Shown one piece after another: positions 1 through 62,998 of a stretch of 62,998 bases of DNA. The stretch is from contig JAGBNH010000073.1 of NCBI GenBank assembly GCA_017634475.1, forward strand, positions 1-62,998, in the 5' to 3' direction. Under the pieces are notes generated by a model, which ran no database searches, had not been told where the DNA came from, and saw nothing but the letters and a program-made list of their open reading frames with translations. This stretch comes from Eubacterium sp. GTDB lineage: Bacteria; Bacillota; Clostridia; Lachnospirales; Lachnospiraceae. Made by a program: the position numbers and the translations under genes. The first letter of the stretch is position 1; every line of letters begins with the position of its first letter.

Positions 1-656
1 GGTATATCTTTGGGGATGACGGCGCTTTACAGAGTACTCTTGGTAAACTGCTGCAGGATGGCTGGAAGAAGTCAGGGAGTGATTGGTACTATTTTAAAGG
101 TGGTGCTTTGGTAAATGGATCCCTTTCCGTTGGGGGAAAGGAATATACCTTCGAAGACAGCCGGATGATCGGCGGCCCGGGATTTGAGAATGTATGGCAC
201 GGAAAATATGGATCAAATGAAGATGGCTGTTATTATAATAATGTGAACGGGCAGGCACAGAATTTCGTTGGCTGGAAGCGGATTGATGGAAAATGGTATT
301 GCTTTGGTGAGAATTCCAAGGCATACATGAATAGTTGGTATCGGGTAAATGGAAAATTGTATTATCAACGTGAGGACGGTATCGTAACCGGTGTGCAGTT
401 GATCAATTGGAGATTGTATCAGTTTGATAAAACCGGCGCACTGATAAAGCTCCTCACATATGATGACGGCTGGCATAAGCTTGAAGGGAAGTGGTATTAT
501 TTCCGGGGAGGAAGACCGGTTACCTCCGACATCATAACCACCGGGGGAAAGACTTACCTCCTTGGGGAGGACGGAGCACTGGCCTGCAATGAACTTGTCG
601 GCGGCGATCCGCGTTATGGTTTAAAAAGGTATGGCTATTTACCAACTCGTGGTTGA
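1..656 (+). CDS. Cell-wall-binding repeat protein, C-terminal part (5' end outside window)
   Basis: The frame is open from base 3 and ends with TGA at 654-656, so only about the last 217 residues are seen. They consist of degenerate repeats of about 20 residues rich in aromatic residues and Gly, such as GWKRIDGKWYCF, WYRVNGKLYYQ and GWHKLEGKWYYF. This is the pattern of choline-binding or glucan-binding type wall-attachment repeats in secreted surface proteins of Gram-positive bacteria. The catalytic or adhesive part, if any, lies upstream of the window. It is one of few plus-strand genes and looks more AT-rich than its neighbours. The exact ligand cannot be told from the repeats. Confidence 0.75.
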   Translation, partial: YIFGDDGALQSTLGKLLQDGWKKSGSDWYYFKGGALVNGSLSVGGKEYTFEDSRMIGGPGFENVWHGKYGSNEDGCYYNNVNGQAQNFVGWKRIDGKWYCFGENSKAYMNSWYRVNGKLYYQREDGIVTGVQLINWRLYQFDKTGALIKLLTYDDGWHKLEGKWYYFRGGRPVTSDIITTGGKTYLLGEDGALACNELVGGDPRYGLKRYGYLPTRG

Positions 657-887
657 TATTTGTAAATTCCCGAAGTTTTTCTGCTCCGGTCCTTTAATGG
701 CACTAGCCTAATGCCTCTACCTGATCTAATTCAGGCTACATATTTTTAGTGAATATAGAAATATGGCCTTTGTTAAGTTTCGGCCTATAACCTTTAAGAT
801 TTTACGCTATTCAAGGATTTTTAGAAAGCAACCCCTTATCTTTTCAATGATCGATATATATCATTATATCGAACATGCGTTCTGGTG
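657..887. other. Intergenic stretch, no gene seen
   Basis: AT-rich DNA between the convergent wall-binding protein gene and the oxidoreductase remnant. A weak imperfect dyad (TATGGCC near 763, GGCCTATA near 782) might act as a terminator. I see no convincing gene, promoter or copy of the hairpin repeat. Confidence 0.4.
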
Positions 888-1157
888 TCAACCATGAATT
901 GTAAAATAGCCATAGATCTTACCTCCCAGATCCTTAAAGCGCTTCTCCATCCGAAGGGACATCTGCAGGGATGCGCCCATGGGGATATTTCCGTTTCCGT
1001 CTGCCATGGTGGCGTAGGATACCAGGAAGGAATAGGCTGCGTATTCCTTCGGCAGATAATCGCAGATCATCTTCTGCATCAGCGGGGAATGGAATCTTTT
1101 ACTGTATTCCTCCAGGGAGATCTTGCCGTTTATTTCTTTTTCTTCAGTCCGTGGGGA
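888..1157 (-). pseudogene. Remnant of an NAD(P)/FAD-dependent oxidoreductase (phytoene-desaturase-like)
   Basis: About 89 codons are open here and begin directly after the stop of the flavoprotein gene at 1158, in the same frame. Segments such as EEYSKRFHSPLMQKM, LPKEYAAYSFLVSYATMADG and KRFKDLGGKIYG look like an internal part of the large FAD-dependent amine-oxidase/CrtI-type oxidoreductases. There is no FAD-binding N-terminus and no C-terminal domain. It is therefore read as a leftover of a deleted gene, not as a functional protein. Family assignment is by eye. Confidence 0.5.
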
Positions 1158-2756
1158 TCACTGTGCGGCCAGCTTTGCCGTACACCAGGCGATCTGCAGA
1201 TTAAACCCTCCGGTAAGAGCATCACAATCGATCATTTCTCCCGCTACACGAAGTCCCTGAAGCCTCTTTACCTCCATGGTCCGGGGATCGATCTCCTTCA
1301 CGGACAGGCCGCCTGCGGAAATGATGGCTTCATCGAAGCCCCGCAGTCCCGTTATGGGCAGACGGAAGGCTTTCAGCGTCTCCACCAGCTTTCTCCTCTG
1401 CTCCTGCTTCAGATCATGGACCCGAAGCTCCGGATCCATTTCTGCCAGAGCAAGGACCGGAAGGATCGCTGCTCTGGGAAGGAGTCCCTCCATGGCGTTC
1501 TGCAGCGTCTTATTCTTGGCCTGATCAAAGTCACGAAGGATCCGCTGATCCAGCTGTTCCGGCGTAAGGGCCGGTTTCCAGTCCAGACGAAGCTCCAGTC
1601 TCTCCTTGGATCTGCCGTCTGCGGTGAAGTATTTCTGCAGCATTCCCGACGCGGACAGGATCACCGGTCCGCTGACGCCGAAATGGGTGAACAGCATTTC
1701 TCCGAATTCACGATATACCGGTTTCTTGGGTTTATCCAGCCGGTAAAAGCTCACCTCCACGTTCTTCGGTGCAAGTCCCATCATGGGCTTACAGATGGAC
1801 AGATCGCTTTCCATGGGGACCAGAGACGGCTGGAAGGGACGGATGGACAGCCCCTGCTTCTCCAGGAAGGTCACGCCTTCGCCGGAGGCTCCGGTTCCGG
1901 GATAAGAGATACCGCCGGTGGCAAGGACTACCACGTCTGCGGTAAGCTTTGTTCCGTCGGACAGAAGGACGCCGGTGACTCTTTTTATGCCACAGGATTC
2001 TTCGCTTCGCTCAGAATGACAGACTGGTCCAAGGGATTCTTCGCTTCGCTCAGAATGACAGACGGGGTCGGAGGATTCTTCGCTTCGCTCAGAATGACAG
2101 ACGGGGTCGGAGGATTCTTCGCTTCGCTCAGAATGACAGACATGTCTACGGGATTCTTCGCTCTGCTCAGAATGACAGACGGGGTCTGAGGATTCTTCGC
2201 TTCGCTCAGAATGACAGACTGGTCCAAGGGATTCTTCGCTTCGCTCAGAATGACAGACGAGTTCGGAGGATTCTTCGCTTCGCTCAGAATGACAGACGGG
2301 GTCGGAGGATTCTTCGCATCGCTCAGAATGACAGACGGGTTCGGAATGACAGAGGAGGCCGCGGACATGGGTATTTAAACGGATATCCACGCCTCTTTTT
2401 CGCATCTGCTGTTCCAGGGTCCGGATCACATCAGAGGAATGATCCGATTCCGGAAACACCCGGTTTCCCCGCTCTGTCTTCACCTTAAGCCCCCAGTCCT
2501 GAAAGGACCGGATCACTGCTTCCGGCGGATAGGCAGAGATGGCGCTGTACAGGAATTTCGGGTTGGACATGACATTTTTCAGAAATGTCTCCTCGTCGCA
2601 GGCATTCGTCAGGTTGCAGCGGCCCTTTCCCGTGATAAAGAGCTTCTTGCCGAGCTTGTCGTTCTTCTCCAGCAGGAGGACTTTGTAGTTTTCGGCAGCG
2701 TGGATCGCTGTCATCATTCCGGCGGCGCCACCGCCGACTATGATCATTTTTTTCAT
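1158..2756 (-). CDS. NAD(P)/FAD-dependent oxidoreductase, HI0933/YhiN family, with an in-frame repeat insertion
   Basis: The 532-residue product starts with an FAD Rossmann motif (IIVGGGAAGMMTA) and has the family signature GKGRCNLTN near residue 47 and VVLATGGISYPGTGASG after the insertion. Family members are about 400-420 residues. The excess of about 120 residues is a tandem array of a 13-residue unit beginning CHSERSEES (residues about 133-254) that interrupts the region between RLNTHVRGLL and RVTGVLLSDG. Both flanks keep family sequence and the frame is preserved, so the protein may still be made. The ATG is preceded by AAGGA. The physiological substrate of the family is uncertain. Confidence 0.85.
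   Translation of the reverse strand: MKKMIIVGGGAAGMMTAIHAAENYKVLLLEKNDKLGKKLFITGKGRCNLTNACDEETFLKNVMSNPKFLYSAISAYPPEAVIRSFQDWGLKVKTERGNRVFPESDHSSDVIRTLEQQMRKRGVDIRLNTHVRGLLCHSEPVCHSERCEESSDPVCHSERSEESSELVCHSERSEESLGPVCHSERSEESSDPVCHSEQSEESRRHVCHSERSEESSDPVCHSERSEESSDPVCHSERSEESLGPVCHSERSEESCGIKRVTGVLLSDGTKLTADVVVLATGGISYPGTGASGEGVTFLEKQGLSIRPFQPSLVPMESDLSICKPMMGLAPKNVEVSFYRLDKPKKPVYREFGEMLFTHFGVSGPVILSASGMLQKYFTADGRSKERLELRLDWKPALTPEQLDQRILRDFDQAKNKTLQNAMEGLLPRAAILPVLALAEMDPELRVHDLKQEQRRKLVETLKAFRLPITGLRGFDEAIISAGGLSVKEIDPRTMEVKRLQGLRVAGEMIDCDALTGGFNLQIAWCTAKLAAQ
1995..2345. repeat. Nine-unit 39-bp tandem array of the hairpin repeat inside a CDS
   Basis: Nine units start at 1995, 2034, 2073, 2112, 2151, 2190, 2229, 2268 and 2307. 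Each has a 30-bp core starting GGATTCTTCG and ending AGAATGACAGAC, plus a 9-bp variable part. A partial unit follows to about 2358. Thirty-nine is a multiple of three and the core has no stop codon in the gene frame, so reading continues through. The core is the same hairpin found singly in many gaps of this window. Confidence 0.95.
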
Positions 2757-2786
2757 GGGGTTCCTTCTTTCAAGATCCTTCTTTTA

Positions 2787-3178
2787 AGATCCTTCGCTTC
2801 GCTCAGGATGACACGGGGTATGTGGCTCAGGATGACATGGGGTTTTGGCCGAAGGTCCTTCGCCTTCGGCTCAGGATGACACGGGGTTTTGACCGAAGAT
2901 CCTTCGCCTTCGGCTCAGGATGACAGAAGGACTATAGGTTAAGGATGACACCTGTCTGTCATTCTGAGGGAGCATAGCGACCGAAGAATCCTTTCGTTTA
3001 TTCGCTGTATTCTGGCCTTCGGTTCACGGGATCCTTCGCCTTCGGCTCAGGATGACATGGTGGCCTTCGGTTCACGGGATCCTTCGCCTTCGGCTCAGGA
3101 TGACATGGTGGCCTTCGGCTCAGGATGACACGGGGTTTTGACCGAAGATCCTTCGCCTTCGGCTCAGGATGACATCAG
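2787..3178. repeat. Cluster of short palindromic hairpin repeats filling an intergenic gap
   Basis: The gap between the flavoprotein start (2756) and the esterase end (3202) holds about eight full or partial copies, mostly with the loop variant CGCCTTCGGC. One copy near 2952-2992 is in the opposite orientation. Parts are repeated again at larger scale: a stretch reading GGCCTTCGGTTCACGG followed by a hairpin copy occurs twice. No promoter or gene is evident among them. Confidence 0.85.
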
Positions 3179-3201
3179 GGCTTCAGCTCAATACAATCGT
3201 T

Positions 3202-4161
3202 TTAATTGAGGCCTGTCTGTTTCCGGAAGTATTCCAGCATCTTTCGGTTGGTTACCTTGCTCTCGTACCAGCTCCAGAATTCCACATTGAAGACATGCAT
3301 GAGATGTGCTCCGTCTTCCTTCTTCCAGATCATCTTCTCATAGTTCACCTGTTTTTCATCCATGCATTTCAGGATCTTCAATGTCTGGTAATGCAGGGAT
3401 TCATTCTCGGAACCGATGAAGAAGATGGGCGGGAGTTTCTTCACATCCGGAACAAATCGGATAAACTCCGAGAAGCTGAGAGCTTTGCTCCATGGTGCGT
3501 CCTCTCCCATTTCGCCAAGCATCAGCTCGCGATATGCTTCGGAAAGCTTCACCTTCTCCTCTTCCGATCCATAGGGGAGCAGAAACAGGGAATCCATTTC
3601 CGCACAGGGACAGCTGATGCCCAGGGTTCCGATCTTAAAGGAAACCGGTGTCACGCCGTAGATCCTCTGAAGCTCTTCGCTTTCCTGGATACATGCCACA
3701 AGAAGGGACAAATGTGCACCGGCGGAGTCTCCGGTGATCAGTACATGCTCCAGATCAAAGCCTCGTCTGGGTCCACAGTTTTCCAGCCAGTGCAGCGCGG
3801 TATAGATATCCTGTACGATCCCCTGCATATCCGTCGTGGGGATCAGGCGATACCCCATGCCCATAACGGCGTATCCCATGGAGGCGATCTCCGCCATATA
3901 CTGCTCGGAATCCTCCACATGACCAAAAAGCCATCCACCACCATGGATATTGATCACCGTGGGAAGCTTTTCTCCTTCCTTCATGCTCTTTGGATAATAA
4001 TTGCAGAGCATATGGTCGATATTATAGTCCTGGATATAGGGGATCTTCCGCTCCGCCCTTATGTCCTCCGGAAGGGGAATGCTGTATTCCACCTTGTGGT
4101 TCATTTCCACTGCCTTCCAGAATGCAACCACCTTGTTTTGCTCATCTGTTCTTATGATCAT
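3202..4161 (-). CDS. Alpha/beta hydrolase (esterase/lipase, hormone-sensitive-lipase type)
   Basis: The 319-residue enzyme carries the oxyanion-hole motif HGGGW at residues 73-77 and the nucleophile motif GDSAG with Ser at about 146. A C-terminal His lies in GAHLMH. These are marks of HSL-like (family IV) carboxylesterases acting on short acyl esters. No signal peptide is seen, so it is probably cytoplasmic. The open frame reaches 4209, but ATG at 4161 is preferred because an AAGGGAG ribosome binding site lies just upstream. It stands alone, with a hairpin terminator on its 5' side and repeats on its 3' side. The substrate cannot be told. Confidence 0.85.
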   Translation of the reverse strand: MIIRTDEQNKVVAFWKAVEMNHKVEYSIPLPEDIRAERKIPYIQDYNIDHMLCNYYPKSMKEGEKLPTVINIHGGGWLFGHVEDSEQYMAEIASMGYAVMGMGYRLIPTTDMQGIVQDIYTALHWLENCGPRRGFDLEHVLITGDSAGAHLSLLVACIQESEELQRIYGVTPVSFKIGTLGISCPCAEMDSLFLLPYGSEEEKVKLSEAYRELMLGEMGEDAPWSKALSFSEFIRFVPDVKKLPPIFFIGSENESLHYQTLKILKCMDEKQVNYEKMIWKKEDGAHLMHVFNVEFWSWYESKVTNRKMLEYFRKQTGLN

Positions 4162-4219
4162 CAGTAAATCTCCCTTAAAATAACCTTTGTTTACATCCAT
4201 TTCCACCACAGCAACGAAG

Positions 4220-4252
4220 AAACGCCGCAGCCGTTATGGGCTGCGGCGTGGT
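4220..4252 (-). terminator. Hairpin terminator after the decarboxylase operon
   Basis: A near-perfect GC-rich dyad (CGCCGCAGCC and GGGCTGCGGCG around a 5-base loop) lies just past the oxaloacetate carboxyltransferase stop. In the minus direction it is followed by TTTCTT. A 14-bp palindrome, ATTCCATATGGAAT, sits beside it at 4271-4284. Confidence 0.7.
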
Positions 4253-4283
4253 TTATCCGTCGTGTGATCCATTCCATATGGAA

Positions 4284-5690
4284 TTAGACAGGATAAGTCA
4301 TATTATCCTTATCCGCCTTGGAAATGTCAATCTTCTTCTGCTGTGCATCTCTGTACTGGAAGAACTCGGTAGCAACCTGCGGGAACAATGCATAGGAAAG
4401 CACGTCCTCATCCTGCTGCTTATACTGAGCCACAGCCTTTTCCATATCCGGAAGCTGTGGAGCGATCAGGTCTGCAGGACGGCAGGTAATGGGCTCCGTA
4501 TCTCCGATGGCCTTCTTCTGTACCTCAGGATTAAAGGGCTTTACGGTCTGGCCATATTTACCGGAAAGAAGATCCTTGGACTGCTGGGTAAACATCTTAT
4601 AACGCTCCCCGAGAACTACGTTCAGAACTGCCTGCGTACCCACAATCTGGGAGGACGGAGTAACAAGCGGCGGCTCACCGAAGTCCTTACGTACACGCGG
4701 AACCTCTTCAAGCACATCCTTAAGCTTATCTTCCTTACCCTGCTCCTTCAGCTGGGATACCAGGTTGGAAAGCATTCCGCCGGGTACCTGATACAGAAGG
4801 GTCTTGATGTTTACGCCCATAACCTTGGTGCTCATGAGGCCGCTGGAAATGTACTTCTCTCTGAGGGGTGCGAAGTAATCCGCGATCTCAGCCAGAAGAT
4901 GCTGATCCAGACCGGTATCGTAAGGTGTACCCTTAAAGGTCTCAACCAGAACCTCGGTTGCGGGCTGAGATGTACCCATGGCCATGGGAGACATAGCGCA
5001 GTCGATGACATCACATCCGGCTTCAACCGCCTTCAGATAGGTCATTGCTGCCACACCGGAGGTATAGTGCGTATGGAGCTGAATGGGAAGCTTTGTACCT
5101 TCCTTCAGTGCCTTTACCAGCTTCTCTGCTTCATACGGAACGAGCAGTCCGGCCATATCCTTGATGCAGATAGAATCTGCACCCATTTCCTCGATCTCAC
5201 GGGCGATATTTCTCCAGTAATCCAGAGTATATGCATCACCCAGTGTATAGGAAAGAGCAATCTGTGCATGACCTTTTTCCTTATTTGCTGCCTTCACAGC
5301 CGTCTCCAGGTTACGAAGATCGTTGAGGCAGTCAAAGATACGGATGATATCGATACCGTTTGCGATAGATTTCTGTACGAAGTATTCTACCACGTCATCG
5401 GAATAATGGTTATAACCCAGGATGTTCTGTCCGCGGAACAGCATCTGCAGCTTGGTATTCTTGAAACCGTCACGAAGCTTGCGAAGTCTTACCCACGGAT
5501 CCTCTTTCAGGAAACGGAGGCATGCATCAAAGGTTGCACCACCCCAGCACTCTACGGAATGATAGCCCACCTTATCCATCTTATCAATGATGGGAAGCAT
5601 GTCTTCCGTCGTCATTCTTGTTGCGATCAGAGACTGATGTGCGTCACGGAGCACGGTCTCTGTAATACCTACTTTTCTTATTTCAGACAT
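4284..5690 (-). CDS. oadA: Oxaloacetate/pyruvate carboxyltransferase subunit (OadA/PycB/5S type)
   Basis: The 468-residue protein belongs to the HMGL-like TIM-barrel carboxyltransferases, which move CO2 between carboxybiotin and pyruvate. Visible marks are TVLRDAHQS near the N-terminus, a lysine in ICIKDMAGLL (the position that is carbamylated in the family) and the metal-binding LHTHYTSG. The C-terminus ends without a biotinyl domain; biotin is on the separate carrier at 6989-7366. ATG at 5690 follows AGGAGAA; the longer open frame to 5726 lacks a comparable site. It is the last gene of the operon and is separated from oadB by a hairpin repeat element. Confidence 0.9.
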   Translation of the reverse strand: MSEIRKVGITETVLRDAHQSLIATRMTTEDMLPIIDKMDKVGYHSVECWGGATFDACLRFLKEDPWVRLRKLRDGFKNTKLQMLFRGQNILGYNHYSDDVVEYFVQKSIANGIDIIRIFDCLNDLRNLETAVKAANKEKGHAQIALSYTLGDAYTLDYWRNIAREIEEMGADSICIKDMAGLLVPYEAEKLVKALKEGTKLPIQLHTHYTSGVAAMTYLKAVEAGCDVIDCAMSPMAMGTSQPATEVLVETFKGTPYDTGLDQHLLAEIADYFAPLREKYISSGLMSTKVMGVNIKTLLYQVPGGMLSNLVSQLKEQGKEDKLKDVLEEVPRVRKDFGEPPLVTPSSQIVGTQAVLNVVLGERYKMFTQQSKDLLSGKYGQTVKPFNPEVQKKAIGDTEPITCRPADLIAPQLPDMEKAVAQYKQQDEDVLSYALFPQVATEFFQYRDAQQKKIDISKADKDNMTYPV

Positions 5691-5727
5691 TTTCTTCTCC
5701 TCAAAATTATACTGTTTGTCAACCATG

Positions 5728-5821
5728 GGATCCTTCGTCGCTGTGTTTCGCGCTGCCGCTTGGTCAATCTCGGCGCACGAACGTGCGTGCCACCGGCACG
5801 CGTGCGCCCCTCAGGATGACA
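5728..5821. repeat. Long-loop copy of the hairpin repeat inside the decarboxylase operon
   Basis: The ends ATCCTTCG and CTCAGGATGACA match the short repeat, but about 70 bp of palindromic DNA replaces the short loop. That DNA includes GCGTGCC/GGCACGC and CGCAC/GTGCG dyads. The inner sequence is closely similar to the element at 12109-12190, although the outer stem there is ATTCT/AGAAT. Confidence 0.85.
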
Positions 5822-5827
5822 CAGACA

Positions 5828-6949
5828 CTAGCTTATGTTGAAAATGGCAAGGAACGTACCTGCAGCTACCGCGGTACCGATAACGCCGGCCACATTGGGC
5901 CCCATGGCGTTCATCAGAAGGAAGTTGGTGGGATCGTATTCAGCACCGACCTTCTGGGATACACGGGCCGCCATGGGAACGGCGGACACTCCGGCAGAAC
6001 CGATAAGCGGATTAACCTTGCCGTGGGTGACGGCACACATGATCTTTCCGAATATGACACCCATGGCCGTACCCAGGATAAATGCTGCAAGTCCGAGACC
6101 AACGATCTTCAGTGTACTTACCTGCAGGAATGCTTCCGCACTTGTAGTTGCTCCTACGGAAGTACCCAGCAGGATAACAACGATGTACATCAGGGCATTG
6201 GAAGATGTCTCTGTCAGCTGCTTAACTACGCCTGATTCACGGAAAAGGTTTCCGAGCATCAGCATACCGATCAGCGGAGCTGTAGTCGGCAGGATCAAAC
6301 ATACAACAAGAGTTACAACAATGGGGAAGAGGATCTTCTCCAGCTTTGTTACCTGACGAAGCTGCGGCATCTTGACCTTCCGCTCTTTCTCTGTCGTCAG
6401 AAGCTTCATTACCGGCGGCTGAATGACAGGCACAAGGGACATGTACGAATATGCCGCCACAGCGATGGGGCCGAGAAGTGTTCCGCCCATACCCAGCTTA
6501 CCTGCAAGGAAGATGGAGGTCGGTCCGTCCGCACCACCGATGATGGAAATTGCCGCTGCTTCCTTTCCTGTGAAACCGAAAGCAATAGCAAGGAAATAAG
6601 CACCGTAAATACCAAACTGTGCCGCCGCACCTAAGATAAAGCTCGGCGGGTAGGCGATCAGCGGACCGAAGTCGGTCATGGCACCGACGCCCATGAAGAT
6701 CAGGGACGGAAGAATACTCCACTCATCCAGCTTATAGAAGTAGTGAAGAAGTCCGCCTTCCTGAATGATACTCGGGAACATGTTCACCAGGAACATACCA
6801 AATGAAATCGGAACCAGCAGCAGCGGCTCAAAACCCTTGGCAATGGCAAGATACATGAAAATGAACGCGATGAGGATCATTACATAGTTCTTCCAGTCCA
6901 GAGTTGCAAAACCGGTCTGTTCTGCCAGATTCTTTAATATATCCAGCAT
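5828..6949 (-). CDS. oadB: Sodium-translocating decarboxylase beta subunit
   Basis: The 373-residue, highly hydrophobic protein has about nine to eleven membrane segments. It carries the family signature GGADGPTSIFLAGKL, whose Asp lies in the Na+ channel, and NAMGPNVAGVIGTA near the C-terminus. In OadB/MmdB/GcdB it decarboxylates carboxybiotin in the membrane and couples this to Na+ export. It lies between the biotin carrier gene and oadA in one operon. It ends 'FLAIFNIS' at the usual family length. Confidence 0.95.
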   Translation of the reverse strand: MLDILKNLAEQTGFATLDWKNYVMILIAFIFMYLAIAKGFEPLLLVPISFGMFLVNMFPSIIQEGGLLHYFYKLDEWSILPSLIFMGVGAMTDFGPLIAYPPSFILGAAAQFGIYGAYFLAIAFGFTGKEAAAISIIGGADGPTSIFLAGKLGMGGTLLGPIAVAAYSYMSLVPVIQPPVMKLLTTEKERKVKMPQLRQVTKLEKILFPIVVTLVVCLILPTTAPLIGMLMLGNLFRESGVVKQLTETSSNALMYIVVILLGTSVGATTSAEAFLQVSTLKIVGLGLAAFILGTAMGVIFGKIMCAVTHGKVNPLIGSAGVSAVPMAARVSQKVGAEYDPTNFLLMNAMGPNVAGVIGTAVAAGTFLAIFNIS

Positions 6950-6988
6950 TGTTACTCCTCCTTAAATGTTTGCGTCAGCACTGCTATC

Positions 6989-7366
6989 CTAGTTCAATGT
7001 AGCCAGAGTATCTCCGGCTTCCACGGAATCGCCTACGCCAACATTAACAGAAGCAACTGTGCCATCTTCCGGAGCAACGATCTCGTTCTCCATCTTCATG
7101 GCCTCAAGGATCAACAGTACTTCACCCTTCTTTACGCTCTTGCCTACCTCAGTCTTAACGCCAAGGATCTTACCGGGCATGGGGGAAGAAACGGTAACGC
7201 TTCCAGCTGAAGCTGCTGCCTTCGGAGCTGCTGCCGGAGCCGGAGCAGGTGCTGCCGGTTTAACAACCGGAGCAGGCGCTGCTGCCGGAGCTGCCGCTCC
7301 TGCTGCACCATCTTCTACGGTTACATCATAGGTATTTCCATTTACGGTGATTCTATAGTTCTTCAT
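6989..7366 (-). CDS. Biotin carboxyl carrier subunit (decarboxylase gamma/1.3S type)
   Basis: The 125-residue protein has a short N-terminal strand (YRITVNGNTYDVTVED), a flexible Ala-Pro linker of about 35 residues, and a biotinyl domain with the attachment motif EAMKMENEI. Biotin would be joined to the Lys of AMKM. The carrier shuttles carboxyl groups between the two carboxyltransferases of this operon and the OadB membrane subunit. An AGGAGGAAA ribosome binding site precedes the ATG. Confidence 0.95.
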   Translation of the reverse strand: MKNYRITVNGNTYDVTVEDGAAGAAAPAAAPAPVVKPAAPAPAPAAAPKAAASAGSVTVSSPMPGKILGVKTEVGKSVKKGEVLLILEAMKMENEIVAPEDGTVASVNVGVGDSVEAGDTLATLN

Positions 7367-7466
7367 GATTTTCCTCCTGGAATGATTCTCTTTTTTCTAA
7401 ATTGAATATGATAATTGATTATTTGCTCTGATCATCTGTATATGATCTTATCGTGGCCAAACCGGG

Positions 7467-8453
7467 TCATCTTACCCGACGGATGGAACGCACAACCAGT
7501 CCGTCGTTACTTGCGGTATAAGCCGGAGGATGCGCTACCCCGGTATTCCCCGCGCTTTCGGAAAGATAAGCATGCAGAGCGGCAGTGATCACTGCGATCA
7601 GCTCACCATCCTCAACCTCCTTGCCAACCTCGGGAACGGCAATCGCTGCCTGAGGTGTGCTCTCCTTCTTTGTTTCCTGAACAGCTGCCTTCGGAGCTTC
7701 AGGAGCCTTGGGAAGTACCGGTTTCTTCTCTCTTCCGAGAAGCCGCGGTACAAACTTCAGCAAACTGATGATGAAGGAAATGAAGATCAGGACAAGGAAT
7801 ACGATGCCCATACCAACACCCATGTTCTTCGCACCGTTTGCCAGAAGTTCCCCTGTGGAATAGATCGCCGTGACCTCACACTCGTCAGGAGTGTAGGGAG
7901 ATATCTGTGCATTTGCATATAGGTACTCATCCACGAACTTGGAAAGACTTTCGGTGGAGAAACCGTAATCTCCCAGTTTTTCCTTTACATAGGCATCCAC
8001 ATCCGTATAACCGGCCAGCGTGGCGTTATAGGTGAGCTCGTCTGTAATGGATTCCTTCTGGATCCCGAACAGCTTGTTTTCCGTATAGGATACCTTGACC
8101 TGTACATCACGATTTTCAAATTTGCAGACGATAGTACAGAGAATATTGTTACGATTTCCATCTTCGAATTTTACTTTATCCTCAGATGTGTCAAATCCCA
8201 GGAACTTACCAACCTTATCTGTATTCTGCGCCTGACGGAAGCCGTTAACCGCTCCCTTCTCGTAATCCTGACCCTGCTCCAGCAGATAATCGCCCTGCAG
8301 CTCTGTGACACCATTCAAGTTCGTAACAATGGACTTGGTCATTTCGATCATCATGTCCTTGTTAAACTCGTAGTTATGGGCCTCTTCATCGCAGCCGGTA
8401 AAAATGAACATCAGCAGGAGGGTAATCAGCGGTATGATCTTTTTCTTTAACAT
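7467..8453 (-). CDS. OadG-like subunit with a lipoprotein N-terminal extension
   Basis: The 328-residue product begins with a lipoprotein signal (hydrophobic stretch, then FTGC, with Cys at about residue 20). About 170 residues of soluble domain follow, resembling DUF3887-type lipoproteins. A single membrane segment (about residues 212-235) and a Pro/Ala/Lys-rich linker come next. The tail, ELIAVITAALHAYL followed by LVVRSIRRVR, is typical of the small OadG/MmdD subunits. OadG proteins are usually about 80-130 residues, so this is an OadG fused to an extracellular lipid-anchored domain. Its place in the operon supports a role in assembling the decarboxylase complex. The outer domain's job is unknown. 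Confidence 0.75.
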   Translation of the reverse strand: MLKKKIIPLITLLLMFIFTGCDEEAHNYEFNKDMMIEMTKSIVTNLNGVTELQGDYLLEQGQDYEKGAVNGFRQAQNTDKVGKFLGFDTSEDKVKFEDGNRNNILCTIVCKFENRDVQVKVSYTENKLFGIQKESITDELTYNATLAGYTDVDAYVKEKLGDYGFSTESLSKFVDEYLYANAQISPYTPDECEVTAIYSTGELLANGAKNMGVGMGIVFLVLIFISFIISLLKFVPRLLGREKKPVLPKAPEAPKAAVQETKKESTPQAAIAVPEVGKEVEDGELIAVITAALHAYLSESAGNTGVAHPPAYTASNDGLVVRSIRRVR

Positions 8454-8475
8454 TTCCGGTTACCTCTCATTATTA

Positions 8476-9882
8476 TTAGCGGGCACTGTGTTTTCTGCCC
8501 GGACGATCCTCAGCTTTCTCTGCCAGCATTTCAAAAGCGGCAATGACTCTCTTTCTCGTCGCATCCGGTTCGATGATATCGTCGATATACCCGCGTCTTG
8601 CTGCCGCAAGGGCGCTGCCCTGAAGCTCGGTATATTCCTTTGCGATCTCCTTCTCACGGGCTGCCTTGTCCGGAGAAGCTGCGATCTCATCGGCATACAT
8701 GATCCTTGCTGCCATAACGGCATCCATCATACCGATCTTTGCAGACGGCCATGCATAAACCATATCCGCGCCAAGAGACTTGGAATCCATGGTGATATAT
8801 GCGGAGCCGTAGGCTTCACCGGTAACCACCGTAACCTTCTCCACCGTGGCATCACTGAAAGCGAAGGACAGCTTGGCTGCAGCACTGGAGATGGTCTTCT
8901 CCTCTTCTATGGTTGCTGCAAAATTCTTCACATCCACAAGGGTAAGGAGCGGGATGCTGAAGGCATCACAGAAACGGACAAAACGTGCAGCCTTGTACAT
9001 GCCGGCGGAGGTAAGGGTCTTATCCGCATTTGCCACAACACCCACAGTTACGCCGTTCATACGGATAAAGCCGATCTTCATATCCGGTGCATAAGCCTTC
9101 TTGATCTCATAGAACACCAGGTCATCGGCAATATTTGTGATAATGCCTTCCATATCCATAGCCTCGATACCGGGTACGGTACGGTTCAGCTCGTCACCGC
9201 AGGGCGCAATGGCAAGATCTTCATTATTGGAGGGAAGGAATCCCACCAGTGTACGGATCTCGGAAAGTACATCTGCTTCCGTTGCAAATACACCATCAAC
9301 CAGACCGGTGTTCTCGCTGATATAGGAAGCAGCAGAGGTATCCACCTTTCCTTCGTAATTGCCGTCCAGTGCATTGGGGCTGTTTACGAAAAGTCTGGAA
9401 TTCTGATCTGTCATAAAGGTGAAATCGGTAAGAGAAGGGATCATGGCAGTACCGCCGCCGCAGGTACCGAAGATCGCCGTGATCTGCGGGATCACACCCG
9501 AAGCAAGAGACATCTTCTTGAAGATCCGGCCAAATGCGGTAAGTGCGTCTGTCGCCTCCTGAAGACGAAGACCTGCACAATCCAGAAGACCGATCACCGG
9601 TGCTCCGCATTTTACTGCCAGATTGTAAAGATTGGCAATTTTCTTGGCATGCATCTCACCAATGGATCCTCCAAGCACGGAAGCATCCTGGCTGTAGACA
9701 TATACCAGCTTTCCATCGATAACGCCGTAGCCGGTGATGACACCATCCTTCGGTGTATCGAAGTCCTTCAGGTTGAAGTCGGTGCTTCTTGCGGTAACAT
9801 AAGCACCGATCTCTACAAAGCTCGCGGGATCCAACAGGGCTTCGATCCGCTGACTTGCAGAGTACTTCTTAATCTCGCTCAT
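8476..9882 (-). CDS. mmdA: Acyl-CoA carboxyltransferase (MmdA/PCCB/12S type)
   Basis: This 468-residue crotonase-superfamily carboxyltransferase is first in the operon. It resembles methylmalonyl-CoA decarboxylase alpha, propionyl-CoA carboxylase beta and the transcarboxylase 12S subunit. Marks include YVYSQDASVLGGSIGEMHAKK, GCPVIGLLDCAG-like and AYGSAYITMDSK segments. Relatives are often near 510 residues, so it is slightly short. ATG follows GGAGGACTAG. Its partner acyl-CoA (methylmalonyl-, malonyl- or other) cannot be read from sequence. Together with the OadA-type subunit it would permit CO2 transfer between an acyl-CoA and pyruvate/oxaloacetate. Confidence 0.85.
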   Translation of the reverse strand: MSEIKKYSASQRIEALLDPASFVEIGAYVTARSTDFNLKDFDTPKDGVITGYGVIDGKLVYVYSQDASVLGGSIGEMHAKKIANLYNLAVKCGAPVIGLLDCAGLRLQEATDALTAFGRIFKKMSLASGVIPQITAIFGTCGGGTAMIPSLTDFTFMTDQNSRLFVNSPNALDGNYEGKVDTSAASYISENTGLVDGVFATEADVLSEIRTLVGFLPSNNEDLAIAPCGDELNRTVPGIEAMDMEGIITNIADDLVFYEIKKAYAPDMKIGFIRMNGVTVGVVANADKTLTSAGMYKAARFVRFCDAFSIPLLTLVDVKNFAATIEEEKTISSAAAKLSFAFSDATVEKVTVVTGEAYGSAYITMDSKSLGADMVYAWPSAKIGMMDAVMAARIMYADEIAASPDKAAREKEIAKEYTELQGSALAAARRGYIDDIIEPDATRKRVIAAFEMLAEKAEDRPGRKHSAR

Positions 9883-9951
9883 TTCTAGTCCTCCATAAAA
9901 CTATTCTAAAAATATATTGGGGTTTATATGAAAACCATTTTCGCCCATTGT

Positions 9952-9980
9952 ATTTTATAACTTTTGCCTGTCGATTTCAA
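9952..9980 (-). promoter_or_regulatory. Promoter of the decarboxylase operon
   Basis: A -35 box TTGAAA (9975-9980) and a -10 box TAAAAT (9952-9957) are separated by 17 bases, about 70 bases upstream of the mmdA-type ATG. Confidence 0.7.
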
Positions 9981-9997
9981 GGAAAATCTCATAAAGA

Positions 9998-10030
9998 AAT
10001 GGGGCAGAAAATAAACTCCCCTGCCCCATT
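9998..10030 (-). terminator. Terminator after pgsA
   Basis: A perfect 10-bp stem AATGGGGCAG/CTGCCCCATT is followed by TTTCTTTAT in the minus direction, nine bases past the pgsA stop. Confidence 0.85.
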
Positions 10031-10038
10031 GAACCTTC

Positions 10039-10584
10039 TTATTTGTATGAGCTGATCACATCCCTGTTTTTGATAACATACTCGATCAGCGAGATCACCG
10101 TAAGTCCCAGTGCCAGGTATACCAGAACCTTCTCGATGATGTGAACTGTGTCTCCCCCGAAATCACAGATCAGCAGGATCACCATGAACATCTGGACCAC
10201 CGTCTTCACCTTGCCCCAAATGCTGGCGGCAATGACCTTGCCGTTGTCGGAGGCGATGAGACGGAAGCCGCTGATGGTGAACTCTCTGGCAATGATGATG
10301 ATCACCACCCAGGCCGGCATACGGACCGGATCTGTGGAGGTAAGGGCGATCATGGCCGAGCAGATCAGAAGCTTATCTGCCAACGGATCCATAAACTTAC
10401 CGAAATCTGTCACCAGATTATTCTTTCTGGCCAGATATCCGTCAAAGAAATCCGAAACAGAGGCCAGGCAGAAAAAGATCAGCGCCCACCATTTTGCTCC
10501 GGGGATACTCTGCACCAGCATAAAAAAGATAAAAACCGGTATAAGCAATACGCGAAATACAGTAATCTTATTCGGTAAATTCAT
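10039..10584 (-). CDS. pgsA: CDP-diacylglycerol-glycerol-3-phosphate 3-phosphatidyltransferase
   Basis: The 181-residue membrane enzyme makes phosphatidylglycerol-phosphate from CDP-diacylglycerol and glycerol-3-phosphate, the first step of acidic phospholipid synthesis. The CDP-alcohol phosphotransferase motif (D-x2-DG-x2-AR-x8-G-x3-D-x3-D) reads DFFDGYLAR, then FGKFMDPLAD. Several membrane helices are visible and the length is typical. It follows rimO closely, a neighbourhood common in Firmicutes. Confidence 0.95.
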   Translation of the reverse strand: MNLPNKITVFRVLLIPVFIFFMLVQSIPGAKWWALIFFCLASVSDFFDGYLARKNNLVTDFGKFMDPLADKLLICSAMIALTSTDPVRMPAWVVIIIIAREFTISGFRLIASDNGKVIAASIWGKVKTVVQMFMVILLICDFGGDTVHIIEKVLVYLALGLTVISLIEYVIKNRDVISSYK

Positions 10585-10648
10585 GACAACAGTCTCCTTT
10601 ATTCTTAGCCCCGAAAGCCGGAGCCTTTGATTTAAACTATATAAACCG

Positions 10649-11989
10649 TTACACCGGTTCAGCGTTCAGGTCATACTCAGCCGCCTCGGTGATCACCACC
10701 GGAAGGATATCCCCGGTGATCAGTTCCCGCTCAGAAGGGAAGAATACGAAACCGTCCACCTCCGGCGCATCCCGGTAGGATCTGGCCACATAGACCTCTT
10801 CATCGGGAAGATACCCCTCCACGATAACCTCCAGTGTCCGGCCGATCATGGTCTCATTCTTATCCATGGAGATCTCCTGCTGAAGCTCCATGATCTCATC
10901 CCGGTATCTTCGCTTTACTTCCTCCGGGATCTGTTCGGGAAATGTGGCTGCAACCGTTCCCTCTTCCCGGGAATAGGGAAATACCCCCAGCCGGTCAAAT
11001 TCCAGCTGATCCAGAGTCTCCATGAGAGCCCTGTGTTCTTCCTCCGTCTCTCCCGGAAATCCGGTGATGAGCGTGGTCCGAAGGGCTATGTCCGGGATCT
11101 CGCTGCGCAGCCTGTCCACCAGTTCAAAGAGCTTCTTTTTGGTCAGTCTCCTTCCCATCCGCTGAAGCACGTGGTCTTCTGTATGCTGAAGGGGCATATC
11201 GATATAATGCAGCACCTTCGGCAGCGTACGGATGGCTTCGATCAGAACATCATCGATCTCCTCGGGATAGCAGTAAAGCAATCGGATCCAACGAAGCTCC
11301 TCGATCCCGGAAAGCCGCCGGAGAAGCTCGGCAAGCTTCTTCTCTCCGTAGAGATCCTTACCGTAGACCGTGGTCTCCTGCGCCACCAGGATCAGTTCCC
11401 TCACTCCGCTCTGCACCAGCTCCTCTGCCGTTTTCACCAGCCGGTTCATGGGAATACTGCGGTAGGCCCCCCGGAAGGACGGGATGGCACAGTAGGTACA
11501 TTTCTTGTCACAGCCCTCTGCGATCTTCAGATATCCCACATGGGGTTGTCCCGGCGCACGGTATCTGGGATTCTCTTCCGTGATACGGTTGACGTCCTCA
11601 TAAACCCGTATTTCTTTTTCTCCGTTGATCAGGCGTTCAACTACCTGGGCAATGGCGGAAAATGCAGTGGTTCCGACGAAGGCATCCACCTCCGGCAGTT
11701 CCTTCATTGCCTCATCCTTAAACCGTTCGGACATACAGCCTGCAACGATCAGGTACTTCACCCCCGTGGTCTTCTTAAGCTCCGCCACGGAAAGCACCGT
11801 CTGGATACTCTCCTCCAGCGCATCACCGATGAAGCAGCAGGTATTGACGATCACCGCATTCGCATCCTCGGGAAGCTCAGTAAGCTGATATCCCTTCTGA
11901 TCCAGGATACCGAGCATTTCCTCACTGTCCACGGTGTTCTTGTCGCAGCCCAGGGAAATGAGTGCTATTTTGAATACTTCGTTAGTCAA
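10649..11989 (-). CDS. rimO: Ribosomal protein S12 methylthiotransferase RimO
   Basis: The 446-residue radical-SAM enzyme adds a methylthio group to an Asp of ribosomal protein S12. The N-terminal MTTase domain has the three cluster cysteines in SLGCDKN, VNTCCF and VAGCMSE. The radical-SAM cluster motif is CDKKCTYC, and a TRAM-like domain ends the protein. The start codon appears to be TTG at 11989, eight bases after AAAGGA. RimO is preferred over MiaB because of SLGCDKNTVDSE, which is typical of RimO. Confidence 0.93.
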   Translation of the reverse strand: MTNEVFKIALISLGCDKNTVDSEEMLGILDQKGYQLTELPEDANAVIVNTCCFIGDALEESIQTVLSVAELKKTTGVKYLIVAGCMSERFKDEAMKELPEVDAFVGTTAFSAIAQVVERLINGEKEIRVYEDVNRITEENPRYRAPGQPHVGYLKIAEGCDKKCTYCAIPSFRGAYRSIPMNRLVKTAEELVQSGVRELILVAQETTVYGKDLYGEKKLAELLRRLSGIEELRWIRLLYCYPEEIDDVLIEAIRTLPKVLHYIDMPLQHTEDHVLQRMGRRLTKKKLFELVDRLRSEIPDIALRTTLITGFPGETEEEHRALMETLDQLEFDRLGVFPYSREEGTVAATFPEQIPEEVKRRYRDEIMELQQEISMDKNETMIGRTLEVIVEGYLPDEEVYVARSYRDAPEVDGFVFFPSERELITGDILPVVITEAAEYDLNAEPV

Positions 11990-12020
11990 TTTTATATTCC
12001 TTTATACTAACTCATGCCAT

Positions 12021-12191
12021 AAGATTCTTCGCTTTGCTCAGAATGACACGATATCATGTCATCCTGAGGAGCGCAGCGACGAAGGATCCCTTCGACTTTG
12101 CCAGGGGATTCTTCGCTTTGCGCTGCCGCTTGGTCGCACTCGGCGCACAAACATGCGTGCCACCGGCACGCGTGCGCCCGCTCAGAATGAC
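12021..12191. repeat. Head-to-head hairpin pair followed by a long-loop copy
   Basis: Two short copies face each other at 12022-12092: an ATTCT/AGAAT copy with loop AAA, then an inverted ATCCT/AGGAT copy with loop GCA. A long-loop copy at about 12109-12190 follows, whose inner palindromes match those of the element at 5728-5821. Together they fill most of the gap between rimO and folD. Confidence 0.85.
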
Positions 12192-12198
12192 ATAATTA

Positions 12199-13056
12199 TT
12201 ATACTCTTCCGTGATGCATCAGCGATGCCTGAAGCGTATTTACCATCAGCATGGCAATGGTCATGGGACCTACACCACCGGGAACCGGAGTGATCTTACC
12301 GGCAACCTGGGATACAGACGCGTAATCACAGTCACCGCAGAGCTTGTTGCCCTCTCCTGTTCTGTGGATACCTACATCAATGACGGTAGCGCCTTCCTTC
12401 ACATAGGAGGCATCGATCATCATGGGCTTTCCGATGGCTACCACCAGGATATCCGCCCGCTTTGTTACTTCTCTCAGGTCTTTGGTATGGGAATGACAGA
12501 TGGTCACTGTTCCGTTCTCCCTGAGAAGCAGCATGGACATGGGCTTACCCACGATATTGCTCCGGCCGATGACCACACATTCCTTTCCGTCGATCACCGT
12601 GTTGCTGCGCTTCAGCAGCTCGATGACGCCGGCAGGTGTACAGGATACAAATCCACGCTCACCGATGGAAAGACGTCCCACGCTTTCGGGATGGAAACCA
12701 TCCACATCCTTATCCGGAGAGATCCGGCGGATCACCCGATCCTCGTTGATCTGCTTCGGCAGGGGAAGCTGAACCAGGATCCCGTCCACGGAATTGTCCG
12801 CATTCAGTTCATCGATCAGCTGAAGCAGCTCCTCTTCCTTTGTATCCTCTGCAAGTTCATAGGATACGGAACGCATTCCGGTATATTCACAGGCCTTCTT
12901 CTTATTATTTACATAGACGCCGGAGGCCGGATCATTTCCCACAAGGATCACCGCCAGGGTAACCTCGATCCCATCCTCCTTCAGATGCTCTACTTTATTC
13001 TTCACTTCATCCTTGATCTCCTGGGAGATCTTCTTACCATCGATGATTTCTGCCAT
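12199..13056 (-). CDS. folD: Methylenetetrahydrofolate dehydrogenase/cyclohydrolase
   Basis: The 285-residue bifunctional enzyme interconverts methylene-, methenyl- and formyl-tetrahydrofolate. Typical motifs are YVNNKKKACEYTGM (with the catalytic Lys), GILVQLPLP, the nucleotide-binding VIGRSNIVGKPMSMLL and the C-terminal ITPVPGGVGPMTIAML. It lies 18 bases after fhs, so the two folate enzymes are probably cotranscribed and feed the one-carbon pool. Confidence 0.97.
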   Translation of the reverse strand: MAEIIDGKKISQEIKDEVKNKVEHLKEDGIEVTLAVILVGNDPASGVYVNNKKKACEYTGMRSVSYELAEDTKEEELLQLIDELNADNSVDGILVQLPLPKQINEDRVIRRISPDKDVDGFHPESVGRLSIGERGFVSCTPAGVIELLKRSNTVIDGKECVVIGRSNIVGKPMSMLLLRENGTVTICHSHTKDLREVTKRADILVVAIGKPMMIDASYVKEGATVIDVGIHRTGEGNKLCGDCDYASVSQVAGKITPVPGGVGPMTIAMLMVNTLQASLMHHGRV

Positions 13057-13074
13057 TCTATCTTCCTTTCTTTC

Positions 13075-14745
13075 TTAGAACAATCCAACGGTCCGACCTT
13101 CTTCATCGATACCGATCTGCTCTGCAGCCGGCACCTTCGGAAGTCCGGGCATGGTCATGATGGATCCCGCAATGGCCACCACAAATCCAGCGCCGGCGGA
13201 TACATATGCCTCACGGATGCTTACGGTAAAGTTCTCCGGGCGACCCAGCTTCTTGGGATCATCCGAAAGAGAATACTGGGTTTTAGCCATACATACCGGG
13301 AACGCACCATAGCCCTCTGCCTCCGCTGTATCCAGTGCCCTGGCAGCCTCAGAGGAATACTCAACACCGTCAGCGCCGTAGATCTCACGGGAAATGGTCT
13401 CGATCTTCTCCCGCAGGGACAGATCGGATCCGTAAAGCGGATGGTAATGGTTTCGTCCGGATCCCAGTTCCTCAAGAACCGCCCTGGCAAGCTCCGCTCC
13501 GCCTTCGCCGCCCCTGGCCCAAACCTCGGATACCGTCAGTGTGCAGCCTCGTTCGGCACAGTATCTGCGGACCACCTCGATCTCCGCATCCGTATCGGAC
13601 ACAAACCGATTCAGGGTAACCACCGGATTCATACCGAATTTCTTCAGGTTCTCGATATGCTTTCCGAGGTTTGCGATACCGGCCTCAAGGGCCTCTACAT
13701 TTTCATTGGAGAGATCAGCCTTTGCCACCCCTCCGTTATACTTCAGTGCACGGACAGTTGCCACCAGCACCACTGCATCCGGCTTAAGCTCAGCCATCCG
13801 GCATTTGATATTCAGGAATTTCTCTGCGCCGAGATCCGCTCCGAAGCCTGCTTCCGTCACCACGTAATCTGCGGAACGAAGGGCTGTCTTGGTGGCCCGG
13901 ACGGAGTTGCAGCCATGGGCGATATTCGCAAAGGGACCGCCATGGACAACTGCAGGGGTATGCTCCAGTGTCTGGATCAGATTCGGTCGTATGGCATCCT
14001 TCAGGAGAACCGTCATGGAACCAACCACCTTAAGGTCAGCCGCGGTAACCGGTTTTCCCCCATAGGTGTAAGCCACAATGATCCGGGAAAGTCTGTCATA
14101 CAGATCATGGATATCCTCAGCCAGGCAGAGGATCGCCATAACCTCGGTGGCTACGGTGATGATGAAATGATCCTCCCGTACCACACCATCCATCCGTTTT
14201 CCCATACCGATCACAATATTTCTCAGGGCACGGTCATTCATATCGAGACAGCGCTTGAACAGGATCCGCTTCGGATCGATCCCCAGCTGGTTACCCTGCT
14301 GAAGATGATTGTCCAGAGCCGCAGCCAGCAGATTGTTGGCGCTGGTAATGGCATGGAAATCTCCTGTGAAATGCAGGTTCAGCTTCTCCATGGGAACCAC
14401 CTGTGCGTATCCTCCGCCTGCAGCTCCGCCCTTGATCCCGAAGCAGGGACCCAGGGAAGGCTCACGAAGAGCGATCATGGTTTTCTTTCCCGCACGGGTC
14501 AGCGCATCACCCAGACCGATGGTCACCGTGGTCTTGCCCTCTCCCGCAGGAGTGGGGTTAATGGCCGTGACCAGGATCAGCTTTCCGTAGGGCCGGTTTT
14601 CGATCTTCTTCAGGTACTCGTCAGAGAACTTGGCCATATAGGGGCCATAGTTCTCGATCTCATCCTCGTCAAGACCGATGGATGCGGCAACATCACGGAT
14701 CTTCTTTAATTCTGCTTTCTGCGCGATCTCAATGTCTGTTAACAT
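13075..14745 (-). CDS. fhs: Formate-tetrahydrofolate ligase
   Basis: The 556-residue enzyme makes 10-formyl-tetrahydrofolate from formate, THF and ATP. The P-loop-like [14 protein letters not shown] and [19 protein letters not shown] motifs are clear, and the length is typical. It sits between ftsK and folD. With folD it gives formate assimilation to C1 units; the rest of a Wood-Ljungdahl pathway is not in this window, so acetogenesis cannot be claimed. Confidence 0.97.
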
Positions 14746-14776
14746 ACAATTCCTCGCATTCCTTTTATTCTGTCAT

Positions 14777-17758
14777 TTACAGGGATATAAACTCCTCAAA
14801 TTCATCCATGGTCATCAGAACCTTCCGGGGCTTGGTGCCTTCTTCGGGGCCCACCACGCCGGCGTCTGCCAGTTGATCCATGATCCTGGCCGCACGGTTA
14901 AAGCCGATGCGGAATACCCGCTGCAGGTAACCGATGGAGGCTTTATCCTTCTCGATCACCAGACGGCCTGCCTCTTCGAAATACTCATCGTACTTCTCGT
15001 CTTCCTCCTGGTCAGGGGCGTCTGCGGATCCTGCTGCCGGAACTCCGGCATCAATGGACTGGGCGATATCTTCATCATATTCCGTGTCGCCGCACTGATT
15101 CTTGATGAAATCGGTGACATGAAGGACCTCGTCATCCGATACAAACGCACCCTGTACACGTATGGGATTCGTTACACCGACAGGGCTATACAGCATATCT
15201 CCCTTTCCGAGAAGCTTCTCCGCACCCACCCTGTCCAGAATGGTACGGGAATCCGTTCCGCTGGACACCATGAAGGCGATACGGGATGGTACATTTGCCT
15301 TGATGAGGCCGGTAATGACATCCACCGAAGGCCGCTGTGTGGCGATGATCAGGTGGATCCCTGCGGCACGGGCCAACTGGGACAGCCGCACGATGGCGTC
15401 TTCCACCTCGCCGTGGGCCACCATCATCAGGTCGGCAAGCTCATCCACCACCACCACGATCTGGGGCATGAACCGAAGATCTGCCTTGGTGATATCCTCC
15501 GGATCGATGGGGCCTTCCGCTTCCACCTTCTTATTGAAGCCTTCCAGATTCCGCACGTTGTGGCGGGCGAAAAGCTTGTAACGTCGTTCCATCTCCTGAA
15601 CGGCCCAGTTCAATGCTCCCGCAGCTTTCTTTGCATCCGTGACTACCGGGATGAGCAGATGCGGGATACCGTTATAGACCGTAAGCTCTACCATCTTCGG
15701 ATCCACCATGATGAGACGGACCTCTTCAGGCTTCGCCTTGTACAGGATACTCATGAGGATGGTGTTGATACATACGGACTTACCGGAACCGGTAGATCCG
15801 GCGATGAGCATATGGGGCATCTTGGCAATATCCCCAATGATGGTCTGTCCGCCGATATCCTTACCAATGGCAAAGGAGATCTTGGACTTTGCATTTCTGA
15901 ATGCATCCGTATCCACAAGCTCCCGGAAGGAGACCATCTGCTTCTCCTTATTGGGAACCTCGATACCGATGGCGGATTTCCCCGGGATCGGTGCTTCGAT
16001 CCGGATATCCTGGGCAGCCAGGCTCAGCTTGATATCATCCTGCAGGGAGAGGATCCGGCTTACCTTCACACCGGACTCCGGCGTAAGCTCATAGCGGGTA
16101 ACCGAAGGTCCGCGACTGTAATCCGTAATGGTTACATTTACGCCGAAGCTTTCCAGAGTGGCCCTGAGCTTCATGGCGGTTTCCCGCACATCCTGATCAT
16201 TCTTTCCGGTTTTATTCTTTGAGGGATTCAGCAGAGATACCGGTGGATACTTATAGGGCTTCTTCGGAGGAACAGGCTTCTCCTCCACGCTCTGCCGGAT
16301 CTCTTCCATTTCTCTTAAGGTATCGGAATGGGTAACCTTCCCTTCCGCGACTTTTGCAGTCTTCGCCCTGATGGCTTCTGCATCCAGAGGTTCATCCTCC
16401 AGGTTAAATGCGGAATCCAGATCACTGTCATAGGAATCCTCTGCCGAATCACTCCGGGTCCGGGCCTTCTGCCCGGGGAAACCTTCCTCCGCTTCAACGG
16501 AAAGAGGCTTGTTCCAATCCTTATCCTCCCAGTTATCTCCCAGGGGATCTTCGTAATCCGGCTTCAGTTCATAGAAATTCACATTTTCCCGGCTCTCAGC
16601 AGAGGGTTCTGTCTTGCTCTTTTCCTCGGCAAAACCGCCCGTAGATACGGTCCTTCCCATGGGAGCCCCCTGCCCGATGGTGTAACTGCTGGGGATACTC
16701 AGTCCTCTGTCCGGTTCCTCCGGGATCAATCCGTCAGCCGTGGACTGTACCATGCTTTCCGCCGGTTTTGCTTCGGTCTGCCGGGCATACGCTTTCTCCA
16801 CCTCAACCTTACGGCGGGCAGCCTCCTTCAGCTCCTCCAGATCATCCCGGAAGGGATCCGGCCGAAGCTCGGTCATCTCATCCCTGGGAACAAACGATCC
16901 TTCTTCCTCTTCTTTTTTCTTCTTTCTTCCCCGTTTTTTGGGTTCTATCTCCTCTGAAGGCGCATCCTCCGGAAGAACCTTCAGTCCATTTTCGATGTCC
17001 ATCTTACGACGGTTCATGGGACGGACCGGTGACAGTTCCTCCGGTTCATCCTCCTCGTCATAATCCTCATCATCACCGCTGTAGCCGTAGGTAAAGGCAC
17101 CCTTGATAAGCTCGATCAGGGATATACCCGTGATCTGGATCACAGCAACGATGGATACAAGCACGGTAAGGATGATGACACCCACCTTACCGATCATCTT
17201 ATACAGCAGCACCAGAAGTCCGCCGAAGATCACTCCTCCGCCCCGGTGCTCGTCATAGCCTGCGGAATACAGCGTACTTGCGGTCATATCCGCAGCGCCG
17301 TAGGCCAGCTGGAAGATCCAGGAGGTGAGCATAAGGATCACCGCACCCCAGATCAGCTTCCGGATGATGCTCTTCTTCGGCCCGTTGGACAGAAGAAATG
17401 CAGCAGCCGCAAAAAGATAAAACGGGATCAGATACTGGCTCCAGCCGAAAAGGCCAAAGAAGAAACCGCTGAAGACTCTTCCCACTGCCCCGCAGATGCC
17501 GAAGTTGCTGCAGATCATAAAGATCGCCACGGCAAGATAGACAAAGAACATGATCTCTCTTCGTCTTGCCGGACTCAGCGCTTTCTCCGCATCATCATTG
17601 ATCACACGGCTGACACGCTCTCTGTTCCGGGACGTTGCAGGTGATTTTCCCCGGTTTCCGGTTGATCTTTTGGGCGAACCGTTAACCGGCCGTTTCCCTC
17701 CGCCGGCAGCTGTCTTTCTGTTTCCTGTATTCGATTTGGCGCTGTTTGATGCTGCCAT
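14777..17758 (-). CDS. ftsK: DNA translocase FtsK/SpoIIIE
   Basis: The 993-residue protein has four or five N-terminal membrane segments (about residues 70-220) and an acidic, charged linker of about 300 residues. The motor domain has Walker [10 protein letters not shown] and Walker [14 protein letters not shown]-terminal winged-helix domain of the DNA-orienting type ([15 protein letters not shown]) ends the protein. It pumps chromosome DNA through the division or sporulation septum. ATG at 17758 is chosen because AAAGGGG precedes it; the open frame reaches 17887 but that extension lies in a palindromic element. FtsK and SpoIIIE functions cannot be separated by sequence alone. Confidence 0.93.
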
Positions 17759-17783
17759 TCGATCCCCTTTTTTAAATCCCTTA

Positions 17784-17881
17784 TTTCGCACAGCCGCCCC
17801 ACCGGTCTCTGAAGCAGGATACACCCTTGTTTTTACGGGGTTCGATCCGGCTCCCGGGCCCGGTGGGGCACAGGTGCGAAA
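17784..17881 (-). other. 98-bp strongly structured element in the ftsK leader
   Basis: An outer stem TTTCGCAC/GTGCGAAA and an inner 10-bp perfect stem GCCCCACCGG/CCGGTGGGGC enclose about 54 bases. That interior has further dyads: GGAT/ATCC around ACCC/GGGT, and CCGG/CCGG. It lies between the GH94 stop (17907) and the ftsK ATG (17758). No U-tract follows in either direction, so a simple terminator is unlikely. It could be a structured leader RNA or a palindromic mobile element. I do not recognise it as a known riboswitch class. Confidence 0.6.
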
Positions 17882-17906
17882 AAGCAATCAATGATTTGTT
17901 TTCGAA

Positions 17907-20312
17907 TTATTTCATTACTACAACGATCTCATTCTCATCCTTCAGGTCTGCTGCCGGGATGTAGTTATCGCTGTACTCTGTACCGTTCACGGTCATGGAA
18001 GCAACACCGGATTCGGAACCGTTGGGGTTCTTAACAACGATGTGCAGCTTCTTACCGCGGAACAGCTTGCAGATCTCGAATTCCTTCCACTCTTTGGATA
18101 CGGAAGGAGCGATCCGAAGTCCGTAGAAGTCCGGACGCATACCCAGGATACCTTCTACGCAGCCAACCATAACGGTGGATGCGGTACCGGTAAGCCAGTG
18201 TACGTGAGAACGTCCGTGGTGCGGGCTGTCCTTACCCTCGGTAAACTGTCCGTGTGAATACGGCTCCAGCTTACGGATCTCAGCCTTGTCATTCATGGAA
18301 GCCGGTGAAGACTCCTTGAAGTACTGGAATGCACGGTCACCATGGCCGCGAAGCGCTTCAGCCAGGATGATCCAGCCCTGAGGCTGTGAGAAAATACCTG
18401 CATTTTCCTTGGTGCATGCGTTAAAGAGGAGCATCAGAGCGCCGTCAAATGCATGTTCACGATAAGGCGGATACATTACCATACAACCATAGTCAGTATT
18501 CAGCTCACGGTTAACGCTGTCCAGTGCAAGGTCTGCCTGTTCAGGCGTAGCCAGACCGGAGATAACTGCCCAGCTCTGGGGATTCAGCCACATGGAAGCT
18601 TCCGGATCGGTACGCTGACCGATGACCATACCATCCTCCTTGAATCCACGGATGAAACGATCCTCGTTCCAGCAAAGCTTCTGCAGTGTATCATACAGCT
18701 TCGGCTGAACATCATCCAGATAAGCCAGATAAACCTCATCCTTCTTGTATTCCGCAAACTCACGGATCACCGTCATGGCATAATACAGCTGGAATGCCAC
18801 GAAGGTAGACTCGCCCTGCTTACCGAGACGGAGGCAGTCATTCCAGTCTGCATGCAGACCGGCCGGCATGCCGTGGGGTCCGAGACGGTTCATGGAGAAG
18901 TCGATGGCTCTCTTCAGATGGTCGTAAACCGAACCCTCATCCTTGTTTGCGTAAAGGATAACCTCGTCGATGAAGTCCAGATTTCCGGACTCAGCGATAT
19001 ATTTGTAAATGGTGGGGAACAGCCACAGCGCATCATCTGCACGATATGCCGGGTGACCTGTCTCCTTCACATAGGATGCATCATCCGGTGTATCCTCATG
19101 TCCTGCATTGTGTGTGAACTTAACCAGCGGAAGTCCGCCGCCGTTGTCCACCTGCGCGGAAAGCATGAAACGGATCTTCTCCACTGCCATTTCCGGTGCC
19201 AGATGGATCACACCCTGGATATCCTGTACGGTATCGCGATAGCCGTAGCCGTTACGAAGTCCGCAGTAGATAAAGGATGCCGCACGGGACCAGATAAAGG
19301 TCATGAAGCAGTTAAATGCATTCCATGTATTGATCATGGCGTTGAACTCCTGGCTCGGAGTCTTTACCTGGAAATGAGACAGCTTCTCATGCCAGTAGCC
19401 GATCAGGGTCTCCAGCTCTGCAGAAACCTTTGCCCCTACATTTGCATAGGACTTGATCACTGCATCCGCTTCCTTATCTTCCTTCATGCCTACCAGGAAG
19501 GCAATCTCCTTCTCCTCACCGGGCTGAAGGGTGATCTTGGTGGAAAGGGCGCCGCAACCGTTGGCATTGTAGTTCAGCTTATTACCGAGGTCGCCGTTCT
19601 CAACGCCCACCGGATTTCCATAGCCGTGATACAGTCCCAGGAATTCTTCCCTGTCGCCGCAGTAGGAGGAAATATCACTTCCTGCCATACCGAAGAACTT
19701 GCACTGTACTACGCTGCCGTTAACTGCTGCTTCCTTCTTTACAAATTCATTTACCACCTGCTTGATGCGGTTCTCGCAGAAATAAGTTCTGGTGATAAAC
19801 AGAGTATACTGCAGGTTCACCTGATCCTGCTCATAATTGGTCTCATTGGTGAATTCACCGTAACCGGTCACGGTAAGATTTCTTACCTTATCGGAATTGT
19901 TCTTTACCTTCAGTGCCCATACTTCATGTGTCGCGTCCAGAGGAACATAATAAAGCACTTCGGAACGAATCCCGGCATAATCCGTCTCCATCTTCGTATA
20001 CGCTGTACCGTGACGCACAACGTTCTTATACTCGGACAGATCCTTTCCTACCGGCTGCCAGGATGCTGACCAGTAGTCCTTCGACTCGTCATCCCGGATA
20101 TAGATATAACGGCCGGGCTGGTCGAACTGATTGAACACATACCGGAGGATACGTCCGTTTGCTCCCGATTTTGCGAAGCTGTAGCCGCCGGCATTGTTGG
20201 ATACGATAGCGCCATACTCCGGGGAACCAAGATAATTGGCCCAGGGAGCCGGGGTATCCGGACGCTCGATCACATACTCCTTCTTCTCCTCATCAAAGAA
20301 TCCATAGCGCAT
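17907..20312 (-). CDS. GH94 glycoside phosphorylase (cellobiose/diacetylchitobiose phosphorylase-like)
   Basis: The 801-residue enzyme begins MRYGFFDEEKKEYVI, which is typical of GH94, and carries the catalytic-acid region HADWNDCLRLG. Other family segments are GYGYRDTVQD and HWLTGTASTV near the C-terminus. GH94 enzymes split beta-linked disaccharides with phosphate to give a sugar 1-phosphate plus a free sugar in the cytoplasm. Length fits both cellobiose and N,N'-diacetylchitobiose phosphorylases. Choosing between them needs a phylogeny. ATG at 20312 follows AAAGGAG; the longer open frame runs into the pnp terminator. Confidence 0.85.
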   Translation of the reverse strand: MRYGFFDEEKKEYVIERPDTPAPWANYLGSPEYGAIVSNNAGGYSFAKSGANGRILRYVFNQFDQPGRYIYIRDDESKDYWSASWQPVGKDLSEYKNVVRHGTAYTKMETDYAGIRSEVLYYVPLDATHEVWALKVKNNSDKVRNLTVTGYGEFTNETNYEQDQVNLQYTLFITRTYFCENRIKQVVNEFVKKEAAVNGSVVQCKFFGMAGSDISSYCGDREEFLGLYHGYGNPVGVENGDLGNKLNYNANGCGALSTKITLQPGEEKEIAFLVGMKEDKEADAVIKSYANVGAKVSAELETLIGYWHEKLSHFQVKTPSQEFNAMINTWNAFNCFMTFIWSRAASFIYCGLRNGYGYRDTVQDIQGVIHLAPEMAVEKIRFMLSAQVDNGGGLPLVKFTHNAGHEDTPDDASYVKETGHPAYRADDALWLFPTIYKYIAESGNLDFIDEVILYANKDEGSVYDHLKRAIDFSMNRLGPHGMPAGLHADWNDCLRLGKQGESTFVAFQLYYAMTVIREFAEYKKDEVYLAYLDDVQPKLYDTLQKLCWNEDRFIRGFKEDGMVIGQRTDPEASMWLNPQSWAVISGLATPEQADLALDSVNRELNTDYGCMVMYPPYREHAFDGALMLLFNACTKENAGIFSQPQGWIILAEALRGHGDRAFQYFKESSPASMNDKAEIRKLEPYSHGQFTEGKDSPHHGRSHVHWLTGTASTVMVGCVEGILGMRPDFYGLRIAPSVSKEWKEFEICKLFRGKKLHIVVKNPNGSESGVASMTVNGTEYSDNYIPAADLKDENEIVVVMK

Positions 20313-20347
20313 AAACAGTAACTCCTTTTTATACATTTTATTTTCTC

Positions 20348-20371
20348 CGGGGCCGTATCCGGCCCCGGAAC
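20348..20371 (-). terminator. Hairpin after pnp
   Basis: TCCGGGGCCG and CGGCCCCGGA form a 10-bp stem around TATC between the pnp stop and the GH94 gene. The 3' flank is A-rich, not T-rich, so it may stabilise or process the RNA instead of terminating transcription. Confidence 0.5.
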
Positions 20372-20379
20372 AGGGTTCA

Positions 20380-22464
20380 TTATTTATCTGCATCCTTAAG
20401 GCTCAGGCTGATCTTACCCATATCGATACCCAGCACCTTAACCCGGACTACATCACCGATATTTACCACATCCTCCACCTTCTCCACACGATGCGGAGCC
20501 AGCTTGGAAATGTGGATCATTCCGTCCTTGTTCGGTGTGATCTGTACGAATGCACCGAAGGGCATGATGCGGACAACCTGTCCTTCATAGGTCTTTCCTA
20601 CTTCGATGGGATCTACGATAGCGTGGATCATCTTCAGGGCATTGTCGATACCCTCCTGCTCTACGCCGCAGATATCGATCCGTCCGGAATCATCGATATC
20701 GATCTTAACGCCTGTAACCTCGATGATGCTGTTGATGGTCTTACCCTTCTGTCCGATGACCTCACCGATCTTGTCCGGATCGATGTTCATGGATACGATC
20801 TTCGGAGCATAAGCGGAAAGCTGCTTTCTGGGTTCGGGAATAGCCTTTAGCATAACCTCGTTCAGGATATACATACGGGCTTCTCTTGTCCGTGCGATAG
20901 CTTCGCGGATGATGTCGTTGGTCAGACCGTGGATCTTGATATCCATCTGGATCGCGGTAATACCCTTCTCTGTACCGGCAACCTTGAAGTCCATGTCGCC
21001 GAAGAAGTCCTCAAGTCCCTGAATATCGGTAAGAACGATGTAATCATCATCTGTCTCGCCTGTTACCAGACCGCAGGAGATACCTGCTACCGGAGCCTTG
21101 ATGGGCACGCCTGCTGCCATAAGGGACATACAGGATGCACAGGTAGATGCCATGGATGTGGATCCGTTGGACTCAAAGGTCTCGGATACGGCACGGATGG
21201 CATAGGGGAACTCTTCCTCGGACGGAAGTACCGGAAGAAGGGCTCTCTCTGCAAGAGCACCATGGCCGATCTCACGACGTCCGGGGCCGCGGGAAACTCT
21301 GGTCTCACCTACGGAGTAGGACGGGAAATTATAGTGGTGCATATATCTCTTTGTTACAACGGTAGAATCCAGTCCGTCGATCTTCTGTGCCTCGGAAAGA
21401 GGAGCAAGAGTCACGATGTCGCAGATCTGTGTCTGTCCGCGGGTGAACATGGAGGAACCATGTACTCTGGGGATCAGATCAACCTCAGCTGCAAGAGGAC
21501 GGATCTGGTTGATGGCGCGGCCATCCGGACGCTTGTGATCCTTCAAGATCATCTTACGAACGGTCTTCTTCTGGTACTGATACAGTGCATCGCCCAGAAG
21601 GCCCAGCCACTCTTCATTATCTGCAAATGCCTCAGTCATCTTGGCCTTGATATCGTCGATATTCTTCTCTCTGGTCTGCTTATCGTCTGTGAAGACAGCA
21701 ACCTCCATCTCTTCCGGCGGAACAACTTCCTTCATTGCTGCAAAAAGCTCCTCCGGGATCGCATAGCTGTTATAGCTGTGCTTCGGCTTGCCACACTCTG
21801 CAACGATCTTGTCGATGAAAGCGATCACTTCCTGGTTTACCTTGTGTGCTGCGAAGATAGCTTCCAGCATCTTATCCTCAGGCACTTCATTTGCACCGGC
21901 CTCGATCATGATCACCTTCTCGCGGGTAGAAGCAACGGTGAGCTTCAGATCGGAGTTCATGTTCATGGTGGAGTTAGGGTTGAAGATCAGATCTCCGTTT
22001 ACCAGACCAACCTGTGTGGTTGCGCAGGGGCCGTCAAAGGGGATATCCGAGATGGATACTGCGATAGCTGTACCAAGCATAGCGGTAAGCTCAGGCGCAC
22101 ACTCGGGATCTACGGAAAGCACCAGGTTCTCCAGGGTTACATCATTCCGGTAATCCTTGGGGAACAGGGGACGCATGGGACGATCGATGACACGATCAGT
22201 AAGAATTGCGTTCTCGGAAGGTTTAGACTCACGCTTGTTGAATCCTCCGGGGATCTTGCCAACAGCGTACATTTTCTCACTGTACTCTACGGAAAGCGGG
22301 AAGAAATCGATTCCCTCTCTCGGCTCCTTGGATGCGGTAGCTGTAGAGAGCACCACCGTATCACCATAATGAATCAGCACGGCACCATTTGCCTGCTTCG
22401 CCACACGATCCACATCCACGCGGAGTGTACGTCCGGCAAGTTCCATTTCAAACGTCTTGTACAT
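20380..22464 (-). CDS. pnp: Polyribonucleotide nucleotidyltransferase (PNPase)
   Basis: The 694-residue phosphorolytic 3'-5' exoribonuclease has two RNase PH domains, the second containing GPGRREIGHGALAERAL. These are followed by a KH domain (IGEVIGQKGKTINSI) and an S1 domain (GQVVRIMPFGAFVQITPNKDGMIHIS). ATG at 22464 has a strong AGGAGAAAG site; the track frame starts six codons earlier without one. rpsO, its usual neighbour, lies about 2.5 kb away with aroE-aroK and an acyltransferase between. Confidence 0.97.
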   Translation of the reverse strand: MYKTFEMELAGRTLRVDVDRVAKQANGAVLIHYGDTVVLSTATASKEPREGIDFFPLSVEYSEKMYAVGKIPGGFNKRESKPSENAILTDRVIDRPMRPLFPKDYRNDVTLENLVLSVDPECAPELTAMLGTAIAVSISDIPFDGPCATTQVGLVNGDLIFNPNSTMNMNSDLKLTVASTREKVIMIEAGANEVPEDKMLEAIFAAHKVNQEVIAFIDKIVAECGKPKHSYNSYAIPEELFAAMKEVVPPEEMEVAVFTDDKQTREKNIDDIKAKMTEAFADNEEWLGLLGDALYQYQKKTVRKMILKDHKRPDGRAINQIRPLAAEVDLIPRVHGSSMFTRGQTQICDIVTLAPLSEAQKIDGLDSTVVTKRYMHHYNFPSYSVGETRVSRGPGRREIGHGALAERALLPVLPSEEEFPYAIRAVSETFESNGSTSMASTCASCMSLMAAGVPIKAPVAGISCGLVTGETDDDYIVLTDIQGLEDFFGDMDFKVAGTEKGITAIQMDIKIHGLTNDIIREAIARTREARMYILNEVMLKAIPEPRKQLSAYAPKIVSMNIDPDKIGEVIGQKGKTINSIIEVTGVKIDIDDSGRIDICGVEQEGIDNALKMIHAIVDPIEVGKTYEGQVVRIMPFGAFVQITPNKDGMIHISKLAPHRVEKVEDVVNIGDVVRVKVLGIDMGKISLSLKDADK

Positions 22465-22589
22465 ATCTTTCTCCTTTAGCATATATTCTGACTGTCATGA
22501 CAAGGGGCCGAAACCACTGAACAAAGGACTCGGGATCCGCCAATCCTTTCTTCAGAAGTCTCGGGTACACCTTGAGAACAATCTTTAAC

Positions 22590-22618
22590 AGTTTACCATA
22601 ATCGCCCTCTTCATTCAA
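22590..22618 (-). promoter_or_regulatory. Probable pnp promoter
   Basis: TTGAAT (22613-22618) and TAAACT (22590-22595) are spaced by 17 bases. The leader to the ATG is about 120 bases long, which would leave room for the leader-based self-control known for pnp in other bacteria. That control is inferred only. Confidence 0.5.
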
Positions 22619-22658
22619 GGCATATTTCCGAAATAACCCCGCTAAAAATCTGCTAAAT

Positions 22659-23171
22659 TTACCAGGATTTTTCTACTCTTTTCACCACTTCACCCTGTTC
22701 GTTCACATACCCTACGACCCTCGCCGGGACTCCCTCCACCAGGGCGTAATCCGGCACATCATGGGTCACCACCGAACCTGCAGCCACCATGGAAAACCGT
22801 CCCAGGGTATTCCCGCAGACGATGGTGGCGTTGGCGCCGATGCTGGCCCCTTCCTTCACCAGAGTCTTCTTATAGTTTTCGTGCCCCTTGGGAAATCTTG
22901 CCCGGGGCGTCAGATCATTGGTAAATACACAGGAAGGCCCGCAGAACACCCCATCCTCCAGGGTAACTCCCTCATAGATGGAAACATTATTCTGGATCTT
23001 GCAGTTATTCCCGATCTTTACCCGGTTGGCTACATTCACATTCTGTCCCAGGGAGCAGTTCTCTCCGATCTCGGCTCCGCTCTGGATGTGACAGAAATAC
23101 CAGATCTTCGTTCCGTCACCGATCACTGCACCTTCATCCACATAGCTGCTTTCATGCTTGAAATATGACAT
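22659..23171 (-). CDS. Left-handed beta-helix acyltransferase (WbpD/WlbB-like N-acetyltransferase)
   Basis: The 170-residue protein is built of hexapeptide repeats (IGDGTKIW, IGENCSLGQN, IGNNCKIQNN, IGANATIVCGN). It resembles N-acetyltransferases that act on amino-sugar nucleotides for surface polysaccharides. ARFPKGHENYKKTLVKEGASIGAN and VPARVVGYV are typical of the WbpD subgroup. No other sugar-nucleotide genes are nearby, so its pathway is not given by context. ATG follows GGAAAGG. Confidence 0.75.
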   Translation of the reverse strand: MSYFKHESSYVDEGAVIGDGTKIWYFCHIQSGAEIGENCSLGQNVNVANRVKIGNNCKIQNNVSIYEGVTLEDGVFCGPSCVFTNDLTPRARFPKGHENYKKTLVKEGASIGANATIVCGNTLGRFSMVAAGSVVTHDVPDYALVEGVPARVVGYVNEQGEVVKRVEKSW

Positions 23172-23218
23172 AGTGTACGCCTTTCCGCCTATTGCACTTT
23201 AGTTTATCATCAGGACCA

Positions 23219-23333
23219 TGGGATTCTTCCTTCCCTGCCCGTACTCGCTGCCGCGAGCACGGCACCGGAAGGCTATGCACTGTCCTCAGAATGACAGAAT
23301 GTCTGTCATCCTGAGCCGCAGGCGAAGGATCCC
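23219..23333. repeat. Head-to-head hairpin repeat pair, one with a long loop
   Basis: The left copy (ATTCT/AGAAT ends) has a loop of about 60 bases containing palindromic DNA and GGAAGGCTATGCA, which it shares with the copy at 24770-24863. The right inverted copy has ATCCT/AGGAT ends and a GCC/GGC inner stem. The conserved TGACAGA and TCTGTCA heads face each other. Confidence 0.8.
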
Positions 23334-23358
23334 CTGGTTTTCCACTGAAATCATCGAT

Positions 23359-24723
23359 CTATTTTGAAATCTCTGCTGCTATCATCTCAACGGTCTTTCC
23401 ATCCACCGTGACCACCCGGTCTGCTGCCGCATCATAGGAAGCTCTGCGGGTCTCCAGCATGGTATGGATCTTCTGTCTCAGAGCCTCTTCTCCCCCGGCG
23501 TCCAGCAAGGGCCTGTTTCTGTCACTCTTCACCCGGTCAAATGTGGTTTTCTCCGACGCCTGGAGCCAGATCACCTGCCCCGCGTCCTTCATCAGTTCCC
23601 GGTTTTCCTTCCGTAGGACTGCTCCTCCTCCGGTGGCGATCACCGTATGCACCGCCGTATCCCTGAGCTTCCGAAGGCAGGCAGTTTCCAGCTCCCGGAA
23701 GCCCGCTTCTCCTCTCTCCTCGAATATCTTCCGGATGGTACAGCCCATCTCCTGCTCGATCAGCGCGTCCATATCCAGGAAATCCATACCCTGTTCCTCT
23801 GCAAGCTTGCGACCCACCGTGGATTTGCCGCAGCCCATATAGCCCACAAGAAGCACATTTTCACCATACAGCCGGCGTTCCAGCTTCATCCTCACCCGCT
23901 GAACCAGATCCTCGCCGATGGTCTCTCCGGTCCAGAGCTCATATGCGATGACTCCCTGATATAACAGCATGGAGAGTCCGTTATCCCCCGGGATACCCAT
24001 TTCCCGAAGCAGCTTCAGGAAGGGAGTGACCGCAGGATTATAGACCAGGTCATAACCGTAGATCGCCTTTTTATAAAACGCCCGGTCCTCGATCAGCAGT
24101 CCGTCACCTTCATGAAGTCCCAGGGAAGTGCACTGGATCATCACTGTGGGCTTCTCCGGCACCAGCTGATACTCCTCCTTGGAGAGGGGGATCATCTTCC
24201 CTTCCGGGAAATGTGCCAGCAGATCCTCTGCCAGGGCCTGCGCCTTTTCTTTCGTGCGGTTGATCAGATAGACAGACTCTGCCCGTTCCGTAAGGGCAAG
24301 CACGCAGACTGCCCGGGACGCCCCGCCCGCACCGAGGACCACCACCTGTTTTCCTTCCAGGGTAACGCCCTTTGTGCGAAGAGATCTTCCAAGTCCCGGC
24401 ATATCCGTATTGTAGCCCTTATATCCGCCGTCTACACGGACCAGGGTATTTACCGCGCCGATGGCCTCAGCTGCGGGATCGATCTCCACCAGCGCCGGGA
24501 TCACCCCAAGCTTATGTGGAACCGTCACATTCATTCCCCGGATGCCCAGGTGATATGCGCCGCGTACAGCCTCCACCGGATCCTCTTCCACCGGGAATGC
24601 AACATAGACCATATCCCGCCCCAGTTCTTCGGAGAGGGTATTATGGATCTCGGGAGACATGGTATGCCGGACCGGATTTCCCATCAGGCCGAGCAGTTCG
24701 GTTTTGCCGGATATTTTCATCAT
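23359..24723 (-). CDS. aroE-aroK: Fused shikimate dehydrogenase-shikimate kinase
   Basis: The 454-residue protein joins two consecutive shikimate-pathway enzymes. Residues 1 to about 285 are AroE, with MNVTVPHK containing the catalytic Lys at 71, YNTDMPG and the NADP-binding VVLGAGGASRAV. Residues about 288-454 are AroK, with P-loop GYMGCGKST at 294-302, DMDALIE and IATGGGAVLR. The order is dehydrogenase then kinase, so shikimate could pass directly from one active site to the next enzyme. ATG follows GAGGAAGAA. No other aro gene is in the window; the product feeds chorismate to the trp operon. Confidence 0.93.
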   Translation of the reverse strand: MMKISGKTELLGLMGNPVRHTMSPEIHNTLSEELGRDMVYVAFPVEEDPVEAVRGAYHLGIRGMNVTVPHKLGVIPALVEIDPAAEAIGAVNTLVRVDGGYKGYNTDMPGLGRSLRTKGVTLEGKQVVVLGAGGASRAVCVLALTERAESVYLINRTKEKAQALAEDLLAHFPEGKMIPLSKEEYQLVPEKPTVMIQCTSLGLHEGDGLLIEDRAFYKKAIYGYDLVYNPAVTPFLKLLREMGIPGDNGLSMLLYQGVIAYELWTGETIGEDLVQRVRMKLERRLYGENVLLVGYMGCGKSTVGRKLAEEQGMDFLDMDALIEQEMGCTIRKIFEERGEAGFRELETACLRKLRDTAVHTVIATGGGAVLRKENRELMKDAGQVIWLQASEKTTFDRVKSDRNRPLLDAGGEEALRQKIHTMLETRRASYDAAADRVVTVDGKTVEMIAAEISK

Positions 24724-24769
24724 TTCTTCCTCACATAGATTGTTTTATGCCTGTAACAGCAAAAACCAC

Positions 24770-24863
24770 AGGATTCTTCGCTTCCTGCTAACATCTTCCG
24801 GAGACTCGCTCGCATTCGCGAGCATAGCTCCGGAAGGCTATGCAGTATGCTCAGAATGACACC
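24770..24863. repeat. Long-loop hairpin repeat copy
   Basis: The ends ATTCTTCGC and GCTCAGAATGACA are those of the short repeat. The loop holds a nested palindrome (CTTCCGGAG/CTCCGGAAG around GCTCGC/GCGAGC). It fills most of the gap between aroE-aroK and the rpsO terminator. Confidence 0.85.
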
Positions 24864-24877
24864 TCGAATAATCACAA

Positions 24878-24902
24878 AAAGCAGCGGGGATCCCGCTGCT
24901 TT
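24878..24902 (-). terminator. rpsO terminator
   Basis: An 11-bp perfect stem AAAGCAGCGGG/CCCGCTGCTTT is followed by TTTTTG-type sequence in the minus direction, just past the rpsO stop. Confidence 0.9.
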
Positions 24903-24920
24903 CTGTAAGGCTGTATCCGA

Positions 24921-25187
24921 TTATTTTCTCAGACCAAGCTTCTGAACGATAGCTCTGTAGCGCTCGATATCCTTTGTCTTCAGGTATGCCAGCATGTTAC
25001 GACGCTGACCAACCATCTTCAGAAGTCCGCGGCGGGAATGATGATCATGGGTATGAACCTTGAAGTGCTCATTCAGATCATTGATCCGTGCGGTAAGAAG
25101 TGCGATCTGTACTTCCGGTGAACCTGTATCACCGCTTCCGTTGCCATAGGTTGCTACGATTTCTGCTTTCTGTTCTTTGGTAATCAT
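24921..25187 (-). CDS. rpsO: 30S ribosomal protein S15
   Basis: The 88-residue protein matches S15, including [35 protein letters not shown] and [10 protein letters not shown]. It binds the central domain of 16S rRNA early in 30S assembly. ATG at 25187 is chosen because GGAGGAATC lies just before it; the open frame runs five codons further. It has its own promoter and a strong terminator, so it appears monocistronic. Confidence 0.97.
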
Positions 25188-25202
25188 TTTTGATTCCTCC
25201 AT

Positions 25203-25271
25203 ATGATAATTATTCGCTTTTCACCGGGCAAAGGTCGGAGATTCCGTAAGCTCAGTGAAAGTACCTACGTG
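25203..25271 (-). promoter_or_regulatory. Possible S15-binding leader of rpsO
   Basis: Between the promoter and the ribosome binding site, TTTCAC and GTGAAAA can pair around an inner CGGA/TCCG hairpin. S15 represses its own mRNA through leader structures in several bacteria. The match here is structural plausibility only. Confidence 0.35.
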
Positions 25272-25300
25272 ATGATAACAAATCCCAAAGGGAAATGCAA
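25272..25300 (-). promoter_or_regulatory. rpsO promoter
   Basis: TTGCAT (25295-25300) and TATCAT (25272-25277) are separated by 17 bases, about 85 bases upstream of the rpsO ATG. Confidence 0.7.
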
Positions 25301-25375
25301 GCATTTCTTGGCGAAACTCGCGATCACTTCCGGTCATCACAGTTCCGCCCCACATTTCCCAGATGCAGCTTCCGG

Positions 25376-27943
25376 TTACTCCCGGCCTGTATAGGTGAAA
25401 TCCTTCTCCTCAATAGCCTTCTTTACAGCCGCTTCATCGAATTCACCGGACAGCTTCATCACCGCCGTCTTCTTCTCGTGGCTGGCGGTCGCCTCTTCCA
25501 CAAAGGGCAGCGCTTCAAGAGCTTTCTTCACGGACATCTCGCAGTGTCCGCACATCATTCCATCAATCTTAACCGTTACTTCCATTGTCTTCTTCCTTTC
25601 TGTCTTCTTCCTATTCCATTCTCCGAGCAATGCCTCCGGGAGCTCCTTCAGTTTCGGGGCTTTATCTCTGTCACCCTGTCCGGGCTTCATGAGGTTTAAC
25701 CGCAGGGCGTTCATGCATACCGTAAAGCTGGAGAGACACATGGCCATTGCCCCGTACATGGGCTTCATGGCCAGACCAAAGAGTCCCGCCGCAAGAGGGA
25801 TGCAGATCAGGTTATAGAAAAATGCCCAGAACAGATTCTCATGAATGTTCCGCAGGGTATTCCTGCTGATCCGGATGGCTGCCGCCACATCGGAAAGGGA
25901 GCTGTTCATCAGCACCACATCCGCACTGTCCACAGCCACATCCGTACCGGCTCCGATGGCGATCCCCATGTCCGCCCGGGTTAGGGCCGGAGCATCATTG
26001 ATCCCGTCACCTACCATAGTAACCCTTCCATGGTTCTTTAGCAAGCGGATAATTTTCTCTTTTTCCTCCGGAAGCACCTCTGCAGCCACCTCATCTACAC
26101 CAGCCTCGACACCGATGGCCTCGGCTGTCCTTCTGTGATCCCCGGTGACCATGATCACCCGGAGTCCCAGACCTTTAAGCTCACGAACCGCTTTCACCGA
26201 ATCCGGCCGAAGGGCATCTGCCACAGCGATAACACCCAGCAGCCGTTCATCCTCGGCAAAGAAGATCGGCGTCTTTCCCTGGGTCGCCAGCTGTTCCGCC
26301 TGTTTCTGTATCCCGGCAGGAAGCGCAGCCTGTTCCCGGATAAAGACGGCGTTTCCGCCTCGAAGATGCTTCTCCCCACGCTTACCGGACAGACCGTGTC
26401 CCGCGTGTTCCTTAAAGTCCGTGATCTTCTCCAGATCACAGCTATCCTTACCGCAGGAGCTTACGATGGCCTTTGCCAGAGGATGGGTACTCCACCGTTC
26501 CAGAGAGACTGCCGCATCCGTAAGTTCACTCTCCGAAACGCCTTCTGCAGGCAGGATATCCGTCACCACCGGTTCCCCCGTGGTAAGGGTTCCGGTTTTA
26601 TCCAACACCAGGATCTGGGACCTTCCCACATTTTCAAGGGCTTCCCCGGTCTTAAACAGGATCCCGTGCCGCGCACCCACGCCGTTTCCTACCATGACCG
26701 CCACCGGAGTGGCAAGCCCCAGGGCGCAGGGGCAGGAAATCACCAGCACGCAGATCCCGCGAGCCAGCGCATCACCGAACTCCGCTCCCGTCAGCATCCA
26801 GCCGATCACCGTGATCACCGCCAGCCCTATCACTACCGGTACAAAGATGCCGGACACCTTGTCCGCGATCCGCTGTGTCGGCGCCTTGGTGGCCGCCGCG
26901 TCGGATACCAGCCGGACGATCTGGGATAAGGTCGTATCCCGGCCTACCCTGACGGCTTCGCAGGTAAGGGCGCCGGACAGGTTCACCGTTGCAGCGCTGA
27001 GCCGGTCTCCCACGGTTTTATCCACCGGAATGGATTCCCCCGTCAGCATGGACTCATCCACTGCTCCGTTCCCGGAAAGCACCACGCCATCCACCGGGAT
27101 CCGGTCCCCCGGCCGAAGAAGGAAGGTATCTCCCACCCGGACCTCCGCCACCGGAACCGTAACCTCAGCTCCGTCCCGAAGCAGCACCGCCGTCTCGGGG
27201 GCCAGACTGAGGAGACTCTTCAAAGCATCGGTGGTCTTCCCCTTGGAAAGGGATTCCAGAAGCTTCCCCAAAGTGATGAGGGCAGGGATCATGGCTGCAG
27301 ACTCAAAATACAGCTGGTTATGATAGAGCTCCATGATCTCGGATTCCGGAGCACTCGTGAGCCGGAACAGGATATACACCGACCAGCCAAAGGATATGGA
27401 GGATCCCAGGGCTACCAGCGTATCCATATTGGGAGCGCCGTGAAACAGTGACCGGAAGCCGTTGATAAAGAATTTCTGATTGATGATCATCACCACTGCA
27501 GAAAGCAGCAGTTGAGTCAGACCAAGGGCAACATGGTTCCCCTTAAGGAAACCCGGCAGGGGCCATCCCCACATGCCTGCGCCCATGGTAATATACATGA
27601 GGATCAGGAGGATCAGCACCGAGGAAATGAGGCGTCTTCTCAGGATCGGCGTCTCCCTGTCCTTCAGGGCGTCCTTCTCCGCAGCAAAGAGCTGATCTCC
27701 GGCATTTCCGGCAGATACAGACCGGGGGCTCTGGCCATCCGTTCCTGTCTTCAACGCAGCGCCGTAGCCTGCTGCTTCCACCGCCCGGATCACTTCTTCC
27801 GGAGAAACATTTCCTTCCACCCCCATGGAATTGGTAAGCAGACTTACGGATACCGAAGTCACCCCCGGAAGCTTCGTCACTGCCTTCTCCACGCGGGTCT
27901 GGCATGCCGCACAGCTCATGCCGGTTACGATATATTGCTCCAT
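25376..27943 (-). CDS. copA: Copper-exporting P1B-type ATPase with heavy-metal domains at both ends
   Basis: The 855-residue protein starts with a heavy-metal-associated domain (GMSCAAC at residues 8-14). It then has eight membrane helices with the copper-site motif [11 protein letters not shown], phosphorylation site DKTGT, TGD and [20 protein letters not shown] motifs. After the last helices a second domain with GMMCGHC closes the protein and looks like a CopZ chaperone. It would export Cu+ from the cytoplasm. ATG at 27943 has an AAGGAGGA site; the frame extends 15 codons upstream without one. An internal ATG at 25585 with AGGAAG could also give free CopZ. Confidence 0.93.
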
Positions 27944-28014
27944 GGCGTCCTCCTTTCCGTAAGGCCCGGTGCGATTGCGCAAGCGCATCGAACGATCCTT
28001 TTGACCCTATCATC

Positions 28015-28061
28015 ATATCACAGTCCATTTTGATTTTCCACAAAGGTTAGATAAAACTAAC
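28015..28061 (-). promoter_or_regulatory. Possible copA promoter with upstream inverted repeat
   Basis: TTGTGG (28038-28043) and TGATAT (28015-28020) are 17 bases apart. Immediately upstream, GTTAG and CTAAC (28046-28061) form an inverted repeat that could be an operator. It does not match the CopY operator TACANNTGTA. No regulator gene is adjacent. Confidence 0.4.
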
Positions 28062-28074
28062 TGTGCTATACCGA

Positions 28075-28116
28075 AACAGCCCGAGGGACCGACCGGTCAT
28101 CTGTCTCCGGGCTGTT
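28075..28116 (-). terminator. Terminator after htpG
   Basis: AACAGCCCG and CGGGCTGTT form a 9-bp stem followed by TTTCGG in the minus direction. It lies about 150 bases past htpG, beyond a repeat pair. Confidence 0.65.
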
Positions 28117-28162
28117 GAATGAAGTCTGTAGTTGTCCGTGATAACATCTGCGAAGGCCATAA

Positions 28163-28228
28163 GATCCTTCGCTTCGCTCAGGATGACAGACATATGTCAT
28201 TCTGAGGCCGCAAGGCCGAAGAATCCCC
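28163..28228. repeat. Head-to-head hairpin repeat pair
   Basis: The left copy has ATCCT/AGGAT ends with GCGAAGC on the minus strand. The right inverted copy has ATTCT/AGAAT ends and a GGCC/GGCC stem with loop GCAA on the plus strand. The facing TGACA and TGTCA heads are separated by GACATA. Confidence 0.85.
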
Positions 28229-28263
28229 CGGCTTGCTCACAGGAACCCTTCACTCATTGACAC

Positions 28264-30312
28264 CTACTGCGTGATCTTCTGCAGGATCTCGTTGCTCCGC
28301 TTTACAAAACGGGTAAGCTCTTCTGCGGTGAGGGGACGGTTAGCCAGTGCCGCAAGATCATAGAGCTGGCAGCATACGGTATCCGTAAGCTCTCCCTCCG
28401 GATTGTCCAGCACATATTTTACCAGGTTGTTTCCTGCATTCAGTACCAGTGTCTCCGAATCCTTACCCATATCTCCGAGATTCATTCCGGCCATACCGTA
28501 AGCCTTCATCATTTCCGCCATACGGCGGGACTCCTCGGACTGTGTCAGCATGGCTGATACGGACTCATCCTTCAGCCGGTCAACCTTCACCTTAAGATTT
28601 TCCTTGCCCAGAGCCTTGCGGAAGGTCTTCTCCAGTTTCTCGGTGAAGTCCTTCTCCTCTTCCTCGGAAAGCTTCTCTCCCTGAAGGTTCTTGTTCACCT
28701 CTGCATCGATGCGGAGGAACTTCACCTTACCTTCCTTATCCTCCTTACCGGCATTTCTTGCTTCCAGGCTGGTGATAAAAGGATTATCGATATTGTGGGT
28801 CATGTAGACCGCATCCAGTCCCTGACTCTTGAACATTTCAATGTACTGTGCCTGCAGCTGCTCATCGGTCACATAGAATACCGTATTCTCATGACTCTCC
28901 TTAGCAGCCTCCAGATACTCGGGAAGGGATACGTACTTGCCCTCCAGATTCTTATAGATGATGTAGTCCTTCATCTTGTCGTTGAACTTGTCATCTCTCA
29001 GGCAGCCGAACTTAACAAAGGGAGACAGATCGTCCCAGAGCTTCTCATACTCATCTCTGTGATTCTTGCACATACCGATGAGCTTATCTGCCACCTTCTT
29101 GGTGATATGATCAGAGATCTTCTGCACAAATCCATCGTTCTGCAGCGCGGAACGGGATACATTCAGCGGCAGGTCCGGGCAGTCGATAACGCCCTTCAGC
29201 ACCAGAAGGAATTCCGGGATGACCTCCTTGATATTGTCCGCAACGAATACCTGGTTGTTATACAGCTTAACCTTGCCTTCCAGCTGATCCACCTGAGGGT
29301 TGATCCGGGGGAAGTAAAGGATACCCTTCAGGTTGAAGGGATAATCCATGTTCAGATGGATCCAGAACATGGGCTCCTTAAAGTCATAGAATACCTTCTG
29401 ATAGAATTCCTTATAATCCTCATCGGTGCAGTCGCCGGGGGTCTTCATCCAGAGGGGATCGGTATCGTTCAGCGGAACTTCCTTCTCTTCTCCCTCATCC
29501 AGTTCCTCAGTATCGACAATGTCCTCTTTCTCTTCTTCCTTCTTTACAGAACCGCCGACCAAATCATCCTCTTCGGCCTTTGCTTTTGCCTTCTTGTCCT
29601 TCTTCGCTTTCTCGGCCTTCTCCTTCTTCTTCTCCTCTAACTCATCCGCCTTCTTCTTGGCCTCATCCTCATCCACGAAGAAGATCTCCACGGGCATGAA
29701 GGAGCAGTATTTGTTGATGGTCTCACGGACCATGTAAGCGTTACAGAACTTCAGGCTGTCCTCGGAGAGATACAGGGTGATGCGGGTACCTCGCTCTCTG
29801 CGGCTTCCCTTCTTCATGCTGTACTCCGTACCGCCGTCACATACCCACTGTACCGGTGCAGCATCCTTCTGATAAGACAGGGTCTCGATCTCTACCTTAT
29901 CCGCAACCATGAAGGCACTGTAAAAGCCCAGTCCGAAATGTCCGATGATCTGATCCTGGCTGTCCTTATCCTTATACTTTGCCAGGAAATCCGATGCGCC
30001 GGAGAAAGCGATCTGGTTAATGTATTTATCTACCTCTTCATCGGTCATACCGATTCCGTTATCTTCAAAGACCAACGTCTTATCCTTGGCGGACGCATAT
30101 ACAGTAACACGATATTTCTCACCGTCCGCAACCTCTGCCTCACCCAGAGATACCAGTCGTTTCAGCTTGGTGATGGCATCCACGCCATTGGAGATCAGCT
30201 CACGGATAAAGATATCCTGATCGGAATAGAGCCACTTCTTAATGATCGGGAAAATATTCTCACTGTTGATGGTTAAACTGCCTTTGGATTTGATCTTTTT
30301 CTCGCCTGCCAC
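28264..30312 (-). CDS. htpG: Hsp90-family chaperone HtpG with a charged linker
   Basis: The 682-residue ATP-driven chaperone has the GHKL ATPase motifs FIRELISNGVDA, DNGIGM and GHFGLGFYSAFMV. These are followed by Hsp90 middle and dimerisation domains. Residues about 215-280 form a Lys/Glu-rich linker exactly at the N-middle domain junction, where eukaryotic Hsp90 has its charged linker. E. coli HtpG (624 residues) lacks it. The start codon is GTG at 30312, after AGAAGG. A CIRCE operator lies upstream, implying HrcA control. Confidence 0.95.
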   Translation of the reverse strand: MAGEKKIKSKGSLTINSENIFPIIKKWLYSDQDIFIRELISNGVDAITKLKRLVSLGEAEVADGEKYRVTVYASAKDKTLVFEDNGIGMTDEEVDKYINQIAFSGASDFLAKYKDKDSQDQIIGHFGLGFYSAFMVADKVEIETLSYQKDAAPVQWVCDGGTEYSMKKGSRRERGTRITLYLSEDSLKFCNAYMVRETINKYCSFMPVEIFFVDEDEAKKKADELEEKKKEKAEKAKKDKKAKAKAEEDDLVGGSVKKEEEKEDIVDTEELDEGEEKEVPLNDTDPLWMKTPGDCTDEDYKEFYQKVFYDFKEPMFWIHLNMDYPFNLKGILYFPRINPQVDQLEGKVKLYNNQVFVADNIKEVIPEFLLVLKGVIDCPDLPLNVSRSALQNDGFVQKISDHITKKVADKLIGMCKNHRDEYEKLWDDLSPFVKFGCLRDDKFNDKMKDYIIYKNLEGKYVSLPEYLEAAKESHENTVFYVTDEQLQAQYIEMFKSQGLDAVYMTHNIDNPFITSLEARNAGKEDKEGKVKFLRIDAEVNKNLQGEKLSEEEEKDFTEKLEKTFRKALGKENLKVKVDRLKDESVSAMLTQSEESRRMAEMMKAYGMAGMNLGDMGKDSETLVLNAGNNLVKYVLDNPEGELTDTVCCQLYDLAALANRPLTAEELTRFVKRSNEILQKITQ

Positions 30313-30367
30313 TTGTACAACCTTCTTTCTATTATTGATCTTCTATGTCCTGTTCCGGACCTTTACT

Positions 30368-30396
30368 ATCTTAGTGCGCTTTGGAACAAAAGTCAA
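30368..30396 (-). promoter_or_regulatory. htpG promoter
   Basis: TTGACT (30391-30396) and TAAGAT (30368-30373) are 17 bases apart, about 55 bases before the GTG start and just downstream of the CIRCE element. Confidence 0.8.
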
Positions 30397-30403
30397 GCAA
30401 AAA

Positions 30404-30430
30404 TTAGCACTCATCTCTCGCGAGTGCTAA
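30404..30430 (-). promoter_or_regulatory. CIRCE operator (HrcA binding site)
   Basis: A perfect CIRCE consensus, TTAGCACTC-N9-GAGTGCTAA, lies seven bases upstream of the htpG -35 box. HrcA represses class I heat-shock genes such as groESL and dnaK through this element. Confidence 0.95.
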
Positions 30431-30450
30431 TCAAACTGTTTTTCTCAGAC

Positions 30451-30485
30451 AAAAAAAGATGCCGATCCGGGACTGAATCGACACC
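30451..30485 (-). terminator. Terminator after the 152-residue protein gene
   Basis: In the minus direction GGTGTCGAT pairs with ATCGGCATC (two wobble pairs), followed by seven T residues. Confidence 0.7.
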
Positions 30486-30605
30486 TCTCATTTGGTAAAG
30501 GATGGTTTTCTCTATCTTTTCTTCTGCACAAGACTACTATACCACATTATGTTGTGATTTTCAACAATTTCTTTGATTTATTTTGCACAAATAATTGTCT
30601 GACAA

Positions 30606-31064
30606 TTATCCGATATCCAGCCTGTGCATAACTTCCTGCACAAACCGGTCCCACTCCTGCCCCACGGTCTGGTCCGGCGGGAAGATATTCTGGGCCACGC
30701 CGGTGGTGATGCCGGTGTTCTTCCGGTCATAGGAAATGTTGAGATAGAGGCTGCAGAGCTCTGCCGCCCGCCCGATCAGCTTCTCACTCTCCTCCTTCGG
30801 ATAACGGAATACGATCTTAAAGCTGAGCGGCAGGACCTTTCCCCGGATGGCCTGAAAGAAATTCGGTTTCTCCTCTCTCCATCGGATATACTCTCCCCGG
30901 ACCTCCTCCTGTGAATCATAGAATTCTCCATGGATCTTGCCATCCACCGTCCGGGTGACCGCAGTCATAAGCTCCAGACGGACCATTTCCAAACCATCAA
31001 AAAAGGGTTCGGACAGCAGTCCCTCGATCAGCGTCTTTGTCTGTTCCACTGTGATATAGATCAT
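30606..31064 (-). CDS. Conserved protein of unknown function (DUF5721-like)
   Basis: The 152-residue soluble protein has no signal peptide or membrane segment. Features such as TVDGKIHGEFYD, PNFFQAIRGKVLPLSFKIVFR and a conserved length resemble a Lachnospiraceae family I recall as DUF5721; this is unverified. It lies 28 bases downstream of the transglutaminase-like gene, so the two are probably one operon. It has its own 3' terminator. No function can be proposed. Confidence 0.65.
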   Translation of the reverse strand: MIYITVEQTKTLIEGLLSEPFFDGLEMVRLELMTAVTRTVDGKIHGEFYDSQEEVRGEYIRWREEKPNFFQAIRGKVLPLSFKIVFRYPKEESEKLIGRAAELCSLYLNISYDRKNTGITTGVAQNIFPPDQTVGQEWDRFVQEVMHRLDIG

Positions 31065-31092
31065 GTCATCTCCTGTTCATCGAATCCATCGT

Positions 31093-32253
31093 TCACTGGC
31101 TCACATACAGGGTGAGCACCGTGAAATTAAAGCCCCCAATGGTGGAATACATCACCTTCTTGATGGTGGGCACCGTGTTTATACCCGTCAGGGTGGTATT
31201 GGTCATTTCAAACTGCGAAAAAGCACATTCCATGGTTCCGTAGGGCCGGATCATCAGCCGCTGGGTCACGTACCGGTCCAGATCATAGGAGTTTTCAAAA
31301 TAGGCATTCTCCCGACGGAAATAGTTCCAGCTCATATCCGGACAGGGGTCGTACTTTTCCTTATCCCAGATATGATCCCGGGCCATCAGATCGTCGCTCA
31401 TATTGAAGTAGGCATGGGACACGATCTCCTCGTCCCCCATGGGGTCATCCCAGGTGGCATCCAGATGATACCAGGTACCGTTGACCAGCACCAGGTTCCA
31501 GGCATGATTCTCCGTGCGGCCGGATTCATCCCCCGCCTGCTGATCCGAGGAATACCTTCTGCTGCCGGAATTCGCCGTTCCTACCACATACTGATTCTGC
31601 ACGCCCGCACAGGAAAGCATAAGGGCCATGGCTTCTGCATAGCCGTTGCAGACAGCCTCTCCCTCCACCAGAGCCCCGTAGGCCCGGTACTCATTATCAT
31701 TTTCCGAGCTGCCGTGGCTGTAGGTACAATGCTCCACCAGGTAGTCATGCAGCTTAAGCTCCTTCTGATAATCCGTCATAACACCGGACAGTTTGTCTCC
31801 CAGGATCTGCTTCACCCGTACCAGAAGCTTCTGGGCCTCCGGCCGGTTCTGGGGAATGGGAGTTCCGTTTTTATAGGCATCAAAGACATAGCTGTTATCC
31901 GAACGGACGATGGTAAAGGATACCCGCCGAACCCCAAACAGCTTGGGATAGACCGAATAAGAATCAATGCTCCCGTTCAGATTGCTCATGATATAATTGA
32001 TGCTCTTCAGCTCTTCATCGGGAATGTCCTTTATATAAAGGACAACCTCTCCGTCCACCCCCTGATCCACCTCATGGGTGAGCATGGCCGCCACCTCATT
32101 AATATTCAGAAGAGCTTCTTTCCTCTTAAACAGATTGTCCATGGGATTTACGCCGGTAAAATATTCCACCAGCTTGAAGATGATCATGACCATAACGATC
32201 ACGACAACGATTTCGATCAGAATTTTTATTAAACGAGACTTTTTACGTTCCAT
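31093..32253 (-). CDS. Membrane-anchored transglutaminase-like domain protein
   Basis: The protein (386 residues from ATG at 32253) has a basic N-terminus, one membrane segment (about residues 8-30) and an outer region. Its C-terminal half has the transglutaminase-like triad: Cys in [10 protein letters not shown], His in ENHAWNLV and Asp in [10 protein letters not shown]. Such domains act as cysteine proteases, peptidoglycan-linked enzymes or inactive scaffolds at the cell surface. The open frame continues to 32301; 32253 is preferred because MERKKSRL gives a usual membrane-protein start, though its ribosome binding site is weak. The substrate is unknown. Confidence 0.8.
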
Positions 32254-32291
32254 TTTCACAGGAAACCCCTTTATCCAAATCCATGGAGAAC

Positions 32292-32320
32292 ATTTTAGCA
32301 CGTTTTTCCTTCCTTTTCCA
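32292..32320 (-). promoter_or_regulatory. Possible promoter of the transglutaminase operon
   Basis: TGGAAA (32315-32320) and TAAAAT (32292-32297) are 17 bases apart, back to back with the argH promoter. The -35 match is weak. Confidence 0.4.
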
Positions 32321-32323
32321 CCC

Positions 32324-32352
32324 TTGCCGCCCGGAGAAATAAAGTGTATAAT
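32324..32352 (+). promoter_or_regulatory. argH promoter
   Basis: TTGCCG (32324-32329) and a perfect TATAAT (32347-32352) are 17 bases apart, 34 bases upstream of the argH ATG. Confidence 0.8.
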
Positions 32353-32386
32353 ACGGAAAGTATTTTTAAGAAATGAGGAAACCTAC

Positions 32387-33781
32387 ATGGCACAGTTATG
32401 GGGAGGCCGGTTTACCAAGCAGACCGACCAGATGGTATATGATTTCAACGCATCCATTCTCTTCGACCGGCGCCTTCTCCCCCAGGATATCCGGGGAAGC
32501 AGAGCACACGCTACGATGCTGGCGAAGGTGGGAGTGATCACTGAGGAGGAACGGGACAAGATCCTGAACGGTCTGGACAGCATCCTTCAGGATGTTACCG
32601 ACGGAAACCTTAAGATCACCACCGAATATGAGGATGTTCACAGCTTTGTGGAGGCAAATCTGATCGACCGGATCGGAGACGCCGGAAAGAAGCTGCATAC
32701 CGGCCGCAGCCGGAACGATCAGGTAGCGCTGGACATGCGTCTCTACACCCGGGGCGAGATCTCCGCTGTGGAGGAGCTGCTGCAGTCCCTGATGCAGACC
32801 CTGCAGACCCTGATGGAGGAAAACCTGGACACCTATATGCCCGGCTTCACCCATCTGCAGAAGGCACAGCCCGTCAGCTTCTCCCATCATATCGGGGCCT
32901 ATATGGAAATGTTCAAGCGGGATTTCTCCCGCCTTAAGGATATCTACACACGGATGAACTACTGTCCTCTGGGTGCCGGAGCACTGGCCGGAACCACCTA
33001 TCCGCTGGACCGGGATATGACGGCAGAGCTTCTTGGGTTCGCCGGCCCCACGCTGAATTCCATGGATTCCGTGTCTGACAGGGATTATCTGCTTGAGTAT
33101 CTTTCCGCCCTGTCCGTGATCATGATGCATCTCTCCCGTTTTTCGGAGGAGATCATCCTCTGGAATTCCAACGAATACGGCTTTATCGAGCTGGACGACG
33201 CCTACAGCACCGGCAGCTCCATCATGCCCCAGAAGAAGAATCCGGATATCGCAGAGCTGGTTCGTGGCAAAACAGGCCGGGTATACGGCGCCCTCACTTC
33301 CATGCTCACCACCATGAAGGGTATCCCCCTTGCCTATAACAAGGATATGCAGGAGGATAAGGAAATGTCCTTCGACGCCATGGATACCGTAAAGAACTGT
33401 CTGGCCCTGTTCACCGGAATGATCTCCACCATGAAGCTCAACAAGGAACGGATGGCGGAAAGCGCCATGATGGGCTTCACCAATGCCACCGACGCTGCTG
33501 ACTATCTGGTTAAGAAGGGGGTTCCCTTCCGGGATGCGCACGGGATCATCGGCCGTCTGGTACTCTACTGCATCGATAAAAAGACCTCCATTGACGCCCT
33601 GTCTCTGGAGGAGCTGAAAGATATCGATGCACATTTTGAAGAGGATGTCTATGACGCCATCTCCCTTTCCACCTGCGTGGAAGCCCGGAACACCATCGGT
33701 GCTCCGGGACACAGCGCCATGAAGAAGGTGCTGGAGATCAACCGCAGCTATCTGAACAGCCTGGTCATCGACCCCGCTTAA
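32387..33781 (+). CDS. argH: Argininosuccinate lyase
   Basis: The 464-residue enzyme splits argininosuccinate to arginine and fumarate, the last step of arginine synthesis. It has the superfamily signature [12 protein letters not shown] and family segments [20 protein letters not shown] and [15 protein letters not shown] at 32387 follows GAGGAAACC; the open frame extends far upstream without a site. It is on the plus strand, against most of the window, with its own promoter. The usual partner argG is not in the window. Confidence 0.97.
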
Positions 33782-33880
33782 ACCGCTGACGGACACGGTC
33801 CTCTGCTGAAGGACAAGGCCCTACGCTTACGCACGATGACCGTAATAGACCCATGACAAAGGACTGAGGAGGTAAAACAG

Positions 33881-34057
33881 ATGAACAATACAACAAAAGC
33901 AAAATATGATCTGGCCGCAAGGATGCTGAAGGGAAATATCCCTGTGGAAGAGGTGGTACTGATGTCCGGCCTCTCCGAAGAAGAAGTGAAGAAGCTGCAG
34001 TTTGAACTCAGGGATGAGATCCAGGACCGCAACGCCATGCGGGGGATCGATCTGTAG
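33881..34057 (+). CDS. Small 58-residue protein downstream of argH
   Basis: ATG at 33881 is preceded by an excellent GAGGAGGT site eight bases away. The frame codes for 58 residues and ends at TAG 34055-34057. The segment AARMLKGNIPVEEVVLMSGLSEEEVKKLQ resembles the C-terminal helical tail of Rpn/PD-(D/E)XK transposase-like nucleases, but no nuclease part is present. It shares the terminator at 34155-34188 and may be cotranscribed with argH. It may be a free-standing small regulator or a relic; function unknown. Confidence 0.7.
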   Translation: MNNTTKAKYDLAARMLKGNIPVEEVVLMSGLSEEEVKKLQFELRDEIQDRNAMRGIDL

Positions 34058-34154
34058 CAGAAAAGCTTACGCAGATATAACGCAAATACCAAAAGCAAAA
34101 TACTCTGCCGGCACAAACTAAAGCATAATACGCAAAAGGTTGCAAGATCGGATA

Positions 34155-34188
34155 AAAAAAGACACTGCCCGAAAACAGTGTCTTTTTT
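34155..34188. terminator. Bidirectional terminator between convergent genes
   Basis: A 13-bp perfect stem AAAAAAGACACTG/CAGTGTCTTTTTT has T-runs on both strands. It serves the plus-strand argH transcript and the minus-strand FHA gene. Confidence 0.92.
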
Positions 34189-34226
34189 ATACACGCTTTT
34201 ATGCTCGCATTGTACGAACGGACCCA

Positions 34227-35144
34227 CTAGCGGATCCAGAACTTGAACTCCTCGTCTGCCAGACGGATGTAATCATCGTTGGACAGGCGGATCTCAAATT
34301 CCGGCTGGATCAGCTTACCGTTGATAAAGGTATGATTCGTGGAATTGTGATCCCGGACATAGCACTCTCCGTTACTGATCCGGAAAGTGGCATGCCGACG
34401 GCTTACCCTGCGGTTATCCACGATCTGATAATCCGCATCCGGAGACTTGCCGATGAGGAATTCCGTCTTGATGATGGCGATCAGCTCATTGGTCTTGATC
34501 CGTACCAGATACGGAATGGGATTATTGTAATCGGAAGCGGTGGGGGTCTCAGAGGAAGGCTCGGAAGAATTCTTGCCGATGGTATCCTCCTGGATCATCT
34601 CCTCTTCCAGAGAAAGCACGTAATGATAGAACTCCTCCAGATCGAACATCAGCTTGCTGTCCAGATATTTCAGCAGCTTCTCCACGCACTCTACGCAGGC
34701 CATGTTGGCAAAGCGCACCTTACTGATGAAGTTCTGAATGAACTCCGTGACATTGCAGTCACTGAACTTCTTCAGGATCGGCATATACATCAGCTGAATA
34801 TCCAGTGTGGAAAGCTCGATATACATATAGTGAACATTCAGCAGCAGCTTATTCAGCGACATCTGATTCTCTTCAAAATAGATCAGCTGACTCAGAATGT
34901 TGGAAAGGATCGACAGGAACTCCCCCTTGTACAACTGTTTCCGAAGGAACTGCTCCAACGGAAGCGTTGCAGGTATACTGAACTGCAGGGCTCTCTCTTC
35001 TTCGTCCTCAACAACCGTACAGATCGTGCGGTTACCCCCGAATTCATAGTTAAAGATCGTCAGCTCCCGCTGTGCGACTTCATCGCCTTCATCTATCCGA
35101 AATCTCAGCGTAAATTCATCGTAGCTCGTATTTGCACCAGCCAT
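34227..35144 (-). CDS. FHA-domain protein with an uncharacterised N-terminal domain (DUF6382-like)
   Basis: The 305-residue protein ends in a forkhead-associated domain (IGKSPDADYQIVDNRRVSRRHATF, then STNHTFINGKL), which binds phosphothreonine peptides. Residues 1 to about 180 form an alpha-helical region resembling what I recall as DUF6382, found before FHA domains in Clostridia; this name is unverified. There is no membrane segment. It has its own promoter and is monocistronic. A Ser/Thr kinase partner is not in the window. Confidence 0.8.
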   Translation of the reverse strand: MAGANTSYDEFTLRFRIDEGDEVAQRELTIFNYEFGGNRTICTVVEDEEERALQFSIPATLPLEQFLRKQLYKGEFLSILSNILSQLIYFEENQMSLNKLLLNVHYMYIELSTLDIQLMYMPILKKFSDCNVTEFIQNFISKVRFANMACVECVEKLLKYLDSKLMFDLEEFYHYVLSLEEEMIQEDTIGKNSSEPSSETPTASDYNNPIPYLVRIKTNELIAIIKTEFLIGKSPDADYQIVDNRRVSRRHATFRISNGECYVRDHNSTNHTFINGKLIQPEFEIRLSNDDYIRLADEEFKFWIR

Positions 35145-35226
35145 AGTATCCTCTTCCCTTCTCCCCTAAGTACTATATCTGATCAACAGGGACACACCCA
35201 CAATCTCCCTGTAACCCTATTGCTCT

Positions 35227-35255
35227 ATTTTATCACATTTCAGCTGTTTCAGCAA
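35227..35255 (-). promoter_or_regulatory. Promoter of the FHA protein gene
   Basis: TTGCTG (35250-35255) and TAAAAT (35227-35232) are 17 bases apart, about 85 bases before the ATG. Confidence 0.65.
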
Positions 35256-35314
35256 CGCAATTCTGTGCAATATTACGGTCATACAAAGCCTTATTTACTT
35301 GAAAATGCCCGGTG

Positions 35315-36766
35315 TTACTCTCCGATATTGGCAGCCTCGGAAAGCAGACGCTCCTTGGTCTCATACAGCTCCTTGGAGAGGTCCAGATAGTGGATATGAG
35401 GATTGGCGAAACGCTGTTCCTCCTCCCATACATCCTCCTTCAGCTGCTTCTTCACATACTCCTGGATCTCCTTCAGTGAAGGCTGCTCATAGACCAGCTC
35501 GCCGTCCTTAAAGATGGTCACCTGAAGGGGCTTCACCGTACTGTTCTTGAAATGCATCCGCTTCCAGGGACGGGTCGGATCGATGAAAGCATAGGGCTTC
35601 TCGTCGTCCACATCCTCTCCTTCCAAAGTCAGCAGATCCGCATAGCCATACCCGGTCTCGTTGCTGAAGACACGCCACAGCTTCTTCTTACCGGGGTTGG
35701 TGATCTTCTCCACATTTTCGGATACCTTGATCTTCGGAATGAAGGTATCTCCTTCTTTAACGGCTACCAGCTTATAAACACCGCCGAATACGGGATCCGA
35801 CTTGGATGTGATCATACGCTCGCCCACGCCGTAGGAATTGATGCAGGCCTTCTGCTTATTCAGGGAGTCGATGAGATACTCATCCACACTGTTGGAAACC
35901 ACGATCTTGCAGTCCGTAAGACCCTCTGCATCCAGTCTCTTCCGGATCTTCTTGGAGAAGTACGCAAGGTCACCGCTGTCGATGCGGACGCCGGCCAGAC
36001 GCTTGCCCATGGGTTCCAGCACCTCATGTGCCACACGGATGGCGTTGGGAAGACCGCTCTTTAAGATGTCATAGGTATCGATCAGAAGGGTACATGCATC
36101 CGGATAAACCTCTGCATAGGCCTTGAAAGAATCATATTCCGACGGGAAGAACTCGATCCAGCTGTGTGCCATGGTACCCACAGCCTTAACGCCGAACTTC
36201 TGGTCTGCCAGTACGGTTGCCGTGGTATCCACGCCACCGATGAAGCAGGCTCTGGTTCCCCATACAGCCGCATCCGGTCCCTGTGCACGTCTTGCACCGA
36301 ACTCCATAACGATGGCCCCGCCGGCTCCTGCCGCCCTTGCGATACGATTGGCCTTGGTGGCAATCAGCGACTGGAAGTTGATGCATATGAGAAGCATGGT
36401 CTCGATCAGCTGTGCCTCGATGATGGGAGCGGTCACGGTAACGATGGGGGTGTTGGGATATACTATAGTTCCCTCCGGAACAGCCTCAATGGTACCGGTG
36501 AACTTAAAGTCCTTCAGATACTCCAGGAAGCCTTCGTCGAACATGTTTCTGCCCCGCAGATACTCGATATCCTCTTCGGTGAAATGCAGGTCCTTCACAT
36601 AGTCGATCAGCATGCCCAAACCCGCACTGACAACGAAACCGCCGCCATCCGGGTTTCTCCGGTAAACCATATCAAATACGGCTACCTTATCTTTATTTCC
36701 GGTCACAAAATAACCATTTGCCATGGTCAGCTCATAAAAATCCATCAGCATGGTAAGATTTCTCAT
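35315..36766 (-). CDS. pncB: Nicotinate phosphoribosyltransferase
   Basis: The 483-residue enzyme joins nicotinate with PRPP to form nicotinate mononucleotide for NAD salvage. Typical segments are LMDFYELTMANGYF at the N-terminus, EFGARRAQGPDAA and VRIDSGDLAYFSKK. The length fits the Gram-positive long form. ATG at 36766 follows GGAGGGGAT; the frame runs six codons further without a better site. Confidence 0.95.
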   Translation of the reverse strand: MRNLTMLMDFYELTMANGYFVTGNKDKVAVFDMVYRRNPDGGGFVVSAGLGMLIDYVKDLHFTEEDIEYLRGRNMFDEGFLEYLKDFKFTGTIEAVPEGTIVYPNTPIVTVTAPIIEAQLIETMLLICINFQSLIATKANRIARAAGAGGAIVMEFGARRAQGPDAAVWGTRACFIGGVDTTATVLADQKFGVKAVGTMAHSWIEFFPSEYDSFKAYAEVYPDACTLLIDTYDILKSGLPNAIRVAHEVLEPMGKRLAGVRIDSGDLAYFSKKIRKRLDAEGLTDCKIVVSNSVDEYLIDSLNKQKACINSYGVGERMITSKSDPVFGGVYKLVAVKEGDTFIPKIKVSENVEKITNPGKKKLWRVFSNETGYGYADLLTLEGEDVDDEKPYAFIDPTRPWKRMHFKNSTVKPLQVTIFKDGELVYEQPSLKEIQEYVKKQLKEDVWEEEQRFANPHIHYLDLSKELYETKERLLSEAANIGE

Positions 36767-36819
36767 TTGATATCCCCTCCTCAATACATACTATTGCATT
36801 TATCATCTATACGGTTTTC

Positions 36820-36922
36820 AGGATTCTTCGTCGTGCTCCGCACTCCTCAGAATGACAGACATCTTGTTGCACTCCTCAGAATGACAGACATCTTGCCAAA
36901 GCTCCTCAGAATGACAGATATT
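36820..36922. repeat. Hairpin repeat with two extra partial copies
   Basis: A full copy (ATTCT/AGAAT ends, GTGC/GCAC inner stem) is followed by two partial units each ending in CTCCTCAGAATGACAGA. The last abuts the bipA stop. The partial units have only the right half of the palindrome. Confidence 0.8.
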
Positions 36923-38750
36923 AACCCTGGTTCTTCCGGTTCTCGCGAAGACGGATCCGGGAATCCAGGATCTTCTTCCGGATCCTGAGACTCTTGGGTG
37001 TGATCTCCAGCAGCTCGTCATTATCCAGGAAATCCAGGGACTGCTCCAGCGAAAGCACCTTCGGCGGCGTAAGCTTCAGCGCCTCATCCGATCCGGAGGA
37101 ACGGGTGTTGGACAGATGCTTGGTCTTACATACATTGACCTCGATATCCTCCGCGCGGCCGGTCTCTCCTACCACCATTCCCGCATAAACCTCTACGCCT
37201 GCGCCGATGAACAGAGTTCCGCGCTCCTGGGCGTTGAAGAGTCCGTAGGTAATGGAGGTTCCTGCTTCAAAAGCGATGAGGGAACCGTTGGAGCGGTAGC
37301 TCATATCTCCCTTATAATCATCATATCCGTCGAAAATGGTATTGATCACACCATTTCCCTTGGTGGCGGTCATGAAGGGTCCGCGGAAACCGATGAGTCC
37401 TCTTGAGGGGATACGGAACTCCAGTCTGGTGGTTCCGCTGTCTGAGGGTGACATACCCGAAAGCTCACCCTTACGGACACTCATCATATTGATCACGGTA
37501 CCGGAGAACTCATCCGGCACATCCACAACGGCGATCTCGAAGGGCTCGCTCTTCTTTCCCCGCTCGTCATATTTATAAATAACCTCTGCCTTGCTGACAG
37601 CGAATTCATAGCCTTCCCGGCGCATATTCTCGATCAGCACGGAGAGATGCAGCTCACCACGTCCGGAAACCTTGAAGCAATCCATGGAATCCGTATCTTC
37701 CACCCGAAGGCTGACATCCGTATTCAGCTCCCGATACAGACGGTCGCGGATATGGCGGGAGGTAACGAATTTACCCTCCTTACCGGCCATGGGCGAATCA
37801 TTTACCATAAACTGCATGGAAATGGTGGGCTCTGTGATCTTCTGGAACGGAATGGGATCCGGCTGATCCACGGAGCAGATGGTATCTCCGATCTTCAGAT
37901 CCGCGATACCGGATACGGCTACGATGGAACCGATGGTGGCTTCAGACACATCCACCCGGCCCAGTCCTTCATACTCATACAGCTTGCCGATCTTCACTCT
38001 CGCGGAGCGGTCCTTGTCGTGATGGTTGACCAGCAGCGCTTCCTGATTCAGGCGGATGGTACCGTTATCGATCTTACCGACACCGATCCGGCCCACATAT
38101 TCGTTATAATCAATGGTACTGATGAGGATCTGCAGACCCGCATCCGGATCTCCCTCCGGTGCAGGGATATGTTTAAGGATGGTCTCAAAAAGAGGCTTCA
38201 TATCCGTTCCCGGCTCATCAGCGGTATAGGAGGCAACCCCCTGTCTTGCGGATGCATAAACAAAGGGGCAGTCCAGCTGCTCATCGGTGGCATCCAGGTC
38301 CATCAGAAGCTCCAGGACCTCTTCCTCCACCTCTGCGGGACGTGCATCCGGACGATCGATCTTGTTCACACAGACGATGACGGACAGATTCAGGGAAAGC
38401 GCCTTCTGCAGAACGAATCTGGTCTGGGGCATGGGGCCCTCAAATGCATCCACCACCAGAATTACGCCGTTTACCATCTTCAGCACACGCTCAACCTCGC
38501 CGCCGAAGTCCGCATGGCCCGGGGTATCGATGATGTTGATCTTTACGCCGTTATAGGTCACTGCCGTATTCTTGGAGAGGATGGTGATCCCCCGCTCCCG
38601 CTCGATGTCATTGGAGTCCATGACCCGCTCTGCCACTTCCTGATTCTCACGGAATATGCCGCTCTGCTGCAGCAGGCCGTCCACCAGTGTGGTTTTACCA
38701 TGATCGACATGGGCGATGATCGCCACGTTTCGGATGTCTTCTCTTTTCAT
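36921..38750 (-). CDS. typA: Ribosome-associated GTPase BipA/TypA
   Basis: The 609-residue translational GTPase has G1 AHVDHGKTTL, G3 DTPGHADFGG and G4 NKIDRP motifs. EF-G-like domains and the BipA-specific C-terminal domain follow. It aids 50S assembly and stress or cold adaptation. It has the usual family length. It lies between pncB and guaB, each with its own hairpin signals, so it is probably expressed alone. Confidence 0.95.
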   Translation of the reverse strand: MKREDIRNVAIIAHVDHGKTTLVDGLLQQSGIFRENQEVAERVMDSNDIERERGITILSKNTAVTYNGVKINIIDTPGHADFGGEVERVLKMVNGVILVVDAFEGPMPQTRFVLQKALSLNLSVIVCVNKIDRPDARPAEVEEEVLELLMDLDATDEQLDCPFVYASARQGVASYTADEPGTDMKPLFETILKHIPAPEGDPDAGLQILISTIDYNEYVGRIGVGKIDNGTIRLNQEALLVNHHDKDRSARVKIGKLYEYEGLGRVDVSEATIGSIVAVSGIADLKIGDTICSVDQPDPIPFQKITEPTISMQFMVNDSPMAGKEGKFVTSRHIRDRLYRELNTDVSLRVEDTDSMDCFKVSGRGELHLSVLIENMRREGYEFAVSKAEVIYKYDERGKKSEPFEIAVVDVPDEFSGTVINMMSVRKGELSGMSPSDSGTTRLEFRIPSRGLIGFRGPFMTATKGNGVINTIFDGYDDYKGDMSYRSNGSLIAFEAGTSITYGLFNAQERGTLFIGAGVEVYAGMVVGETGRAEDIEVNVCKTKHLSNTRSSGSDEALKLTPPKVLSLEQSLDFLDNDELLEITPKSLRIRKKILDSRIRLRENRKNQG

Positions 38751-38782
38751 TGACTTACCTTTTCCTTGCTTTTTGTTCCTGT

Positions 38783-38804
38783 ATCCCCGTTTTTAAGCGG
38801 GGAT
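38783..38804. terminator. Short hairpin in the typA leader
   Basis: ATCCCCG and CGGGGAT pair around TTTTTAAG. It lies between the guaB terminator and the typA start. Its role is unclear: it could be a second terminator or part of the typA leader. Confidence 0.4.
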
Positions 38805-38829
38805 GATTTATTTCTGTTAGCACAAGACA

Positions 38830-38851
38830 AGCGCGGGCCGGTGCCCGCGCT
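38830..38851 (-). terminator. guaB terminator
   Basis: A perfect 9-bp GC-rich stem AGCGCGGGC/GCCCGCGCT with a 4-base loop is followed by TTGTCTTGT in the minus direction, 27 bases past guaB. Confidence 0.75.
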
Positions 38852-38878
38852 GTCAAAATGTTCTTTCTGTCAAAAGAT

Positions 38879-40372
<1,494 letters not shown>

Positions 40373-40395
40373 TCAACCATAACTATATAGGGATT

Positions 40396-40424
40396 ACTCT
40401 ACCAAAGATATAATGTAGTGTCAA
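40396..40424 (-). promoter_or_regulatory. guaB promoter
   Basis: A perfect TTGACA (40419-40424) and TAGAGT (40396-40401) are 17 bases apart. Confidence 0.75.
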
Positions 40425-40496
40425 CGATATTATCCCATATAAAAATGCCGAAAATCAGGGCCCACTTTTTAACGATTTTGTGGGAATTTACATGAA

Positions 40497-40586
40497 ATCG
40501 AGTAGGAGGGGGTCCCTCCTACTCGATGTCGCGTTGGCCGGCCTATGTGCATGCAAGCACGCCCGCATGCCGGCCGTATCGCGCAT
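40497..40586. repeat. Second palindromic element family, copy near guaB
   Basis: A 14-bp perfect stem starting ATCGAGTAGGAGGG is followed by a nested stem (GGCCGGC/GCCGGCC enclosing GTGC/GCAC) and CGCG half-sites. On the minus strand it contains CGCGACATCGA, which is also found in the element before trpE (47729-47850). It is not preceded by a gene that it would terminate. Confidence 0.6.
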
Positions 40587-40588
40587 AT

Positions 40589-40622
40589 AAAAAAGACATC
40601 CACTTGCGTGAATGTCTTTTTT
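40589..40622. terminator. Terminator after the small acidic membrane protein
   Basis: AAAAAAGACAT and ATGTCTTTTTT form an 11-bp stem with T-runs on both strands, five bases past the gene stop. Confidence 0.9.
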
Positions 40623-40626
40623 ATGA

Positions 40627-40893
40627 TTACTCAGCGGTTGCAGCTTCTGCAGCTTCAGCAACTTCCGGCTTAACGTCCTCAGCGATCTCCTGATCATCCT
40701 CGAAGAAGTCATCGTCAAAGTCGTCATCAAACTCGTCAAAATCATCCAGATAATCCGGAGTCAGATACTTGTAGATAGCAACTGCAACTGCAGCGATGAT
40801 AACGATGATACCTGCGATGAGGCAGATATTAAAGAGCGAGCTCTTTTTCTTCTTCCCTTCTGTTTCAGCTGTAACCAACTTTACTTCCTTCAT
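40627..40893 (-). CDS. Small single-span membrane protein with acidic tail
   Basis: The 88-residue protein has a Lys-rich stretch (KKKKSS), one membrane helix (about residues 20-42) and a tail dominated by Asp/Glu/Phe (about residues 47-65), ending in an Ala/Glu-rich region. The arrangement suggests cytoplasmic N-terminus and an acidic tail on one membrane face. It is flanked by its own promoter and terminator, so it is expressed independently of trp. I do not recognise the family. Confidence 0.75.
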   Translation of the reverse strand: MKEVKLVTAETEGKKKKSSLFNICLIAGIIVIIAAVAVAIYKYLTPDYLDDFDEFDDDFDDDFFEDDQEIAEDVKPEVAEAAEAATAE

Positions 40894-40938
40894 AACGTAA
40901 CCTCCTGTTATTTGTTAGTAATAAACTAAGATATTCAG

Positions 40939-40967
40939 AGTATAGCATAATTGACATGAATCCGCAA
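40939..40967 (-). promoter_or_regulatory. Promoter of the small membrane protein gene
   Basis: TTGCGG (40962-40967) and TATACT (40939-40944) are 17 bases apart, directly after the trpA stop. Confidence 0.7.
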
Positions 40968-40994
40968 GTAAGCGGAAAAGGATTTTCTCAAGTT

Positions 40995-41765
40995 TTATTC
41001 CAGTGCGTCTTTCATGCTTTTTACGTATGCTCCGATCTTCTCCGGCGCGTCCTTCCCGTATTCCGCCAGGATCTTGATGATGGCCGAACCGACGATGGCT
41101 CCGTCGGCTATAGCTGCCATCTTCTTTGCCTGCCCGGGAGTGGAAATGCCGAAGCCGATGGCACAGGGAACCTCTGTATTTGCACGGATCACATCCACGA
41201 TGGACTGAAGGTCCGTTTTGATCTCACTTCTGGTTCCCGTAACCCCCAGACTGGAGACCACATAGATGAAGCCCTCTGCTTCTTTTGCGATCATGGAGAT
41301 CCGATCAGCGGAGGTGGGGGCGATGAGAGAGATCAGATCCACCCCGTAGATCTTGCAGATGGGCTGGAACTCATCCTTCTCCTCAAAGGGAAGATCCGGA
41401 AGGATCAGGCCATCGATGCCGATCTCGCTGCAGGTCCGGATGAAATCCTCTGCTCCGTAGGAATACACCACATTTGCATAGGTCATGAATACCATGGGGA
41501 TCGTTACATCCCTCCTGAGGTCCCGGACCAGGTCGAACACCTTGTCCGTGGTCATGCCGCCCTCCAGGGCTCTCAGGTTGGCGCCCTGGATCACCGGGCC
41601 CTCTGCCGTGGGATCCGAGAAGGGGATCCCCAGCTCGATAAGGTCCGCGCCGGCAGCCACCATGGCCCGTACCGCTTTCGCCGTTGTTTCCGTATCCGGA
41701 TCACCGCAGGTGATGAACGGAATAAATGCCTTATGCCCGTCAAAGGCTTCTCTGATCTTACTCAT
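40995..41765 (-). CDS. trpA: Tryptophan synthase alpha chain
   Basis: The 256-residue TIM-barrel subunit splits indole-3-glycerol phosphate into indole and glyceraldehyde 3-phosphate. It has [30 protein letters not shown] with the catalytic Glu, and [11 protein letters not shown]. Its start overlaps the trpB end by eight bases, suggesting translational coupling of the two subunits. It is the last gene of the operon. Confidence 0.97.
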
Positions 41766-42948
41766 GGATGTCCTCCCCTCTGTATCTGGCGATGGCCGCG
41801 CAGTCCTTATCTCCCCGTCCGGAAATGGTGATCACCATGATCTGGGACGGATCCATCTGGGGCGCCAGCTTCCTTGCATAGGCAACCGCATGGGCGGATT
41901 CGATGGCCGGGATGATCCCCTCCATTTTCGCCAGATATTCAAATGCACATACCGCTTCTTCATCGGTCACCGGCACATATTCCGCTCTTCCGGTATCATG
42001 CAGCCATGCATGCTCCGGTCCTACCCCGGGGTAATCCAGTCCGGCGGAAATGGAATAAACCGGTGCGATCTGTCCGTATTTATCCTGACAGAAATAGGAT
42101 TTCATGCCATGGAAAATGCCCAGCCGTCCCGTGGCGATGGTGGCTGCGGTCTCAAAGGTATCCACGCCCCGTCCCGCTGCCTCGCAGCCGATGAGACGTA
42201 CCGAGGTGTCAGGGATGAAATGATAGAAGCTTCCGATGGCATTGGAGCCGCCGCCTACGCAGGCAAGCACCGCATCCGGAAGTCTTCCCTCCTTCTCCAG
42301 CATCTGCTCCTTGATCTCCCTGGAGATCACCGCCTGGAAATCCCGGACGATCGTCGGGAAGGGGTGCGGTCCCATGACTGATCCCAGACAGTAATGGGTA
42401 TCCGCGATCCGGGAGGTCCACTCCCGCATAGCCTCGGAAACCGCATCCTTTAGTGTCTTTGTCCCTGTCTTCACCGGTACAACCTCTGCTCCCAGAAGCC
42501 GCATACGGTATACGTTGAGAGCCTGTCGGATGGTATCCTCTTCTCCCATGAATACCACGCATTCCATACCCATCAGGGCTGCTGCCGTTGCGGTAGCCAC
42601 GCCGTGCTGTCCCGCGCCGGTCTCGGCGATGAGGCGGGTCTTCCCCATCTTCTTTGCCAGGAGCGCCTGTCCCAGTACATTGTTGATCTTATGGGCGCCG
42701 GTATGGTTCAGATCCTCCCGCTTAAGGTAGATCTTCGCCCCACCCAGATCCTTTGTCATCTTCTCCGCATAGTAGAGTCTGGAAGGTCTTCCTGCATAAT
42801 TATTGAACAGCTCCGAAAGCTCCCGGTTGAACTCCGGATCCTCCTTATAATGTATATAGGCCTGCTCCAGCTCAATCACTGCATTCATCAGAGTTTCCGG
42901 GATATACTGTCCGCCATGAACTCCGAATCTTCCCTTCGAATTCGTCAT
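41758..42948 (-). CDS. trpB: Tryptophan synthase beta chain
   Basis: The 396-residue PLP enzyme condenses indole with serine. It carries [16 protein letters not shown] with the PLP-binding Lys, [12 protein letters not shown] and the phosphate-binding GGGSNAIG. It is of the TrpB1 type that pairs with TrpA. It lies 17 bases after trpF. Confidence 0.97.
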
Positions 42949-42965
42949 ATTTCCGTCCTCATTTC

Positions 42966-43586
42966 TTATCTTTCCACCGCACGAACTGCCTGCACAAAAT
43001 CCAGCAGCTTCTGCGGATCCTTTTTTCCGTCTGTTTCCACACCTGAGCTTACATCCACCGCAAAGGGCCTGATGGACTGTACCGCATCCGCGGCGTTCTT
43101 TGGGTCAAGCCCTCCGGCCAGAAAGAAGGGCCTGCAAATGCTCTTGATCAGGGACCAGTCAAAAGTAGTTCCTGTCCCTCCCGTACCGGAGTCCAGGAGC
43201 ACAAGATCCGCCGAGCTTGCCTCAGCCTCCTGCACATCCTCCTCTGTATCGATGCGAAAGGCCTTGATAATGGGCTTATCCGTAAGCTTCCGAAGTCTTT
43301 GGATATAGGTCTCATCCTCTCCGCCGTGAAGCTGGGGGATGTCGATCACTCCGTCTTGCAGCAACCCGGCAATGACCGCCGGATCCTCCCGGACAAATAC
43401 CCCTACGGCCTTGATCTGGGGATCCAGGAGTTTTTTCAGCTCCATGGCCTTGTCCCGGCTCACCCAACGCCTGCTTCCCCTGGCAAAGACGAAGCCGATG
43501 TAGTCCGGTTTCAGCCGGTTCACCGCCTCGATATCCTCCGCCCTGCTGAGCCCGCATATTTTGATCCTTGTGTGTATCGTATCCAT
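42966..43586 (-). CDS. trpF: Phosphoribosylanthranilate isomerase
   Basis: The 206-residue TIM-barrel enzyme converts N-(5-phosphoribosyl)anthranilate to CdRP. The N-terminal [11 protein letters not shown] has the catalytic Cys, with [14 protein letters not shown] and the late [15 protein letters not shown] and LAGGLDPKN. It is separate from trpC, unlike the fused form of enterobacteria, and is 10 bases from it. Confidence 0.95.
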
Positions 43587-43596
43587 TTCTTCCCTC

Positions 43597-44373
43597 TCAG
43601 GATAACAGTTCCTTAAGCTTCGCCTTCTTATCCTCTGCCCGCATCAGGGTCTCTCCGATCAGCACCGCATCCACGCCGTTTTCCCGGAGCAGACGCACAT
43701 CCTCTGCTGTCCGGACTCCGCTTTCCGAAACAAAGACCACATCCCCCGGCACGATATCCCGGAGTCTCCTGCTGTTCTCCGTATCTACGGAAAAATCCTT
43801 CAGATTCCGGTTATTTACGCCGATGATCCTTGCTCCCACGCGAAGGGCGGTCTTTACTTCCTCCTGATCATGAGCCTCCACCAGGGCCGAAAGTCCCAGG
43901 CGCTCCGATTCCTCCAGATATGCCTGAAGACTTCTCTCCGGCAGGATGGAACAGATCAGAAGCACCGCCGAAGCCCCCAGTACCCTGGCCTCATGGATCA
44001 TATAGGGATCCACGGTAAAATCCTTTCTTAAGCAGGGCAGGCTTACCGCACCGGCGATCTCCTGCAGATACCGGTCGCTGCCCAGAAACCATTTCGGTTC
44101 CGTAAGCACCGATACCGCATCCGCACCCGCCTCTTCATAGGCTCTGGCAATGTCCAGATAGGGGAAATTCTCAGCGATGAGCCCCTTGGAGGGAGAGGCC
44201 TTCTTGCACTCCGCGATGACGGATATCCCATCCCGCTTCAACGCCTTTTCAAAACGAAAGTCCAGCTTCGGAAGGGAAAATGCCCGTTCCCGCATTTCCT
44301 CAGCGGAAACCCGTTCCATGGCAAGCTGTGTTCTTCTTCTGGCATGCTCCGCCAGCTGATCCAATATCGTCAT
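43597..44373 (-). CDS. trpC: Indole-3-glycerol phosphate synthase
   Basis: The 258-residue enzyme closes the indole ring of CdRP. Motifs are VIAECKKASPSKGLI, VSVLTEPKWFLGS and IIGVNNRNLKDFSVD. It starts four bases after trpD ends and is followed by trpF. Confidence 0.97.
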   Translation of the reverse strand: MTILDQLAEHARRRTQLAMERVSAEEMRERAFSLPKLDFRFEKALKRDGISVIAECKKASPSKGLIAENFPYLDIARAYEEAGADAVSVLTEPKWFLGSDRYLQEIAGAVSLPCLRKDFTVDPYMIHEARVLGASAVLLICSILPERSLQAYLEESERLGLSALVEAHDQEEVKTALRVGARIIGVNNRNLKDFSVDTENSRRLRDIVPGDVVFVSESGVRTAEDVRLLRENGVDAVLIGETLMRAEDKKAKLKELLS

Positions 44374-44377
44374 ACCT

Positions 44378-45409
44378 TTACTCCTCAGTATCCGGACGGT
44401 TACTTACATCGATCATCTTGCTCAGTACCTGCAGAGCCTTTCCGGAATCGATCAGCTCTGCTGCCAGTTTGATGCCCTCTTCCATGCTCTCTGCCTTGCC
44501 GCCGATATAGAGAGACGCACCGGCGTTCAGTAAAACGGCGTCACGCTTCGGTCCCTTCTCACCGCTCAGGATACCGATGGTGATCTTTGCATTGTCCTCC
44601 GGCGTACTTCCCTCCAGATCCTTCTTGGAGCACCGGGTGAACCCGAACTGTTCCGGTGTGATCACTGTGGTCCGGAACCATCCGTCCCGGATCTCGCAGA
44701 TCTTTGTGGGGGAGGACATGGATATCTCATCCAGCTTGTCCATGCCGTAGACCACCATTCCCCGTTCAACCCCCAGGCTTACCAGTACCTGTGCCAGAGG
44801 CTCAACAAGATAATCGTCATATACACCCAACAGCTGCCGCTTCGGGGATCCCGGATTGGTGAGGGGTCCCAGGATATTGAATACCGTACGGAAGCCCAGC
44901 TCCTTACGGATCGCTCCCACATATTTCATGGAGGTCTGATACTTCTGTGCAAAGAAGAAGCACATGCCGGCTTCATTCAACATTTCCACGCAGCGCTTCG
45001 GGCTCTGCTGTATATTTACGCCCAGGGCCTCCAGACAGTCTGCTGTTCCGCATTTGGAAGAAGCCGCCCGGTTACCGTGCTTTGCCACCTTCATTCCTCC
45101 TGCCGCGGCCACCAGTGCCGATGTGGTTGAAATGTTGAAGGTGTGGGCGTTGTCCCCGCCGGTTCCCACGATCTCGAAGATGTCCATGCCTGTCTCCACC
45201 CTGGTGGCGTGATCCCTCATGGCTGCCGCACAGCCTGCGATCTCATCCGTGGTCTCTGCTCTTGCGCTCTTGGTGGACAGGGCGGAAAGAAATGCCGCGT
45301 TCTGGGTGGGCGTGGTCTCTCCGCTCATGATCTCATTCATTACACTGTAGGCCTCATCATAGGTAAGGTCTTCCTTGTTTACGATCTTAACGATAGCTTC
45401 CTTGATCAT
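44378..45409 (-). CDS. trpD: Anthranilate phosphoribosyltransferase
   Basis: The 343-residue enzyme joins anthranilate to PRPP. Family motifs are [17 protein letters not shown] (PRPP-binding), [21 protein letters not shown] and [11 protein letters not shown]. It is not fused to TrpG. A 244-base gap filled by a duplicated hairpin repeat separates it from trpG, the only large break inside the operon. Confidence 0.97.
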
Positions 45410-45477
45410 TGTTGTCTTCCTTTCTGTTTATAATGTATACGTATTATTATTTTCACTTGTCTCACATAAAGGCCAAT

Positions 45478-45647
45478 GGGATTCTTCGCTTCGCTCAGAA
45501 TGACAGACTCTCTGTCATCCTGAACCGAACGAAGTGAGGTGAAGGATCCCATGACTTCTCACGTAAAGGCCAATGGGATTCTTCGCTTCGCTCAGAATGA
45601 CAGACTGTCTGTCATCCTGAACCGAACGAAGTGAGGTGAAGGATCCC
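45478..45647. repeat. 97-bp tandem duplication of a head-to-head hairpin pair inside the trp operon
   Basis: Two 73-bp pairs lie at 45478-45550 and 45575-45647, nearly identical and offset by 97 bases. Each joins an ATTCT/AGAAT copy to an inverted, longer ATCCT/AGGAT copy with ACC/GGT and AC/GT inner stems. The linker between pairs (about 24 bases, including AAAGGCCAAT) also precedes the first pair. Confidence 0.92.
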
Positions 45648-45653
45648 ATGACT

Positions 45654-46223
45654 TTACTGCTCTGCCAGGAAATTAGCCAGTATCGTTCTTCCGTCCGGCG
45701 TCAGTATGGATTCCGGATGGAACTGCAATCCGTAAATGGGATATTCCCTGTGTTCCACCGCCATTACCTCGCCGTCCCCGGTCACTGCGGTGATCTTAAG
45801 CTCCTGCGGCATGGTGCCCGGATCCGCTGCCAGGGAATGGTAACGGGCTACGGGAAAATGCTCCGGCAGCCCACGGAACAGGCTGCAGTCCGGATCCGCA
45901 TTTACCACGGACTGTTTTCCGTGCATCAGCTGCTTTGCGTAGGTCACGGTTGCTCCAAAGGCTGCGCAGATAGCCTGATGTCCGAGACATACCCCAAGGG
46001 TGGGGATCTCCTTCCCCAGGGTCCTCGCCGCTTCGATGATGATCCCCGCATCCTCCGGTCTTCCCGGTCCCGGGGAAAGGATGATCCGGTCGGGGTTTAG
46101 CGCCCGTATCTCTTCAATGGTCATCTCATCATTGCGGATCACCCGGATATCCGGATCCAGCTCTCCGATCAGCTGATACAGATTATAGGAAAAGCTGTCA
46201 TAATTATCGATCAGAAGGATCAT
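45654..46223 (-). CDS. trpG: Anthranilate synthase glutamine amidotransferase subunit
   Basis: The 189-residue class I amidotransferase supplies ammonia to TrpE. The catalytic Cys lies in LGVCLGHQAI and the His/Glu in LQFHPESI. Its ATG overlaps the trpE stop by four bases. It may also serve p-aminobenzoate synthesis, as TrpG/PabA does in some Gram-positives; a separate pabA is not visible here. Confidence 0.95.
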   Translation of the reverse strand: MILLIDNYDSFSYNLYQLIGELDPDIRVIRNDEMTIEEIRALNPDRIILSPGPGRPEDAGIIIEAARTLGKEIPTLGVCLGHQAICAAFGATVTYAKQLMHGKQSVVNADPDCSLFRGLPEHFPVARYHSLAADPGTMPQELKITAVTGDGEVMAVEHREYPIYGLQFHPESILTPDGRTILANFLAEQ

Positions 46224-47701
46224 ATCTCCTCACCCCCTTCTTCCATATTTCCCGCCTGCTTCAGGGCCGTAAGGGAAGCCCGTGCCTTGTTCAGGCATTC
46301 CTGGTATTCGGTCTCCGGTACGGAATCCGCAACGATCCCCGCGCCGCTTCGTACGAATACCTTGCCGTTCTTCTTATACGCGATGCGGATGGCGATGCAG
46401 GTATCCATATTCCCGGTAAAATCGATGTAGCCGATGGCTCCGCCGTAGATCCCCCGCTTATTCCCTTCCAGCTCTTCGATGAGCTGACAGGCCCGGATCT
46501 TCGGCGCACCGGACAAGGTTCCCGCCGGAAGCACTGCCTCGATGGCATCCAGCGCATCCTTATCCTCCCGGATCTCCCCCCGAACGGTGGAACCGATATG
46601 CATGACGTGGGAAAAACGTTCCACGCTCCTCAGCTTCTCCACCTGCACGGTGCCGAATTTGGAGATCTTCCCCAGATCATTTCTTCCCAGATCCACCAGC
46701 ATATTATGCTCCGCCAGTTCCTTCTCGTCCTGCAGAAGCTCCGCCTCCAGGGCGTTGTCCTCTGCCTCATCCTTTCCTCTGGGCCGGGTTCCCGCCAGAG
46801 GGAAGGTGTGCAGCACACCGTTTTCCAGCTTCACCAGGGTTTCCGGCGATGCCCCCGCAACCTCCACATCCGTTCCCGAGAAGTAAAACATATAGGGAGA
46901 AGGATTGATGGTCCGAAGCATCCGGTAGGTATCCAGAAGACTTCCTTCAAAGGGCGCCTCCAGCCGGTTGGACAGAACGATCTGGAAGATATCCCCTTCT
47001 TTTATGTAATGCTTGCCCCGCTCCACCATCCGGCAGAATTCTTCCTTGCTGAAGAGAGCCTTAACCTCTCCCAACAGACGTCCGGGGGCTTCTTCGTTCC
47101 GTTTTCCGTTCTTCAGAAGGTCTGCCAGGATCTTCAGCCGGTTCCTTGCCCGCTCATATTCCTGATCCACATCCGAAAGCCGGACATTTACCATGAGGAT
47201 GATCTTCTGACGGACGTTATCAAAGGCGATCACCTGATCGAACAGCATCAGATCCACATCCTGAAAGGCTTCATTGTCCTCCACCTCTCTCCTTATGGAG
47301 GGCTCGCTGTAGCCCAGATAATCAAAGGCAAAATACCCTACCAGACCGCCTGTGAAGGGGGGAAGGGAAAGGAGTCTGGGACTCCGGTACTCGGAAAGGA
47401 TCCTTCGGATCTCTTCGGAGGGATCATCGGTATGGAAGACTTCGTCCCCCACCTTCATCTCTCCCTCTCTGCAGCTGATGGATGCCTTGGGATCAAATCC
47501 AAGGAAGGTATATCTGCCCCAGGCTTCACTGGCCTGTGCCGATTCCAGCAGATAACAGTGTGTCGATACTGCCTTCAGCTTCCGAAGGGCCTCAATGGGA
47601 GTGATAAAATCCGAAAGCAGCTCTGTGCTTACCGGACATACCTTATACTTCCCTTCTTCGGCGAAACGCCGTACTTCTTCCAGTTCGGGGTATAGATTCA
47701 T
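46220..47701 (-). CDS. trpE: Anthranilate synthase component I
   Basis: The 493-residue chorismate-using enzyme makes anthranilate with TrpG. It has the tryptophan feedback motif LLES, IFQIVLSNR, the long active-site stretch ending GTRPRGK, and GAPKIRACQLIEELE. ATG at 47701 follows GGAGGAGG; the frame extends 49 codons upstream through a palindromic element but that part has no family match. It is the first gene of the operon and is controlled by the T-box upstream. Confidence 0.97.
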   Translation of the reverse strand: MNLYPELEEVRRFAEEGKYKVCPVSTELLSDFITPIEALRKLKAVSTHCYLLESAQASEAWGRYTFLGFDPKASISCREGEMKVGDEVFHTDDPSEEIRRILSEYRSPRLLSLPPFTGGLVGYFAFDYLGYSEPSIRREVEDNEAFQDVDLMLFDQVIAFDNVRQKIILMVNVRLSDVDQEYERARNRLKILADLLKNGKRNEEAPGRLLGEVKALFSKEEFCRMVERGKHYIKEGDIFQIVLSNRLEAPFEGSLLDTYRMLRTINPSPYMFYFSGTDVEVAGASPETLVKLENGVLHTFPLAGTRPRGKDEAEDNALEAELLQDEKELAEHNMLVDLGRNDLGKISKFGTVQVEKLRSVERFSHVMHIGSTVRGEIREDKDALDAIEAVLPAGTLSGAPKIRACQLIEELEGNKRGIYGGAIGYIDFTGNMDTCIAIRIAYKKNGKVFVRSGAGIVADSVPETEYQECLNKARASLTALKQAGNMEEGGEEI

Positions 47702-47728
47702 CTTACGCCTCCTCCTTTTATTGCTTAT

Positions 47729-47850
47729 CCATGCCGCATCTCCGGTTGCTTCGCAACCGTCGATGTCGCGGCTTCGCCGTATACAGCCTCTTCGATCCTG
47801 CATCGCCTGGGAGCGAGCTCCCGCTCTACGGATCTCGCGGCTGTGCATGG
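47729..47850. repeat. Palindromic element between the T-box and trpE
   Basis: The 122-bp stretch has terminal inverted repeats (CCATGCCGC and GCGGCTGTGCATGG). Inside are several hairpins with GAA loops on the minus strand: GGTTGC/GCAACC, GGC/GCC and GGGAGC/GCTCCC. It shares CGCGACATCGA with the element at 40497-40586. It places extra structure between the T-box terminator and the trpE ribosome binding site. Confidence 0.6.
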
Positions 47851-47864
47851 CTCATTTTCACGCA

Positions 47865-48200
47865 AAAGAAAAGTCCCTGACAAAGCATGCTGCCATGCTC
47901 TGTCAAGGACGAATGATCTTGATCTATTCGCGGTGCCACCTTGATTTACGGTCCTCGAAAAAAGTCCTTCCGGCCTTCTCCGGATCCCATACACTCTGCG
48001 GGATACCAACATATCCCCGGCATATAACGTCTGCCTTCAACGTCGCAGAATACTCTGCCGCCGGAACCTCTTCGGATCCGATGCATTTGACTGCGCCCTC
48101 CGCGGTCCATTTGATCACTTGTTTCTCACCCGGCTCTCAGCTTCCCGGGCTCTCTGTAGAGGCATCATAACCTTTATCTCCGCTTCATCGGTTTGAAGTA
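47865..48200 (-). promoter_or_regulatory. Tryptophan T-box riboswitch
   Basis: The leader has the conserved T-box sequence GGTGGCACCGCG (about 47929-47940). Stem I has the usual GAGAG-type distal loop, and the specifier loop contains UGG (48107-48109) followed by A, fitting tRNA-Trp. A terminator with a 17-bp stem (47873-47889 with 47894-47910) and a T-run follows. Uncharged tRNA-Trp would favour antitermination and trpEGDCFBA expression. Confidence 0.93.
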
Positions 48201-48214
48201 TTAAATTCTTGTGT

Positions 48215-48243
48215 AGAATAACACTAATCCGCTTCAACGTCAA
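48215..48243 (-). promoter_or_regulatory. trp operon promoter
   Basis: TTGACG (48238-48243) and TATTCT (48215-48220) are 17 bases apart, just upstream of T-box stem I. Confidence 0.7.
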
Positions 48244-48268
48244 CAGTTTTTTATGGATTTAGAAAAAA

Positions 48269-50539
48269 TTATACTTTTCTCAGCTTGGCCAGAGAGGCAA
48301 ACATCCGCTTCTCTCCGCAGAATTCGAAATTCACAGCCACCTCGTAGTCATTTCCGCCCTTGATGAGCTCTGTGACCACGCCCTTTCCGAACTTGATATG
48401 GCGAACCTGATCACCTACCTGATAATCCGGCTGGAAGCCCCTGGACATGGACTGTACATTTCCAACGCTGCCGTTTCGGAACAGGTCTTCGATACCCTTC
48501 TTCTCCGGTTCGGCCTTTTTCGGCCGGAAGGTGGTTCCTCTCCACTCATCCTCCACCGGTTCACGCCGGATAGTACTGCCGGATCCCTCTTCATATTCGT
48601 CACGGTGCCCCGCCCCCTTCTTCTCCAGAAGATATTTGGGGATCTCCTTGATAAAACGGGATTCTCCGGGGTAGATATAATTTCCGTTCAGCATCCGCTG
48701 CCGCGCAGCACTTAAGAAAAGCTTCTTCTCGGCCCGGGTGATCCCCACATAGCAGAGTCTCCGTTCCTCCTCCACCGCATCCGGATCATCCGAATCGATG
48801 GCCATGCCGCTGGGGAAAAGCCGTTCCTCCATACCCACCATGAAGACCACAGGGAATTCCAGTCCCTTGGCACTGTGCAAGGTCATCAGGGTAAGGCGGT
48901 CACCGGTTTCATCCTCATTATCTGTATCCGCCACCAGGGATATCTCTTCCAGAAGAGTAAGCAGTGTGGCATCCTCATGATTCAGCTCAAAATCCGCGAT
49001 CTTATTTCCCAGCTCGTCCAGGTTCTCCACGCGGCCCCTGGCTTCCTCCGTATTCTCCGCCAGAAGTCCGCTGCGGTAACCGGTCTTCTGCAGGATCTCC
49101 TGATACAGGCCATGGAGATCATTTTCCTCTGCCTTTCTGCGAAAGCCCTGCATCATTTCCGCAAATGCACTGACCTTCCCCGCAGATCTGCCGATATCCG
49201 GGAGGTTCTTCGCCTCCACCACCACATCATACAGGCTCATGTCATGGGCGTCCGCATATTCCCGCATTTTCACCACGGTAGAATCACCGATCCCCCGTCT
49301 GGGAACATTGATGATCCGGGCCAGGGACTGATCATCCGCCGGATTGGAGATACATTTCAGATATCCCACCATATCCCGGATCTCCTTACGGGCGTAGAAG
49401 TTCGTTCCCCCCACCATCTGATAGGGAACCCCTTCCCGTACCAGCTGCTCCTCGATCACACGGGACTGGGCATTGGTCCGGTACAGCACCGCCAGATCCG
49501 AATTGCAAAGGCCCTTCCTGCGAAGCATCCGGAGGTTGGTCACGATCCCCCTTGCTTCCTCCCGGTCATTGGGATAAAGGGTATAGGAAAGCTTCTCTCC
49601 CTCTTCATTCTCCGTCCAGAGGGTCTTCTCCTTCCGACCGGTGTTGTTGGCGATGACGGCATTTGCCGCATTCAGGATATTGGCGGTGGAACGGTAATTC
49701 TGTTCCAGACGGGTGACCTTCGCATCCGGGTACTCATCTTCAAAATTCAGGATGTTATAGATGTTCGCTCCGCGGAACTTGTAAATGGACTGATCATCAT
49801 CACCCACCACGCAGAGATTCCGGTACTTTGCCGCCAAAAGCTTCACCAGGACAAACTGGGCGTGATTGGTATCCTGGTACTCATCCACCATGATGTAGCG
49901 GAAGCGCTCCTGATAAATGGACAGAACATCCGGATGCTCCATAAAGAGCCGTATGGTCTTGTTGATCAGATCATCAAAATCCAGCGCGTTATTCTTCTGC
50001 AGACGCTTCTCATATTCCGCGTAGATATCGGCCACATTCCGGCCCCGATAGCTTCCAGCTTCATTCCTCGCATACTCCTCCGGAGAGAGGAATTCCTCCT
50101 TCGCCTTGGAAATGGAGGAGATCATCCCCCGTATGGGATACTGCTTCTCGTCCAGCCCCAGATGTTTCAGCGTCTCCTTGATGATGGCCTTCTGATCATC
50201 CGTATCGTAAATATTGAAATTGTTCTTTCCCCCCAGCTTCTCGTAAAACCGCCGCAATATGCGTACACACATGGAGTGAAAGGTCTTGACCCAGATCTCC
50301 TTCGCTCCGTCCGTCAGCATCCGGTCCACACGCTCCCGCATTTCCTCCGCCGCCTTGTTGGTGAAGGTGATGGCAAGGATATTGCGCGGGTTCACGCCCT
50401 TTCCTTCTATGAGGTAGGCGATCCTGTGGGTGATCACTCTTGTTTTTCCGCTTCCTGCTCCCGCTAAAATAAGGAGAGGCCCCTCGGTATACGAGCAGGC
50501 CTCTTCTTGTTCGGGATTTAATCCTGTAATCTGATACAT
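48269..50539 (-). CDS. pcrA: DNA helicase PcrA/UvrD
   Basis: The 756-residue SF1A helicase has Walker A GAGSGKTRV, motif II VDEYQDTN and GDDDQSIYKFRGA. Further helicase motifs include LEQNYRST and VTRAEKKLFL-like GITRAEKKLFLSAARQR. A C-terminal Tudor-like domain (YQVGDQVRHIKFGKGVV) is of the RNA-polymerase-binding type. It acts in repair and in clearing replication-transcription conflicts. It lies 36 bases after pspA and has no promoter of its own that I can see. The trp promoter begins only 26 bases past its stop. Confidence 0.96.
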   Translation of the reverse strand: MYQITGLNPEQEEACSYTEGPLLILAGAGSGKTRVITHRIAYLIEGKGVNPRNILAITFTNKAAEEMRERVDRMLTDGAKEIWVKTFHSMCVRILRRFYEKLGGKNNFNIYDTDDQKAIIKETLKHLGLDEKQYPIRGMISSISKAKEEFLSPEEYARNEAGSYRGRNVADIYAEYEKRLQKNNALDFDDLINKTIRLFMEHPDVLSIYQERFRYIMVDEYQDTNHAQFVLVKLLAAKYRNLCVVGDDDQSIYKFRGANIYNILNFEDEYPDAKVTRLEQNYRSTANILNAANAVIANNTGRKEKTLWTENEEGEKLSYTLYPNDREEARGIVTNLRMLRRKGLCNSDLAVLYRTNAQSRVIEEQLVREGVPYQMVGGTNFYARKEIRDMVGYLKCISNPADDQSLARIINVPRRGIGDSTVVKMREYADAHDMSLYDVVVEAKNLPDIGRSAGKVSAFAEMMQGFRRKAEENDLHGLYQEILQKTGYRSGLLAENTEEARGRVENLDELGNKIADFELNHEDATLLTLLEEISLVADTDNEDETGDRLTLMTLHSAKGLEFPVVFMVGMEERLFPSGMAIDSDDPDAVEEERRLCYVGITRAEKKLFLSAARQRMLNGNYIYPGESRFIKEIPKYLLEKKGAGHRDEYEEGSGSTIRREPVEDEWRGTTFRPKKAEPEKKGIEDLFRNGSVGNVQSMSRGFQPDYQVGDQVRHIKFGKGVVTELIKGGNDYEVAVNFEFCGEKRMFASLAKLRKV

Positions 50540-50575
50540 GAACTAACTCCTGATAAGTAAATGCACGTCTATGTA

Positions 50576-51268
50576 TTACTGCTGAGATGTTACTCCAAGC
50601 TTAGCCTTCAGTGCTGCAAGCTCATCCTGAACAACAGAGTCCGGAGCTGCATCATACTTTGCAGCAAGACTGTCAACCTCAGAGGTTGCTGCAGTCATAT
50701 TCAGCTCGGTCTGGGCATTTGCCATATCCAGCATTGCATCAGCCTTGGCTTCCATACGCTCGAAGGCAGCGATGCTTGCGCTGGAATCGGTAAAGTTGGA
50801 GGTCATCTGGTTGATCTTCTGCTGTGTCTTAGCTACCTTGATCTTCGCCTTGATGGCATCCTTACGATCATTCAGGGCATTGATATCATTAACCAGCTTA
50901 TCATGCATCTGACGCATCTTCATTGCGTTGGCAGCTGCAACATCATAGGTCTGCTGAAGGGACTGCTGCTTGGTCATAAGCTTAGCCTTCTCCTGAAGGA
51001 ACTTGGCAGCATCGCCGTCATTTCCCGCAAGGACTGCCTTCTCTGCATAGGACTGCATCTTGGCGATCTCGCCGTTGCACTCATCCAGCTGACGCTTAGC
51101 CCGGGCTTCATCAGCCATGACGGCTGCGGTCTCTTCCTTAACCTTGCCCAGATCCTTGGTGAGGTTGCGCATGGTCTGGTCGATCATCTTCTCCGGATCC
51201 TCAGCCTTATCCAGGAGCGCATTGATATTCGATGCCATAATGTCCTTGAATCTTGTTAAGATACCCAT
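50576..51268 (-). CDS. pspA: Phage shock protein A/IM30 family protein
   Basis: The 230-residue protein is almost wholly alpha-helical coiled coil (MGILTRFKDIMASNINALLDKAEDPEKMIDQ at the start is typical). PspA proteins are ESCRT-III-like and bind and stabilise damaged membranes. LiaH-type roles in cell-envelope stress are known in Firmicutes. No pspF or liaRS genes are next to it. ATG follows GGGAGGATA. A promoter with an inverted repeat in its spacer lies upstream. Confidence 0.92.
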   Translation of the reverse strand: MGILTRFKDIMASNINALLDKAEDPEKMIDQTMRNLTKDLGKVKEETAAVMADEARAKRQLDECNGEIAKMQSYAEKAVLAGNDGDAAKFLQEKAKLMTKQQSLQQTYDVAAANAMKMRQMHDKLVNDINALNDRKDAIKAKIKVAKTQQKINQMTSNFTDSSASIAAFERMEAKADAMLDMANAQTELNMTAATSEVDSLAAKYDAAPDSVVQDELAALKAKLGVTSQQ

Positions 51269-51346
51269 AATTAAATATCCTCCCTGTAATTATCACGTTT
51301 GCTAATAAAACCTTCCGTCCGGCCGTTCAAAACAACCGACTAGACC

Positions 51347-51375
51347 ATTATACATAGATTCCTATGTTTTTACAA
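51347..51375 (-). promoter_or_regulatory. pspA promoter with an inverted repeat
   Basis: TTGTAA (51370-51375) and a perfect TATAAT (51347-51352) are 17 bases apart. ACATAG and CTATGT (51352-51367) form a dyad within the spacer, where a repressor could block RNA polymerase. Confidence 0.7.
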
Positions 51376-51409
51376 CTTATTTTCTGATTAAAATCTCGTT
51401 AATCCCGGG

Positions 51410-52720
51410 TTAATGCCGAAGGATCTCATGGATCACCGGCGGTACCTCCGGCTTCTCCTCCGATATGGTGTAGGCATTAAGCAGTCTCTCCCGGGCTGCG
51501 GGCATAACCTCCCAATGATTGGAGTAGAGGACCGCTATGGGCTTCTCGGGACTCACCCGTTCCCCCAGTCCGGCCAGGATCCGGATCCCGGCGGAATAGT
51601 CTATGGGATCTCCCTTTTTGTTCCTGCCCGCTCCCAGCATGACGGAGGTAAGTCCTACCTCAGCCGTATTACAGGAATAAAGATACCCTTCCTGTTCCGG
51701 GTAGACCGGCTGTTCATAGGCACAGGTCCTTACGGGATGATCAAGAAAACGGGTATCCCCGCCGCAGGCTTCCACGAACCGGTAGAAACGGTCCTTTGCG
51801 GAGCCGTCGGTCAGGACCTGCTCCACTGCCGCTGCCGCTTCCTCCCGGGTAGCTCTTGCCTGATCCGAGAGCTGGAGCATTTCCACTGCCAGATCGATGA
51901 TCAGCCGGTGAAGCCGCTCCTCTCCTCCTCCGGACAGGACCTCCAGTGCCTCTTCCACCTCGATGATGTTCCCCACGGCGGTTCCCAGAGGCTGGTTCAT
52001 ATCCGAGATCACCGCAACGGTCTCTCTTCCTGCCAGCCTTCCGATGCGGATCATCTGTGCTGCCAGGGCTCTTGCTTTTTCCGGATCCTGCATAAATGCA
52101 CCGCTGCCGCATTTCACATCCAGCACGATCCTGTCAGCACCCGCTGCCAGTTTTTTACTCATGATACTGGAAGCAATCAGCGGGATACAGTCCACGGTAG
52201 CCGTAACATCCCGGAGAGAATACAGCAGCTTATCCGCGGGAGCAAGCTCCGCAGTCTGCGCCACATCCACAAATCCCACATCTTCCAGCACCTGCAGGAA
52301 CTGATCCTGCGTAAGATCCGAGCGAAAACCCGGAATGCTTTCCAGCTTGTCCACGGTTCCTCCGGTGAAGCCCAGACCCCGGCCGCTCATTTTCGCTGTT
52401 GGGACCTTCAAGGCCGCCAGCACCGGTCCCAGGATCATGGATGTCTTATCTCCCACACCACCGGTAGAATGCTTATCCAGCTTGATCCCCTTCACCATTT
52501 TCAGATTCAGCTGTTCGCCGCTCTGGGCCATGGCCAGGGTAAGCCAGGTGGTCTCCCGGTCTGTCATCCCCTTAAACCAGATGGCCATAAGGAGCGCGGC
52601 CATCTGGTAATCCGGCAGCTGCCCGGCCGTGTAATCCGTGATCATGGAACGGATCTCGTCCTCGGTGAGCTCGCCGCCGTGTTTCTTCTTCTCGATCAGA
52701 TCATACATCCTGTATTTCAT
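51410..52720 (-). CDS. pdp: Pyrimidine-nucleoside (thymidine) phosphorylase
   Basis: The 436-residue enzyme phosphorolyses uridine or thymidine to base and (deoxy)ribose 1-phosphate. The family signature reads SGRGLGFTGGTVDKLESIPG, with KHSTGGVGDKTS near the N-terminus. With deoB two genes upstream it channels nucleoside sugars to (deoxy)ribose 5-phosphate. The gap from the EF-G-like gene is 24 bases, so cotranscription is likely. Confidence 0.95.
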   Translation of the reverse strand: MKYRMYDLIEKKKHGGELTEDEIRSMITDYTAGQLPDYQMAALLMAIWFKGMTDRETTWLTLAMAQSGEQLNLKMVKGIKLDKHSTGGVGDKTSMILGPVLAALKVPTAKMSGRGLGFTGGTVDKLESIPGFRSDLTQDQFLQVLEDVGFVDVAQTAELAPADKLLYSLRDVTATVDCIPLIASSIMSKKLAAGADRIVLDVKCGSGAFMQDPEKARALAAQMIRIGRLAGRETVAVISDMNQPLGTAVGNIIEVEEALEVLSGGGEERLHRLIIDLAVEMLQLSDQARATREEAAAAVEQVLTDGSAKDRFYRFVEACGGDTRFLDHPVRTCAYEQPVYPEQEGYLYSCNTAEVGLTSVMLGAGRNKKGDPIDYSAGIRILAGLGERVSPEKPIAVLYSNHWEVMPAARERLLNAYTISEEKPEVPPVIHEILRH

Positions 52721-52744
52721 ACGGTTCTCCGATCTGTCAAAACC

Positions 52745-54829
52745 CTACTTACTCTCCTCAGCTGCCTGATTCTTTGCGATCTCGGCCTTTGCCACCTCAT
52801 CCGGAGCCTGCTCGTAGCGAACGAATTCGTAAGCGAAAAGCCCGCTGCCCCGGGACATGGAGTAAAGACGGGTATCATACTCATAGAGCTCCATATACGG
52901 GATCTCAGCCTGGATCTCCGTGATGCCGTTTCCTACGGGATTCATACCCAGCACACGGGCACGGCGCTTGTTCAGATCGCCCATAACGTCGCCGGTGAAT
53001 TCATCGGATACAGTTACGGTAAGCGCTGCGATGGGCTCAAGAAGAACCGGTTTTGCATCCATGAAGCCCTTCTTGAAGGCCTGCTCTGTAGCCACCTTGA
53101 AGGCAAGCTCGGAGGAATCCACCGGATGGTAGCTTCCGTCATACAGCGTAACCTTGACTCCGGTAACCGGATAGCCGGCCAGCGGGCCTGCCTTAACGGA
53201 CTCGATCACACCCTTCTCCACTGCCGGATAGTAGTTCTTCGGAACTGCACCGCCCACTACGGTCTGTGCAAATTCATACTGTTTATCCATGGTGCCCAGG
53301 GGCTCCATGATGATCTTAACATGACCGTACTGGCCATGACCGCCTGACTGCTTCTTGTACTTGTACTCGGTATCGGACTTGCCGTTGATGGTCTCCTTGA
53401 AGGCGATCTTCGGACGAAGGAGATCGATACCCACCTTGTACTTCTCCTGCAGAACGCTCTGTACCACCTCCAGCTGCTGTGCACTGATACCGTAGATCAG
53501 GGTCTGTCCGTTCTCACCGTCATTTACGGTCTTGATGGTCAGATCCTCCTTCATCATCTTGCCCAGAGCCTGGGAGATCTTATCCTCATCTCCCTTGTTC
53601 TTTGCCTTGTAACGACGATATACGTAAGGCTTGGAAATGGAGGTACGGATATAGGTTACCGGAACCTTTCTTGTGGAAAGAGTATCCGTGGTCTGGCTGT
53701 CCGTAAGCTTGGCCAGAGCACCGATATCCCCGGCATGAAGCTCTTTAACCTCTTCAACCTTATTTCCGCAGATGGTATAAAGCTTGCCAACCTTCTCATC
53801 CACATCCCGGTGATAGTTGAAGAGCATATCATCCGGCTTCAGTACGCCGGAATTCACCTTGATCAGGGAATAGGTACCGATATAGGGATCGGCAATGGTC
53901 TTGAAGATATATGCGGACTTCGGCTTAGCGAAGTTGTAATCCGCCTCAAATACCTCATTATTCTCGGTATTGATTCCTGCACATTTGCAATGATCCGGGC
54001 TGGGGAAGTACTTGATGATATCCGCCATCAGGGTATACATACCCCGGGCCAGGGTGTTGGAGCCCATGAGCACCGGAACTACGGAGCCGTCCATAACGCC
54101 TACACGGAGGGCCTGACGGATCTCATCCTCGGAGAATTCATCTCCGCCGAAATAGCGTTCCATATACTCTTCACTGGTCTCAGCCACAGACTCCAGCAGA
54201 GCCTCACGGCAGATGGAGAGGTTCTCCCGGGAATAATCGGGTACATCGAACTTATCAACGGTACCCTTGTCGTTCCAGCGCTTTGCCTTCTGCTGGATCA
54301 CGTTGACATAGCCCACAAACTGCTCATTTTCACGGATCGGAAGGTGGAACGGAGCGATGTGCTTGCCGTACATTTCCTGAAGGTTCTGAACGATCTCACG
54401 GAAGCTGGCCTTGTCGTCGTCCATGTCCGTTACGAAGAACATCCGCGGAAGCTTACGCTTCTCGCACAGATCCCATGCGCGCTTTGTTCCTGCTTCCACA
54501 CCTGCTTTACCGGAGATCACAATGACTGCCGCATCTGCTGCAGCTACTGCTTCTTCCGCCTCACCCACATAATCATGGAAACCCGGTGCGTCCAGAAGAT
54601 TTACCTTTACGCCATCCCACACCACCGGAACAACGGTCGTCTTGATGGAGATGCCGCGCTTGATCTCTTCCTTGTCGTAATCGCTGATGGTATTGCCGTT
54701 AGCTACCGTACCCATACGGTTGGTCATGCCTGCCAGATAGGCAATGGCTTCCACCAGTGACGTCTTCCCGCATCCCCCATGACCGAGAAGCACTACGTTT
54801 CTGATCTTGTCTGTGGTAAATACATTCAT
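52745..54829 (-). CDS. EF-G-like translational GTPase with altered nucleotide motifs
   Basis: The 694-residue protein has the five-domain layout of elongation factor G and resembles the EF-G-like (EF-G2/TetM-related) group of Firmicutes. G1 is GHGGCGKT (residues 16-23) and G3 is DAPG (80-83, instead of DTPG). At the G4 position TDMD (134-137) replaces the guanine-specific NKxD. It is therefore probably not the housekeeping EF-G. It may be a ribosome factor with changed nucleotide use. It lies between deoB and pdp, with ATG after GGGGAGGA. Confidence 0.85.
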   Translation of the reverse strand: MNVFTTDKIRNVVLLGHGGCGKTSLVEAIAYLAGMTNRMGTVANGNTISDYDKEEIKRGISIKTTVVPVVWDGVKVNLLDAPGFHDYVGEAEEAVAAADAAVIVISGKAGVEAGTKRAWDLCEKRKLPRMFFVTDMDDDKASFREIVQNLQEMYGKHIAPFHLPIRENEQFVGYVNVIQQKAKRWNDKGTVDKFDVPDYSRENLSICREALLESVAETSEEYMERYFGGDEFSEDEIRQALRVGVMDGSVVPVLMGSNTLARGMYTLMADIIKYFPSPDHCKCAGINTENNEVFEADYNFAKPKSAYIFKTIADPYIGTYSLIKVNSGVLKPDDMLFNYHRDVDEKVGKLYTICGNKVEEVKELHAGDIGALAKLTDSQTTDTLSTRKVPVTYIRTSISKPYVYRRYKAKNKGDEDKISQALGKMMKEDLTIKTVNDGENGQTLIYGISAQQLEVVQSVLQEKYKVGIDLLRPKIAFKETINGKSDTEYKYKKQSGGHGQYGHVKIIMEPLGTMDKQYEFAQTVVGGAVPKNYYPAVEKGVIESVKAGPLAGYPVTGVKVTLYDGSYHPVDSSELAFKVATEQAFKKGFMDAKPVLLEPIAALTVTVSDEFTGDVMGDLNKRRARVLGMNPVGNGITEIQAEIPYMELYEYDTRLYSMSRGSGLFAYEFVRYEQAPDEVAKAEIAKNQAAEESK

Positions 54830-54876
54830 TTTGTTTCCTCCCCATAAAAATTATTGATTTGCTATTGTAACCCTTG

Positions 54877-56091
54877 TCATTCATCCATCTGCGGCTTCAG
54901 CTCCATGGCTGTTCCGATGGGCAGATGCCGCACCCCGAGCAGCTTTCCCACAGTTTCGCCGATATCCGCAAATGTATCTCTCACGCCCAGATCCCCCGGG
55001 GCAAGCTTCCGGCCCCAGACCAGGATCGGAACATATTCTCTGGTATGATCCGTTCCGGTAAATGTAGGATCACAGCCGTGATCAGCCGTGATAAAAAGCA
55101 GATCCTCCTCTCCCATAGCATTCATGATCTCGGGAAGCCTCCGGTCAAAAGCCTCCAGCCCTTCCCTGTAGCCCGAAACATTTCTCCTGTGCCCCCACAC
55201 GGAATCGAATTCCACCAGGTTCGTGAAGATCAGCTCCTTCCCTTTCGGCGGGGCGTTCTTCAGAAGTGCAACGGTCTGATCCACGCCGTCCATGTTGCTG
55301 ACCGTCCGGATGGCTCTGGCGATCCCCTTTCCGCAGAACAGATCATTGATCTTCCCCACGGAGATCACCGGGATCCCTGCTTCCGAAAGATAATACAGCA
55401 GGTTCTCATCCCCCGGATCGATGGCATAATCATGCCGGTTCACGGTCCGCTCAAACAGTGCTTCTCCCGGCTCCTTTGCCCGGACAAACGGTCTTGCGAT
55501 CACCCTGGCCATGAGGTTCTCCCCCATAAGGAGCTCTCTTGCCACCTGACAGACCTGATAGAGCCGATCCAGTCCGAAGGTCTCCTCCGATGCCGCGATC
55601 TGAAAGACCGAATCCTGGGAGGTATAGACAATGGGACATCCTGTCCGTTCATGCTCCTCCCCCAGCCGCTGGATGATGGCCGTTCCGGAATCCACGCAGT
55701 TTCCCAGAACGCCGGGAACCTTTGCTTCCCGGACGAAGGCCTCTATGATGGAGTCCGGAAATCCGTCAGGAAAGGTCCTGAAGGGAACAGAGGTCTCGAT
55801 GCCGATCATTTCCCAGTGACCGGTGACCGAATCCTTCCCCCTGGAGCATTCCGCTGCTTTTCCGTACATTCCCACCGGGTGCTCCACCGCTCCGATGGAC
55901 GAAGCCACGCCATCGATACAGCCCAGACCCAGCTTCCTCAGATTCGGGATCCGGATATCCGGAAATGTACCGCAGATATGTCCGAGGGTATCCGCCCCCG
56001 TATCCAGGTAGTCGCCTGCATCCGGCAGAGCACCGATCCCCACGCTGTCCAACACGATCCAAATAACACGGCCTCCCGACTCTAAATGCAA
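54877..56091 (-). CDS. deoB: Phosphopentomutase
   Basis: The 404-residue alkaline-phosphatase-superfamily enzyme converts (deoxy)ribose 1-phosphate to the 5-phosphate. Motifs are RVIWIVLDSVGIGALPDA, TADHGCDPTFTGTDHTREYVPIL and GHWEMIG. The start is taken as TTG at 56091, seven bases after a strong GGAGGTGAG. The ATG at 56106 overlaps that site and would leave no ribosome binding site. It heads a nucleoside-catabolism group with pdp. Confidence 0.93.
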   Translation of the reverse strand: MHLESGGRVIWIVLDSVGIGALPDAGDYLDTGADTLGHICGTFPDIRIPNLRKLGLGCIDGVASSIGAVEHPVGMYGKAAECSRGKDSVTGHWEMIGIETSVPFRTFPDGFPDSIIEAFVREAKVPGVLGNCVDSGTAIIQRLGEEHERTGCPIVYTSQDSVFQIAASEETFGLDRLYQVCQVARELLMGENLMARVIARPFVRAKEPGEALFERTVNRHDYAIDPGDENLLYYLSEAGIPVISVGKINDLFCGKGIARAIRTVSNMDGVDQTVALLKNAPPKGKELIFTNLVEFDSVWGHRRNVSGYREGLEAFDRRLPEIMNAMGEEDLLFITADHGCDPTFTGTDHTREYVPILVWGRKLAPGDLGVRDTFADIGETVGKLLGVRHLPIGTAMELKPQMDE

Positions 56092-56121
56092 GCTGCTCAC
56101 CTCCATTCACACACTGCAATA

Positions 56122-56150
56122 ATTTTACCAAAAAATCTTCATTCTATCAA
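56122..56150 (-). promoter_or_regulatory. deoB promoter
   Basis: TTGATA (56145-56150) and TAAAAT (56122-56127) are 17 bases apart, about 30 bases before the TTG start. Confidence 0.7.
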
Positions 56151-56159
56151 ACTTTTTTG

Positions 56160-58265
56160 TTAAATTTCCCGATTTAATGCCTCCGTTCCCGGAAGGACAA
56201 AACGCCCGTCCCGGATGAGCTCCTTCTCCCGTCCGTCCGGATATACCGCAGCGATCCTTCCGATCTCCCGATAGGGGATGGTAATGTCCGTATGACAGTT
56301 GAAATACGCCTTCTCCGGTGCCGTATCCCGCAGCAGGGAGAAATCATTCTCCCGGGAAATGATCTCCTTTCCGTCCGGATTAAACACTGCCGTATCTTCG
56401 GAATGACTGTAGCATGTGTCTCCCAGGGCAAAATGCGGTCCGGTCTTCTCCACGATCAGGATCGGAAGCTTCCCCAGGATGTCGTATTTCTTCGCCATGA
56501 AATAGGCCGGCATGTTGGTGCCGATGGCGAATTCCCCAATGGGAAGGGTCTCATGATTGAACAGGATATTCTCCCGGATATAGGCCCTTCCGGCTTCCTC
56601 ATCCGCATAGTTGCCGCAGCTGTAGGAGGAAACCATACCGTCCTTGAAAACGATCTCCAGATCCTTGAAATAATACCCGTTCAGATAGACGCCGCTCACA
56701 TGCAGGGTCCCTTCCGTACCGGAAAGAACCGGGGAAGTGAAGACCTCTCCCAGGGGGATATTCACATCCGCCACACAGTTTTCATACTGGGTCTGTCCGG
56801 CAGGATCGGCGAGTTTACGCATTTTCACCCGCATTCTTGTCCGATTCTCCCCGCAGCCCTCCACCAGGATATGATCCGCGGGATCCATGGCGTCGATGAG
56901 CTTCTGCTGCAGCGGGATATACTCTTCATTCTTCAGTGTATTGATCCGTACCGTATCCCGGAAGATCTCCCGGAAATCCGGTCCGATCTCGGGTGACGGC
57001 CAGGCAATGATGGAGAAGCTGTAGCTTTCTCCCGGAAGAAATTCCTGCAGGAGCATGGCTGACCTGGCGTAAAGCGTGGTGGAAAGCTCCTGCTGCTGTT
57101 CGGACAGGGTGATGACCCCTTCCTTCTTGGCCGGCATGAAGGTTTCCTCTCCAAAGGACTCAACCACTGCCGGACCGGCATATCCGGTGAAAACATCCGC
57201 ATTTTCCTGCAGCAGCTCCTCATAAGCCTTCCTCAGGGCGGAGAGCTTCCTGTCCACATACTGCGGATCCAGGAAAAGCGCCTCATCCATCCGGTGATCA
57301 TAGATAAACTGACGGGATGCGGGTGTGCCCGTGATCCCCTTTCTCACTGTTCCCCGGAGGTTTACCCTGCTTCCGGGAACCCGGGTAAGTATGGGTTTAA
57401 GGCCGATCTCTTCGAAGCGCCGGATCACCCTTCGGATCATCCGTTCCTGCCCGAGGATATAGCGAATCCCCACAGTGGTCTTCCCCGCGAAGGGCACCCG
57501 CATGGTGTCAAAGCCTCTGCGATAGCCGTCCACAAAGGTAGCGGCCATGGCATCGATCTCCTCTTCAGAAAGCGTGTTCAGGAAGGCTGCCATTTCCAGC
57601 TCCGTATCCGAGATATACTCTCCCAGCTTGTAGAGATATGCAGGATCCGACAGGTCCTCCTGCATCACCACCCGGTACAGGGTATTCTCCAGCGGAAGAA
57701 AGGAATTTCTGGCGCCGATCCGGACGATCTCCTCCAGATAATCTGTCACATGGAAGCGCACTGCTTCCTCCAGGCTCTGCACTGCAGGAGCATCCTCATC
57801 CCCAAAGCGTCCGTAGATCTCCAGAAAGAGCTCCGTCAGGGTAACGATCATAAAGAGCTGCCCGTCGAAGATATATCCCGGCAGACTGTAGATCTCCGCC
57901 AGAAGGAAGGAAAGCACCTCTCCATAGGTCCCCAGCTTCACCGCCATGTCAGGATTGGCGTAGCTTTGGGCATAAGCTCCTTCCATCAGCGGGGCGTAGA
58001 GTATCCGGTTGATCTCTTTCCATTCTTCTGTGGAAATGTCCTTCCAATCCTCTACCCCGGGGCCTTCGGGAGAAAAGAGCGAGTCTCCCAGTCTGTCTAT
58101 AACAAAAAAGCAGGAACCAAGGTAATCTGCCGCGCCTGCAAAACAGGCCCGCAGATTTCCCCTGATCTCTGCCGGTATTTTCGTCGAAAGAAACGTATCC
58201 AGTTCCGATTTGATTTCCGCTACCCTGTCCCGAGACAGGGCAAGCCGTTCACGTAAGTCACACAT
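56160..58265 (-). CDS. M29-type metallo-aminopeptidase with a large N-terminal domain
   Basis: The protein (701 residues from ATG at 58265) has in its C-terminal part the M29 (AmpS/PepS-like) aminopeptidase core. It reads ENCVADVNIPLGEVFTSPV, LPIGEFAIGTN, GPHFALGDTCYSHSED and YFNCHTDI, whose Glu, His and Asp residues match the two-metal site. Typical M29 enzymes are about 370-415 residues. The first 300 or so residues are an extra alpha-helical domain I do not recognise. It has no signal peptide, so it is cytoplasmic. ATG at 58265 follows AAAGGAA; the frame opens 12 codons earlier. Confidence 0.8.
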   Translation of the reverse strand: MCDLRERLALSRDRVAEIKSELDTFLSTKIPAEIRGNLRACFAGAADYLGSCFFVIDRLGDSLFSPEGPGVEDWKDISTEEWKEINRILYAPLMEGAYAQSYANPDMAVKLGTYGEVLSFLLAEIYSLPGYIFDGQLFMIVTLTELFLEIYGRFGDEDAPAVQSLEEAVRFHVTDYLEEIVRIGARNSFLPLENTLYRVVMQEDLSDPAYLYKLGEYISDTELEMAAFLNTLSEEEIDAMAATFVDGYRRGFDTMRVPFAGKTTVGIRYILGQERMIRRVIRRFEEIGLKPILTRVPGSRVNLRGTVRKGITGTPASRQFIYDHRMDEALFLDPQYVDRKLSALRKAYEELLQENADVFTGYAGPAVVESFGEETFMPAKKEGVITLSEQQQELSTTLYARSAMLLQEFLPGESYSFSIIAWPSPEIGPDFREIFRDTVRINTLKNEEYIPLQQKLIDAMDPADHILVEGCGENRTRMRVKMRKLADPAGQTQYENCVADVNIPLGEVFTSPVLSGTEGTLHVSGVYLNGYYFKDLEIVFKDGMVSSYSCGNYADEEAGRAYIRENILFNHETLPIGEFAIGTNMPAYFMAKKYDILGKLPILIVEKTGPHFALGDTCYSHSEDTAVFNPDGKEIISRENDFSLLRDTAPEKAYFNCHTDITIPYREIGRIAAVYPDGREKELIRDGRFVLPGTEALNREI

Positions 58266-58289
58266 ATGGTATTCCTTTTCTTGTTTTAT

Positions 58290-58318
58290 AAGATCCTTCA
58301 CTTCGTTCAGGATGACAT
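58290..58318. repeat. Single hairpin repeat copy with an A-T/G-C swapped stem
   Basis: Ends are ATCCT/AGGAT and the inner stem is AC/GT, where most copies have GC/GC. The complementary change keeps the pairing. It abuts the end of the small membrane protein gene. Confidence 0.8.
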
Positions 58319-58319
58319 T

Positions 58320-58643
58320 CTACAGAATATACAGCAGGAACAGCAGTGCCAGGGCTACCAGGGAAAGTACAACGGAAAGCCACTTGGCGTTGTTGTCGCC
58401 TTCCACCGCCCGGTAGGACAGGCCGCCGAAGATGAGGCCCGTAACTGCCATCACGCCGGCCATCAGGAGCAGGACGCCTACCTGATCCGGCAGGTCTCCG
58501 CCCATCACTGCGCCGGCTATGATGGAGCCTACAATGATGAGCAGCGAAAGGCCGGTAAAAACGAAGGATATCTTCGTATCCGCCGCGATCTGGTCATCGG
58601 CAAAACGATATTTCTTTTTTCTTCTTCCAAACCATCGCAGCAT
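58320..58643 (-). CDS. Small three-helix membrane protein of unknown function (possibly DUF6142-like)
   Basis: The 107-residue protein has a basic N-terminus (FGRRKKKYRF) and three membrane helices at about residues 25-47, 55-76 and 87-107. It resembles a Lachnospiraceae family I recall as DUF6142, unverified. It lies between the aminopeptidase and a 55-bp tandem array that separates it from pyrD. No function can be proposed. Confidence 0.65.
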   Translation of the reverse strand: MLRWFGRRKKKYRFADDQIAADTKISFVFTGLSLLIIVGSIIAGAVMGGDLPDQVGVLLLMAGVMAVTGLIFGGLSYRAVEGDNNAKWLSVVLSLVALALLFLLYIL

Positions 58644-58650
58644 GGCTCAA

Positions 58651-58925
58651 CTGACATCCTTCACGTTAATTCTCAAAGCTATTCCACACTATTCCAAGTG
58701 TCTAAAGGCATTTCCTTGTTCACTGAAATCCCAAACCACTTCGCATTTTCAATGCAATTACAGACCTTTCCGGTTCTTGCTGAGCCCCGGATCCCATCAC
58801 TTTTTATGGTATTTACAGACCTTTCCGGTTCTTGCTGAGCCCCGGATTCCATCACTTTTTATGGTATTTACAGACCTTTCCGGTTCTTGCTGAGCCCCGG
58901 ATCCCATCACTTTTTATGGTATTTA
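58651..58925. repeat. 55-bp tandem array derived from the 3' end of pyrD
   Basis: Five units of exactly 55 bases start at 58651, 58706, 58761, 58816 and 58871. The last three differ by at most a base or two. The two distal ones (58651, 58706) are strongly diverged. The unit resembles the last codons and stop of pyrD (58926-58960) plus its 3' flank, with the pyrD stop itself at the array border. Fifty-five is not a multiple of three and no frame is kept. Confidence 0.8.
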
Positions 58926-59828
58926 CAGACACTTCCGGATCTCACTGAGATCCTTGATCCCCTCGTGTTTCATGTAGTCTTCGATACCTTCAATGATCTT
59001 TGCGGTGACGAAGGGATCGTGGAAGTTTGCCGTGCCCACGGAAACCATGGTCGCACCGGCCATGATAAACTCGATGGCATCCTCCCAGCAGGAGATACCG
59101 CCCATTCCGATCACCGGAAGGTCCACTGCATGGCACACCTGATAGACCATGCGTACGGCTACAGGCTTGATTGCCGGACCGGAAAGTCCTCCGGTACGGT
59201 TTGCCAGGGCAAATGCCCTTTTCCTGATATCGATCTTCATTCCGGTAATGGTGTTGATCAGCGAAAGCGCATCCGCTCCGCCTGCTTCTGCTGCCTTGGC
59301 CATATCCACGATATTGGTGACATTCGGGGACAGCTTCATGATGATGGGCTGCTTTGCCTTCTTCTTCACCTCTTCCGTGATATGCTGCAATGCCGCAGGA
59401 TCCACGCCGAAGGCGATACCACCTTCCTTAACATTCGGACAGGAGACATTGATCTCCAGAAGATCCACGGGTTCCTCCTGCAGACGTTCCACAACGCCCA
59501 CATACTCTTCTTCGGAATGTCCGCAGACATTCACAATGATCCGGGTATCCTTCTTCTTCAGAAATTCGATATCCTTCTTCAGGAACTCTTCGATCCCCGG
59601 ATTCTGCAGACCCACGGCATTCATCATGCCTCCGTAGGTTTCCGCGATGCGGGGAGTAGGATTCCCCGCCCAGGGAGTAAGGGCCACGCCCTTGGTGGTC
59701 ACAGCGCCGAGACGCTCCACATTTACAAATTCATCATATTCCATTCCGGAACCGAAGGTGCCGGAAGCAACAGTTACCGGATTCTTCATTTCCACTCCGC
59801 AGAAGGTAACGGAAGTATCGATCTGCAT
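58923..59828 (-). CDS. pyrD: Dihydroorotate dehydrogenase B, catalytic subunit
   Basis: The 301-residue FMN enzyme oxidises dihydroorotate to orotate using the PyrK subunit and NAD+. It has the type 1B active-site Cys in INVSCPNVKEGG, plus GTFGSGMEYDEF and GMGGISCWEDAIEF. Its ATG overlaps the pyrK stop (TGATG), so the two are translationally coupled. A 17-bp near-perfect palindrome (58937-58953) lies within its last codons. Confidence 0.96.
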   Translation of the reverse strand: MQIDTSVTFCGVEMKNPVTVASGTFGSGMEYDEFVNVERLGAVTTKGVALTPWAGNPTPRIAETYGGMMNAVGLQNPGIEEFLKKDIEFLKKKDTRIIVNVCGHSEEEYVGVVERLQEEPVDLLEINVSCPNVKEGGIAFGVDPAALQHITEEVKKKAKQPIIMKLSPNVTNIVDMAKAAEAGGADALSLINTITGMKIDIRKRAFALANRTGGLSGPAIKPVAVRMVYQVCHAVDLPVIGMGGISCWEDAIEFIMAGATMVSVGTANFHDPFVTAKIIEGIEDYMKHEGIKDLSEIRKCL

Positions 59829-60610
59829 CAGAATTCCACCTCCTCTGCATAGAATACCGGACCGTCCTTGCAGACTCTCCGGGTATTTACCTTGAAATGT
59901 TCATCCACCTCTGCCGTCTTGCATACGCAGGCCAGACATGCACCGATGCCGCAGGCCATCCGTTCCTCCAGGGACAGCTGGGCCGGCAGATCGTTCTCAT
60001 ACGCATACCGCTTAATGGCCCGGAGCATGGGGGTCGGACCGCAGGCGTAGATCATATCGCCCACGATATTCTCCTCCCGTACGCAGTCCACCACATTTCC
60101 CTTCATGCCTACAGCGCCGCTGTCACTGGTGATATGCAGAGTGGCGATCTTCTTAAATTCTTCCGCCAGGAAGGCCACATCCCGGTAGCCCAGTACAACA
60201 TGCAGATGCTTCCTGGAAACGCCCTTCTCTGCAAAGGCCTTTGCCAGCTCCAGCATGGGAGGGATTCCGATACCGCCCCCCATAAGGATGGGATTCTCGG
60301 CATTCAGGGTGAAGCCGTTGCCCAGAGGCCCCATGACTCTGACGGTATCTCCGGAACGATAACCGGCGAATTCCTTCGTGCCTTCGCCCACCACGCGGTA
60401 AACCAGACGAAGGGTTCCCTTGTTCCGGTTGATCTCGCAGAGACTGATGGGACGAGGAAGCAAACGGGAGCTGTCCTTCGGATAGAGGGATACAAACTGC
60501 CCCGGAACCGCTTCTTCGGCGATCTCATGTGCCTTTAGTACCAGACTGTAAATGTCTTCGGTTATATGGCTCTGGCTTGCCACCTCGGCCGTGATCATAT
60601 GTTTCGACAT
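59828..60610 (-). CDS. pyrK: Dihydroorotate dehydrogenase B, electron transfer subunit
   Basis: The 260-residue FAD/[2Fe-2S] protein passes electrons from PyrD to NAD+. It has a ferredoxin-reductase fold with GGGIGIPPMLELAK, the family's YACGPTPMLRA, and cluster cysteines in CGIGACLACVC plus a later Cys in RRVCKDGPVF. Length is typical. It lies in the pyrCFKD cluster. Confidence 0.96.
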   Translation of the reverse strand: MSKHMITAEVASQSHITEDIYSLVLKAHEIAEEAVPGQFVSLYPKDSSRLLPRPISLCEINRNKGTLRLVYRVVGEGTKEFAGYRSGDTVRVMGPLGNGFTLNAENPILMGGGIGIPPMLELAKAFAEKGVSRKHLHVVLGYRDVAFLAEEFKKIATLHITSDSGAVGMKGNVVDCVREENIVGDMIYACGPTPMLRAIKRYAYENDLPAQLSLEERMACGIGACLACVCKTAEVDEHFKVNTRRVCKDGPVFYAEEVEF

Positions 60611-60694
60611 GAACTGATTCTCCTGATGATATCCTGCGATCCGTGAGCCCCTTCGCTCTTTGGATGGCAGGTTGTTTTACTGGACAAATGAAGC

Positions 60695-61621
60695 CTACTT
60701 CGTTCCCAGTGCGCCGCGAACATCATCCAGCATATCTATAACTGCCTGACGGGAAGCATCCGCGAAATGTTCCTCACCGAACTTCGCATATTCCGACTTG
60801 GTATGCGCCGCAATGATGCCTCTGGAGGAATTGATGATGGCACCCAATCCGTCGGGATTGAAGAAGTCCACCAGATCCGCTCCCTTTCCGCCCTGAGCGC
60901 CGTAACCCGGAACCAGGATGTAGGTCTTCGGCATCAGCTTACGAAGGATCCGTCCCTGCTCGGGATAGGTCGCACCCACAACCGCACCTACGTTGCTGTA
61001 ATCGCCGTCCATGGAGGATTTGCCCCATTCTACCACCTTCTCTGCTACCAGCTCATACAGCGGACGTCCGTCGATCTCTCTGTCCTGGAACTCGCCGGAG
61101 GAAGGATTGGAGGTCTTTACCAGAACGAAAATGCCCCGGTCATTCCTGTTGCAGATATCGATGAAGGGCTGTACGCCGTCAGAGCCCAAATACGGGTTCA
61201 CGGTGACAATATCTTCATCGAAGGGCGTAAAGATTTTTGAGCCTACGGTCACATTTCCGATATGTCCCATGGCATAGGCGCCGGAGGTGGAGCCGATATC
61301 TCCACGCTTGATATCCCCAATGACAATGAGTCCCTTAGACTTGGCATATTCCACGGTCTGGCTGAATGCCACCATTCCCGGGATACCAAACTGCTCATAC
61401 ATGGCGATCTGCGGCTTCACGGCCGGGATCAGATCGTATGTGGCGTCGATGATAGCCTTATTAAACTCAAATACTGCCTCAGCCACCGCTTCCAGGGATT
61501 CTCCATACTCCTTGAACCCTGCATGTAACAGCTTTTTCGGCAGGAATCCCAACTGGGGATCCAGGCCTACCACGATGGGTGCATTCTTCTTCTGTATCTC
61601 CTTGATCAGTTTTGAAATCAT
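60695..61621 (-). CDS. pyrF: Orotidine-5'-phosphate decarboxylase
   Basis: The 308-residue enzyme decarboxylates OMP to UMP, the last step of the pathway. It belongs to the long (type 2) PyrF subfamily, shown by the active-site IVIGDIKRGDIGSTSGAYA and the N-terminal IVVGLDPQL. Loop VPGYGAQGGKGADL binds phosphate. ATG follows GGAGAAGAA. Confidence 0.96.
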   Translation of the reverse strand: MISKLIKEIQKKNAPIVVGLDPQLGFLPKKLLHAGFKEYGESLEAVAEAVFEFNKAIIDATYDLIPAVKPQIAMYEQFGIPGMVAFSQTVEYAKSKGLIVIGDIKRGDIGSTSGAYAMGHIGNVTVGSKIFTPFDEDIVTVNPYLGSDGVQPFIDICNRNDRGIFVLVKTSNPSSGEFQDREIDGRPLYELVAEKVVEWGKSSMDGDYSNVGAVVGATYPEQGRILRKLMPKTYILVPGYGAQGGKGADLVDFFNPDGLGAIINSSRGIIAAHTKSEYAKFGEEHFADASRQAVIDMLDDVRGALGTK

Positions 61622-61713
61622 TTTCTTCTCCTGTTTAAAGCATCTTATGCTATTTCTGTTACTTTTGTTATTTCCTTACATCATTTTTCCCGGGTTCCGC
61701 CCCGGATCGCACG

Positions 61714-62998
61714 TTACTCATCATCCCGGTAAACCACCTTGCCGCCGCAGATGGTCATAGCTACTTTGCCAAGCAGTGTCTTTCCTTCAAAGGGAGTATT
61801 TCTTCCCTTGGACTTGAACTTCGCGGGATCTACAACCCACTGCTTATCCGGATCGAACAGTACCACATCCGCCAGGGCGCCCTGCCGGAAGGTCCCCCGC
61901 TCGGAATCCACGCCGATGATCTTCGCCGGATTCCAGCTCATGAGTCTTACCATATCACTGACAGAGATCAGACCCGGTCCCACAAGAGCGGTAAAGGTAA
62001 GGGCAGCACTGGTTTCCAGTCCGACGATGCCGAAGAGGGACTTGAATCCCCTGCTCTTCTCCTCTGCCGTATGGGGTGCATGATCCGTGGAGATCACATC
62101 CATGGTGCCATCCCTCAGCCCCTCGATCAGCGCCTGTACATCCTCCTCCGAACGAAGAGGCGGGTTCATCTTCCAGTTTCCCAGATCTCCCGGGATGTCC
62201 GCATCCGTCAGGGTAAAGTAATGGGGACAGGTTTCCGCAGTCACCCGGTAACCCCTTTTCTTGGCCAGACGCATCATTTCCACCGAATCCCTGGTGGAGC
62301 AATGACACAGATGAAGCCTTACGCCCTGCTCTGCAGCCATAAAGATGTCTCTGGCAACGATCACATCTTCCACTGCGTTGGTGATCCCCCGGTAGCCCAG
62401 CTCTTCCTGCTTTGCTCCGGCGTTCATCACGCCTCCGTCCACCAGATCCTTATCCTCGCAATGGGACATGACCAGTCCGTCCACAGCTGCGATCTGCTTC
62501 AGACCTTCACGATAAAGCAATGTGTTCATCACGCTCTTCCCGTCCTCCGAGAAGGCAATGGCACCGGCCTTCTTCATGGCCGGGATATCCACCAGCTCCT
62601 CATTTGCCTCACCCACGGTTATGGTGGAAAGCTGCTCCACCCGGATAGGCGCCTGGGCTGCCTTATCCAGGATATACCTCAGAGTCTCCACCGAATCCAC
62701 CGTCGGCTTCGTATTCGGCATGGCGCAGACGGTGGTCACGCCACCGGCAGCCGCTGCAGCCGCGCCGGTCAGGATATCTTCCTTCTCGGTCTGTCCGGGA
62801 TCACGGAAATGTACATGCAGGTCGATGAGTCCGGGGAACACGTACATTCCCGCTGCGTCGATCACCTGCTCCTCTGCATCACTTTCCTTTATCTTCTCGG
62901 GAGCGCATTTCCGATTGCATACCATAGCGATCCTGCCATCGCGGATCACCAGCGTTCCCGGTCCTTCGATCCCCTGTGACGGATCAACGATTATACCA
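61714..62998 (-). CDS. pyrC: Dihydroorotase (5' end outside window)
   Basis: The frame is open to the window edge, beyond the GTG at 62949; residues IIVDPSQGIEGPGTLVIRDG upstream of that GTG match the normal N-terminal strand of the family. The true start is therefore outside. The metallo-dependent hydrolase motif HVHFRDPGQTEKEDI, SHCEDKDLV, CHCSTRDSVEM and STDHAPHTAEEK give the zinc ligands of class I dihydroorotase. It cyclises carbamoyl aspartate to dihydroorotate. Confidence 0.95.
   Translation of the reverse strand, partial: GIIVDPSQGIEGPGTLVIRDGRIAMVCNRKCAPEKIKESDAEEQVIDAAGMYVFPGLIDLHVHFRDPGQTEKEDILTGAAAAAAGGVTTVCAMPNTKPTVDSVETLRYILDKAAQAPIRVEQLSTITVGEANEELVDIPAMKKAGAIAFSEDGKSVMNTLLYREGLKQIAAVDGLVMSHCEDKDLVDGGVMNAGAKQEELGYRGITNAVEDVIVARDIFMAAEQGVRLHLCHCSTRDSVEMMRLAKKRGYRVTAETCPHYFTLTDADIPGDLGNWKMNPPLRSEEDVQALIEGLRDGTMDVISTDHAPHTAEEKSRGFKSLFGIVGLETSAALTFTALVGPGLISVSDMVRLMSWNPAKIIGVDSERGTFRQGALADVVLFDPDKQWVVDPAKFKSKGRNTPFEGKTLLGKVAMTICGGKVVYRDDE

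Follow-up and report, generated by a model that had tools for sequence, protein, structure and literature searches.

A dispersed TGTC-tagged hairpin repeat in Eubacterium sp. and its likely partnership with a small GIY-YIG nuclease

The hairpin repeats dispersed through the genome of Eubacterium sp., examined here from a window of 62,998 nucleotides (the whole of the stretch analysed from contig JAGBNH010000073.1), are likely to have a GIY-YIG nuclease as their partner rather than the transposase that had been suspected, because genes of one small subfamily of these nucleases adjoin such repeats in many bacteria. We call this subfamily Ssn-like, after a presumed resemblance to Neisseria SsnA. 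The repeats are probably the hairpin partner of these enzymes, and most likely their single-stranded DNA substrate. That enzyme and repeat form a partnership we regard as highly probable; that the nuclease would cleave single-stranded DNA at the hairpin is reasonably probable, and that it might itself drive the spread of copies is a more doubtful possibility.

Read on one strand, each element has a TGTC tag, an outer stem ATNNY, GA opposite GA, and at least one short stem, successive stems being split by further GA/GA; short forms have a 5-bp outer stem and loops mostly of 3-4 nt. The anchor TGTCATYCTGA occurs 35 times in the window, 30 times with a 3' arm, and a whole-genome pattern count gave 284 strict copies against none for the reversed control pattern. 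A preliminary description of the window had listed the places of a dispersed repeat and proposed that the variable Y and R of the outer stem change together; copies were found at each place (e.g. 45480-45645 and 58292-58317), and in a sample of 331,921 bases (~332 kb) from the same genome, where 41 of 172 anchors lack the 3' arm, the Y/R partners agree in all 131 complete copies (67 T-A, 64 C-G). The further proposal that GA always lies opposite GA holds at the outer internal loop (123/123, with GA left out of the search pattern and matching Y/R required) and is slightly overstated for the interior, where 18 of 19 inner 2x2 loops are GA/GA, two single G-A mismatches also occur, and asymmetry is seen in a few of the 61 distinct short elements. 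Inner stems covary as had been suggested: 196 of 260 positions are Watson-Crick paired, compared with a permutation mean of 161.3 and maximum of 177, and none of 2000 permutations reaches 196, statistics that ignore the descent of the copies. GAA is indeed a frequent loop (18 of 61 distinct loops, 44 of the 61 beginning with G and ending with A), and copies with extra units of stem plus GA/GA bear out the idea that stems grow by modules. Covariation and GA/GA retention together support conserved folding of a single strand. By predicted DNA folding energy the GA strand does not stand out, the two strands differing by 0.2 to 0.6 kcal/mol; of five GA-strand elements examined, only two fold better as DNA than most shuffles.

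With the tag left unconstrained, TGTC precedes 118 of 119 elements in the own-genome sample; when instead the two outermost pairs are unconstrained, they are AT/AT in 114 of 118. At loci from other phyla the corresponding counts are 152 of 161 for TGTC or CGTC and 148 of 161 for AT/AT. Outer stems covary between lineages: among elements with arms other than YCT they are complementary in 16 of 19, while permutations average 3.3 and reach 10 at most. Exact copies of one repeat form occur in about 17 phyla. The bases 3' of the closing ATC are TT in 65 copies, CC in 37, CT in 22 and others in 8 (n = 132), and neighbours at most 120 bp apart are arranged in tandem (51), tail-to-tail (35) or head-to-head (31).

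Within the window, a head-to-tail array of nine complete minus-strand copies with a period of 39 bp, or 13 codons (1996-2333, with a decayed tenth copy to 2351), lies in frame in the gene for an HI0933-like flavoprotein (1158-2756, minus strand), forming a 13-aa repeat within the 532-aa ORF; the ten congener flavoprotein genes compared have a variable linker at this site, without the repeat. Repeats of this type also surface as peptides within predicted proteins. A cluster at 2788-3174 holds six complete copies, five on the minus strand and one on the plus strand at 2957-2990, and further ones, truncated or decayed, lie at 2826-2837, 2870-2881 and 3119-3130. Some pairs are head-to-head, with a minus-strand copy followed by one on the plus strand: 12023-12048 (GC-AAA-GC) with 12057-12088 (modules G, GA/GA and GC-GCA-GC), a long variant at 23222-23296 with 23304-23331 (GCC-GCA-GGC), and 28163-28188 (GC-GAA-GC) with 28195-28225 (GGCC-GCAA-GGCC). 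The copies at 45480-45505 (minus, GC-GAA-GC) and 45513-45548 (plus, in three stages, ACC, GA/GA and AC-GAA-GT) recur through a 97-bp duplication at 45577-45602 (minus, GC-GAA-GC) and 45610-45645 (plus, again three-stage). Minus-strand copies also lie at 36822-36857 (modules G, GA/GA and GTGC-GGA-GCAC), near two truncated ones at 36875-36886 and 36905-36916, and at 58292-58317 (AC-GAA-GT). Further long variants, all on the minus strand, are found at 5729-5821, where a long GC-rich hairpin is inserted within the usual outer stem and GA/GA, at 12107-12192, where the inserted hairpin is 90% identical to the former over 63 nt, and at 24772-24861, which combines outer stem, GA/GA and GC/GC with an inserted hairpin. 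Such long elements match the GA/GA design only in their outer part.

The case for a nuclease partner comes from gene positions. Ssn-like genes adjoin or sit between such repeats in many phyla: 38 of 47 have a repeat within 300 bp, 26 of them on both sides, compared by Fisher tests with control loci. Among YhbQ-type genes 2 of 33 are so flanked and none on both sides; ten of these 33 are in genomes that lack the repeat, and leaving them out gives 1 of 23. Other short GIY-YIG genes are flanked in 0 of 7 cases and control loci aimed at UvrC in 10 of 28, two on both sides. A second sample, drawn protein-first from Pseudomonadota genomes that, apart from G195, were picked irrespective of repeats, gave 23 of 30 Ssn-like genes flanked on either side and 20 of 30 on both, against 10 of 58 and 1 of 58 when positions were moved by 900 bp; these are the 30 loci examined, out of 241 genomes with a match, many of the 241 matches being weak and possibly YhbQ-type. 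The strict flanking rule leaves out 9 of 47 genes in the first sample and 7 of 30 in the protein-first sample, and L396 of the latter is the same place as L188 of the former, scored there as not flanked. A genome can hold several Ssn-like genes, each beside a different repeat type, as in G153 (TTC, straight TGC/CCC and YCT). When the repeat-arm type is placed on the enzyme tree, 16 changes are required, compared with a shuffled mean of 23.4 and minimum of 18 (n = 38), so that repeat type appears to follow enzyme lineage on a weakly supported tree (1 of 43 inner branches starred). For two Ssn-like proteins NCBIfam gave no match above the curated cut-off, and the PDB relatives by sequence are the UPF0213 proteins 1zg2 and 1ywl and, weakly, UvrC 1yd6.

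The first-sample counts rest on 110 of 142 PF01541 matches, comprising 30 loci, 52 other short ones and 28 UvrC controls, and among these 110 an Ssn-like gene was not found in 22 of 49 named repeat-positive genomes. The UvrC controls are 28 of the 42 matches in frames of at least 500 aa, with the longest frame at each locus taken as the control gene; in five of the 28 (L260, L265, L268, L274 and L276) this may have been another frame, since its length differs from that of the listed UvrC. Left out were the duplicates L162, L214, L206 and L072 and, for L238 and L245, the weaker pieces. The six proteins that seeded the HMM were chosen after their flanks had been inspected, four of them being strictly flanked, and without them the Ssn-like count is 34 of 41. 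The tree test quotes automatic arm labels, with L222, L241 and L242 kept despite odd labels, and another version labelled L188 and L202 by eye. At least one of the strict flanks (L242) looks fortuitous.

In the genus of the window's genome an Ssn-like gene occurs in 2 of 41 genomes, intact in one and in two halves in the other, and no other genome of the genus has as many copies as these two (378 and 284; the next-highest count is 118). In our own genome the gene appears to be split at an IS200/IS605 element, and therefore its 284 copies may now be orphans. In nine further congeners, which carry 5 to 118 copies, a profile search found no Ssn-like gene; one of them is G200, a single contig rated 100% complete that has 72 copies. 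For G052 (230 copies) the only Ssn-like match is weak and lies in a 678-aa frame; this match and those of G213 and G222, all weak and in frames of 678 aa or more, were rejected, as was that of G223, which looks YhbQ-type by eye.

A plausible course of events is that the Ssn-like enzyme would recognize the tag and the folded shape in single-stranded DNA and nick the hairpin; the spreading unit would be paired copies, tail-to-tail or around the gene, which may multiply while the enzyme is present and persist as relics once it is lost. We tentatively extend this to the entire CGTC/TGTC REP superfamily, which could be a cross-phylum partnership in which a GIY-YIG single-strand nuclease recognizes its hairpin by shape. 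The tandem G-A pairs that separate interchangeable stems would then be a modular recognition code co-evolving with the enzyme; a gene enclosed by two inverted copies would be the autonomous unit, with the hundreds of doublets as its non-autonomous offspring.

A role in RNA, in which the transcribed hairpin with its tandem G-A pairs stabilizes or processes mRNA ends and the nuclease link is secondary, would draw on orientation and folding. Where the genes on both sides of a gap run the same way, 48 of 71 copies share their strand (17 gaps against 5, with 8 ties), a bias that such a role would also produce, and three elements are predicted to fold more stably as RNA on the GA strand, by 1.5 to 4.3 kcal/mol. 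The strand bias would, however, also fit exposure on the lagging-strand template, and an RNA role is unlikely given that the element adjoins one nuclease subfamily across phyla, that its strict form is missing from 147 of the 150 genomes of the family sampled, that T runs follow only 16 of 132 copies, that, of 99 intergenic copies placed, 28 are in gaps between convergent or divergent genes, and that an Rfam search of the window gave no match. Pairing could also be kept without selection, as template-switch correction, in which one hairpin arm is copied onto the other, is a known mutational process at palindromes. This is extremely improbable here because such copying should replace GA/GA by paired bases, whereas GA/GA is retained at the outer loops and at 18 of 19 inner 2x2 loops.

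If the enzyme were instead an ordinary site-specific or homing-type nuclease that reads duplex DNA along the linear repeat, the hairpin would be a by-product; homing endonucleases are the proteins in which GIY-YIG domains were first found (PMC1564403), and within one genome the sequences of tag and outer stem are conserved. Such a reader would need neither the covariation nor the GA/GA retention, and since inner stems vary while pairing and GA/GA persist, and outer stems covary between lineages, we consider it quite unlikely. Movement by Y1/HUH transposases (RAYT or IS200/IS605 TnpA), as proposed for GTAG REPs, was the mechanism suggested in the preliminary description, and it would suit REP-like hairpins that carry a four-base tag and occur in inverted pairs. 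The search for a Y1/HUH gene recommended there did find such genes in the same genome, but their association with the repeats was not borne out: Y1_Tnp matches are found in 9 of the 13 genomes that have five copies or more and in 18 of the 30 that have fewer (P = 0.73), G215, G217, G234 and G238 have 27 to 118 copies and no Y1 match, and the strict GA-type repeat lies in the central part of only one of 30 Y1 loci, that of the IS adjoining the broken GIY-YIG gene. With a tag that is TGTC and not GTAG, this mechanism is very unlikely.

A partnership with the Ssn-like nuclease would make the origin and function of these repeats directly testable through a genomic enzyme partner, provide a natural library of single-stranded DNA shapes with cognate nucleases, and set CGTC/TGTC REPs apart from RAYT-driven REPs; if the superfamily-wide reading is true, it supplies the enzyme reported missing in the 2013 census. 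We found no literature on the modular GA/GA structure or a GIY-YIG link in a search by title and abstract, most subscription papers lying outside it, and the main text of the RepRanger paper (PMC12306157) makes no mention of GIY or TGTC.

Several known systems invite comparison. In Neisseria a GIY-YIG nuclease, Ssn, is reported in a study of about 2025 to cut single-stranded DNA at the NTS repeat, present in hundreds of copies, and is said to have many homologs with other targets. There as here one GIY-YIG subfamily is tied to a genomic repeat (38/47 and 23/30 genes flanked in our samples), and cleavage of single-stranded DNA at the repeat would be the predicted counterpart here. Rickettsial palindromic elements (RPE) are read in frame inside protein genes, as is the palindromic element in the flavoprotein gene of the window, which differs in being a nine-copy array with a 39-bp unit. 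RPE are also named in the census by Di Nocera, De Gregorio and Rocco (2013; PMC3733652). GTAG REPs and REPINs, which go with RAYT (TnpA_REP), resemble our repeats in tag and hairpin, in inverted doublets and in an enzyme gene bracketed by its own repeats, but have a GTAG tag and an HUH Y1 enzyme in place of TGTC and GIY-YIG (PMC3733652 and PMC6006769). There is a close likeness to the CGTC REPs, whose tag is changed to TGTC in many repeats (PMC3733652). Our repeat is a TGTC-tagged relative of these, in keeping with the REP-like nature first proposed: the two share the YGTC tag, AT/AT as first two pairs, a short palindrome, high copy number, dimers and presence in several phyla. In the same census CGTC REPs have an 8-9 bp stem with a 4-5 nt loop and a CCA tail, and occur mainly as head-to-head dimers, rarely tail-to-tail, whereas here a 5-bp stem is extended by modules split by GA/GA, TT, CC or CT follows ATC, and tandem and tail-to-tail arrangements are common. 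The census reports no associated transposase for CGTC REPs, while the repeats described here are associated with a GIY-YIG gene.

The core TGTCATYCTGA is present in 35 exact copies in the window, 30 of them with a matching 3' arm, and the draft genome, 2.18 Mb long with an estimated completeness of 81%, has 284 matches to the strict pattern TGTCATYCTGAN{5,35}GAAGRATC and none to the reversed pattern, a control. On the tagged strand a complete element reads TGTC, an outer stem ATYCT/AGRAT, GA opposite GA, one or more short stems and a loop, with GA/GA again between inner stems where there are several; on the complementary strand TC would be expected opposite TC. The sequence GCGAAGC makes a DNA mini-hairpin of great stability, and sheared pairs form where tandem GA stands in a Py-GA-Pu context.

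Covariation was examined in the window and 20 further stretches of the same genome (331,921 bases; 172 anchors, 131 complete), and the Y and R of the outer stem match in 131/131 complete copies, as the preliminary description had claimed. Its further statement that GA always stands opposite GA holds beside the outer stem, where a pattern demanding only TGTCATYCT and the matching AGRATC returned GA and GA in 123/123 elements. It needs qualifying further in: of the 19 inner 2x2 internal loops with pairs on either side, 18 are GA/GA, two single G-A mismatches occur besides, and some elements, which are asymmetric or contain a long hairpin insert, fit in the outer part only. Left free in this sample, the tag is TGTC in 118/119 elements and the first two pairs are AT/AT in 114/118. 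The proposed covariation of the inner stems is likewise borne out, since 196/260 inner positions are Watson-Crick in the 61 distinct elements no longer than 31 nt, where 2000 permutations averaged 161.3 and never exceeded 177. In those permutations 3' halves were redealt within length classes and the kinship of these interrelated copies was ignored; the loop starts with G and ends with A in 44 of the 61. Both pairing and GA/GA are conserved, and the tag keeps to one strand. That GA/GA persists speaks against arm-to-arm correction having produced the covariation. Folding energies alone would not have revealed the element: when five GA-strand elements were folded as DNA, the number of shuffles out of 200 that matched or beat the real sequence was 80, 14, 60, 45 and 4.

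Spacing between neighbouring copies in the same sample is peaked, at 6-7 nt head-to-head, mostly 17-22 nt tail-to-tail and 13 nt in tandem, the last partly contributed by arrays. Tail-to-tail neighbour pairs without a gene between them number 35, of which 20 have a 17-22 nt spacer; for such neighbours in named loci the count is 27 of 47 pairs. Two long variants share a 63-nt GC-rich inserted hairpin (window 5747-5809 and 12117-12179, 90% identity), and a similar insert begins at 994 in L002, a locus elsewhere in the genome. The 55-bp tandem unit at window 58746-58949 (TTTACAGACCTTTCCGGTTCTTGCTGAG...) is unrelated to the hairpin repeat. At 1996-2351 nine complete copies, together with a degenerate tenth, form an in-frame 13-aa peptide repeat within an HI0933-like flavoprotein gene (1158-2756, minus strand); the array is absent from the ten congener genes compared (nearest about 80% identical), which have a linker of variable length at this position, and it is a case of repeat gain or loss in the window.

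The strict pattern is found in three of 150 genomes of the family (284, 230 and 14 copies), and within the genus copy numbers run from 5 to 378 in 11 of 41 genomes and from 0 to 2 in the other 30, a patchiness that suggests rapid gain and loss. Several of the 14 matches in one family member have a long AT-rich inner hairpin (for example AAATTCAGC..GCTGAATTT), perhaps another repeat variant. Further afield, one exact 26-nt form occurs in at least 119 stretches of the genome collection, and the 80 matches listed bear 18 labels (16 named phyla, one Patescibacteria record and one unclassified bacterium), many carriers being metagenome assemblies, where an individual contig may have been misassigned. 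When the arms were left free around a fixed middle, the three variable outer pairs are complementary in 152/157 elements, and in 43/46 within loci from outside that scan; non-YCT arms are complementary in 16/19 (permutation mean 3.3, maximum 10). After paired arms GA/GA follows in 114/122 TCT, 89/90 CCT, 23/23 TTC, 6/8 GCT, 12/31 TCC, 6/13 CCC, 0/18 TGC and 0/10 GCC elements, and the remaining arm forms have a plain stem; GA/GA thus marks some types rather than the whole superfamily.

RAYT/Y1 transposases had been suspected of moving the repeat. The genome does contain three Y1_Tnp matches, two whose reading frames, at 143 and 136 aa, have the length of an IS200/IS605 TnpA, and a partial one at a contig end, but the presence of Y1 is not associated with repeats across 43 genomes (9/13 versus 18/30, P = 0.73), and a strict GA-type repeat lies centrally in just one of the 30 Y1 loci inspected. 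That locus is L002, in which the IS appears to sit inside a GIY-YIG gene. A 51-aa GIY-YIG reading frame begins just before the IS, 42 nt downstream of the start of a repeat tag; after this Ssn-like piece (L002 1174-2530, contig C107) come an IS200/IS605 tnpA and then, on visual inspection, sequence resembling tnpB up to the end of the contig. A profile search located the apparent other half near the start of contig C70 (L306 96-305), followed by a repeat. These pieces are the sole Ssn-like sequence found in the genome, and we infer that their contigs belong together. Among the remaining 40 genomes of the genus an intact homolog was found in one, with repeats on both sides, and this is the genome with the highest copy number (378); the two carriers would rank first and second of 41 by chance once in 820. 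In nine congeners whose copy number lies between 5 and 118 the profile search found no Ssn-like gene, so that repeats can outlive the gene or have another partner.

This association was assessed in 49 named repeat-positive genomes, which contain 142 PF01541 matches; the surroundings of 80 of these places were fetched in addition to 30 loci initially obtained, short GIY-YIG proteins were sorted with two small HMMs, and a strict hairpin within 300 bp was scored as a flank. Ssn-like genes, a few of them broken or truncated, are flanked in 38/47 cases and on both sides in 26/47, 46 coming from 27 of the 49 genomes and one from the genome of the window. YhbQ-like genes are flanked in 2/33 (1/23 with repeat-free genomes excluded), never on both sides, and other short GIY-YIG genes in 0/7; UvrC-aimed control loci, at 10/28 and 2/28 on both sides, give the background of repeat-rich genomes. 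For flanking on either side, Fisher's test gives P = 4e-10 against the 23 YhbQ-like genes and P = 1.4e-4 against the UvrC loci. A protein-first search of 398 Pseudomonadota genomes, with a profile built from six seeds, was meant to reduce the bias of choosing genomes by their repeats; among its best 30 matches, which are the core of the subfamily and include one locus (L396) from the first sample, 23 are flanked and 20 on both sides, compared with 10/58 and 1/58 for positions shifted by 900 bp. These flanks include the CGTCATTCCCGCGAAGGCGGGAATCCA type. The Ssn-like subfamily is tied to the repeats.

In the 26 genes with a repeat on either side, the two arm types agree in 20 cases, differ only as TCT/CCT in two and differ more in four, and the nearest copies most often (14/26) point their tags outward on both sides. 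On a tree of 46 proteins from 13 phyla (38 rows labelled with arm type, most branches weakly supported), arm type requires 16 changes, against a mean of 23.4 and a minimum of 18 in 1000 shuffles, and three structural classes require nine, a number reached in 1/1000 shuffles, whose mean is 13.7. Different types also meet in one genome: Ssn-like genes lie beside TTC (L177, L204), straight TGC/CCC (L207) and YCT (L210) repeats in G153, beside TGC, straight TCC and TCT in G155, and beside TGC and TCT in G177. G153, a Bacteroidales assembly, has at least four Ssn-like genes beside three distinct repeat types.

GIY-YIG enzymes cut phosphodiester bonds, and the Ssn family is said to cut ssDNA at repeats. 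An Ssn-like enzyme might read the tag and the folded stem and nick ssDNA. Nicking on the lagging-strand template, for example, would be consistent with the orientation bias of the repeats (48/71 copies; by gap 17 versus 5 with 8 ties, P = 0.017). Neither the GA/GA modular grammar nor a link of these REP types to GIY-YIG genes turned up in the literature searched. The closest enzyme is the Ssn family, and the partnership of enzyme and repeat may already be partly or wholly in print. The closest described repeats to the TGTC GA-hairpins are the CGTC REPs, which are reported not to be associated with transposase genes (PMC3733652).
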